Assembly (NCBI GenBank): GCA_964036665.1
Contig: OZ038532.1
Location: 13,906,537 to 13,970,536 of the forward strand
Source of the DNA: Gordius sp. MW1
Taxonomy: Eukaryota; Nematomorpha; Gordioida; Gordea; Gordiidae
Reading direction: 5' to 3'
Length of the DNA: 64,000 nt
The first letter of the stretch is position 1; each line of letters starts with the position of its first letter. The translations under genes and the position numbers were made by a program. The notes beneath the pieces were generated by a model, which did no database searches, was not told the DNA's origin, and was given only the letters and a program-made list of their open reading frames with translations. This document shows positions 1-64,000 of the stretch, piece by piece.

Positions 1-82
1 AAAGTAAAAATTTATCAGAATCAGAAAACTATTACTTTGAAATCATGATCGCATAGAGCCATTTTCAAAAATTAAGCATCAC

Positions 83-109
83 GTTGCGATACAACAAACT
101 AATCGCAAC
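83..109. repeat. Inverted repeat (8-bp arms) present in nearly every monomer
   Basis: The left arm GTTGCGAT (83-90) and right arm ATCGCAAC (102-109) are perfect reverse complements around an 11-nt loop. In a subset of monomers, for example 428-450, four loop bases are missing, leaving a 7-nt loop with intact arms. Several variants damage one arm: GCGGTAC in the g-type monomers, CACTTGCG in the a-type, ATCACAAC near 6,283 and AGCGCAAC near 4,224. I saw no compensatory change in the opposite arm. It could extrude as a cruciform or fold in RNA. No function can be assigned from sequence alone. Confidence 0.85.
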
Positions 110-238
110 AATAAAACGTTGTCTTTTGTCAAAATCATAGTTCTCGCAGCTTAAAACCTCTTTTCGGAAGTCAATCGAGGATAATAGGATTCTCAAATTG
201 GCTTACTTTTATATATTTTTTCATGCTCTTTCACATAG

Positions 239-290
239 AATTGAAAAAAATAAATATTCTTACCTCAAAATTTTTCACATATTTTTCTTT
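239..290. other. Phased A/T-tract segment, candidate intrinsic bend
   Basis: A run of A7, T-rich, A4T5 and T5 tracts occurs with centres roughly 12 bp apart. It sits just before the GAACCGTATTCAT or CAACCGTATGCAT block and recurs in every monomer. Regularly spaced A-tracts are known to curve DNA and are common in satellites. The ~12-bp spacing is somewhat longer than one helical turn, so bending strength is uncertain. Confidence 0.5.
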
Positions 291-3089
291 GAACCGTATT
301 CATCCGATGAAAGTTGTCGTTTTCAGACGTGGTTTCTATGATCCCAAGTAAAAATTTATCAGAATCTAAAAACTACTACTTTAAAATCATGATCGCATAG
401 TGCATTTTTGAAAAATTAAGCAATCACGTTGCGATCAAACTAATCGCAACAATAAAACGTTGTCTTTTGTCAAAATGATAGTTCTCGCAGCTTAAAACCT
501 CTTTTCGGAAGTCAATCGAGGATAATAGGATTCTCAAATTGGCTTACTTTTATATATTTTTTCATGCTCTTTCACATAGAATTAAAAAAAATAAATATTC
601 TTACCTCAAAATTTTTCACATATTTTTCTTTGAAACGTATTCATCCGATGAAAGTTGTCGTTTTCAGACGTGGTTTCTATGATCCCAAGTAAAAATTTAT
701 CAGAATCAGAGAAATGTTACTTTGAAATCATGATCGCATAGGTCATTTTTGAAAAATTAAACACTCACGTTGCGATACAACAAACTAATCGCAACAATAA
801 AACGTTGTCTTTTGTCAAAATGAATAGTTCTGGCAGCTTAAAACCTCTTTTCGGAAGTAAATCGAGGATAATAGGATTCTCAAATTGGCTTACTTTTATA
901 TATTTTTTCATGCTCTTTCACATAGAATGAAAAAAATAAATATTTTTACGTCAAAATTTTTCATATAGTTTTCTTTCAACCGTATGCATCCGATGAAAGT
1001 TGTCGTTTTCAGACGTGGTTTCGATGATAAAAAGTAAAAATTTATCAGAATCAGAAAACTATTACTTTGAAATCATGATCGCATAGAGCCATTTTCAAAA
1101 ATTAAGCATCACGTTGCGATACAACAAACTAATCGCAACAATAAAACGTTGTCTTTTGTCAAAATGATAGTTCTCGCAGCTTAAAACCTCTTTTCGGAAG
1201 TCAATCGAGGATAATAGGATTCTCAAATTGGCTTACTTTTATATATTTTTTCATGCTCTTTCACATAGAATTGAAAAAAATAAATATTCTTACTCAAAAT
1301 TTTTCACATATTTTTCTTTGAACCGTATTCATCCGATGAAAGTTGTCGTTTTCAGACGTGGTTTCTATGATCCCAAGTAAAAATTTATCAGAATCTAAAA
1401 ACTACTACTTTAAAATCATGATCGCATAGTGCATTTTTGAAAAATTAAGCACTCACGTTGCGATCAAACTAATCGCAACAATAAAACGTTGTCTTTTGTC
1501 AAAATGATAGTTCTCGCAGCTTAAAACCTCTTTTCGGAAGTCAATCGAGGATAATAGGATTCTCAAATTGGCTTACTTTTATATATTTTTTCATGCTCTT
1601 TCACATAGAATTGAAAAAAATAAATATTCTTACCTCAAAATTTTTCACATATTTTTCTTTGAAACGTATTCATCCGATGAAGGTTGTCGTTTTCAGACGT
1701 GGTTTCTATGATCCCAAGTAAAAATTTATCAGAATCAGAGAAATGTTACTTTGAAATCATGATCGCATAGGTCATTTTTGAAAAATTAAACACTCACGTT
1801 GCGATACAACAAACTAATCGCAACAATAAAACGTTGTCTTTTGTCAAAATGAATAGTTCTGGCAGCTTAAAACCTCTTTTCGGAAGTAAATCGAGGATAA
1901 TAGGATTCTCAAATTGGCTTACTTTTATATATTTTTTCATGCTCTTTCACATAGAATTGAAAAAAATAAATATTTATACCTCAAAATTTTTCACATATTT
2001 TTCTTTGAACCGTATTCATCCGATGAAAGTTGTCGTAGACTTGGTTTCTATGATCCCAAGTAAAAATTTATCAGAATCTGAAAACTATTACTTTGAAATC
2101 ATAATCGCATAGAGCCATTTTCAAAAATTAAGCATCACGTTGCGATACAACAAACTAATCGCAACAATAAAACGTTGTCTTTTGTCAAAATGATAGTTCT
2201 CGCAGCTTAAAACCTCTTTTCGGAAGTCAATTGAGTATAATAGGATTCTCAAATTGGCTTACTTTTATATATTTTTTCATGCTCTTTCACATAGAATCAA
2301 AAAAAATAAATATTTTTACCTCAAAATTTTTCACATATTTTTCTTTGAACCGTATTCATCCGATGAAAGTTGTCGTTTTCAGACGTGGTTTCTATGATCC
2401 CAAGTAAAAATTTATCAGAATCTAAAAACTACTACTTTAAAATCATGATGGCATAGTGCATTTTTGAAAAATTAAGCACTCACGTTGCGATCAAACTAAT
2501 CGCAACAATAAAACGTTGTCTTTTGTCAAAATGATAGTTCTCGCAGCTTAAAACCTCTTTTCGGAAGTCAATCGAGGATAATAGGATTCTCAAATTGGCT
2601 TACTTTTATATATTTTTTCATGCTCTTTCACATAGAATTGAAAAAAATAAATATTCTTACCTCAAAATTTTTCACATATTTTTCTTTGAAACGTATTCAT
2701 CCGATGAAAGTTGTCGTTTTCAGACGTGGTTTCTATGATCCCAAGTAAAAATTTATCAGAATCAGAAAAATGTTACTTTGAAATCATGATCGCATAGGTC
2801 ATTTTTGAAAAATTAAACACTCACGTTGCGATACAACAAACTAATCGCAACAATAAAACGTTGTCTTTTGTCAAAATGAATAGTTCTGGCAGCTTAAAAC
2901 CTCTTTTCGGAAGTAAATCGAGGATAATAGGATTCTCAAATTGGCTTGCTTTTATATATTTTTTCATGCTCTTTCACATAGAATTGAAAAAAATAAATAT
3001 TTGTACCTCAAAATTTTTCACATATTTTTCTTTGAACCGTATTCATCCGATGAAAGTTGTCGTTTTCAGACTTGGTTTCTATGATCCCA

Positions 3090-4466
3090 AGTAAAAATTT
3101 ATCAAAATCTAAAAACTACTACTTTGAAATCATGATCGCATAGAGCCATATTCAAAAATTAAGCATCACGTTGCGATACAACAAACTAATCGCAACAATA
3201 AAACGTTGTCTTTTGTCAAAATGATAGTTCTCGCAGCTTAAAACCTCTTTACGGAAGTCAATCGAGGATAATAGGATTCTCAAATTGGCTTACTTTTATA
3301 TATTTTTTTATGCTCTTTCACATAGAATCAAAAAAGATAAATATTTTTACCTCAAAATTTTTCACATATTTTTCTTTGAACCCTATTCATCCGATGAAAG
3401 TTTTCGTTTTCAGACGTGGTTTCTATGATCCCAAGTAAAAATTTATCAGAATCAGAGAAATGTTACTTTGAAATCATGATCGCATAGTGCATTTTTGTAA
3501 AATTAAACACTCACGTTGCGATACAACAAACTAATCGCAACAATAAAACGTTGTCTTTTGTCAAAATGAATAGTTCTGGCAGCTTAAAACCTCTTTTCGG
3601 AAGTAAATCGAGGATAATAGGATTCTCAAATTGGCTTACTTTTATATATTTTTTCATGCACTTTCACATAGAATCGAAAAAAATAAATATTTTTACTTCA
3701 AAAATTTTCACATATTTTTCTTTCAACCGTATGCATCCGATTAAAGTTGTCGTTTTCAGACGTGGTTTCGATGATAAAAAGTAAAAATTTATCAGAATCA
3801 GAAAACTATTACTTTGAAATCATGATCGCATAGAGCCATTTTCAAAAATTAAGCATCACGTTGCGATACAACAAACTAATCGCAACAATAAAACGTTGTC
3901 TTTTGTCAAAATGATAGTTCTCGCAGCTTAAAACCTCTTTTCGGAAGTCAATCGAGGATAATAGGATTCTTAAATTGGCTCACTTTTATATATTTTTTCA
4001 TGCTCTTTCACATAGAATCGAAAAAAATAAATATTTATACCTCAAAATTTTTCACACATTTTTCTTTCAACCGTATGCATCCGATGAAAGTTGTCGTTTT
4101 CAGACGTGGTTTCGATGATAAAAAGTAAAAATTTATCAGAATCAGAAAACTATTACTTTAAAATCATGATCGCATAGTGCATTTTTGAAAAATTAAGCAC
4201 TCACGTTGCGATACAACAAACTAAGCGCAACAATAAAACGTTGTCTTTTGTCAAAATGATTGTTCTCGCAGCTTAAAACCTCTTTTCGGAAGTCAATCAG
4301 GATAATAGGATTCTCAAATTGGCTTACTTTTATATATTCTTTCATGCTCTTTCACATAGAATGAAAAAAATAAATATTTTTACGTCAAAATTTTTCACAT
4401 ATTTTTCTTTCAACCGTATGCATCCGATGAAAGTTGTCGTTTTCAGACGTGGTTTCGATGAGAAAA
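3090..4466 (+). repeat. Irregular satellite monomers between duplicated trimers
   Basis: Four monomers (starts near 3,090, 3,434, 3,780 and 4,126) break the trimer order. An AGAGCC monomer is followed directly by a GAATAG monomer, then by AGAGCC and TGCATTTTTG monomers that both end in the CGATGATAAA or CGATGAGAAA 3' module. A change in the hairpin right arm (AGCGCAAC) lies near 4,224. Nothing other than satellite is present. Confidence 0.75.
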
Positions 4467-6180
4467 AGTAAAAATTTATCAGAATCAGAAAACTATTACT
4501 TTGAAATCATGATCGCATAGAGCCATTTTCAAAAATTAAGCATCACGTTGCGATACAACAAACTAATCGCAACAATAAAACGTTGTCTTTTGTCAAAATC
4601 ATAGTTCTCGCAGCTTAAAACCTCTTTTCGGAAGTCAATCGAGGATAATAGGATTCTCAAATTGGCTTACTTTTATATATTTTTTCATGCTCTTTCACAT
4701 AGAGGTGAAAAAAATAAATATTCTTACCTCAAAATTTTTCACATATTTTTCTTTGAACCGTATTCATCCGATGAAAGTTGTCGTTTTCAGACGTGGTTTC
4801 TATGATCCCAAGTAAAAATTTATCAGAATCTAAAAACTACTACTTTAAAATCATGATCGCATAGTGCATTTTTGAAAAATTAAGCAATCACGTTGCGATC
4901 AAACTAATCGCAACAATAAAACGTTGTCTTTTGTCAAAATGATAGTTCTCGCAGCTTAAAACCTCTTTTCGGAAGTCAATCGAGGATAATAGGATTCTCA
5001 AATTGGCTTACTTTTATATATTTTTTCATGCTCTTTCACATAGAATTGAAAAAAATAAATATCCTTACCTCAAAATTTTTCACATATTTTTCTTTGAAAC
5101 GTATTCATCCGATGAAAGTTGTCGTTTTCAGACGTGGTTTCTATGATCCCAAGTAAAAATTTATCAGAATCAGAGAAATGTTACTTTGAAATCATGATCG
5201 CATAGGTCATTTTTGAAAAATTAAACACTCACGTTGCGATACAACAAACTAATCGCAACAATAAAACGTTGTCTTTTGTCAAAATGAATAGTTCTGGCAG
5301 CTTAAAACCTCTTTTCGGAAGTAAATCGAGGATAATAGGATTCTCAAATTGGCTTACTTTAATATATTTTTTCATGCTCTTTCACATAGAATGAAAAAAA
5401 TAAATATTTTTACGTCAAAATTTTTCATATAGTTTTCTTTCAACCGTATGCATCCGATGAAAGTTGTCGTTTTCAGACGTGGTTTCGATGATAAAAAGTA
5501 AAAATTTATCAGAATCAGAAAACTATTACTTTGAAATCATGATCGCATAGAGCCATTTTCAAAAATTAAGCATCACGTTGCGATACAACAAACTAATCGC
5601 AACAATAAAACGTTGTCTTTTGTCAAAATGATAGTTCTCGCAGCTTAAAACCTCTTTTCGGAAGTCAATCGAGGATAATAGGATTCTCAAATTGGCTTAC
5701 TTTTATATATTTTTTCATGCTCTTTCACATAGAATTGAAAAAAATAAATATTCTTACTCAAAATTTTTCACATATTTTTCTTTGAACCGTATTCATCCGA
5801 TGAAAGTTGTCGTTTTCAGACGTGGTTTCTATGATCCCAAGTAAAAATTTATCAGAATCTAAAAACTACTACTTTAAAATCATGATCGCATAGTGCATTT
5901 TTGAAAAATTAAGCACTCACGTTGCGATCAAACTAATCGCAACAATAAAACGTTGTCTTTTGTCAAAATGATAGTTCTCGCAGCTTAAAACCTCTTTTCG
6001 GAAGTCAATCGAGGATAATAGGATTCTCAAATTGGCTTACTTTTATATATTTTTTCATGCTCTTTCACATAGAATTGAAAAAAATAAATATTCTTACCTC
6101 AAAATTTTTCACATATTTTTCTTTGAACCGTATTCATCCGATGAAAGTTGTCGTTTTCAGACGTGGTTTCTATGATCCCA
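4467..6180 (+). repeat. Second copy of the left-edge trimer block (4,464-bp offset)
   Basis: Monomer starts 4,467, 4,811, 5,152, 5,497 and 5,840 equal 3, 347, 688, 1,033 and 1,376 plus exactly 4,464. Private variants are shared: CAAAATCATAG in the first monomer, the AGAATGAAAA deletion and TATAGTTTTC in the third, and the TTACTCAAAA deletion in the fourth. Agreement ends near 1,660/6,125, where copy one reads GAAACG and copy two GAACCG. Copy one is cut by the window start, so the true duplication is larger. Confidence 0.85.
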
Positions 6181-7553
6181 AGTAAATATTTATCAGAATC
6201 TAAAAACTATTACTTTGAAATGATAATCGCATAGAGCAGTTTTCAAAAATTCAGCACTCACGTTGCGATACAACAAACTAATCACAACAATAAAACGTTG
6301 TCTTTTGTCAAAATGAATAGTTCTGGCAGCTTAAAACCTCTTTTCGGAAGTAAATCGAGGATAATAGGATTCTCAAATTGGCTTACTTTTATATATTTTT
6401 TCATGCTCTTTCACATAGAATTGAAAAAATTAAATATTTTTACCTCAAAATTTTTCACATATTTTTCTTTGAACCGTATTCATCCGATGAAAGTTGTCGT
6501 TTTCAGACGTGGTTTCTAAGATCCCAAGTAAAAATTTATCAGTGAAAACTATTACTTTGAAATCATGATCGCATAGAGCCATTTTCAAAAATTAAGCATC
6601 ACGTTGCGATACAACAAACTAATCGCAACAATAAAACGTTGTCTTTTGTCAAAATGATAGTTCTCGCAGCTTAAAACCTCTTTTCGGAAGTCAATCGAGG
6701 ATAATAGGATTCTCAAATTGGCTTACTTTTATATATTTTTTCATGCTCTTTCACATAGAATTGAAAAAAATAAATATTTTTACCTCAAAATTTTTCACAT
6801 ATTTTTCTTTGAACCGTATTCATCCGATGAAAGTTGTCGTTTTCAGACGTGGTTTCTATGATCCCAAGTAAATATTTATCAGAATCTAAAAACTATTACT
6901 TTGAAATGATAATCGCATAGAGCAGTTTTCAAAAATTCAGCACTCACGTTGCGATGCAACAAACTAATCACAACAATAAAACGTTGTCTTTTGTCAAAAT
7001 GATAGTTCTCGCAGCTTAAAACCTCTTTTCGGAAGTTTATCGAGGATAATAGGATTCTCAAATTGGCTTACTTTTATATATTTTTTCATGCTCTTTCACA
7101 TAGAATCGAAAAAAATAAATATTTTTACCTCAAAATTTTTCACATTTTTTCTTTGAACCGTATTCATCCGATGAAAGTTGTCGTTTTCAGACGTGGTTTC
7201 TATGATCCCAAGTAAAAATTTATCAGAATCAGAGAAATGTTACTTTGAAATCATGATCGCATAGTGCATTTTTGAAAAATTAAGCACTCACTTGCGATAC
7301 AACAAACTAATCGCAACAATAAAACGTTGTCTTTTGTCAAAATGATAGTTCTCGCAGCTTAAAACCTCTTTTCGGAATTTTATCGAGGGTAATAGGATTC
7401 TCAAATTGGCTTACTTTTATATATTTTTTCATGCTCTTTCACATAGAATTGAAAAAAATAAATATTTTTACCTCAAAATTTTTCACATATTTTTCTTTGA
7501 ACCGTATTCATCCGATGAAAGTTGTCGTTTTCAGACGTGGTTTCTATGATCCC
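6181..7553 (+). repeat. Irregular block with a diverged 5' module repeated 686 bp apart
   Basis: Monomers beginning at 6,181 and 6,867 share a set of changes seen together nowhere else in the window: AGTAAATATT start, ATGATAATCG, AGCAGTTTTC, AAATTCAGC and ATCACAAC in the hairpin right arm. The monomer at about 7,211 introduces the a-type features CACTTGCG and GGAATTTTATCGAGGG. No non-satellite sequence is present. Confidence 0.75.
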
Positions 7554-8590
7554 AAGTAAAAATTTATCAGAATCAGAGAAATGTTACTTTGAAATCATGA
7601 TCGCATAGTGTATTTTTGAAAAATTAAAGACTCACGTTGCGATACAACAAACTAATCGCAACAATAAAACGTTGTCTTTTGTCAAAATGAATAGTTCTGG
7701 CAGCTTAAAACCTCTTTTCGGAAGTAAATCGAGGATAATAGGATTCTCAAATTGGCTTACTTTTATATATTTTTTCATGCTCTTTCACATAGAATCGAAA
7801 AAAATAAATATTTTTACCTCAAAATTTTTCACATATTTTTCTTTGAACCGTATGCATCCGATGAGAGTTATCGTTTTCAGACGTGGTTTCGATGATAAAA
7901 AGTAAAAATTTATCAGAATCAGAAAACTATTACTTTAAAATCATGATCGCATAGTGCATTTTTAAAAAATTAAGCACTCACGTTGCGATACAACAAACTA
8001 ATCGCAACAATAAAACGTTGACTTTTGTCAAAATGATAGTTCTCGCAGCTTAAAACCTTTTTTCGGAAATCGAGGATAATAGGATTCTCAAATTGGCTTA
8101 CTTTTATATATTTTTTCATGCTCTTTCACATAGAATTGAAAAAAATAAATATTCTACCTCAAAATTTTTCACATATTTTTCTTTGAACCGTATTCATCCG
8201 ATGAAAGTTATCGTTTTCAGACGTGGTTTCTATGAACCCAAGTAAAAATTTATCAGAATCAGAGAAATGTTACTTTGAAATGATGATCGCATAGGGCATT
8301 TTTGAAAAATTAAACACTCACGTTGCGGTACAACAAACTAATCGCAACAATAAAACGTTGTCTTTTGTCAAAATGAATAGTTCTGGCAGCTTAAAACCTC
8401 TTTTCGGAAGTAAATCGAGGATAATAGGATTCTCAAATTGGCTTACTTTTATATATTTTTTAATGCTCTTTCACATAGAATCGAAAAAAATAAATATTTT
8501 TACCTCAAAATCTTTCACAGATTTTTCTTTCAACCGTATGCATCCGATGAAAGTTGTCGTTTTCAGACGTGGTTTCGATGATAAAAAGTA
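7554..8590 (+). repeat. e-f-g trimer block, also present 6,880 bp downstream
   Basis: Three monomers occur in the order e (TGTATTTTTG, AAAGACTCACG, GAATAG, GAGAGTTATCG), f (TTTTTAAAAAATT, GGAAATCGAGG, ATTCTACCTC, GAACCC) and g (ATGATGATCG, GAATAG, TTTTTTAATGC). The same order occurs at about 14,434-15,466, with the middle-module frames displaced by exactly 6,880 bp. Small private differences show the copies are no longer identical; for instance copy one has CGTTGACTTTTG near 8,017 and a GATAAA 3' end where copy two has GGTAAA. Confidence 0.75.
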
Positions 8591-8931
8591 AAAATTTATC
8601 AGAATCAGAAAACTATTACTTTAAAATCATGATCGCATAGTGCATTTTTGAAAAATTAAGCACTCACGTTGCGATACAACAAACTAATCGCAACAATAAA
8701 ACGTTGTCTTTTGTCAAAATGATAGTTCTCGCAGCTTAAAACCTCTTTTCGGAAGTTTATCGAGGATAATAGGATTCTCAAATTGGCTTACTTTTATATA
8801 TTTTTTCATGCTCTTTCACATAGAATCGAAAAAAATAAATATTTTTACCTCAAAATTTTTCACATATTTTTCTTTGAACCGTATTCATCCGATGAAAGTT
8901 GTCGTTTTCAGACGTGGTTTCTATGATCCCA
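8591..8931 (+). repeat. Single linking monomer
   Basis: This is a GATAG-class monomer with GTTTATCGAGG in the middle and the GATCCC 3' module. It looks like the 5' part of the second tetramer monomer joined to the 3' part of a GATCCC-ending monomer, and it precedes the regular tetramer block. Confidence 0.6.
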
Positions 8932-11900
8932 AGTAAAAATTTATCAGAATCAGAGAAATGTTACTTTGAAATCATGATCGCATAGTGCATTTTTGAAAAA
9001 TTAAGCACTCACTTGCGATACAACAAACTAATCGCAACAATAAAACGTTGTCTTTTGTCAAAATGATAGTTCTCGCAGCTTAAAACCTCTTTTCGGAATT
9101 TTATCGAGGGTAATAGGATTCTCAAATTGGCTTACTTTTATATATTTTTTCATGCTCTTTCACATAGAGTTGAAAAAAATAAATATTTTTACCTCAAAAT
9201 TTTTCACATATTTTTCTTTGAACCGTATTCATCCGATGAAAGTTGTCGTTTTCAGACGTGGTTTCTATGATGCCAAGTAAATATTTATCAGAATCAGAGA
9301 AATGTTACTTTGAAATCATGATCGCATAGTGCATTTTTGAAAAATTAAAGACTCACGTTGCGATACAACAAACTAATCGCAACAATAAAACGTTGTCTTT
9401 TGTCAAAATGAATAGTTCTGGCAGCTTAAAACCTCTTTTCGGAAGTAAATCGAGGATAATAGGATTCTCAAATTGGCTTACTTTTATATATTTTTTCATG
9501 CTCTTTCACATAGAATCGAAAAAAATAAATATTTTTACCTCAAAATTTTTCACATATTTTTCTTTCAACCGTATGCATCCGATGAGAGTTATCGTTTTCA
9601 GACGTGGTTTCGATGATAAAAAGTAAAAATTTATCAGAATCAGAAAACTATTACTTTAAAATCATGATCGCATAGTGCATTTTTGAAAAATTAAGCACTC
9701 ACGTTGCGATACAACAAACTAATCGCAACAATAAAACGTTGTCTTTTGTCAAAATGATAGTTCTCGCAGCTTAAAACCTCTTTTCGGAAGTTTATCGAGG
9801 ATAATAGGATTCTCAAATTGGCTTACTTTTATATATTTTTTTATGCTCTTTCACATAGAATCGAAAAAAATAAATATTTTTACCTCAAAATTTTTCACAG
9901 ATTTTTCTTTCAACCGTATGCATCCGATGAAAGTTGTCGTTTTCAGACGTGGTTTCGATGATAAAAAGTAAAAATTTATCAGAATCAGAAAACTATTACT
10001 TTAAAATCATGATCGCATAGTGCATTTTTGAAAAATTAAGCACTCACGTTGCGATCAAACTAATCGCAACAATACAACGTTGTCTTTTGTCAAAATGATA
10101 GTTCTCGCAGCTTAAAACCTCTTTTCGGAAGTCAATCGAGGATAATAGGATTCTCAAATTGGCTTACTTTTATATATTTTTTCATGCTCTTTCACATAGA
10201 ATCGAAAAAAATAAATATTTTTACCTCAAAATTTTTCACATATTTTTCTTTGAACCGTATTCATCCGATGAAAGTTGTCGTTTTCAGACGTGGTTTCTAT
10301 GATCCCAAGTAAAAATTTATCAGAATCAGAGAAATGTTACTTTGAAATCATGATCGCATAGTGCATTTTTGAAAAATTAAGCACTCACTTGCGATACAAC
10401 AAACTAATCGCAACAATAAAACGTTGTCTTTTGTCAAAATGATAGTTCTCGCAGCTTAAAACCTCTTTTCGGAATTTTATCGAGGGTAATAGGATTCTCA
10501 AATTGGCTTACTTTTATATATTTTTTCATGCTCTTTCACATAGAGTTGAAAAAAATAAATATTTTTACCTCAAAATTTTTCACATATTTTTCTTTGAACC
10601 GTATTCATCCGATGAAAGTTGTCGTTTTCAGACGTGGTTTCTATGATGCCAAGTAAATATTTATCAGAATCAGAGAAATGTTACTTTGAAATCATGATCG
10701 CATAGTGCATTTTTGAAAAATTAAAGACTCACGTTGCGATACAACAAACTAATCGCAACAATAAAACGTTGTCTTTTGTCAAAATGAATAGTTCTGGCAG
10801 CTTAAAACCTCTTTTCGGAAGTAAATCGAGGATAATAGGATTCTCAAATTGGCTTACTTTTATATATTTTTTCATGCTCTTTCACATAGAATCGAAAAAA
10901 ATAAATATTTTTACCTCAAAATTTTTCACATATTTTTCTTTCAACCGTATGCATCCGATGAGAGTTATCGTTTTCAGACGTGGTTTCGATGATAAAAAGT
11001 AAAAATTTATCAGAATCAGAAAACTATTACTTTAAAATCATGATCGCATAGTGCATTTTTGAAAAATTAAGCACTCACGTTGCGATACAACAAACTAATC
11101 GCAACAATAAAACGTTGTCTTTTGTCAAAATGATAGTTCTCGCAGCTTAAAACCTCTTTTCGGAAGTTTATCGAGGATAATAGGATTCTCAAATTGGCTT
11201 ACTTTTATATATTTTTTCATGCTCTTTCACATAGAATCGAAAAAAATAAATATTTTTACCTCAAAATTTTTCACAGATTTTTCTTTCAACCGTATGCATC
11301 CGATGAAAGTTGTCGTTTTCAGACGTGGTTTCGATGATAAAAAGTAAAAATTTATCAGAATCAGAAAACTATTACTTTAAAATCATGATCGCATAGTGCA
11401 TTTTTGAAAAATTAAGCACTCACGTTGCGATCAAACTAATCGCAACAATACAACGTTGTCTTTTGTCAAAATGATAGTTCACGCAGCTTAAAACCTCTTT
11501 TCGGAAGTCAATCGAGGATAATAGGATTCTCAAATTGGCTTACTTTTATATATTTTTTCATGCTCTTTCACATAGAATCGAAAAAAATAAATATTTTTAC
11601 CTCAAAATTTTTCACATATTTTTCTTTGAACCGTATTCATCCGATGAAAGTTGTCGTTTTCAGACGTGGTTTCTATGATCCCAAGTAAAAATTTATCAGA
11701 ATCAGAGAAATGTTACTTTGAAATCATGATCGCATAGTGCATTTTTGAAAAATTAAGCACTCACTTGCGATACAACAAACTAATCGCAACAATAAAACGT
11801 TGTCTTTTGTCAAAATGATAGTTCTCGCAGCTTAAAACCTCTTTTCGGAATTTTATCGAGGGTAATAGGATTCTCAAATTGGCTTACTTTTATATATTTT

Positions 11901-12650
11901 TTCATGCTCTTTCACATAGAGTTGAAAAAAATAAATATTTTTACCTCAAAATTTTTCACATATTTTTCTTTGAACCGTATTCATCCGATGAAAGTTGTCG
12001 TTTTCAGACGTGGTTTCTATGATGCCAAGTAAATATTTATCAGAATCAGAGAAATGTTACTTTGAAATCATGATCGCATAGTGCATTTTTGAAAAATTAA
12101 AGACTCACGTTGCGATACAACAAACTAATCGCAACAATAAAACGTTGTCTTTTGTCAAAATGAATAGTTCTGGCAGCTTAAAACCTCTTTTCGGAAGTAA
12201 ATCGAGGATAATAGGATTCTCAAATTGGCTTACTTTTATATATTTTTTCATGCTCTTTCACATAGAATCGAAAAAAATAAATATTTTTACCTCAAAATTT
12301 TTCACATATTTTTCTTTCAACCGTATGCATCCGATGAGAGTTATCGTTTTCAGACGTGGTTTCGATGATAAAAAGTAAAATTTATCAGAATCAGAAAACT
12401 ATTACTTTAAAATCATGATCGCATAGTGCATTTTTGAAAAATTAAGCACTCACGTTGCGATACAACAAACTAATCGCAACAATAAAACGTTGTCTTTTGT
12501 CAAAATGATAGTTCTCGCAGCTTAAAACCTCTTTTCGGAAGTTTATCGAGGATAATAGGATTCTCAAATTGGCTTACTTTTATATATTTTTTCATGCTCT
12601 TTCACATAGAATCGAAAAAAATAAATATTTTTACCTCAAAATTTTTCACA
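8932..12650 (+). repeat. Tetramer HOR, 1,376 bp, two full copies plus a partial third
   Basis: Units start at 8,932, 10,308 and 11,684, spaced by exactly 1,376 bp. The order is a (CACTTGCG, GGAATTTTATCGAGGG, TATGATGCC end), e' (AGTAAATATT, AAAGACTCACG, GAATAG, GAGAGTTATCG), f' (GTTTATCGAGG, CACAGATTTTT) and x (GATCAAAC loop, AATACAACG). One visible difference is TTCACGCAG near 11,478 against TTCTCGCAG in the previous unit. The third unit runs through its GAATAG monomer and into the c-type monomer at 12,374, and diverges where c reads CACATTTTTTC. Confidence 0.85.
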
Positions 12651-14090
12651 TTTTTTCTTTGAACCGTATTCATCCGATGAAAGTTGTCGTTTTCAGACGT
12701 GGTTTCTATGATCCCAAATAAAAATTTATCAGAATCAGAGAAATGTTACTTTGAAATCATGATCGCATAGTGCATTTTTGAAAAATTAAGCACTCACTTG
12801 CAATACAACAAACTAATCGCAACAATAAAACGTTGTCTTTTGTCAAAATGATAGTTCTCGCAGCTTAAAACCTCTTTTCGGAATTTTATCGAGGGTAATA
12901 GGATTCTCAAATTGGCTTACTTTTATATATTTTTTCATGCTCTTTCACATAGAATTGAAAAAAATAAATATTTTTACCTCAAAATTTTTCACATATTTTT
13001 CTTTCAACCGTATGCATCCGATGAAAGTTGTCGTTTTCAGACGTGGTTTCGATGGTAAAAAGTAAAAATTTATCAGAATCAGAAAACTATTACTTTGAAA
13101 TCATGATCGCATAGAGCCATTTTCAAAAATTAAGCATCACGTTGCGATACAACAAACTAATCGCAACAATAAAACGTTGTCTTTTGTCAAAATGATAGTT
13201 CTCGCAGCTTAAAACCTCTTTTCGGAAGTCAATCGAGGATAATAGGATTCTCAAATTGGCTTACTTTTATATATTTTTTCATGCTCTTTCACATAGAATC
13301 GAAAAAAATAAATATTTTTACCTCAAAATTTTTCACATATTTTTCTTTCAACCGTATGCATCCGATGAGAGTTATCGTTTTCAGACGTGGTTTCGATGAT
13401 AAAAAGTAAAATTTATCAGAATCAGAAAACTATTACTTTAAAATCATGATCGCATAGTGCATTTTTGAAAAATTAAGCACTCACGTTGCGATACAACAAA
13501 CTAATCGCAACAATAAAACGTTGTCTTTTGTCAAAATGATAGTTCTCGCAGCTTAAAACCTCTTTTCGGAAGTTTATCGAGAATAATAGGATTCTCAAAT
13601 TGGCTTACTTTTATATATTTTTTCATGCTCTTTCACATAGAATCGAAAAAAATAAATATTTTTACCTCAAAATTTTTCACATTTTTTCTTTGAACCGTAT
13701 TCATCCGATGAAAGTTGTCGTTTTCAGACGTGGTTTCTATGATCCCAAATAAAAATTTATCAGAATCAGAGAAATGTTACTTTGAAATCATGATCGCATA
13801 GTGCATTTTTGAAAAATTAAGCACTCACTTGCGATACAACAAACTAATCGCAACAATAAAACGTTGTCTTTTGTCAAAATGATAGTTCTCGCAGCTTAAA
13901 ACCTCTTTTCGAATTTTATCGAGGGTAATAGGATTCTCAAATTGGCTTACTTTTATATATTTTTTCATGCTCTTTCACATAGAATTGAAAAAAATAAATA
14001 TTTTTACCTCAAAATTTTTCACATATTTTTCTTTCAACCGTATGCATCCGATGAAAGTTGTCGTTTTCAGACGTGGTTTCGATGGTAAAA
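12374..14090 (+). repeat. c-a-b trimer repeat, ~1,030 bp, under two copies
   Basis: The c monomer (GTTTATCG, CACATTTTTTC, end CCCAAATA) starts at 12,374 and again at 13,405. The a monomer (CACTTGC, GGAATTTTATCGAGGG) starts at 12,717 and again at 13,748, where two G's are lost (TTTTCGAATTTT). The b monomer follows only the first a; the second a is followed by a d monomer (GTTGTAGTTTTC). Confidence 0.75.
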
Positions 14091-15466
14091 AGTAAAAATT
14101 TATCAGAATCAGAAAACTATTACTTTGAAATCATGATCGCATAGAGCCATTTTCAAAAATTAAGCATCACGTTGCGATACAACAAACTAATCGCAACAAT
14201 AAAACGTTGTCTTTTGTCAAAATGATAGTTCTCGCAGCTTAAAACCTCTTTTCGGAAGTCAATCGAGGATAATAGGATTCTCAAATTGGCTTACTTTTAT
14301 ATATTTTTTCATGCTCTTTCACATAGAATCGAAAAAAATAAATATTTTTACCTCAAAATTTTTCACATATTTTTCTTTGAACCGTATTCATCCGATGAAA
14401 GTTGTAGTTTTCAGACGTGGTTTCTATGATCCCAAGTAAAAATTTATCAGAATCAGAGAAATGTTACTTTGAAATCATGATCGCATAGTGTATTTTTGAA
14501 AAATTAAAGACTCACGTTGCGATACAACAAACTAATCGCAACAATAAAACGTTGTCTTTTGTCAAAATGAATAGTTCTGGCAGCTTAAAACCTCTTTTCG
14601 GAAGTAAATCGAGGATAATAGGATTCTCAAATTGGCTTACTTTTATATATTTTTTCATGCTCTTTCACATAGAATCGAAAAAAATAAATATTTTTACCTC
14701 AAAATTTTTCACATATTTTTCTTTGAACCGTATGCATCCGATGAGAGTTATCGTTTTCAGACGTGGTTTCGATGATAAAAAGTAAAAATTTATCAGAATC
14801 AGAAAACTATTACTTTAAAATCATGATCGCATAGTGCATTTTTAAAAAATTAAGCACTCACGTTGCGATACAACAAACTAATCGCAACAATAAAACGTTG
14901 TCTTTTGTCAAAATGATAGTTATCGCAGCTTAAAACCTCTTTTCGGAAATCGAGGATAATAGGATTCTCAAATTGGCTTACTTTTATATATTTTTTCATG
15001 CTCTTTCACATAGAATTGAAAAAAATAAATATTCTACCTCAAAATTTTTCACATATTTTTCTTTGAACCGTATTCATCCGATGAAAGTTATCGTTTTCAG
15101 ACGTGGTTTCTATGAACCCAAGTAAAAATTTATCAGAAACAGAGAAATGTTACTTTGAAATGATGATCGCATAGGGCATTTTTGAAAAATTAAACACTCA
15201 CGTTGAGGTACAACAAACTAATCGCAACAATAAAACGTTGTCTTTTGTCAAAATGAATAGTTCTGGCAGCTTAAAACCTCTTTTCGGAAGTAAATCGAGG
15301 ATAATAGGATTCTCAAATTGGCTTACTTTTATATATTTTTTAATGCTCTTTCACATAGAATCGAAAAAAATAAATATTTTTACCTCAAAATTTTTCACAT
15401 ATTTTTCTTTCAACCGTATGCATCCGATGAAAGTTGTCGTTTTCAGACGTGGTTTCGATGGTAAAA

Positions 15467-18400
15467 AGTAAAAATTTATCAGAATCAGAAAACTATTACT
15501 TTGAAATCATGATCGCATAGAGCCATTTTCAAAAATTAAGCATCACGTTGCGATACAACAAACTAATCGCAACAATAAAACGTTGTCTTTTGTCAAAATG
15601 ATAGTTCTCGCAGCTTAAAACCTCTTTTCGGAAGTCAATCGAGGATAATAGGATTCTCAAATTGGCTTACTTTTATATATTTTTTCATGCTCTTTCACAT
15701 AGAGAAAAAAATAAATATTTTTACCTCAAAATTTTTCACATATTTTTCTTTGAACCGTATTCATCCGATGAAAGTTGTAGTTTTCAGACGTGGTTTCTAT
15801 GATCCCAAGTAAAAATTTATCAGAATCAGAGAAATGTTACTTTGAAATCATGATCGCATAGTGTATTTTTGAAAAATTAAAGACTCACGTTGCGATACAA
15901 CAAACTAATCGCAACAATAAAACGTTGTCTTTTGTCAAAATGAATAGTTCTGGCAGCTTAAAACCTCTTTTCGGAAGTAAATCGAGGATAATAGGATTCT
16001 CAAATTGGCTTACTTTTATATATTTTTTCATGCTCTTTCACATAGAATCGAAAAAAATAAATATTTTTACCTCAAAATTTTTCACATATTTTTCTTTGAA
16101 CCGTATGCATCCGATGAGAGTTATCGTTTTCAGACGTGGTTTCGATGATAAAAAGTAAAAATTTATCAGAATCAGAAAACTATTACTTTAAAATCATGAT
16201 CGCATAGTGCATTTTTAAAAAATTAAGCACTCACGTTGCGATACAACAAACTAATCGCAACAATAAAACGTTGTCTTTTGTCAAAATGATAGTTATCGCA
16301 GCTTAAAACCTCTTTTCGGAAATCGAGGATAATAGGATTCTCAAATTGGCTTACTTTTATATATTTTTTCATGCTCTTTCACATAGAATTGAAAAAAATA
16401 AATATTCTACCTCAAAATTTTTCACATATTTTTCTTTGAACCGTATTCATCCGATGAAAGTTATCGTTTTCAGACGTGGTTTCTATGAACCCAAGTAAAA
16501 ATTTATCAGAATCAGAGAAATGTTACTTTGAAATGATGATCGCATAGGGCATTTTTGAAAAATTAAACACTCACGTTGCGGTACAACAAACTAATCGCAA
16601 CAATAAAACGTTGTCTTTTGTCAAAATGAATAGTTCTGGCAGCTTAAAACCTCTTTTCGGAAGTAAATCGAGGATAATAGGATTCTCAAATTGGCTTACT
16701 TTATATATTTTTTAATGCTCTTTCACATAGAATCGAAAAAAATAAATATTTTTACCTCAAAATTTTTCACATATTTTTCTTTCAACCGTATGCATCCGAT
16801 GAAAGTTGTCGTTTTCAGACGTGGTTTCGATGGTAAAAAGTAAAATTTATCAGAATCAGAAAACTATTACTTTGAAATCATGATCGCATAGAGCCATTTT
16901 CAAAAATTAAGCATCACGTTGCGATACAACAAACTAATCGCAACAATAAAACGTTGTCTTTTGTCAAAATGATAGTTCTCGCAGCTTAAAACCTCTTTTC
17001 GGAAGTCAATCGAGGATAATAGGATTCTCAAATTGGCTTACTTTTATATATTTTTTCATGCTCTTTCACATAGAATTGAAAAAAATAAATATTTTTACCT
17101 CAAAATTTTTCACATATTTTTCTTTGAACCGTATTCATCCGATGAAAGTTGTCGTTTTCAGACGTGGTTTCTATGATCCCAAGTAAAAATTTATCAGAAT
17201 CAGAGAAATGTTACTTTGTAATCATGATCGCATAGTGCATTTTTGAGAAATTAAGCACTCACGTTGCGATACAACAAACTAATCGCAACAATAACGTTGT
17301 CTTTTGTCAAAATGATAGTTCTCGCAGCTTAAAACCTCTATTCGGAAGTCAATCGAGGATAATAGGATTCTCAAATTGGCTTACTTTTATATATTTTTTC
17401 ATGCTCTTTCACATAGAATTGAAAAAAATAAATATTTTTACCTCAAAATTTTTCACATATTTTTCTTTGAACCGTATTCATCCGATGAAAGTTGTCGTTT
17501 TCAGACGTGGTTTCTATGATCCCAAGTAAAAATTTATCAGAATCAGAGAAATGTTACTTTATAATCATGATCGCATAGTGCATTTTTGAAAAATTAAACA
17601 CTCACGTTGCGATACAACAAACTAATCGCAACAATAAAACGTTGTCTTTTGTCAAAATGAATAGTTCTGGCAGCTTAAAACCTCTTTTCATAAGTAAATC
17701 GAGGATAATAGGATTCTCAAATTGGCTTACTTTTATATATTTTTTCATGCTCTTTCACATAGAATTGAAAAAAATAAATATTTTTACCTCAAAATTTTTC
17801 ACATATTTTTCTTTGAATCGTATTCATCCGATGAAAGTTGTCGTTTTCAGACGTGGTTTCTATGATCCCAAGTAAAAATTTATCAGAATCTGAAAACTAT
17901 TACTTTGAAATCATGATCGCATAGTGCATTTTTGAAAAATTAAGCACTCACGTTGCGATACAACAAACTAATCGCAACAATAAAACGTTCTCTTTTGTCA
18001 AAATGATAGTTCTCGCAGCTTAAAACCTCTTTTCGGAAGTCAATCGAGGATAATAGGATTCTCAAATTGGCTTACTTTTATATATTTTTTCATGCTCTTT
18101 CACATAGAATTGAAAAAAATAAATATTTTTACCTCAAAATTTTTCACATATTTTTCTTTGAACCGTATTCATCCGATGAAAGTTGTCGTTTTCAGACGTG
18201 GTTTCTATGATCCCAATTAAAAATTTATCAGAATCTGAAAACTATTACTTTGAAATCATGATCGCATAGAGCCATTTTCAAAAATTAAGCATCACGTTGC
18301 GATACAACAAACTAATCGCAACAATAAAACGTTGTCTTTTGTCAAAATGATAGTTCTCGCAGCTTAAAACCTCTTTTCGGAAGTCAATCGAGGATAATAG

Positions 18401-20623
18401 GATTCTCAAATTGGCTTACTTTTATATATTTTTTCATGCTCTTTCACATAGAATGGAAAAAAATAAATATTCTAACTCAAAATTTTTCACATATTTTTCT
18501 TTGAACCGTATTCATCTGATGAAAGTCATCGTTTTCAGACGTGGTTTCTATGAACCCAAGTAAAAATTTATCAGAATCAGAGAAATGTTACTTTAAAATC
18601 ATGATCGCATAGAGCCATTTTCAAAAATTAAGCATCACGTTGCGATACAACAAACTAATCGCAACAATAAAACGTTGTCTTTTGTCAAAATGAATAGTTC
18701 TGGCAGCTTAAAACCTCTTTTCGGAAGTAAATCGAGGATAATAGGATTCTCAAATTGGCTTACTTTTATATATTTTTTCATGCTCTTTCACATAGAATTG
18801 AAAAAAATAAATATTTTTACCTCAAAATTTTTCACATATTTTTCTTTCAACCGTATGCATCCGATGAGAGTTGTCGTTTTCAGACGTGGTTTCGATGATA
18901 AAAAGTAAAAATTTATCAGAATCAGAAAACTATTACTTAAAAATCATGATCGCATAGTGCATTTTTGAAAAATTAAGCACTCACGTTGCGATACAACAAA
19001 CTAATCGCAACAATAAAACGTTGTCTTTTGTCAAAATGATAGTTCTCGCAGCTTAAAACCTCTTTTCGGAAGTCAATCGAGGATAATAGGAATCTCAAAT
19101 TGGCTTACTTTTATATATTTTTTCATGCTCTTTCAGATAGAATTGAAAAAAATAAATATTTTTACCTCAAAATTTTTCACATATTTTTCTTTCAACCGTA
19201 TGCATCCGATGAAAGTTGTCGTTTTCAGACGTGGTTTCGATGATAAAAAGTAAAAATTTATCAGAATCAGAAAACTATTACTTTGAAATCATGATCGCAT
19301 AGAGCCATTTTCAAAAATTAAGCATCACGTTGCGATACAACAAACTAATCGCAACAATAAAACGTTGTCTTTTGTCAAAATGATAGTTCTCGCAGCTTAA
19401 AACCTCTTTTCGGAAGTCAATCGAGGATAATAGGATTCTCAAATTGGCTTACTTTTATATACTTTTTCATGCTCTTTCACATAGAATTGAAAAAAATAAA
19501 TATTCTTACCTCAAAATTTTTCACATATTTTTCTTTGAAACGTATTCATCCGATGAAAGTTGTCGTTTTCAGACGTGGTTTCTATGATCCCAAGTAAAAA
19601 TTTATCAGAATCAGAGAAATGTTACTTTATAATCATGATCGCATAGTGCATTTTTGAAAAATTAAACACTCACGTTGCGATACAACAAACTAATCGCAAC
19701 AATAAAACGTTGTCTTTTGTCAAAATGAATAGTTCTGGCAGCTTAAAACCTCTTTTCATAAGTAAATCGAGGATAATAGGATTCTCAAATTGGCTTACTT
19801 TTATATATTTTTTCATGCTCTTTCACATAGAATCGAAAAAAATAAATATTTTTACCTCAAAATTTTTCACATATTTTTCTTTGAACCGTATGCATCCGAT
19901 GAGAGTTATCGTTTTCAGACGTGGTTTCGATGATAAAAAGTAAAAATTTATCAGAATCAGAAAACTATTACTTTAAAATCATGATCGCATAGTGCATTTT
20001 TAAAAAATTAAGCACTCACGTTGCGATACAACAAACTAATCGCAACAATAAAACGTTGTCTTTTGTCAAAATGATAGTTATCGCAGCTTAAAACCTCTTT
20101 TCGGAAATCGAGGATAATAGGATTCTCAAATTGGCTTACTTTTATATATTTTTTCATGCTCTTTCACATAGAATTGAAAAAAATAAATATTCTACCTCAA
20201 AATTTTTCACATATTTTTCTTTGAACCGTATTCATCCGATGAAAGTTATCGTTTTCAGACGTGGTTTCTATGAACCCAAGTAAAAATTTATCAGAATCAG
20301 AGAAATGTTACTTTGAAATGATGATCGCATAGGGCATTTTTGAAAAATTAAACACTCACGTTGCGGTACAACAAACTAATCGCAACAATAAAACGTTGTC
20401 TTTTGTCAAAATGAATAGTTCTGGCAGCTTAAAACCTCTTTTCGGAAGTAAATCGAGGATAATAGGATTCTCAAATTGGCTTACTTTATATATTTTTTAA
20501 TGCTCTTTCACATAGAATCGAAAAAAATAAATATTTTTACCTCAAAATTTTTCACATATTTTTCTTTCAACCGTATGCATCCGATGAAAGTTGTCGTTTT
20601 CAGACGTGGTTTCGATGGTAAAA
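15467..20623 (+). repeat. 15-mer HOR unit, 5,157 bp (first)
   Basis: Order d' e f g' h i j k l m n o p f g'. Markers: d' CATAGAGAAAAAAAT and GTTGTAGTTTTC; g' CTTACTTTATATA (one T lost); h AGAGCC with GATCCC end; i TTTGTAATC and AATAACGTTG; j TTTATAATC and TTTCATAAG; k ACGTTCTC; l AATGGAAAA and CATCTGATG; m GAGAGTTGTCG; n TCAGATAGAAT; o TATACTTTTTC and GAAACG; p combines the 5' part of j with the 3' part of e. Start-to-start spacing to the next h (20,624) is exactly 5,157 bp. Confidence 0.87.
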
Positions 20624-23600
20624 AGTAAAATTTATCAGAATCAGAAAACTATTACTTTGAAATCATGATCGCATAGAGCCATTTTCAAAAATTAAGCATC
20701 ACGTTGCGATACAACAAACTAATCGCAACAATAAAACGTTGTCTTTTGTCAAAATGATAGTTCTCGCAGCTTAAAACCTCTTTTCGGAAGTCAATCGAGG
20801 ATAATAGGATTCTCAAATTGGCTTACTTTTATATATTTTTTCATGCTCTTTCACATAGAATCGAAAAAAATAAATATTTTTACCTCAAAATTTTTCACAT
20901 ATTTTTCTTTGAACCGTATTCATCCGATGAAAGTTGTCGTTTTCAGACGTGGTTTCTATGATCCCAAGTAAAAATTTATCAGAATCAGAGAAATGTTACT
21001 TTGTAATCATGATCGCATAGTGCATTTTTGAGAAATTAAGCACTCACGTTGCGATACAACAAACTAATCGCAACAATAAAACGTTCTCTTTTGTCAAAAT
21101 GATAGTTCTCGCAGCTTAAAACCTCTTTTCGGAAGTCAATCGAGGATAATAGGATTCTCAAATTGGCTTACTTTTATATATTTTTTCATGCTCTTTCACA
21201 TAGAATTGAAAAAAATAAATATTTTTACCTCAAAATTTTTCACATATTTTTCTTTGAACCGTATTCATCCGATGAAAGTTGTCGTTTTCAGACGTGGTTT
21301 CTATGATCCCAATTAAAAATTTATCAGAATCTGAAAACTATTACTTTGAAATCATGATCGCATAGAGCCATTTTCAAAAATTAAGCATCACGTTGCGATA
21401 CAACAAACTAATCGCAACAATAAAACGTTGTCTTTTGTCAAAATGATAGTTCTCGCAGCTTAAAACCTCTTTTCGGAAGTCAATCGAGGATAATAGGATT
21501 CTCAAATTGGCTTACTTTTATATATTTTTTCATGCTCTTTCACATAGAATGGAAAAAAATAAATATTCTAACTCAAAATTTTTCACATTTATTTCTTTGA
21601 ACCGTATTCATCTGATGAAAGTCATCGTTTTCAGACGTGGTTTCTATGAACCCAAGTAAAAATTTATCAGAATCAGAGAAATGTTACTTTAAAATCATGA
21701 TCGCATAGAGCCATTTTCAAAAATTAAGCATCACGTTGCGATACAACAAACTAATCGCAACAATAAAACGTTGTCTTTTGTCAAAATGAATAGTTCTGGC
21801 AGCTTAAAACCTCTTTTCGGAAGTAAATCGAGGATAATAGGATTCTCAAATTGGCTTACTTTTATATATTTTTTCATGCTCTTTCACATAGAATTGAAAA
21901 AAATAAATATTTTTACCTCAAAATTTTTCACATATTTTTCTTTCAACCGTATGCATCCGATGAGAGTTGTCGTTTTCAGACGTGGTTTCGATGATAAAAA
22001 GTAAAAATTTATCAGAATCAGAAAACTATTACTTAAAAATCATGATCGCATAGTGCATTTTTGAAAAATTAAGCACTCACGTTGCGATACAACAAACTAA
22101 TCGCAACAATAAAACGTTGTCTTTTGTCAAAATGATAGTTCTCGCAGCTTAAAACCTCTTTTCGGAAGTCAATCGAGGATAATAGGAATCTCAAATTGGC
22201 TTACTTTTATATATTTTTTCATGCTCTTTCAGATAGAATTGAAAAAAATAAATATTTTTACCTCAAAATTTTTCACATATTTTTCTTTCAACCGTATGCA
22301 TCCGATGAAAGTTGTCGTTTTCAGACGTGGTTTCGATGATAAAAAGTAAAAATTTATCAGAATCAGAAAACTATTACTTTGAAATCATGATCGCATAGAG
22401 CCATTTTCAAAAATTAAGCATCACGTTGCGATACAACAAACTAATCGCAACAATAAAACGTTGTCTTTTGTCAAAATGATAGTTCTCGCAGCTTAAAACC
22501 TCTTTTCGGAAGTCAATCGAGGATAATAGGATTCTCAAATTGGCTTACTTTTATATACTTTTTCATGCTCTTTCACATAGAATTGAAAAAAATAAATATT
22601 CTTACCTCAAAATTTTTCACATATTTTTCTTTGAAACGTATTCATCCGATGAAAGTTGTCGTTTTCAGACGTGGTTTCTATGATCCCAAGTAAAAATTTA
22701 TCAGAATCAGAGAAATGTTACTTTATAATCATGATCGCATAGTGCATTTTTGAAAAATTAAACACTCACGTTGCGATACAACAAACTAATCGCAACAATA
22801 AAACGTTGTCTTTTGTCAAAATGAATAGTTCTGGCAGCTTAAAACCTCTTTTCATAAGTAAATCGAGGATAATAGGATTCTCAAATTGGCTTACTTTTAT
22901 ATATTTTTTCATGCTCTTTCACATAGAATCGAAAAAAATAAATATTTTTACCTCAAAATTTTTCACATATTTTTCTTTGAACCGTATGCATCCGATGAGA
23001 GTTATCGTTTTCAGACGTGGTTTCGATGATAAAAAGTAAAAATTTATCAGAATCAGAAAACTATTACTTTAAAATCATGATCGCATAGTGCATTTTTAAA
23101 AAATTAAGCACTCACGTTGCGATACAACAAACTAATCGCAACAATAAAACGTTGTCTTTTGTCAAAATGATAGTTATCGCAGCTTAAAACCTCTTTTCGG
23201 AAATCGAGGATAATAGGATTCTCAAATTGGCTTACTTTTATATATTTTTTCATGCTCTTTCACATAGAATTGAAAAAAATAAATATTCTACCTCAAAATT
23301 TTTCACATATTTTTCTTTGAACCGTATTCATCCGATGAAAGTTATCGTTTTCAGACGTGGTTTCTATGAACCCAAGTAAAAATTTATCAGAATCAGAGAA
23401 ATGTTACTTTGAAATGATGATCGCATAGGGCATTTTTGAAAAATTAAACACTCACGTTGCGGTACAACAAACTAATCGCAACAATAAAACGTTGTCTTTT
23501 GTCAAAATGAATAGTTCTGGCAGCTTAAAACCTCTTTTCGGAAGTAAATCGAGGATAATAGGATTCTCAAATTGGCTTACTTTATATATTTTTTAATGCT

Positions 23601-23719
23601 CTTTCACATAGAATCGAAAAAAATAAATATTTTTACCTCAAAATTTTTCACATATTTTTCTTTCAACCGTATGCATCCGATGAAAGTTGTCGTTTTCAGA
23701 CGTGGTTTCGATGGTAAAA
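20624..23719 (+). repeat. 9-mer HOR unit, 3,096 bp, derived from the 11-mer core by loss of two monomers
   Basis: Order h i/k l m n o p f g'. The second monomer begins as i (TTTGTAATC, TTTTTGAGAAATT) and ends as k (ACGTTCTC, CCCAATTA), so j is missing along with one i/k equivalent. The switch lies between about 21,032 and 21,080, a span that contains the inverted repeat. A private CACATTTATTTC in l (near 21,590) is seen only here. Confidence 0.85.
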
Positions 23720-24735
23720 AGTAAAATTTATCAGAATCAGAAAACTATTACTTTGAAATCATGATCGCATAGAGCCATTTTCAAAAATTAAGCATCACGT
23801 TGCGATACAACAAACTAATCGCAACAATAAAACGTTGTCTTTTGTCAAAATGATAGTTCTCGCAGCTTAAAACCTCTTTTCGGAAGTCAATCGAGGATAA
23901 TAGGATTCTCAAATTGGCTTACTTTTATATATTTTTTCATGCTCTTTCACATAGAATCGAAAAAAATAAATATTTTTACCTCAAAATTTTTCACATATTT
24001 TTCTTTGAACCGTATTCATCCGATGAAAGTTGTCGTTTTCAGACGTGGTTTCTATGATCCCAAGTAAAAATTTATCAGAATCAGAGAAATGTTACTTTGT
24101 AATCATGATCGCATAGTGCATTTTTGAGAAATTAAGCACTCACGTTGCGATACAACAAACTAATCGCAACAATAACGTTGTCTTTTGTCAAAATGATAGT
24201 TCTCGCAGCTTAAAACCTCTATTCGGAAGTCAATCGAGGATAATAGGATTCTCAAATTGGCTTACTTTTATATATTTTTTCATGCTCTTTCACATAGAAT
24301 TGAAAAAAATAAATATTTTTACCTCAAAATTTTTCACATATTTTTCTTTGAACCGTATTCATCCGATGAAAGTTGTCGTTTTCAGACGTGGTTTCTATGA
24401 TCCCAAGTAAAAATTTATCAGAATCAGAGAAATGTTACTTTATAATCATGATCGCATAGTGCATTTTTGAAAAATTAAACACTCACGTTGCGATACAACA
24501 AACTAATCGCAACAATAAAACGTTGTCTTTTGTCAAAATGAATAGTTCTGGCAGCTTAAAACCTCTTTTCGGAAGTAAATCGAGGATAATAGGATTCTCA
24601 AATTGGCTTACTTTTATATATTTTTTCATGCTCTTTCACATAGAATTGAAAAAAATAAATATTTTTACCTCAAAATTTTTCACATATTTTTCTTTGAACC
24701 GTATTCATCCGATGAAAGTTGTCGTTTTCAGACGT
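23720..24735 (+). repeat. h-i-j/c trimer at the end of the 35-monomer segment
   Basis: Monomers h and i are as in the 15-mer. The third monomer has the j 5' module (TTTATAATC, AAACACTCACG, GAATAG) but TTTCGGAAG instead of TTTCATAAG, and ends CCCAAATA like c. This mosaic monomer carries the junction between the two 12,035-bp copies. Confidence 0.8.
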
Positions 24736-27700
24736 GGTTTCTATGATCCCAAATAAAAATTTATCAGAATCAGAGAAATGTTACTTTGAAATCATGATCG
24801 CATAGTGCATTTTTGAAAAATTAAGCACTCACTTGCGATACAACAAACTAATCGCAACAATAAAACGTTGTCTTTTGTCAAAATGATAGTTCTCGCAGCT
24901 TAAAACCTCTTTTCGGAATTTTATCGAGGGTAATAGGATTCTCAAATTGGCTTACTTTTATATATTTTTTCATGCTCTTTCACATAGAATTGAAAAAAAT
25001 AAATATTTTTACCTATAAATTTTTCACATATTTTTCTTTCAACCGTATGCATCCGATGAAAGTTGTCGTTTTCAGACGTGGTTTCGATGGTAAAAAGTAA
25101 AAATTTATCAGAATCAGAAAACTATTACTTTGAAATCATGATCGCATAGAGCCATTTTCAAAAATTAAGCATCACGTTGCGATACAACAAACTAATCGCA
25201 ACAATAAAACGTTGTCTTTTGTCAAAATGATAGTTCTCGCAGCTTAAAACCTCTTTTCGGAAGTCAATCGAGGATAATAGGATTCTCAAATTGGCTTACT
25301 TTTATATATTTTTTCATGCTCTTTCACATAGAATCGAAAAAAATAAATATTTTTACCTCAAAATTTTTCACATATTTTTCTTTCAACCGTATGCATCCGA
25401 TGAGAGTTATCGTTTTCAGACGTGGTTTCGATGATAAAAAGTAAAATTTATCAGAATCAGAAAACTATTACTTTAAAATCATGATCGCATAGTGCATTTT
25501 TGAAAAATTAAGCACTCACGTTGCGATACAACAAACTAATCGCAACAATAAAACGTTGTCTTTTGTCAAAATGATAGTTCTCGCAGCTTAAAACCTCTTT
25601 TCGGAAGTTTATCGAGAATAATAGGATTCTCAAATTGGCTTACTTTTATATATTTTTTCATGCTCTTTCACATAGAATCGAAAAAAATAAATATTTTTAC
25701 CTCAAAATTTTTCACATTTTTTCTTTGAACCGTATTCATCCGATGAAAGTTGTCGTTTTCAGACGTGGTTTCTATGATCCCAAATAAAAATTTATCAGAA
25801 TCAGAGAAATGTTACTTTGAAATCATGATCGCATAGTGCATTTTTGAAAAATTAAGCACTCACTTGCGATACAACAAACTAATCGCAACAATAAAACGTT
25901 GTCTTTTGTCAAAATGATAGTTCTCGCAGCTTAAAACCTCTTTTCGAATTTTATCGAGGGTAATAGGATTCTCAAATTGGCTTACTTTTATATATTTTTT
26001 CATGCTCTTTCACATAGAATTGAAAAAAATAAATATTTTTACCTCAAAATTTTTCACATATTTTTCTTTCAACCGTATGCATCCGATGAAAGTTGTCGTT
26101 TTCAGACGTGGTTTCGATGGTAAAAAGTAAAAATTTATCAGAATCAGAAAACTATTACTTTGAAATCATGATCGCATAGAGCCATTTTCAAAAATTAAGC
26201 ATCACGTTGCGATACAACAAACTAATCGCAACAATAAAACGTTGTCTTTTGTCAAAATGATAGTTCTCGCAGCTTAAAACCTCTTTTCGGAAGTCAATCG
26301 AGGATAATAGGATTCTCAAATTGGCTTACTTTTATATATTTTTTCATGCTCTTTCACATAGAATCGAAAAAAATAAATATTTTTACCTCAAAATTTTTCA
26401 CATATTTTTCTTTGAACCGTATTCATCCGATGAAAGTTGTAGTTTTCAGACGTGGTTTCTATGATCCCAAGTAAAAATTTATCAGAATCAGAGAAATGTT
26501 ACTTTGAAATCATGATCGCATAGTGTATTTTTGAAAAATTAAAGACTCACGTTGCGATACAACAAACTAATCGCAACAATAAAACGTTGTCTTTTGTCAA
26601 AATGAATAGTTCTGGCAGCTTAAAACCTCTTTTCGGAAGTAAATCGAGGATAATAGGATTCTCAAATTGGCTTACTTTTATATATTTTTTCATGCTCTTT
26701 CACATAGAATCGAAAAAAATAAATATTTTTACCTCAAAATTTTTCACATATTTTTCTTTGAACCGTATGCATCCGATGAGAGTTATCGTTTTCAGACGTG
26801 GTTTCGATGATAAAAAGTAAAAATTTATCAGAATCAGAAAACTATTACTTTAAAATCATGATCGCATAGTGCATTTTTAAAAAATTAAGCACTCACGTTG
26901 CGATACAACAAACTAATCGCAACAATAAAACGTTGTCTTTTGTCAAAATGATAGTTATCGCAGCTTAAAACCTCTTTTCGGAAATCGAGGATAATAGGAT
27001 TCTCAAATTGGCTTACTTTTATATATTTTTTCATGCTCTTTCACATAGAATTGAAAAAAATAAATATTCTACCTCAAAATTTTTCACATATTTTTCTTTG
27101 AACCGTATTCATCCGATGAAAGTTATCGTTTTCAGACGTGGTTTCTATGAACCCAAGTAAAAATTTATCAGAAACAGAGAAATGTTACTTTGAAATGATG
27201 ATCGCATAGGGCATTTTTGAAAAATTAAACACTCACGTTGAGGTACAACAAACTAATCGCAACAATAAAACGTTGTCTTTTGTCAAAATGAATAGTTCTG
27301 GCAGCTTAAAACCTCTTTTCGGAAGTAAATCGAGGATAATAGGATTCTCAAATTGGCTTACTTTTATATATTTTTTAATGCTCTTTCACATAGAATCGAA
27401 AAAAATAAATATTTTTACCTCAAAATTTTTCACATATTTTTCTTTCAACCGTATGCATCCGATGAAAGTTGTCGTTTTCAGACGTGGTTTCGATGGTAAA
27501 AAGTAAAAATTTATCAGAATCAGAAAACTATTACTTTGAAATCATGATCGCATAGAGCCATTTTCAAAAATTAAGCATCACGTTGCGATACAACAAACTA
27601 ATCGCAACAATAAAACGTTGTCTTTTGTCAAAATGATAGTTCTCGCAGCTTAAAACCTCTTTTCGGAAGTCAATCGAGGATAATAGGATTCTCAAATTGG

Positions 27701-30700
27701 CTTACTTTTATATATTTTTTCATGCTCTTTCACATAGAGAAAAAAATAAATATTTTTACCTCAAAATTTTTCACATATTTTTCTTTGAACCGTATTCATC
27801 CGATGAAAGTTGTAGTTTTCAGACGTGGTTTCTATGATCCCAAGTAAAAATTTATCAGAATCAGAGAAATGTTACTTTGAAATCATGATCGCATAGTGTA
27901 TTTTTGAAAAATTAAAGACTCACGTTGCGATACAACAAACTAATCGCAACAATAAAACGTTGTCTTTTGTCAAAATGAATAGTTCTGGCAGCTTAAAACC
28001 TCTTTTCGGAAGTAAATCGAGGATAATAGGATTCTCAAATTGGCTTACTTTTATATATTTTTTCATGCTCTTTCACATAGAATCGAAAAAAATAAATATT
28101 TTTACCTCAAAATTTTTCACATATTTTTCTTTGAACCGTATGCATCCGATGAGAGTTATCGTTTTCAGACGTGGTTTCGATGATAAAAAGTAAAAATTTA
28201 TCAGAATCAGAAAACTATTACTTTAAAATCATGATCGCATAGTGCATTTTTAAAAAATTAAGCACTCACGTTGCGATACAACAAACTAATCGCAACAATA
28301 AAACGTTGTCTTTTGTCAAAATGATAGTTATCGCAGCTTAAAACCTCTTTTCGGAAATCGAGGATAATAGGATTCTCAAATTGGCTTACTTTTATATATT
28401 TTTTCATGCTCTTTCACATAGAATTGAAAAAAATAAATATTCTACCTCAAAATTTTTCACATATTTTTCTTTGAACCGTATTCATCCGATGAAAGTTATC
28501 GTTTTCAGACGTGGTTTCTATGAACCCAAGTAAAAATTTATCAGAATCAGAGAAATGTTACTTTGAAATGATGATCGCATAGGGCATTTTTGAAAAATTA
28601 AACACTCACGTTGCGGTACAACAAACTAATCGCAACAATAAAACGTTGTCTTTTGTCAAAATGAATAGTTCTGGCAGCTTAAAACCTCTTTTCGGAAGTA
28701 AATCGAGGATAATAGGATTCTCAAATTGGCTTACTTTATATATTTTTTAATGCTCTTTCACATAGAATCGAAAAAAATAAATATTTTTACCTCAAAATTT
28801 TTCACATATTTTTCTTTCAACCGTATGCATCCGATGAAAGTTGTCGTTTTCAGACGTGGTTTCGATGGTAAAAAGTAAAATTTATCAGAATCAGAAAACT
28901 ATTACTTTGAAATCATGATCGCATAGAGCCATTTTCAAAAATTAAGCATCACGTTGCGATACAACAAACTAATCGCAACAATAAAACGTTGTCTTTTGTC
29001 AAAATGATAGTTCTCGCAGCTTAAAACCTCTTTTCGGAAGTCAATCGAGGATAATAGGATTCTCAAATTGGCTTACTTTTATATATTTTTTCATGCTCTT
29101 TCACATAGAATCGAAAAAAATAAATATTTTTACCTCAAAATTTTTCACATATTTTTCTTTGAACCGTATTCATCCGATGAAAGTTGTCGTTTTCAGACGT
29201 GGTTTCTATGATCCCAAGTAAAAATTTATCAGAATCAGAGAAATGTTACTTTGTAATCATGATCGCATAGTGCATTTTTGAGAAATTAAGCACTCACGTT
29301 GCGATACAACAAACTAATCGCAACAATAACGTTGTCTTTTGTCAAAATGATAGTTCTCGCAGCTTAAAACCTCTATTCGGAAGTCAATCGAGGATAATAG
29401 GATTCTCAAATTGGCTTACTTTTATATATTTTTTCATGCTCTTTCACATAGAATTGAAAAAAATAAATATTTTTACCTCAAAATTTTTCACATATTTTTC
29501 TTTGAACCGTATTCATCCGATGAAAGTTGTCGTTTTCAGACGTGGTTTCTATGATCCTAAGTAAAAATTTATCAGAATCAGAGAAATGTTACTTTATAAT
29601 CATGATCGCATAGTGCATTTTTGAAAAATTAAACACTCACGTTGCGATACAACAAACTAATCGCAACAATAAAACGTTGTCTTTTGTCAAAATGAATAGT
29701 TCTGGCAGCTTAAAACCTCTTTTCATAAGTAAATCGAGGATAATAGGATTCTCAAATTGGCTTACTTTTATATATTTTTTCATGCTCTTTCACATAGAAT
29801 TGAAAAAAATAAATATTTTTACCTCAAAATTTTTCACATATTTTTCTTTGAATCGTATTCATCCGATGAAAGTTGTCGTTTTCAGACGTGGTTTCTATGA
29901 TCCCAAGTAAAAATTTATCAGAATCTGAAAACTATTACTTTGAAATCATGATCGCATAGTGCATTTTTGAAAAATTAAGCACTCACGTTGCGATACAACA
30001 AACTAATCGCAACAATAAAACGTTCTCTTTTGTCAAAATGATAGTTCTCGCAGCTTAAAACCTCTTTTCGGAAGTCAATCGAGGATAATAGGATTCTCAA
30101 ATTGGCTTACTTTTATATATTTTTTCATGCTCTTTCACATAGAATTGAAAAAAATAAATATTTTTACCTCAAAATTTTTCACATATTTTTCTTTGAACCG
30201 TATTCATCCGATGAAAGTTGTCGTTTTCAGACGTGGTTTCTATGATCCCAATTAAAAATTTATCAGAATCTGAAAACTATTACTTTGAAATCATGATCGC
30301 ATAGAGCCATTTTCAAAAATTAAGCATCACGTTGCGATACAACAAACTAATCGCAACAATAAAACGTTGTCTTTTGTCAAAATGATAGTTCTCGCAGCTT
30401 AAAACCTCTTTTCGGAAGTCAATCGAGGATAATAGGATTCTCAAATTGGCTTACTTTTATATATTTTTTCATGCTCTTTCACATAGAATGGAAAAAAATA
30501 AATATTCTAACTCAAAATTTTTCACATATTTTTCTTTGAACCGTATTCATCTGATGAAAGTCATCGTTTTCAGACGTGGTTTCTATGAACCCAAGTAAAA
30601 ATTTATCAGAATCAGAGAAATGTTACTTTAAAATCATGATCGCATAGAGCCATTTTCAAAAATTAAGCATCACGTTGCGATACAACAAACTAATCGCAAC

Positions 30701-32658
30701 AATAAAACGTTGTCTTTTGTCAAAATGAATAGTTCTGGCAGCTTAAAACCTCTTTTCGGAAGTAAATCGAGGATAATAGGATTCTCAAATTGGCTTACTT
30801 TTATATATTTTTTCATGCTCTTTCACATAGAATTGAAAAAAATAAATATTTTTACCTCAAAATTTTTCACATATTTTTCTTTCAACCGTATGCATCCGAT
30901 GAGAGTTGTCGTTTTCAGACGTGGTTTCGATGATAAAAAGTAAAAATTTATCAGAATCAGAAAACTATTACTTAAAAATCATGATCGCATAGTGCATTTT
31001 TGAAAAATTAAGCACTCACGTTGCGATACAACAAACTAATCGCAACAATAAAACGTTGTCTTTTGTCAAAATGATAGTTCTCGCAGCTTAAAACCTCTTT
31101 TCGGAAGTCAATCGAGGATAATAGGAATCTCAAATTGGCTTACTTTTATATATTTTTTCATGCTCTTTCAGATAGAATTGAAAAAAATAAATATTTTTAC
31201 CTCAAAATTTTTCACATATTTTTCTTTCAACCGTATGCATCCGATGAAAGTTGTCGTTTTCAGACGTGGTTTCGATGATAAAAAGTAAAAATTTATCAGA
31301 ATCAGAAAACTATTACTTTGAAATCATGATCGCATAGAGCCATTTTCAAAAATTAAGCATCACGTTGCGATACAACAAACTAATCGCAACAATAAAACGT
31401 TGTCTTTTGTCAAAATGATAGTTCTCGCAGCTTAAAACCTCTTTTCGGAAGTCAATCGAGGATAATAGGATTCTCAAATTGGCTTACTTTTATATACTTT
31501 TTCATGCTCTTTCACATAGAATTGAAAAAAATAAATATTCTTACCTCAAAATTTTTCACATATTTTTCTTTGAAACGTATTCATCCGATGAAAGTTGTCG
31601 TTTTCAGACGTGGTTTCTATGATCCCAAGTAAAAATTTATCAGAATCAGAGAAATGTTACTTTATAATCATGATCGCATAGTGCATTTTTGAAAAATTAA
31701 ACACTCACGTTGCGATACAACAAACTAATCGCAACAATAAAACGTTGTCTTTTGTCAAAATGAATAGTTCTGGCAGCTTAAAACCTCTTTTCATAAGTAA
31801 ATCGAGGATAATAGGATTCTCAAATTGGCTTACTTTTATATATTTTTTCATGCTCTTTCACATAGAATCGAAAAAAATAAATATTTTTACCTCAAAATTT
31901 TTCACATATTTTTCTTTGAACCGTATGCATCCGATGAGAGTTATCGTTTTCAGACGTGGTTTCGATGATAAAAAGTAAAAATTTATCAGAATCAGAAAAC
32001 TATTACTTTAAAATCATGATCGCATAGTGCATTTTTAAAAAATTAAGCACTCACGTTGCGATACAACAAACTAATCGCAACAATAAAACGTTGTCTTTTG
32101 TCAAAATGATAGTTATCGCAGCTTAAAACCTCTTTTCGGAAATCGAGGATAATAGGATTCTCAAATTGGCTTACTTTTATATATTTTTTCATGCTCTTTC
32201 ACATAGAATTGAAAAAAATAAATATTCTACCTCAAAATTTTTCACATATTTTTCTTTGAACCGTATTCATCCGATGAAAGTTATCGTTTTCAGACGTGGT
32301 TTCTATGAACCCAAGTAAAAATTTATCAGAATCAGAGAAATGTTACTTTGAAATGATGATCGCATAGGGCATTTTTGAAAAATTAAACACTCACGTTGCG
32401 GTACAACAAACTAATCGCAACAATAAAACGTTGTCTTTTGTCAAAATGAATAGTTCTGGCAGCTTAAAACCTCTTTTCGGAAGTAAATCGAGGATAATAG
32501 GATTCTCAAATTGGCTTACTTTATATATTTTTTAATGCTCTTTCACATAGAATCGAAAAAAATAAATATTTTTACCTCAAAATTTTTCACATATTTTTCT
32601 TTCAACCGTATGCATCCGATGAAAGTTGTCGTTTTCAGACGTGGTTTCGATGGTAAAA
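24736..32658 (+). repeat. 12,035-bp segment, copy 2 (first 23 monomers)
   Basis: It follows copy 1 directly and repeats the same monomer order with very few differences. Those noticed are TGCGATAC for TGCAATAC at the first hairpin and ACCTATAAAT for ACCTCAAAAT near 25,013. Correspondence ends at about 32,655: copy one (20,624) has the two-base-shortened GTAAAATTTATC and continues into an h monomer, whereas copy two has GTAAAAATTTATC and continues into a d' monomer (CATAGAGAAAAAAAT). The copies are therefore collinear for about 7.9 kb. Confidence 0.87.
27502..32658 (+). repeat. 15-mer HOR unit, 5,157 bp (second)
   Basis: Same order d' to g' as the unit at 15,467, shifted by 12,035 bp. It ends with GTAAAAATTTATC rather than GTAAAATTTATC and is followed by another d' instead of h, which makes it head-to-tail with the 13-mer at 32,659. 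A GATCCTAAG variant near 29,556 is private. Confidence 0.88.
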
Positions 32659-35600
32659 AGTAAAAATTTATCAGAATCAGAAAACTATTACTTTGAAATC
32701 ATGATCGCATAGAGCCATTTTCAAAAATTAAGCATCACGTTGCGATACAACAAACTAATCGCAACAATAAAACGTTGTCTTTTGTCAAAATGATAGTTCT
32801 CGCAGCTTAAAACCTCTTTTCGGAAGTCAATCGAGGATAATAGGATTCTCAAATTGGCTTACTTTTATATATTTTTTCATGCTCTTTCACATAGAGAAAA
32901 AAATAAATATTTTTACCTCAAAATTTTTCACATATTTTTCTTTGAACCGTATTCATCCGATGAAAGTTGTAGTTTTCAGACGTGGTTTCTATGATCCCAA
33001 GTAAAAATTTATCAGAATCAGAGAAATGTTACTTTGAAATCATGATCGCATAGTGTATTTTTGAAAAATTAAAGACTCACGTTGCGATACAACAAACTAA
33101 TCGCAACAATAAAACGTTGTCTTTTGTCAAAATGAATAGTTCTGGCAGCTTAAAACCTCTTTTCGGAAGTAAATCGAGGATAATAGGATTCTCAAATTGG
33201 CTTACTTTTATATATTTTTTCATGCTCTTTCACATAGAATCGAAAAAAATAAATATTTTTACCTCAAAATTTTTCACATATTTTTCTTTGAACCGTATGC
33301 ATCCGATGAGAGTTATCGTTTTCAGACGTGGTTTCGATGATAAAAAGTAAAAATTTATCAGAATCAGAAAACTATTACTTTAAAATCATGATCGCATAGT
33401 GCATTTTTAAAAAATTAAGCACTCACGTTGCGATACAACAAACTAATCGCAACAATAAAACGTTGTCTTTTGTCAAAATGATAGTTATCGCAGCTTAAAA
33501 CCTCTTTTCGGAAATCGAGGATAATAGGATTCTCAAATTGGCTTACTTTTATATATTTTTTCATGCTCTTTCACATAGAATTGAAAAAAATAAATATTCT
33601 ACCTCAAAATTTTTCACATATTTTTCTTTGAACCGTATTCATCCGATGAAAGTTATCGTTTTCAGACGTGGTTTCTATGAACCCAAGTAAAAATTTATCA
33701 GAATCAGAGAAATGTTACTTTGAAATGATGATCGCATAGGGCATTTTTGAAAAATTAAACACTCACGTTGCGGTACAACAAACTAATCGCAACAATAAAA
33801 CGTTGTCTTTTGTCAAAATGAATAGTTCTGGCAGCTTAAAACCTCTTTTCGGAAGTAAATCGAGGATAATAGGATTCTCAAATTGGCTTACTTTATATAT
33901 TTTTTAATGCTCTTTCACATAGAATCGAAAAAAATAAATATTTTTACCTCAAAATTTTTCACATATTTTTCTTTCAACCGTATGCATCCGATGAAAGTTG
34001 TCGTTTTCAGACGTGGTTTCGATGGTAAAAAGTAAAATTTATCAGAATCAGAAAACTATTACTTTGAAATCATGATCGCATAGAGCCATTTTCAAAAATT
34101 AAGCATCACGTTGCGATACAACAAACTAATCGCAACAATAAAACGTTGTCTTTTGTCAAAATGATAGTTCTCGCAGCTTAAAACCTCTTTTCGGAAGTCA
34201 ATCGAGGATAATAGGATTCTCAAATTGGCTTACTTTTATATATTTTTTCATGCTCTTTCACATAGAATCGAAAAAAATAAATATTTTTACCTCAAAATTT
34301 TTCACATATTTTTCTTTGAACCGTATTCATCCGATGAAAGTTGTCGTTTTCAGACGTGGTTTCTATGATCCCAAGTAAAAATTTATCAGAATCAGAGAAA
34401 TGTTACTTTGTAATCATGATCGCATAGTGCATTTTTGAGAAATTAAGCACTCACGTTGCGATACAACAAACTAATCGCAACAATAACGTTGTCTTTTGTC
34501 AAAATGATAGTTCTCGCAGCTTAAAACCTCTATTCGGAAGTCAATCGAGGATAATAGGATTCTCAAATTGGCTTACTTTTATATATTTTTTCATGCTCTT
34601 TCACATAGAATTGAAAAAAATAAATATTTTTACCTCAAAATTTTTCACATATTTTTCTTTGAACCGTATTCATCCGATGAAAGTTGTCGTTTTCAGACGT
34701 GGTTTCTATGATCCCAAGTAAAAATTTATCAGAATCAGAGAAATGTTACTTTATAATCATGATCGCATAGTGCATTTTTGAAAAATTAAACACTCACGTT
34801 GCGATACAACAAACTAATCGCAACAATAAAACGTTGTCTTTTGTCAAAATGAATAGTTCTGGCAGCTTAAAACCTCTTTTCATAAGTAAATCGAGGATAA
34901 TAGGATTCTCAAATTGGCTTACTTTTATATATTTTTTCATGCTCTTTCACATAGAATTGAAAAAAATAAATATTTTTACCTCAAAATTTTTCACATATTT
35001 TTCTTTGAATCGTATTCATCCGATGAAAGTTGTCGTTTTCAGACGTGGTTTCTATGATCCCAAGTAAAAATTTATCAGAATCTGAAAACTATTACTTTGA
35101 AATCATGATCGCATAGTGCATTTTTGAAAAATTAAGCACTCACGTTGCGATACAACAAACTAATCGCAACAATAAAACGTTCTCTTTTGTCAAAATGATA
35201 GTTCTCGCAGCTTAAAACCTCTTTTCGGAAGTCAATCGAGGATAATAGGATTCTCAAATTGGCTTACTTTTATATATTTTTTCATGCTCTTTCACATAGA
35301 ATTGAAAAAAATAAATATTTTTACCTCAAAATTTTTCACATATTTTTCTTTGAACCGTATTCATCCGATGAAAGTTGTCGTTTTCAGACGTGGTTTCTAT
35401 GATCCCAATTAAAAATTTATCAGAATCTGAAAACTATTACTTTGAAATCATGATCGCATAGAGCCATTTTAAAAAATTAAGCATCACGTTGCGATACAAC
35501 AAACTAATCGCAACAATAAAACGTTGTCTTTTGTCAAAATGATAGTTCTCGCAGCTTAAAACCTCTTTTCGGAAGTCAATCGAGGATAATAGGATTCTCA

Positions 35601-37123
35601 AATTGGCTTACTTTTATATATTTTTTCATGCTCTTTCACATAGAATGGAAAAAAATAAATATTCTAACTCAAAATTTTTCACATATTTTTCTTTGAACCG
35701 TATTCATCTGATGAAAGTCATCGTTTTCAGACGTGGTTTCTATGAACCCAAGTAAAAATTTATCAGAATCAGAGAAATGTTACTTTAAAATCATGATCGC
35801 ATAGAGCCATTTTCAAAAATTAAGCATCACGTTGCGATACAACAAACTAATCGCAACAATAAAACGTTGTCTTTTGTCAAAATGATAGTTCTCGCAGCTT
35901 AAAACCTCTTTTCGGAAGTCAATCGAGGATAATAGGATTCTCAAATTGGCTTACTTTTATATACTTTTTCATGCTCTTTCACATAGAATTGAAAAAAATA
36001 AATATTCTTACCTCAAAATTTTTCACATATTTTTCTTTGAAACGTATTCATCCGATGAAAGTTGTCGTTTTCAGACGTGGTTTCTATGATCCCAAGTAAA
36101 AATTTATCAGAATCAGAGAAATGTTACTTTATAATCATGATCGCATAGTGCATTTTTGAAAAATTAAACACTCACGTTGCGATACAACAAACTAATCGCA
36201 ACAATAAAACGTTGTCTTTTGTCAAAATGAATAGTTCTGGCAGCTTAAAACCTCTTTTCATAAGTAAATCGAGGATAATAGGATTCTCAAATTGGCTTAC
36301 TTTTATATATTTTTTCATGCTCTTTCACATAGAATCGAAAAAAATAAATATTTTTACCTCAAAATTTTTCACATATTTTTCTTTGAACCGTATGCATCCG
36401 ATGAGAGTTATCGTTTTCAGACGTGGTTTCGATGATAAAAAGTAAAAATTTATCAGAATCAGAAAACTATTACTTTAAAATCATGATCGCATAGTGCATT
36501 TTTAAAAAATTAAGCACTCACGTTGCGATACAACAAACTAATCGCAACAATAAAACGTTGTCTTTTGTCAAAATGATAGTTATCGCAGCTTAAAACCTCT
36601 TTTCGGAAATCGAGGATAATAGGATTCTCAAATTGGCTTACTTTTATATTTTTTCATGCTCTTTCACATAGAATTGAAAAAAATAAATATTCTACCTCAA
36701 AATTTTTCACATATTTTTCTTTGAACCGTATTCATCCGATGAAAGTTATCGTTTTCAGACGTGGTTTCTATGAACCCAAGTAAAAATTTATCAGAATCAG
36801 AGAAATGTTACTTTGAAATGATGATCGCATAGGGCATTTTTGAAAAATTAAACACTCACGTTGCGGTACAACAAACTAATCGCAACAATAAAACGTTGTC
36901 TTTTGTCAAAATGAATAGTTCTGGCAGCTTAAAACCTCTTTTCGGAAGTAAATCGAGGATAATAGGATTCTCAAATTGGCTTACTTTATATATTTTTTAA
37001 TGCTCTTTCACATAGAATCGAAAAAAATAAATATTTTTACCTCAAAATTTTTCACATATTTTTCTTTCAACCGTATGCATCCGATGAAAGTTGTCGTTTT
37101 CAGACGTGGTTTCGATGGTAAAA
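32659..37123 (+). repeat. 13-mer HOR unit, 4,465 bp, deletion derivative of the 15-mer
   Basis: Order d' e f g' h i j k l m/o p f g'. The tenth monomer (from about 35,755) starts like m (TCAGAGAAATG, TTTAAAATC, AGAGCC) but has GATAG, TATACTTTTTC and GAAACG like o, so n and one m/o equivalent are lost. The f monomer has a 2-bp deletion, CTTTTATATTTTTTC near 36,645. Unit start 37,124 minus 32,659 is 4,465 bp. Confidence 0.87.
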
Positions 37124-40100
37124 AGTAAAAATTTATCAGAATCAGAAAACTATTACTTTGAAATCATGATCGCATAGAGCCATTTTCAAAAATTAAGCAT
37201 CACGTTGCGATACAACAAACTAATCGCAACAATAAAACGTTGTCTTTTGTCAAAATGATAGTTCTCGCAGCTTAAAACCTCTTTTCGGAAGTCAATCGAG
37301 GATAATAGGATTCTCAAATTGGCTTACTTTTATATATTTTTTCATGCTCTTTCACATAGAGAAAAAAATAAATATTTTTACCTCAAAATTTTTCACATAT
37401 TTTTCTTTGAACCGTATTCATCCGATGAAAGTTGTAGTTTTCAGACGTGGTTTCTATGATCCCAAGTAAAAATTTATCAGAATCAGAGAAATGTTACTTT
37501 GAAATCATGATCGCATAGTGTATTTTTGAAAAATTAAAGACTCACGTTGCGATACAACAAACTAATCGCAACAATAAAACGTTGTCTTTTGTCAAAATGA
37601 ATAGTTCTGGCAGCTTAAAACCTCTTTTCGGAAGTAAATCGAGGATAATAGGATTCTCAAATTGGCTTACTTTTATATATTTTTTCATGCTCTTTCACAT
37701 AGAATCGAAAAAAATAAATATTTTTACCTCAAAATTTTTCACATATTTTTCTTTGAACCGTATGCATCCGATGAGAGTTATCGTTTTCAGACGTGGTTTC
37801 GATGATAAAAAGTAAAAATTTATCAGAATCAGAAAACTATTACTTTAAAATCATGATCGCATAGTGCATTTTTAAAAAATTAAGCACTCACGTTGCGATA
37901 CAACAAACTAATCGCAACAATAAAACGTTGTCTTTTGTCAAAATGATAGTTATCGCAGCTTAAAACCTCTTTTCGGAAATCGAGGATAATAGGATTCTCA
38001 AATTGGCTTACTTTTATATATTTTTTCATGCTCTTTCACATAGAATTGAAAAAAATAAATATTCTACCTCAAAATTTTTCACATATTTTTCTTTGAACCG
38101 TATTCATCCGATGAAAGTTATCGTTTTCAGACGTGGTTTCTATGAACCCAAGTAAAAATTTATCAGAATCAGAGAAATGTTACTTTGAAATGATGATCGC
38201 ATAGGGCATTTTTGAAAAATTAAACACTCACGTTGCGGTACAACAAACTAATCGCAACAATAAAACGTTGTCTTTTGTCAAAATGAATAGTTCTGGCAGC
38301 TTAAAACCTCTTTTCGGAAGTAAATCGAGGATAATAGGATTCTCAAATTGGCTTACTTTATATATTTTTTAATGCTCTTTCACATAGAATCGAAAAAAAT
38401 AAATATTTTTACCTCAAAATTTTTCACATATTTTTCTTTCAACCGTATGCATCCGATGAAAGTTGTCGTTTTCAGACGTGGTTTCGATGGTAAAAAGTAA
38501 AATTTATCAGAATCAGAAAACTATTACTTTGAAATCATGATCGCATAGAGCCATTTTCAAAAATTAAGCATCACGTTGCGATACAACAAACTAATCGCAA
38601 CAATAAAACGTTGTCTTTTGTCAAAATGATAGTTCTCGCAGCTTAAAACCTCTTTTCGGAAGTCAATCGAGGATAATAGGATTCTCAAATTGGCTTACTT
38701 TTATATATTTTTTCATGCTCTTTCACATAGAATCGAAAAAAATAAATATTTTTACCTCAAAATTTTTCACATATTTTTCTTTGAACCGTATTCATCCGAT
38801 GAAAGTTGTCGTTTTCAGACGTGGTTTCTATGATCCCAAGTAAAAATTTATCAGAATCAGAGAAATGTTACTTTGTAATCATGATCGCATAGTGCATTTT
38901 TGAGAAATTAAGCACTCACGTTGCGATACAACAAACTAATCGCAACAATAACGTTGTCTTTTGTCAAAATGATAGTTCTCGCAGCTTAAAACCTCTATTC
39001 GGAAGTCAATCGAGGATAATAGGATTCTCAAATTGGCTTACTTTTATATATTTTTTCATGCTCTTTCACATAGAATTGAAAAAAATAAATATTTTTACCT
39101 CAAAATTTTTCACATATTTTTCTTTGAACCGTATTCATCCGATGAAAGTTGTCGTTTTCAGACGTGGTTTCTATGATCCCAAGTAAAAATTTATCAGAAT
39201 CAGAGAAATGTTACTTTATAATCATGATCGCATAGTGCATTTTTGAAAAATTAAACACTCACGTTGCGATACAACAAACTAATCGCAACAATAAAACGTT
39301 GTCTTTTGTCAAAATGAATAGTTCTGGCAGCTTAAAACCTCTTTTCATAAGTAAATCGAGGATAATAGGATTCTCAAATTGGCTTACTTTTATATATTTT
39401 TTCATGCTCTTTCACATAGAATTGAAAAAAATAAATATTTTTACCTCAAAATTTTTCACATATTTTTCTTTGAATCGTATTCATCCGATGAAAGTTGTCG
39501 TTTTCAGACGTGGTTTCTATGATCCCAAGTAAAAATTTATCAGAATCTGAAAACTATTACTTTGAAATCATGATCGCATAGTGCATTTTTGAAAAATTAA
39601 GCACTCACGTTGCGATACAACAAACTAATCGCAACAATAAAACGTTCTCTTTTGTCAAAATGATAGTTCTCGCAGCTTAAAACCTCTTTTCGGAAGTCAA
39701 TCGAGGATAATAGGATTCTCAAATTGGCTTACTTTTATATATTTTTTCATGCTCTTTCACATAGAATTGAAAAAAATAAATATTTTTACCTCAAAATTTT
39801 TCACATATTTTTCTTTGAACCGTATTCATCCGATGAAAGTTGTCGTTTTCAGACGTGGTTTCTATGATCCCAATTAAAAATTTATCAGAATCTGAAAACT
39901 ATTACTTTGAAATCATGATCGCATAGAGCCATTTTAAAAAATTAAGCATCACGTTGCGATACAACAAACTAATCGCAACAATAAAACGTTGTCTTTTGTC
40001 AAAATGATAGTTCTCGCAGCTTAAAACCTCTTTTCGGAAGTCAATCGAGGATAATAGGATTCTCAAATTGGCTTACTTTTATATATTTTTTCATGCTCTT

Positions 40101-42280
40101 TCACATAGAATGGAAAAAAATAAATATTCTAACTCAAAATTTTTCACATATTTTTCTTTGAACCGTATTCATCTGATGAAAGTCATCGTTTTCAGACGTG
40201 GTTTCTATGAACCCAAGTAAAAATTTATCAGAATCAGAGAAATGTTACTTTAAAATCATGATCGCATAGAGCCATTTTCAAAAATTAAGCATCACGTTGC
40301 GATACAACAAACTAATCGCAACAATAAAACGTTGTCTTTTGTCAAAATGAATAGTTCTGGCAGCTTAAAACCTCTTTTCGGAAGTAAATCGAGGATAATA
40401 GGATTCTCAAATTGGCTTACTTTTATATATTTTTTCATGCTCTTTCACATAGAATTGAAAAAAATAAATATTTTTACCTCAAAATTTTTCACATATTTTT
40501 CTTTCAACCGTATGCATCCGATGAGAGTTGTCGTTTTCAGACGTGGTTTCGATGATAAAAAGTAAAAATTTATCAGAATCAGAAAACTATTACTTAAAAA
40601 TCATGATCGCATAGTGCATTTTTGAAAAATTAAGCACTCACGTTGCGATACAACAAACTAATCGCAACAATAAAACGTTGTCTTTTGTCAAAATGATAGT
40701 TCTCGCAGCTTAAAACCTCTTTTCGGAAGTCAATCGAGGATAATAGGAATCTCAAATTGGCTTACTTTTATATATTTTTTCATGCTCTTTCAGATAGAAT
40801 TGAAAAAAATAAATATTTTTACCTCAAAATTTTTCACATATTTTTCTTTCAACCGTATGCATCCGATGAAAGTTGTCGTTTTCAGACGTGGTTTCGATGA
40901 TAAAAAGTAAAAATTTATCAGAATCAGAAAACTATTACTTTGAAATCATGATCGCATAGAGCCATTTTCAAAAATTAAGCATCACGTTGCGATACAACAA
41001 ACTAATCGCAACAATAAAACGTTGTCTTTTGTCAAAATGATAGTTCTCGCAGCTTAAAACCTCTTTTCGGAAGTCAATCGAGGATAATAGGATTCTCAAA
41101 TTGGCTTACTTTTATATACTTTTTCATGCTCTTTCACATAGAATTGAAAAAAATAAATATTCTTACCTCAAAATTTTTCACATATTTTTCTTTGAAACGT
41201 ATTCATCCGATGAAAGTTGTCGTTTTCAGACGTGGTTTCTATGATCCCAAGTAAAAATTTATCAGAATCAGAGAAATGTTACTTTATAATCATGATCGCA
41301 TAGTGCATTTTTGAAAAATTAAACACTCACGTTGCGATACAACAAACTAATCGCAACAATAAAACGTTGTCTTTTGTCAAAATGAATAGTTCTGGCAGCT
41401 TAAAACCTCTTTTCATAAGTAAATCGAGGATAATAGGATTCTCAAATTGGCTTACTTTTATATATTTTTTCATGCTCTTTCACATAGAATCGAAAAAAAT
41501 AAATATTTTTACCTCAAAATTTTTCACATATTTTTCTTTGAACCGTATGCATCCGATGAGAGTTATCGTTTTCAGACGTGGTTTCGATGATAAAAAGTAA
41601 AAATTTATCAGAATCAGAAAACTATTACTTTAAAATCATGATCGCATAGTGCATTTTTAAAAAATTAAGCACTCACGTTGCGATACAACAAACTAATCGC
41701 AACAATAAAACGTTGTCTTTTGTCAAAATGATAGTTATCGCAGCTTAAAACCTCTTTTCGGAAATCGAGGATAATAGGATTCTCAAATTGGCTTACTTTT
41801 ATATATTTTTTCATGCTCTTTCACATAGAATTGAAAAAAATAAATATTCTACCTCAAAATTTTTCACATATTTTTCTTTGAACCGTATTCATCCGATGAA
41901 AGTTATCGTTTTCAGACGTGGTTTCTATGAACCCAAGTAAAAATTTATCAGAATCAGAGAAATGTTACTTTGAAATGATGATCGCATAGGGCATTTTTGA
42001 AAAATTAAACACTCACGTTGCGGTACAACAAACTAATCGCAACAATAAAACGTTGTCTTTTGTCAAAATGAATAGTTCTGGCAGCTTAAAACCTCTTTTC
42101 GGAAGTAAATCGAGGATAATAGGATTCTCAAATTGGCTTACTTTATATATTTTTTAATGCTCTTTCACATAGAATCGAAAAAAATAAATATTTTTACCTC
42201 AAAATTTTTCACATATTTTTCTTTCAACCGTATGCATCCGATGAAAGTTGTCGTTTTCAGACGTGGTTTCGATGGTAAAA
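37124..42280 (+). repeat. 15-mer HOR unit, 5,157 bp (third)
   Basis: Full order d' e f g' h i j k l m n o p f g', including the normal m, n and o that the preceding 13-mer lacks. The l monomer shares the private CATTTTAAAAAATT (near 39,930) with the 13-mer l (near 35,466), which suggests recent shared ancestry with that neighbour. From 38,496 to 42,280 it forms an exact 3,785-bp 11-mer (h to g') that repeats head-to-tail into the next h at 42,281. Confidence 0.88.
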
Positions 42281-43657
42281 AGTAAAATTTATCAGAATCA
42301 GAAAACTATTACTTTGAAATCATGATCGCATAGAGCCATTTTCAAAAATTAAGCATCACGTTGCGATACAACAAACTAATCGCAACAATAAAACGTTGTC
42401 TTTTGTCAAAATGATAGTTCTCGCAGCTTAAAACCTCTTTTCGGAAGTCAATCGAGGATAATAGGATTCTCAAATTGGCTTACTTTTATATATTTTTTCA
42501 TGCTCTTTCACATAGAATCGAAAAAAATAAATATTTTTACCTCAAAATTTTTCACATATTTTTCTTTGAACCGTATTCATCCGATGAAAGTTGTCGTTTT
42601 CAGACGTGGTTTCTATGATCCCAAGTAAAAATTTATCAGAATCAGAGAAATGTTACTTTGTAATCATGATCGCATAGTGCATTTTTGAGAAATTAAGCAC
42701 TCACGTTGCGATACAACAAACTAATCGCAACAATAACGTTGTCTTTTGTCAAAATGATAGTTCTCGCAGCTTAAAACCTCTATTCGGAAGTCAATCGAGG
42801 ATAATAGGATTCTCAAATTGGCTTACTTTTATATATTTTTTCATGCTCTTTCACATAGAATTGAAAAAAATAAATATTTTTACCTCAAAATTTTTCACAT
42901 ATTTTTCTTTGAACCGTATTCATCCGATGAAAGTTGTCGTTTTCAGACGTGGTTTCTATGATCCCAAGTAAAAATTTATCAGAATCAGAGAAATGTTACT
43001 TTATAATCATGATCGCATAGTGCATTTTTGAAAAATTAAACACTCACGTTGCGATACAACAAACTAATCGCAACAATAAAACGTTGTCTTTTGTCAAAAT
43101 GAATAGTTCTGGCAGCTTAAAACCTCTTTTCATAAGTAAATCGAGGATAATAGGATTCTCAAATTGGCTTACTTTTATATATTTTTTCATGCTCTTTCAC
43201 ATAGAATTGAAAAAAATAAATATTTTTACCTCAAAATTTTTCACATATTTTTCTTTGAATCGTATTCATCCGATGAAAGTTGTCGTTTTCAGACGTGGTT
43301 TCTATGATCCCAAGTAAAAATTTATCAGAATCTGAAAACTATTACTTTGAAATCATGATCGCATAGTGCATTTTTGAAAAATTAAGCACTCACGTTGCGA
43401 TACAACAAACTAATCGCAACAATAAAACGTTCTCTTTTGTCAAAATGATAGTTCTCGCAGCTTAAAACCTCTTTTCGGAAGTCAATCGAGGATAATAGGA
43501 TTCTCAAATTGGCTTACTTTTATATATTTTTTCATGCTCTTTCACATAGAATTGAAAAAAATAAATATTTTTACCTCAAAATTTTTCACATATTTTTCTT
43601 TGAACCGTATTCATCCGATGAAAGTTGTCGTTTTCAGACGTGGTTTCTATGATCCCA
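42281..43657 (+). repeat. h-i-j-k start of a further 11-mer
   Basis: Four monomers repeat 38,496 onward at an offset of exactly 3,785 bp (j frames at 39,299 and 43,084). The match continues through l and m (44,117) but fails in the next monomer, which lacks the n marker CAGATAGAAT and has AAAAGTTTTC and GAACAG. Confidence 0.83.
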
Positions 43658-46600
43658 ATTAAAAATTTATCAGAATCTGAAAACTATTACTTTGAAATCA
43701 TGATCGCATAGAGCCATTTTCAAAAATTAAGCATCACGTTGCGATACAACAAACTAATCGCAACAATAAAACGTTGTCTTTTGTCAAAATGATAGTTCTC
43801 GCAGCTTAAAACCTCTTTTCGGAAGTCAATCGAGGATAATAGGATTCTCAAATTGGCTTACTTTTATATATTTTTTCATGCTCTTTCACATAGAATGGAA
43901 AAAAATAAATATTCTAACTCAAAATTTTTCACATATTTTTCTTTGAACCGTATTCATCTGATGAAAGTCATCGTTTTCAGACGTGGTTTCTATGAACCCA
44001 AGTAAAAATTTATCAGAATCAGAGAAATGTTACTTTAAAATCATGATCGCATAGAGCCATTTTCAAAAATTAAGCATCACGTTGCGATACAACAAACTAA
44101 TCGCAACAATAAAACGTTGTCTTTTGTCAAAATGAATAGTTCTGGCAGCTTAAAACCTCTTTTCGGAAGTAAATCGAGGATAATAGGATTCTCAAATTGG
44201 CTTACTTTTATATATTTTTTCATGCTCTTTCACATAGAATTGAAAAAAATAAATATTTTTACCTCAAAATTTTTCACATATTTTTCTTTCAACCGTATGC
44301 ATCCGATGAGAGTTGTCGTTTTCAGACGTGGTTTCGATGATAAAAAGTAAAAATTTATCAGAATCAGAAAACTATTACTTAAAAATCATGATCGCATAGT
44401 GCATTTTTGAAAAATTAAGCACTCACGTTGCGATACAACAAACTAATCGCAACAATAAAACGTTGTCTTTTGTCAAAATGATAGTTCTCGCAGCTTAAAA
44501 CCTCTTTTCGGAAGTCAATCGAGGATAATAGGATTCTCAAATTGGCTTACTTTTATATATTTTTTCATGCTCTTTCACATAGAATTGAAAAAAATAAATA
44601 TTTTTACCTCAAAAGTTTTCACATATTTTTCTTTGAACAGTATTCATCCGATGAAAGTTGTCGTTTTCAGACGTGGTTTCGATGATAAAAAGTAAAAATT
44701 TATCAGAATCAGAAAACTATTACTTTGAAATCATGATCGCATAGAGCCATTTTCAAAAATTAAGCATCACGTTGCGATACAACAAACTAATCGCAGCAAT
44801 AAAACGTTGTCTTTTGTCAAAATGATAGTTCTCGCAGCTTAAAACCTCTTTTCGGAAGTCAATCGAGGATAATAGGATTCTCAAATTGGCTTACTTTTAT
44901 ATACTTTTTCATGTTTTTTCACATAGAATTAAAAAAAATAAATATTCTTATCTCAAAATTTTTCACATATTTTTCTTTGAAACGTATTCATCCGATGAAA
45001 GTTGTCGTTTTCAGACGTGGTTTCTATGATCCCAAGTAAAAATTTATCAGAATCAGAGAAATGTTACTTTATGATCATGATCGCATAGTGCATTTTTGAA
45101 AAATTAAACACTCACGTTGCGATACAACAAACTAATCGCAACAATAAAACGTTGTCTTTTGTCAAAATGAATAGTTCTGGCAGCTTAAAACCTCTTTTCG
45201 GAAGTAAATCGAAGATAATAGGATTCTCAAATTGGCTTACTTTTATATATTTTTTCATGCTCTTTCACATAGAATTGAAAAAAATAAATATTTTTACCTC
45301 AAAATTTTTCACATATTTTTCTTTGAACCGTATTCATCCGATGAAAGTTGTCGTTTTCAGACGTGGTTTCTATGATCCCAATTAAAAATTTATCAGAATC
45401 TGAAAACTATTACTTTGAAATCATGATCGCATAGAGCCATTTTCAAAAATTAAGCATCACGTTGCGATACAACAAACTAATCGCAACAATAAAACGTTGT
45501 CTTTTGTCAAAATGATAGTTCTCGCAGCTTAAAACCTCTTTTCGGAAGTCAATCGAGGATAATAGGATTCTCAAATTGGCTTACTTTTATATATTTTTTC
45601 ATGCTCTTTCACATAGAATGGAAAAAAATAAATATTCTAACTCAAAATTTTTCACATATTTTTCTTTGAACCGTATTCATCTGATGAAAGTCATCGTTTT
45701 CAGACGTGGTTTCTATGAACCCAAGTAAAAATTTATCAGAATCAGAGAAATGTTACTTTAAAATCATGATCGCATAGAGCCATTTTCAAAAATTAAGCAT
45801 CATGTTGCGATACAACAAACTAATCGCAACAATAAAACGTTGTCTTTTGTCAAAATGAATAGTTCTGGCAGCTTAAAACCTCTTTTCGGAAGTAAATCGA
45901 GGATAATAGGATTCTCAAATTGGCTTACTTTTATATATTTTTTCATGCTCTTTCACATAGAATTGAAAAAAATAAATATTTTTACCTCAAAATTTTTCAC
46001 ATATTTTTCTTTCAACCGTATGCATCCGATGAGAGTTGTCGTTTTCAGACGTGGTTTCGATGATAAAAAGTAAAAATTTATCAGAATCAGAAAACTATTA
46101 CTTAAAAATCATGATCGCATAGTGCATTTTTGAAAAATTAAGCACTCACGTTGCGATACAACAAACTAATCGCAACAATAAAACGTTGTCTTTTGTCAAA
46201 ATGATAGTTCTCGCAGCTTAAAACCTCTTTTCGGAAGTCAATCGAGGATAATAGGATTCTCAAATTGGCTTACTTTTATATATTTTTTCATGCTCTTTCA
46301 CATAGAATTGAAAAAAATAAATATTTTTACCTCAAAAGTTTTCACATATTTTTCTTTGAACAGTATTCATCCGATGAAAGTTGTCGTTTTCAGACGTGGT
46401 TTCGATGATAAAAAGTAAAAATTTATCAGAATCAGAAAACTATTACTTTGAAATCATGATCGCATAGAGCCATTTTCAAAAATTAAGCATCACGTTGCGA
46501 TACAACAAACTAATCGCAGCAATAAAACGTTGTCTTTTGTCAAAATGATAGTTCTCGCAGCTTAAAACCTCTTTTCGGAAGTCAATCGAGGATAATAGGA

Positions 46601-47103
46601 TTCTCAAATTGGCTTACTTTTATATACTTTTTCATGTTTTTTCACATAGAATTAAAAAAAATAAATATTCTTATCTCAAAATTTTTCACATATTTTTCTT
46701 TGAAACGTATTCATCCGATGAAAGTTGTCGTTTTCAGACGTGGTTTCTATGATCCCAAGTAAAAATTTATCAGAATCAGAGAAATGTTACTTTATGATCA
46801 TGATCGCATAGTGCATTTTTGAAAAATTAAACACTCACGTTGCGATACAACAAACTAATCGCAACAATAAAACGTTGTCTTTTGTCAAAATGAATAGTTC
46901 TGGCAGCTTAAAACCTCTTTTCGGAAGTAAATCGAGGATAATAGGATTCTCAAATTGGCTTACTTTTATATATTTTTTCATGCTCTTTCACATAGAATTG
47001 AAAAAAATAAATATTTTTACCTCAAAATTTTTCACATATTTTTCTTTGAACCGTATTCATCCGATGAAAGTTGTCGTTTTCAGACGTGGTTTCTATGATC
47101 CCA
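43658..47103 (+). repeat. Pentamer HOR, 1,723 bp, two copies
   Basis: Units start at 43,658 and 45,381 with order l m n' o' q. Shared private variants include AAAAGTTTTC with GAACAGTATTC (n'), TCGCAGCAAT with CATGTTTTTTCAC and TTATCTCAAAA (o'), and TTTATGATCATG (q). Differences: AATCGAAGAT near 45,210 in the first q, and CATCATGTTGCG near 45,801 in the second m. The first q ends CCCAATTA while the second ends CCCAAGTA, marking the right junction. Confidence 0.86.
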
Positions 47104-49143
47104 AGTAAAAATTTATCAGAATCTGAAAACTATTACTTTGAAATCATGATCGCATAGTGCATTTTTGAAAAATTAAGCACTCACGTTGCGATACAACAAA
47201 CTAATCGCAACAATAAAACGTTGTCTTTTGTCAAAATGATAGTTCTTGCAGCTTAAAACCTCTTTTCAGAAGTCAATCGAGGATAATAGGATTCTCAAAT
47301 TGGCTTACTTTTATATATTTTTTCATGCTCTTTCACATAGAATTGAAAAAAATAAATATTTTTACCTCAAAATCTTTCACATATTTTTCTTTGAACCGTA
47401 TTCATCCGATGAAAGTTGTCGTTTTCAGACGTGGTTTCTATGATCCCAAGTAAAAATTTAAACTATTACTTTGAAATCATGATCGCATAGAGCCATTTTC
47501 AAAAATTAAGCATCACGTTGCGATACAACAAACTAATCGCAACAATAAAACGTTGTCTTTTGTCAAAATGAATAGTTCTGGCAGCTTAAAACCTCTTTTC
47601 GGAAGTAAATCGAGGATAATAGGATTCTCAAATTGGCTTACTTTTATATATTTTTTCATGCTCTTTCACATAGAATTGAAAAAAATAAATATTTTTACCT
47701 CAAAATTTTTCACATATTTTTCTTTCAACCGTATGCATCCGATGAGAGTTGTCGTTTTCAGACGTAGTTTTGATGATAAAAAGTAAAAATTCAGAATCAG
47801 AAAACTATTACTTAAAAATCATGATCGCATAGTGCATTTTTGAAAAATTAAGCACTCACGTTGCGATACAACAAACTAATCGCAACAATAAAACGTTGTC
47901 TTTTGTCAAAATGATAGTTCTCGCAGCTTAAAACCTCTTTTCGGAAGTGAATCGAGGATAATAGGATTCTCAAATTGGCTTACTTTTATATATTTTTTCA
48001 TGCTCTTTCACATAGAATTGAAAAAAATAAATATTTTTACCTCAAAATTTTTCACATATTTTTCTTTGAACAGTATTCATCCGATGAAAGTTGTCGTTTT
48101 CAGACGTGGTTTCGATGATAAAAAGTAAAAATTTATCAGAATCTGAAAACTATTACTTTGAAATCATGATCGCATAGTGCATTTTTGAAAAATTAAGCAC
48201 TCACGTTGCGATACAACAAACTAATCGCAACAATAAAACGTTGTCTTTTGTCAAAATGATAGTTCTTGCAGCTTAAAACCTCTTTTCGGAAGTCAATCGA
48301 GGATAATAGGATTCTCAAATTGGCTTACTTTTATATATTTTTTCATGCTCTTTCACATAGAATTGAAAAAAATAAATATTTTTACCTCAAAATCTTTCAC
48401 ATATTTTTCTTTGAACCGTATTCATCCGATGAAAGTTGTCGTTTTCAGACGTGGTTTCTATGATCCCAAGTAAAAATTTAAACTATTACTTTGAAATCAT
48501 GATCGCATAGAGCCATTTTCAAAAATTAAGCATCACGTTGCGATACAACAAACTAATCGCAACAATAAAACGTTGTCTTTTGTCAAAATGAATAGTTCTG
48601 GCAGCTTAAAACCTCTTTTCGGAAGTAAATCGAGGATAATAGGATTCTCAAATTGGCTTACTTTTATATATTTTTTCATGCTCTTTCACATAGAATTGAA
48701 AAAAATAAATATTTTTACCTCAAAATTTTTCACATATTTTTCTTTCAACCGTATGCATCCGATGAGAGTTGTCGTTTTCAGACGTAGTTTTGATGATAAA
48801 AAGTAAAAATTCAGAATCAGAAAACTATTACTTAAAAATCATGATCGCATAGTGCATTTTTGAAAAATTAAGCACTCACGTTGCGATACAACAAACTAAT
48901 CGCAACAATAAAACGTTGTCTTTTGTCAAAATGATAGTTCTCGCAGCTTAAAACCTCTTTTCGGAAGTGAATCGAGGATAATAGGATTCTCAAATTGGCT
49001 TACTTTTATATATTTTTTCATGCTCTTTCACATAGAATTGAAAAAAATAAATATTTTTACCTCAAAATTTTTCACATATTTTTCTTTGAACAGTATTCAT
49101 CCGATGAAAGTTGTCGTTTTCAGACGTGGTTTCGATGATAAAA
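47104..49143 (+). repeat. Trimer HOR, 1,020 bp, two near-identical copies
   Basis: Units start at 47,104 and 48,124 with exact 1,020-bp spacing. Shared private changes are GTTCTTGCAG, AAAATCTTTCAC, the shortened junction GTAAAAATTTAAACTATT, GACGTAGTTTTG, AAAAATTCAGAATC and AAGTGAATCG. The only difference I noticed is TTTCAGAAG (near 47,265) against TTTCGGAAG. Such near-identity suggests a very recent duplication, or an assembly duplication. Confidence 0.87.
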
Positions 49144-52100
49144 AGTAAAAATTTATCAGAATCAGAGAAATGTTACTTTAAAATCATGATCGCATAGTGC
49201 ATTTTTGAAAAATTAAACACTCACGTTGCGATACAACAAACTAATCGCAACAATAAAACGTTACCTTTTGTCAAAATGAATAGTTCTGGCAGCTTAAAAC
49301 CTCTTTTCGGAAGTAAATCGAGGATAATAGGATTCTCAAATTGGCTTACTTTTATATCTTTTTTAATGCTCTTTCACATAGAACCGAAAAAAATAAATAT
49401 TTTTACCTCAAAATTTTTCACATATTTTTCTTTCAACCGTATGCATCCGATGAAAGTTGTCGTTTTCAGACGTGGTTTCGATGATAAAAAGTAAAAATTT
49501 ATCAGAATCAGAAAACTATTACTTTGAAATCATGATCGCATAGAGCCATTTTCAAAAATTAAGCATCACGTTGCGATACAACAAACTAATCGCAACAATA
49601 AAACGTTGTCTTTTGTCAAAATGAATAGTTCTGGCAGCTTAAAACCTCTTTTCGGAAGTAAATCGAGGATAATAGGATTCTCAAATTGGCTTACTTTTAT
49701 ATCTTTTTTAATGCTCTTTCACATAGAACCGAAAAAAATAAATATTTTTACCTCAAAATTTTTCACATATTTTTCTTTCAACCGTATGCATCCGATGAAA
49801 GTTGTCGTTTTCAGACGTGGTTTCTATGATCCCAAGTAAAAATTTATCAGAATCTGAAAACTATTACTTTGAAATCATGATCGCATAGAGCCATTTTCAA
49901 AAATTAAGCATCACGTTGCGATACAACAAACTAATCGCAACAATAAAACGTTGTCTTTTGTCAAAATGAATAGTTCTGGCAGCTTAAAACCTCTTTTCGG
50001 AAGTAAATCGAGGATAATAGGATTCTCAAATTGGCTTACTTTTATATCTTTTTTAATGCTCTTTCACATAGAACCGAAAAAAATAAATATTTTTACCTCA
50101 AAATTTTTCACATATTTTTCTTTCAACCGTATGCATCCGATGAAAGTTGTCGTTTTCAGACGTGGTTTCGATGATAAAAGTAAAAATTTATCAGAATCAG
50201 AAAACTATTACTTTGAAATCATGATCGCATAGAGCCATTTTCAAAAATTAAGCATCACGTTGCGATACAACAAACTAATCGCAACAATAAAACGTTATCT
50301 TTTGTCAAAATGAATAGTTCTGGCAGCTTAAAACCTCTTTTCGGAAGTAAATCGAGGATAATAGGATTCTCAAATTGGCTTACTTTTATATCTTTTTTAA
50401 TGCTCTTTCACATAGAACCGAAAAAAATAAATATTTTTACCTCAAAATTTTTCACATATTTTTCTTTCAACCGTATGCATCCGATGAAAGTTGTCGTTTT
50501 CAGACGTGGTTTCGATGATAAAAAGTAAAAATTTATCAGAATCAGAAAACTATTACTTTGAAATCATGATCGCATAGAGCCATTTTCAAAAATTAAGCAT
50601 CACGTTGCGATACAACAAACTAATCGCAACAATAAAACGTTGTCTTTTGTCAAAATGAATAGTTCTGGCAGCTTAAAACCTCTTTTCGGAAGTAAATCGA
50701 GGATAATAGGATTCTCAAATTGGCTTACTTTTATATCTTTTTTAATGCTCTTTCACATAGAACCGAAAAAAATAAATATTTTTACCTCAAAATTTTTCAC
50801 ATATTTTTCTTTCAACCGTATGCATCCGATGAAAGTTGTCGTTTTCAGACGTGGTTTCGATGATAAAAAGTAAAAATTTATCAGAATCAGAGAAATGTTA
50901 CTTTAAAATCATGATCGCATAGTGCATTTTTGAAAAATTAAACACTCACGTTGCGATACAACAAACTAATCGCAACAATAAAACGTTACCTTTTGTCAAA
51001 ATGAATAGTTCTGGCAGCTTAAAACCTCTTTTCGGAAGTAAATCGAGGATAATAGGATTCTCAAATTGGCTTACTTTTATATCTTTTTTAATGCTCTTTC
51101 ACATAGAACCGAAAAAAATAAATATTTTTACCTCAAAATTTTTCACATATTTTTCTTTCAACCGTATGCATCCGATGAAAGTTGTCGTTTTCAGACGTGG
51201 TTTCGATGATAAAAAGTAAAAATTTATCAGAATCAGAAAACTATTACTTTGAAATCATGATCGCATAGAGCCATTTTCAAAAATTAAGCATCACGTTGCG
51301 ATACAACAAACTAATCGCAACAATAAAACGTTGTCTTTTGTCAAAATGAATAGTTCTGGCAGCTTAAAACCTCTTTTCGGAAGTAAATCGAGGATAATAG
51401 GATTCTCAAATTGGCTTACTTTTATATCTTTTTTAATGCTCTTTCACATAGAACCGAAAAAAATAAATATTTTTACCTCAAAATTTTTCACATATTTTTC
51501 TTTCAACCGTATGCATCCGATGAAAGTTGTCGTTTTCAGACGTGGTTTCTATGATCCCAAGTAAAAATTTATCAGAATCTGAAAACTATTACTTTGAAAT
51601 CATGATCGCATAGAGCCATTTTCAAAAATTAAGCATCACGTTGCGATACAACAAACTAATCGCAACAATAAAACGTTGTCTTTTGTCAAAATGAATAGTT
51701 CTGGCAGCTTAAAACCTCTTTTCGGAAGTAAATCGAGGATAATAGGATTCTCAAATTGGCTTACTTTTATATCTTTTTTAATGCTCTTTCACATAGAACC
51801 GAAAAAAATAAATATTTTTACCTCAAAATTTTTCACATATTTTTCTTTCAACCGTATGCATCCGATGAAAGTTGTCGTTTTCAGACGTGGTTTCGATGAT
51901 AAAAGTAAAAATTTATCAGAATCAGAAAACTATTACTTTGAAATCATGATCGCATAGAGCCATTTTCAAAAATTAAGCATCACGTTGCGATACAACAAAC
52001 TAATCGCAACAATAAAACGTTATCTTTTGTCAAAATGAATAGTTCTGGCAGCTTAAAACCTCTTTTCGGAAGTAAATCGAGGATAATAGGATTCTCAAAT

Positions 52101-52590
52101 TGGCTTACTTTTATATCTTTTTTAATGCTCTTTCACATAGAACCGAAAAAAATAAATATTTTTACCTCAAAATTTTTCACATATTTTTCTTTCAACCGTA
52201 TGCATCCGATGAAAGTTGTCGTTTTCAGACGTGGTTTCGATGATAAAAAGTAAAAATTTATCAGAATCAGAAAACTATTACTTTGAAATCATGATCGCAT
52301 AGAGCCATTTTCAAAAATTAAGCATCACGTTGCGATACAACAAACTAATCGCAACAATAAAACGTTGTCTTTTGTCAAAATGAATAGTTCTGGCAGCTTA
52401 AAACCTCTTTTCGGAAGTAAATCGAGGATAATAGGATTCTCAAATTGGCTTACTTTTATATATTTTTTCATGCTCTTTCACATAGAATTGAAAAAAATAA
52501 TTTTTACCTCAAAATTTTTCACATATTTTTCTTTCAACCGTATGCATCCGATGAGAGTTGTCGTTTTCAGACGTGGTTTCGATGATAAAA
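49144..52590 (+). repeat. Homogenised pentamer HOR, 1,725 bp, two copies
   Basis: Units start at 49,144 and 50,869, with monomer starts in unit one at 49,144, 49,490, 49,835, 50,179 and 50,524. Every monomer is of the GAATAG/GTAAATCG class, and nine of the ten share TATATCTTTTTTAATGC and AGAACCGAAAA, so the class normally seen once every few monomers has taken over the block. Period markers are ACGTTACC in monomer 1, CTATGATCCC in monomer 2, a one-base-short GATGATAAAAG in monomer 3 and ACGTTATC in monomer 4. The last monomer of unit two switches to an m-type 3' part with a 3-bp loss (AATAATTTTTACC). Confidence 0.9.
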
Positions 52591-53741
52591 AGTAAAAATT
52601 TATCAGAGTCAGAAAACTATTACTTAAAAATCATGATCGCATAGTGCATTTATGAAAAATTAAGCACTCACGTTGCGATACAACAAACTAATCGCAACAA
52701 TAAAACGTTGTCTTTTGTCAAAATGATAGTTCTCGCAGCTTAAAACCTCTTTTCGGAAGTCAATCGAGGATAATAGGATTCTCAAATTGGCTTACTTTTA
52801 TATATTTTTTCATGCTCTTTCACATAGAATGGAAAAAAATAAATATTCTACCTCAAAATTTTTCACATATTTTTCTTTGAACCGTATTCATCCGATGAAA
52901 GTTATCGTTTTCAGACGTGGTTTCTATGAACCCAAGTAAAAATTTATCAGAATCAGAGAAATGTTACTTTAAAATCATGATCGCATAGTGCATTTTTGAA
53001 AAATTAAACACTCACGTTGCGATACAACAAACTAATCGCAACAATAAAACGTTGTCTTTTGTTAAAATGAATAGTTCTGGCAGCTTAAAACCTCTTTTCG
53101 GAAGTAAATCGAGGATAATAGGATTCTCAAATTGGCTTACTTTTATATATTTTTTAATGCTCTTTCACATAAAATCGAAAAAAATAAATATTTTTACCTC
53201 AAAATTTTTCACATATTTTTCTTTCAACCGTATGCATCCGATGAAAGTTGTCGTTTTCAGACGTGGTTTCGATGATAAAAAGTAAAAATTTATCAGAATC
53301 AGAAAACTATTACTTTGAAATCATGATCGCATAGAGCCATTTTCAAAAATTAAGCATCACGTTGCGATACAACAAACTAATCGCAACAATAAAACGTTGT
53401 CTTTTGTCAAAATGATAGTTCTCGCAGCTTAAAACCTCTTTTCGGAAGTCAATCGAGGATAATAGGATTCTCAAATTGGCTTACTTTTATATACTTTTTC
53501 ATGCTCTTTCACATAGAATTGAAAAAAATAAATATTCTTACCTCAAAATTTTTCACATATTTTTCTTTGAAACGTATTCATCCGATAAAAGTTGTCGTTT
53601 TCCGACGTGGTTTCTATGATCCCAAGTAAAAATTTATCAGAATCAGAGAAATGTTACTTTATAATCATGATCGCATAGTGCATTTTTGAAAAATTAAACA
53701 CTCACGTTGCGATACAACAAACTAATCGCAACAATAAAACG
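52591..53741 (+). repeat. Transition monomers into the right-hand HOR
   Basis: Monomers with GTCAGAAAAC and TGCATTTATG, then AATGGAAAA/ATTCTACCTC/GAACCC, then the first G-type monomer (GAATAG, TTTTTTAATGC, ACATAAAATCG; frame at 53,052), then an AGAGCC/TATACTTTTTC monomer with GAAACG and TTTTCCGACG. The last two are repeated 690 bp later. Confidence 0.75.
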
Positions 53742-56700
53742 TTGTCTTTTGTCAAAATGAATAGTTCTGGCAGCTTAAAACCTCTTTTCGGAAGTAAATC
53801 GAGGATAATAGGATTCTCAAATTGGCTTACTTTTATATATTTTTTAATGCTCTTTCACATAAAACCGAAAAAAATAAATATTTTTACCTCAAAATTTTTC
53901 ACATATTTTTCTTTCAACCGTATGCATCCGATGAAAGTTGTCGTTTTCAGACGTGGTTTCGATGATAAAAAGTAAAAATTTATCAGAATCAGAAAACTAT
54001 TACTTTGAAATCATGATCGCATAGAGCCATTTTCAAAAATTAAGCATCACGTTGCGATACAACAAACTAATCGCAACAATAAAACGTTGTCTTTTGTCAA
54101 AATGATAGTTCTCGCAGCTTAAAACCTCTTTTCGGAAGTCAATCGAGGATAATAGGATTCTCAAATTGGCTTACTTTTATATACTTTTTCATGCTCTTTC
54201 ACATAGAATTGAAAAAAATAAATATTCTTACCTCAAAATTTTTCACATATTTTTCTTTGAAACGTATTCATCCGATGAAAGTTGTCGTTTTCCGACGTGG
54301 TTTCTATGATCCCAAGTAAAAATTTATCAGAATCAGAGAAATGTTACTTTATAATCATGATCGCATAGTGCATTTTTGAAAAATTAAACACTCACGTTGC
54401 GATACAACAAACTAATCGCAACAATAAAACGTTGTCTTTTGTCAAAATGAATAGTTCTGGCAGCTTAAAACCTCTTTTCGGAAGTAAATCGAGGATAATA
54501 GGATTCTCAAATTGGCTTACTTTTATATATTTTTTCATGCTCTTTCACATAGAATTGAAAAAAATAATTTTTACCTCAAAATTTTTCACATATTTTTCTT
54601 TCAACCGTATGCATCCGATGAGAGTTGTCGTTTTCAGACGTGGTTTCGATGATAAAAAGTAAAAATTTATCAGAGTCAGAAAACTATTACTTAAAAATCA
54701 TGATCGCATAGTGCATTTATGAAAAATTAAGCACTCACGTTGCGATACAACAAACTAATCGCAACAATAAAACGTTGTCTTTTGTCAAAATGATAGTTCT
54801 CGCAGCTTAAAACCTCTTTTCATAAGTAAATCGAGGATAATAGGATTCTCAAATTGGCTTACTTTTATATATTTTTTCATGCTCTTTCACATAGAATAGA
54901 AAAAAATAAATATTTTTACCTCAAAATTTTTCACATATATTTCTTTGAACCGTATTCATCCGATGAAAGTTGTCGTTTTCAGACGTGGTTTCTATGATCC
55001 CAAGTAAAAATTTATCAGAATCTGAAAACTATTACTTTGAAATCATGATCGCATAGTGCATTTTTGAAAAATTAAGCACTCACGTTGCGATACAACAAAC
55101 TAATCGCAACAATAAAACGTTGTCTTTTGTCAAAATGATAGTTCTCGCTGCTTAAAACCTCTTTTTGGAAGTCAATCGAGGATAATAGGATTCTCAAATT
55201 GGCTTACTTTTATATATTTTTTCATGCTCTTTCACATAGAATTGAAAAAAATAAATATTTTTACCTCAAAATTTTTCACATATTTTTCTTTCAACCGTAT
55301 GCATCCGATGAGAGTTGTCGTTTTCAGACCCGTGGTTTCGATGATAAAAAGTAAAAATTTATCAGAGTCGGAAAACTATTACTTAAAAATCATGATCGCA
55401 TAGTGCATTTATGAAAAATTAAGCACTCACGTTGCGATACAACAAACTAATCGCAACAATAAAACGTTGTCTTTTGTCAAAATGATAGTTCTCGCAGCTT
55501 AAAACCTCTTTTCGGAAGTCAATCGAGGATAATAGGATTCTCAAATTGGCTTACTTTTATATATTTTTTCATGCTCTTTCACATAGAATGGAAAAAAATA
55601 AATATTCTACCTCAAAATTTTTCACATATTTTTCTTTGAACCGTATTCATCCGATGAAAGTTATCGTTTTCAGACGTGGTTTCTATGAACCCAAGTAAAG
55701 ATTTATCAGAATCAGAGAAATTTTAATTTAAAATCATGATCGCATAGTGCATTTTTGAAAAATTAAACACTCACGTTGCGATACAACAAACTAATCGCAA
55801 CATAAAACGTTGTCTTTTGTCAAAATGAATAGTTCTGGCAGCTTAAAACCTCTTTTCGGAAGTAAATCGAGGATAATAGGATTCTCAAATTGGCTTACTT
55901 TTATATATTTTTTAATGCTCTTTCACATAAAACCGAAAAAAATAAATATTTTTACCTCAAAATTTTTCACATATTTTTCTTTCAACCGTATGCATCCGAT
56001 GAAAGTTGTCGTTTTCAGACGTGGTTTCGATGATTAAAAGTAAAAATTTATCAGAATCAGAAAACTATTACTTTGAAATCATGATCGCATAGAGCCATTT
56101 TCAAAAATTAAGCATCACGTTGCGATACAACAAACTAATCGCAACAATAAAACGTTGTCTTTTGTCAAAATGATAGTTCTCGCAGCTTAAAACCTCTTTT
56201 CGGAAGTCAATCGAGGATAATAGGATTCTCAAATTGGCTTACTTTTATATACTTTTTCATGCTCTTTCACATAGAATTGAAAAAAATAAATATTCTTACC
56301 TCAAAATTTTTCACATATTTTTCTTTGAAACGTATTCATCCGATGAAAGTTGTCGTTTTCCGACGTGGTTTCTATGATCCCAAGTAAAAATTTATCAGAA
56401 TCAGAGAAATGTTACTTTATAATCATGATCGCATAGTGCATTTTTGAAAAATTAAACACTCACGTTGCGATACAACAAACTAATCGCAACAAAAAAACGT
56501 TGTCTTTTGTCAAAATGAATAGTTCTGGCAGCTTAAAACCTCTTTTCATAAGTAAATCGAGGATAATAGGATTCTCAAATTGGCTTACTTTTATATATTT
56601 TTTCATGCTCTTTCACATAGAATAGAAAAAAATAAATATTTTTACCTCAAAATTTTTCACATATATTTCTTTGAACCGTATTCATCCGATGAAAGTTGTC

Positions 56701-59700
56701 GTTTTCAGACGTGGTTTCTATGATCCCAAGTAAAAATTTATCAGAATCTGAAAACTATTACTTTGAAATCATGATCGCATAGTGCATTTTTGAAAAATTA
56801 AGCACTCACGTTGCGATACAACAAACTAATCGCAACAATAAAACGTTGTCTTTTGTCAAAATGATAGTTCTCGCAGCTTAAAACCTCTTTTTGGAAGTCA
56901 ATCGAGGATAATAGGATTCTCAAATTGGCTTACTTTTATATATTTTTTCATGCTCTTTCACATAGAATTTAAAAAAATAAATATTTTTACCTCAAAATTG
57001 TTCACATATTTTTCTTTGAACCGTATTCATCCGATGAAAGTTGTCGTTTTCAGACGTGGTTTTATGATCCCAAGTAAAAATTTATCAGAATCAGAGAAAT
57101 GTTACTTTGAAATCATGATCGCATAGTGTATTTTTGAAAAATTAAACACTCACGTTGCGATACAACAAACTAATCGCAACAATAAAACGTTGTCTTTTGT
57201 AAAAATGATAGTTCTCGCAGCTTAAAACCTCTTTTTGGAAGTCAATCGAGGATAATAGGATTCTCAAATTGGCTTACTTTTATATATTTTTTCATGCTCT
57301 TTCACATAGAATTGAAAAAAATAAATATTTTTACCTCAAAATTTTTCACATATTTTTCTTTCAACCGTATGCATCCGATGAGAGTTGTCGTTTTCAGACG
57401 TGGTTTCGATGATAAAAAGTAAAAATTTATCAGAATCAGAAAACTATTACTTTAAAATCATGATCGCATAGTGCATTTTTGAAAAATTAAGCACTCACGT
57501 TGCGATACAACAAACTAATCGCAACAATAAAACGTTGTCTTTTGTCAAAATGATAGTTCTCGCAGCTTAAAACCTCTTTTCGGAAGTCAATCGAGGATAA
57601 TAGGATTCTCAAATTGGCTTACTTTTATATATTTTTTCATGCTCTTTCACATAGAATGGAAAAAAATAAATATTCTACCTCAAAATTTTTCACATATTTT
57701 TCTTTGAACCGTATTCATCCGATGAAAGTTATCGTTTTCAGACGTGGTTTCTATGAACCCAAGTAAAAATTTATCAGAATCAGAGAAATGTTACTTTAAA
57801 ATCATGATCGCATAGTGCATTTTTGAAAAATTAAACACTCACGTTGCGATACAACAAACTAATCGCAACAATAAAACGTTGTCTTTTGTCAAAATGAATA
57901 GTTCTGGCAGCTTAAAACCTCTTTTCGGAAGTAAATCGAGGATAATAGGATTCTCAAATTGGCTTACTTTTATATATTTTTTAATGCTCTTTCACATAAA
58001 ACCGAAAAAAATAAATATTTTTACCTCAAAATTTTTCACATATTTTTCTTTCAACCGTATGCATCCGATGAAAGTTGTCGTTTTCAGACGTGGTTTCGAT
58101 GATAAAAAGTAAAAATTTATCAGAATCAGAAAACTATTACTTTGAAATCATGATCGCATAGAGCCATTTTCAAAAATTAAGCATCACGTTGCGATACAAC
58201 AAACTAATCGCAACAATAAAACGTTGTCTTTTGTCAAAATGATAGTTCTCGCAGCTTAAAACCTCTTTTCGGAAGTCAATCGAGGATAATAGGATTCTCA
58301 AATTGGCTTACTTTTATATACTTTTTTATGCTCTTTCACATAGAATTGAAAAAAATAAATATTCTTACCTCAAAATTTTTCACATATTTTTCTTTGAAAC
58401 GTATTCATCCGATGAAAGTTGTCGTTTTCCGACGTGGTTTCTATGATCCCAAGTAAAAATTTATCAGAATCAGAGAAATGTTACTTTATAATCATGATCG
58501 CATAGTGCATTTTTGAAAAATTAAACACTCACGTTGCGATACAACAAACTAATCGCAACAATAAAACGTTGTCTTTTGTCAAAATGAATAGTTCTGGCAG
58601 CTTAAAACCTCTTTTCATAAGTAAATCGAGGATAATAGGATTCTCAAATTGGCTTACTTTTATATATTTTTTCATGCTCTTTTATATAGAATAGAAAAAA
58701 ATAAATATTTTTACCTCAAAATTTTTCACATATATTTCTTTGAACCGTATTCATCCGATGAAAGTTGTCGTTTTCAGACGTGGTTTCTATGATCCCAAGT
58801 AAAAATTTATCAGAATCTGAAAACTATTACTTTGAAATCATGATCGCATAGTGCATTTTTGAAAAATTAAGCACTCACGTTGCGATACAACAAACTAATC
58901 GCAACAATAAAACGTTGTCTTTTGTCAAAATGATAGTTCTCGCAGCTTAAAACCTCTTTTTGGAAGTCAATCGAGGATAATAGGATTCTCAAATTGGCTT
59001 ACTTTTATATATTTTTTCATGCTCTTTCACATAGAATTGAAAAAAATAAATATTTTTACCTCAAAATTTTTCACATATTTTTCTTTCAACCGTATGCATC
59101 CGATGAGAGTTGTCGTTTTCAGACGTAGTTTCGATGATAAAAAGTAAAAATTTATCAGAATCAGAAAACTATTACTTAAAAATCATGATCGCATAGTGCA
59201 TTTATGAAAGCGATACAACAAACTAATCGCAACAATAAAACGTTGTCTTTTGTCAAAATGATAGTTCTAGCAGCTTAAAACCTCTTTTCGGAAGTCAATC
59301 GAGGATAATAGGATTCTCAAATTGGCTTACTTTTATATATTTTTTCATGCTCTTTCACATAGAATTTAAAAAAATAAATATTTTTACCTCAAAATTGTTC
59401 ACATATTTTTCTTTGAACCGTATTCATCCGATGAAAGTTGTCGTTTTCAGACGTGGTTTTATGATCCCAAGTAAAAATTTATCAGAATCAGAGAAATGTT
59501 ACTTTGAAATCATGATCGCATAGTGCATTTTTGAAAAATTAAACACTCACGTTGCGATACAACAAACTAATCGCAACAATAAAACGTTGTCTTTTGTAAA
59601 AATGATAGTTCTCGCAGCTTAAAACCTCTTTTTGGAAGTCAATCGAGGATAATAGGATTCTCAAATTGGCTTACTTTTATATATTTTTTCATGCTCTTTC

Positions 59701-59931
59701 ACATAGAATTGAAAAAAATAAATATTTTTACCTCAAAATTTTTCACATATTTTTCTTTCAACCGTATGCATCCGATGAAAGTTATCGTTTTCAGACGTGG
59801 TTTCTATGAACCCAAGTAAAAATTTATCAGAATCAGAGAAATGTTACTTTAAAATCATGATCGCATAGTGCATTTTTGAAAAATTAAACACTCACGTTGC
59901 GATACAACAAACTAATCGCAACAATAAAACG
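53742..59931 (+). repeat. Hexamer HOR, ~2,068 bp, three degenerate copies
   Basis: G-type monomers (ACATAAAACCG) recur at 53,742, 55,810, 57,879 and 59,932, spacings 2,068, 2,069 and 2,053 bp. The usual order is G, o-type (TATACTTTTT, GAAACG, TTTTCCGACG), p-type (TTTCATAAG, AGAATAGAAAA, CACATATATTTC), k-type (TCTGAAAAC, CTTTTTGGAAG), a variable fifth monomer, and an f-type (AATGG, ATTCTACC, GAACCC). Fifth and sixth positions are mosaic: 57,070 and 59,464 share TTGTAAAAATGATAG, and 59,464 ends with the f-type GAACCC. Copy three has a 17-bp loss near 59,209 that removes part of the hairpin left arm. Confidence 0.8.
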
Positions 59932-62900
59932 TTGTCTTTTGTCAAAATGAATAGTTCTGGCAGCTTAAAACCTCTTTTCGGAAAATTGGCTTACTTTTAT
60001 ATATTTTTTAATGCTCTTTCACATAAAACCGAAAAAAATAAATATTTTTACCTCAAAATTTTTCACATATTTTTCTTTCAACCGTATGCATCCGATGAAA
60101 GTTGTCGTTTTCAGACGTGGTTTCGATGATAAAAAGTAAAAATTTATCAGAATCAGAAAACTATTACTTTGAAATCATGATCGCATAGAACCATTTTCAA
60201 AAATTAAGCATCACGTTGCGATACAACAAACTAATCGCAACAATAAAACGTTGTCTTTTGTCAAAATGATAGTTCTCGCAGCTTAAAACCTCTTTTCGGA
60301 AGTCAATCGAGGATAATAGGATTCTCAAATTGGCTTACTTTTATATACTTTTTCATGCTCTTTCACATAGAATTGAAAAAAATAAATATTCTTACCTCAA
60401 AATTTTTCACATGTTTTTCTTTGAAACGTATTCATCCGATGAAAGTTGTCGTTTTCCGACGTGGTTTCTATGATCCCAAGTAAAAATTTATCAGAATCAG
60501 AGAAATGTTACTTTATAATCATGATCGCATAGTGCATTTTTGAAAAATTAAACACTCACGTTGCGATACAACAAACTAATCGCAACAATAAAACGTTGTC
60601 TTTTGTCAAAATGAATAGTTCTGGCAGCTTAAAACCTCTTTTCATAAGTAAATCGAGGATAATAGGATTCTCAAATTGGCTTACTTTTATATATTTTTTC
60701 ATGCTCTTTTACATAGAATAGAAAAAAATAAATATTTTTACCTCAAAATTTTTCACATATATTTCTTTGAACCGTATTCATCCGATGAAAGTTGTCGTTT
60801 TCAGACGTGGTTTCTATGATCCCAAGTAAAAATTTATCAGAATCTGAAAACTATTACTTTGAAATCATGATCGCATAGTGCATTTTTGAAAAATTAAGCA
60901 CTCACGTTGCGATACAACAAACTAATCGCAACAATAAAACGTTGTCTTTTGTCAAAATGATAGTTCTCGCAGCTTAAAGTCTCTTTTTGGAAGTCAATCG
61001 AGGATAATAGGATTCTCAAATTGGCTTACTTTTATATATTTTTTCATGCTCTTTCACATAGAATTGAAAAAAATAAATATTTTTACCTCAAAATTTTTCA
61101 CATATTTTTCTTTCAACCGTATGCATCCGATGAGAGTTGTCGTTTTCAGACGTGGTTTCGATGATAAAAAGTAAAAATTTATCAGAGTCAGAAAACTATT
61201 ACTTAAAAATCATGATCGCATAGTGCATTTATGAAAAATTAAGCACTCACGTTGCGATACAACAAACTAATCGCAACAATAAAACGTTGTCTTTTGTCAA
61301 AATGATAGTTCTCGCAGCTTAAAACCTCTTTTCGGAAGTCAATCGAGGATAATAGGATTCTCAAATTGGCTTACTTTTATATATTTTTTCATGCTCTTTC
61401 ACATAGAATGGAAAAAAATAAATATTCTACCTCAAAATTTTTCACATATTTTTCTTTGAACCGTATTCATCCGATGAAAGTTATCGTTTTCAGACGTGGT
61501 TTCTATGAACCCAAGTAAAAATTTATCAGAATCAGAGAAATTTTACTTTAAAATCATGATCGCATAGTGCATTTTTGAAAAATTAAACACTCACGTTGCG
61601 ATACAACAAACTAATCGCAACAATAAAACGTTGTCTTTTGTCAAAATGAATAGTTCTGGCAGCTTAAAACCTCTTTTCGGAAGTAAATCGAGGATAATAG
61701 GATTCTCAAATTGGCTTACTTTTATATATTTTTTAATGCTCTTTCACATAAAACCGAAAAAAATAAATATTTTTACCTCAAAATTTTTAACATATTTTTC
61801 TTTCAACCGTATGCATCCTATGAAAGTTGTCGTTTTCAGACGTGGTTTCGATGATAAAAAGTAAAAATTTATCAGAATCAGAAAACTATTACTTTGAAAT
61901 CATGATCGCATAGAGCCATTTTCAAAAATTAAGCATCACGTTGCGATACAACAAACTAATCGCAACAATAAAACGTTGTCTTTTGTCAAAATGATAGTTC
62001 TCGCAGCTTAAAACTCTTTTCGGAAGTCAATCGAGGATAATAGGATTCTCAAATTGGCTTACTTTTATATATTTTTTAATGCTCTTTTACATAGAATCGA
62101 AAAAAATAAATATTTTTACCTCAAAATTTTTCACATATTTTTCTTTCAGCCGTATGCACCCGATGAAAGTTGTCTTTTTCAGACGTGGTTTCGATGATAA
62201 AAAGTAAAAATTTATCAGAATCAGAAAACTATTACTTTGAAATCATGATCGAATAGAGCCATTTTCAAAAATTAAGCATCACGTTGCGATACAACAAACT
62301 AATCGCAACAATAAAACGTTGTCTTTTGTCAAAATGATAGTTCTCGCAGCTTAAAACCTCTTTTCGGAAGTCAATCGAGGATAAAAGGATTCTCAAATTG
62401 GCTTACTTTTATATACTTTTTCATGCTCTTTCACATAGAATTGAAAAAAATAAATATTCTTACCTCAAAATTTTTCACATATTTTTCTTTGAAACGTATT
62501 CATCCGATGAAAGTTGTCGTTTTCAGACGTGGTTTCTATGATCCCAAGTAAAAATTTATCAGAATCAGAGAAATGTTACTTTATAATCATGATCGCATAG
62601 TGCATTTTTGAAAAATTAAACACTCACGTTGCGATACAACAAACTAATCGCAACAATAAAACGTTGTCTTTTGTCAAAATGAATAGTTCTGGCAGCTTAA
62701 AACCTCTTTTCGGAAGTAAATCGAGGATAATAGGATTCTCAAATTGGCTTACTTTTATAAATTTTTTCATGCTCTTTCACATAGAATTGAAAAAAATAAA
62801 TATTTTTACCTCAAAATTTTTCACATATTTTTCTTTCAACCGTATGCATCCGATGAGAGTTGTCGTTTTCAGACGTGGTTTCGATGATAAAAAGTAAAAA

Positions 62901-64000
62901 TTTATCAGAATCAGAAAACTATTACTTTAAAATCATGATCGCATAGTGTGCATTTGTGAAAAATTAAGCACTCACGTTGCGATACAACAAACTAATCGCA
63001 ACAATAAAACGTTGTCTTTTGTCAAAATGATAGTTCTCGCAGCTTAAAACCTCTTTTCGGAAGTCAATCGAGGATAATAGGATTCTCAAATTGGCTTACT
63101 TTTATATATTTTTTCATGCTCTTTCACATAGAATGGAAAAAATAAATATTCAACCTCAAAATTTTTCACATATTTTTCTTTGAACCGTATTCATCCGATG
63201 AAAGTTATCGTTTTCAGACGTGGTTTCTATGAACCCAAGTAAAAATTTATAAGAATCAGAGAAATGTTACTTTGAAATCATGATCGCATAGTGCATTTTT
63301 GAAAAATTAAACACTCACGTTGCGATACAACAAACTAATCGCAACAATAAAACGTTGTCTTTTGTCAAAATGAATAGTTCTGGCAGCTTAAAACCTCTTT
63401 TCGGAAGTAAATCGAGGATAATAGGATTCTCAAATTGGCTTACTTTTATATATTTTTTAATGCTCTTTCACATAGAATCGAAAAAAATAAATATTTTTAC
63501 CTCAAAATTTTTCACATATTTTTCTTTCAACCGTATGCATCCGATGAAAGTTGTCGTTTTCAGACGTGGTTTCGATGATAAAAAGTAAAAATTTATCAGA
63601 ATCAGAAAACTATTACTTTGAAATCATGATCGCATAGAGCCATTTTTAAAAATTAAGCATCACGTTGCGATACAACAAACTAATCGCAACAATAAAACGT
63701 TGTCTTTTGTCAAAATGATAGTTCTCGCAGCTTAAAACCTCTTTTCGGAAGTCAATCGAGGATAAAAGGATTCTCAAATTGGCTTACTTTTATATACTTT
63801 TTCATGCTCTTTCACATAGAATTGAAAAAAATAAATATTCTTACCTCAAAATTTTTCACATATTTTTCTTTGAAACGTATTCATCCGATGAAAGTTGTCG
63901 TTTTCAGACGTGGTTTCTATGATCCCAAGTAAAAATTTATCAGAATCAGAGAAATGTTACTTTATAATCATGATCGCATAGTGCATTTTTGAAAAATTAA
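59932..64000 (+). repeat. Pentamer HOR, ~1,725 bp, derived from the hexamer; continues past the window end
   Basis: G-type frames at 59,932, 61,631 and 63,355 are 1,699 and 1,724 bp apart; the first interval is short because the monomer at 59,932 has lost about 26 bp (CGGAAAATTGG in place of the GTAAATCG segment). In the first pentamer the monomer at about 61,170 begins as the GTCAGAAAAC/TGCATTTATG type and ends as AATGG/GAACCC, a fusion that accounts for the lost sixth monomer. The second pentamer has a different second monomer (TTTTTTAATGC with GATAG, CAGCCGTATGCACC). The array runs off the right edge. Confidence 0.8.

Follow-up and report, generated by a model that had tools for sequence, protein, structure and literature searches.

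How did tandem units of 35, 15, 13, 11 and 9 monomers, all apparently drawn from one ordered set, come to be nested within a single satellite, and how much of the history of the exchanges that produced them can still be read? The window, by which we mean the whole stretch of 64,000 nucleotides that was analysed, is a single head-to-tail satellite row (positions 2-64000, plus strand, as are all features described below; TRF period 345, 186.2 copies, 93% matches) with a monomer of ~344 bp and a GC content of ~30% throughout. It contains no open reading frame of 120 or more amino acids and no visible inverted copy (20-mers common to both strands within the window: 0), and thus has the long head-to-tail, non-coding monomer array typical of a satellite with higher-order repeats (HORs). 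The original prediction placed the nested HORs at 12.7-42.3 kb; the tandem array fills the entire window and carries further tandem units outside that region, namely, 4-mer units with a 1,376-bp period (NOST NOST NO.., 8905-12346; the block 8700-11004 matches 10076-12380 with 4 mismatches), a 5-mer tandem duplication of 1,723 bp (abfgY abfgY, 43631-47076) and a 3-mer duplication with a 1,020-bp offset (47103-49163; 47103-48143 matches 48123-49163 with 1 mismatch). A 1,100-bp piece of the array had no match in plasmids and phages, and one of its most frequent 20-mers had none in viral contigs and prokaryote genomes, as expected for a eukaryotic satellite; a 15-base piece searched in paper texts found no match either. 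Literature on satellites of 344 or 345 bp likewise yielded no source for the array; one paper encountered there deals with a Peromyscus centromere satellite. We consider it highly probable that this is a eukaryotic satellite array in which the nested HORs arose via repeated in-register homologous exchange between misaligned copies.

The 184 complete monomers that could be cut cover positions 320-63556, both window ends being left out of the monomer counts; when aligned, 102 of the 184 are distinct, and over the whole window a pair of monomers differs on average at 17.8 positions (~5%). Neighbouring monomers differ more than pairs in general (20.1 positions on average vs 17.8), and only one of the 183 adjacent pairs is near-identical. 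Alternation of two monomer classes is loose rather than strict (AB 55, BA 50, BB 45 and AA 19, with 7 of the 184 monomers unclassed). Variable positions are linked in short blocks, for example, 18-26, 51-56, 82-104 except 101, 162-171 and 317-326; the monomers are accordingly mosaics of the kind that conversion or older exchange would produce. A dimeric, 172-bp origin of the monomer was rejected: the consensus lacks half-unit periodicity, and its best circular self-match (0.348) occurs at shifts other than 172.

When offsets from 300 to 39,999 were ranked by the count of exact 60-base matches, all five of the predicted spacings, exact to the base, were recovered among the 11 strongest: 12,035 ranked first, 3,785 third, 5,157 seventh, 4,465 eighth and 3,096 eleventh, and the further strong offsets, 21,657, 9,622, 13,407 and 8,250, are sums of these five. 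The longest near-identical blocks span 7,979 bp with 5 mismatches at offset 12,035, 3,706 bp with 0 mismatches at 4,465, 3,366 bp with 2 mismatches at 5,157, 3,290 bp with 5 mismatches at 3,785 and 3,171 bp with 3 mismatches at 3,096, that is, with 99.85-100% identity. Diverged monomers thus reside inside near-identical unit copies, with 17.8 differences per monomer pair as against 0-5 per block of 3.2-8.0 kb.

With the monomers lettered by average-linkage clustering (cut at 4.5 differences; W covers two subtypes), the string from monomer 36 (m36) to m122 begins UVRUWOPQW OPQWXYZabcCdPQW (15) XabcCdPQW (9) XY and continues UVRUWOPQW OPQWXYZabcCdPQW (15) OPQWXYZaedPQW (13) OPQWXYZabcCdPQW (15); in other words, it holds the 15-mer three times, along with one 13-mer, one 9-mer and a repeat of 35 monomers. 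The same ordered string is therefore reused at all five scales, as had been claimed, and the 35-mer indeed contains a 15-mer and a 9-mer. The first 35-mer copy (12,035 bp) occupies 12652-24686, and the part of the second copy that is still in register with it occupies 24687-32665 (matching 12652-20630 over the 7,979-bp block), with a shared run of 24 monomer letters that is the longest in the window. The 35-mer, present in ~1.7 copies, is a single duplication, of which 24 monomers still match in order, rather than an HOR array. Within and beyond it lie the 15-mer copy A (m45-m59, 15781-20939, OPQWXYZabcCdPQW), the 9-mer XabcCdPQW (3,096 bp, 20940-24035, without two monomers), the 15-mer copy B (m80-m94, 27816-32972), the 13-mer copy C (m95-m107, 32973-37437, also without two monomers) and the 15-mer copy D (m108-m122, 37438-42596); the 15/13-mers are thus three in tandem and one apart, in an array that reaches both window ends. 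The 3,785-bp 11-mer core, XYZabcCdPQW, is found at 17155-20939 and also at 29190-32972 and 38812-42596.

The role of monomer order was controlled with 500 order shuffles, counting at each lag the pairs with two or fewer differences. Within m36-m122, lags 35 (22 pairs) and 15 (18 pairs) lie above the most that any lag reached in any shuffle (14 pairs), and lags 13, 9 and 11 (12, 10 and 9 pairs, respectively) do not, standing out instead through the contiguity of their matches over 3.2-3.7 kb. Over the whole window, lags 35, 15, 13 and 11 (22, 18, 17 and 16 pairs) exceed the shuffle maximum of 11, which lag 9 (11 pairs) equals.

Comparison of the junction monomers with their putative parents indicates how the units came about. 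In the 9-mer, m60 matches X through position 93 and Z from 139 onwards, and in the 13-mer, m103 matches b through 64 and C from 162 onwards; the two chimeras show no further differences, and each entails a net change of -2 monomers (junction intervals 21033-21079, where two offset blocks and the chimera sites overlap, and 35788-35885). Monomer d of the 11-mer (m56, 19566-19911) has Y on its 5' side, up to position 193, and O on its 3' side, from 268; the order that preceded the 11-mer is supported by the neighbouring 5-mer region, where a Y-type monomer follows a C-like one (m129-m130). At the 35-mer junction (24687-24752), m70 is Y-type up to 307, its last site differing from R, which precedes the first copy, and m71 is U-type from 29, with changes of its own at 292 and 293 and a difference from m36 at 114. 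At the first 15-mer junction (32520-32665), m93 is a Q-type monomer that lacks the type's changes at 46, 113 and 233, and m94 is of the W1 type along its whole length. The switches accordingly fall at monomer positions 94-138 (9-mer), 65-161 (13-mer) and 194-267 (11-mer) or cross a monomer border, from 308 to 28 of the next monomer in the 35-mer and from 234 to 30 of the next in the 15-mer. By this comparison, the 11-mer, 15-mer and 35-mer are tandem gains, and the 9-mer and 13-mer are losses of exactly two monomers, so the proposal that the unit lengths are related by loss of whole monomers holds for two of the five lengths, the other three being gains.

Around six junctions (the five HOR junctions and that of the 5-mer), the parents are identical for 45-175 bp. 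Given the low divergence and the clean chimeric junctions, six exchange events can be placed to within these distances and, in part, ordered. The tracts are longer than random ones (median 41, Mann-Whitney p 0.005), but the 15-mer parents are closer than the null pairs, of two possible values for the 35-mer the one used was 66 rather than 53, and six events are few, so we make no claim from this comparison about a preference of exchange for longer identical tracts.

As for the order of the exchanges, which the array had been proposed to record, it is partly recoverable. The 11-mer gain appears to be early, since its junction monomer, d, is itself contained in the later copies. Between copies C and D there is no difference over 3,706 bp, each of them differing from B at 2 sites, and A at position 90 of monomer a is found only in m102 and m115 among the seven a monomers; given the zero differences and this common change, C and D look like sisters, in which case the 13-mer loss occurred at or after the C/D split. 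The simplest, partial order would run from the 11-mer gain through the 35-mer gain and two 15-mer gains to the 13-mer loss in one sister copy. From this one array, more than one full order can be derived: only the first 35-mer copy has the 9-mer junction, and the 9-mer deletion may either have been lost from the second copy by a later exchange or have arisen after the 35-mer gain. A T at position 265 in the W of copy A distinguishes that monomer from the six other W2 monomers and is common elsewhere in the window, and conversion is possible at this site.

Mechanistically, each exchange would fuse the 5' portion of one monomer with the 3' portion of another, thereby adding or removing a whole number of monomers, with the base-exact spacing following from in-register homology. 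Either unequal crossover between sister chromatids or break-induced replication that restarted out of register could be the route, and gene conversion could have made some of the chimeras. What the sequence itself shows is a monomer ladder, chimeric junctions, whole-monomer steps and duplication that is younger centrally than near the window ends. A narrower form of this explanation, which we regard as quite possible though tentative, is that the nesting arose mainly by break-induced replication, through forks that collapsed and restarted out of register at a putatively active centromere, and not by reciprocal unequal crossover; PMC8997354 describes Rice's model, proposed for complex nested HORs, as pushing older HORs to the sides. 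The distribution of divergence agrees with such a layering. Measured between nearest three-monomer blocks, divergence is 0.03% at m71-m94, rises to ~0.2% in the flanking blocks and to ~0.6% next to those, and reaches 1.2-2.2% in the outer parts (2.2% at m0-m19, 1.6% at m152-m181). Because partners beyond a window end are out of reach for the monomers near it, one-sided comparisons over up to 45 monomers were made as well, and these concur: differences per monomer are 7.4 (m0-34), 1.3 (m35-94) and 4.0 (m95-136, the last few truncated by one position) when only partners to the right are used, and 2.7 (m45-94), 1.7 (m95-136) and 6.6 (m137-181) when only those to the left are. The youngest duplications are central in the window and are flanked by older ones; because the array reaches both window ends, the window centre need not be the true centre of the array. 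Nevertheless, break-induced replication and unequal crossover leave the same junctions, the central minimum comes only 6th of 182 when the profile is shifted circularly, and the mutagenic signature expected under break-induced replication is weak (4 of 89 private substitutions in adjacent pairs vs 0.7 expected, with shuffles reaching 8). The array is plausibly centromeric or pericentromeric.

In-register exchange by either route raises the matter of step size. Gains and losses of whole monomers were simulated in a simple model, with 40 runs for each setting and three numbers of events. Three measures, namely, the number of lags with runs of four or more, the longest run and few adjacent duplicates, were jointly reproduced at a mean step of 25 in 6, 9 and 10 of the 40 runs and at a mean step of 15 in 4, 1 and 3 of 40, but none of the nine settings with a mean step of 2, 6 or 10 yielded a single such run out of 40. 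Short-step exchange alone thus does not fit; in this model, which has free parameters and does not separate the pathways, plain exchange would suffice if the steps are long. The more ambitious proposition that the window represents the growing core of a non-primate centromere, with long-step exchange (4-35 monomers) strongly favoured over single-monomer exchange, we consider unlikely; if it were true, the 'young centre, old flanks' layering of human centromeres would be present within 64 kb.

That the near-identical 35-mer and 15-mer copies are false duplications introduced by assembly is, in our view, very improbable: the copies, which are known here from the assembly, are up to 100% identical over 3.7 kb, but they carry changes of their own at 25015-25016, 29558 and 39936, and two junction monomers are exact homologous chimeras. 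Least credible of all, to the point of being nearly dismissible, is a site-specific recombinase or transposon-like element that moves fixed blocks of monomers, which would account for the base-exact spacings. No single position lies in all five switch intervals and at least three are needed to hit them all, which argues against one fixed recombination site or a site-specific enzyme; in addition, the window has no ORF of 120 or more codons, and a search of 6 kb (12001-18000) against Rfam gave no family at E<=1.

The array that we attribute to homologous exchange is not alpha satellite. The monomer of alpha satellite is ~171 bp, and the present period is 345 bp without half-unit periodicity; the core pattern of the CENP-B box, which part of the alpha satellite monomers carry, had 0 matches in the window with 1 mismatch allowed, where 5 would be expected by chance in shuffled sequence. 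Within an alpha satellite HOR, monomers are described in PMC8997354 as 50-70% identical, whereas here the 344-bp monomers are ~5% different. The likeness lies in the organization: PMC11157248 describes cascading HORs with several nested periods on human chromosome 3, namely, a 17-mer that has subfragments of 15 and 2 monomers, and a 36-mer; there, as here, ordered monomers are reused within one HOR and length variants differ by whole monomers. The main array of human chromosome 3 extends, in that account, over several megabases, whereas there are few copies per scale in the window. PMC8997354 describes a human centromere in layers, with HORs of 4, 7, 8 and 11 monomers, and explains HORs by Smith's unequal exchange or by break-induced replication. 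Smith's model of 1976, in which HORs result from mutation and out-of-register exchange (as presented in PMC8997354 and PMC8122249), is a model rather than a sequence family, and short random steps failed to reproduce the present array in simulation.

As regards HORs in general, the original view that such a record is unusual beyond primate alpha satellite goes too far, given the HORs of the beetle Tribolium castaneum (TCAST; cited in PMC7598501) and the dimer and trimer HORs of Chrysolina leaf beetles (PMC8122249); these, too, are non-primate satellites with higher-order organization. As far as the descriptions can be compared, the TCAST HORs mix heterogeneous monomers with extraneous sequence, whereas the array described here is one TRF array over the whole window. 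The reports of nesting that were found concern human alpha satellite, and our literature search found no paper on nested insect HORs. The present array works like the human and beetle HORs, apart from the low copy number per unit in the window. It illustrates a well-known process clearly and with unusual legibility rather than representing a new kind of element, and arrays of this type are useful test cases for unequal crossover vs break-induced replication outside primates.

Several minor observations on the monomers may be added. Four short monomers, 11-25 bp below the usual length, lie at 47422 and 48442 (333 bp), 59116 (328 bp) and 59788 (320 bp), all outside the main HOR region, and copy-specific changes occur in close pairs at 25015-25016, at 21589 and 21591 and at monomer positions 192-193. 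A fairly conserved part of the monomer (positions 110-134, for example, in the monomer at 16812-17154) harbors a perfect dyad, TTGCGAT-N11-ATCGCAA, that is intact in 158 of the 184 monomers and could be a putative protein site; the consensus contains 7 dyads with 7-base arms, overlapping ones being counted apart, vs 1.7 expected, a number reached in 25 of 1000 shuffles. The predicted single-strand DNA fold of one monomer is not more stable than those of shuffles (z -0.22). Finally, the ratio of observed to expected CpG over positions 1-64000 of this 30%-GC satellite is 1.56, where depletion would be expected from germline methylation; this value speaks against a vertebrate, and Hymenoptera can show a CpG surplus.
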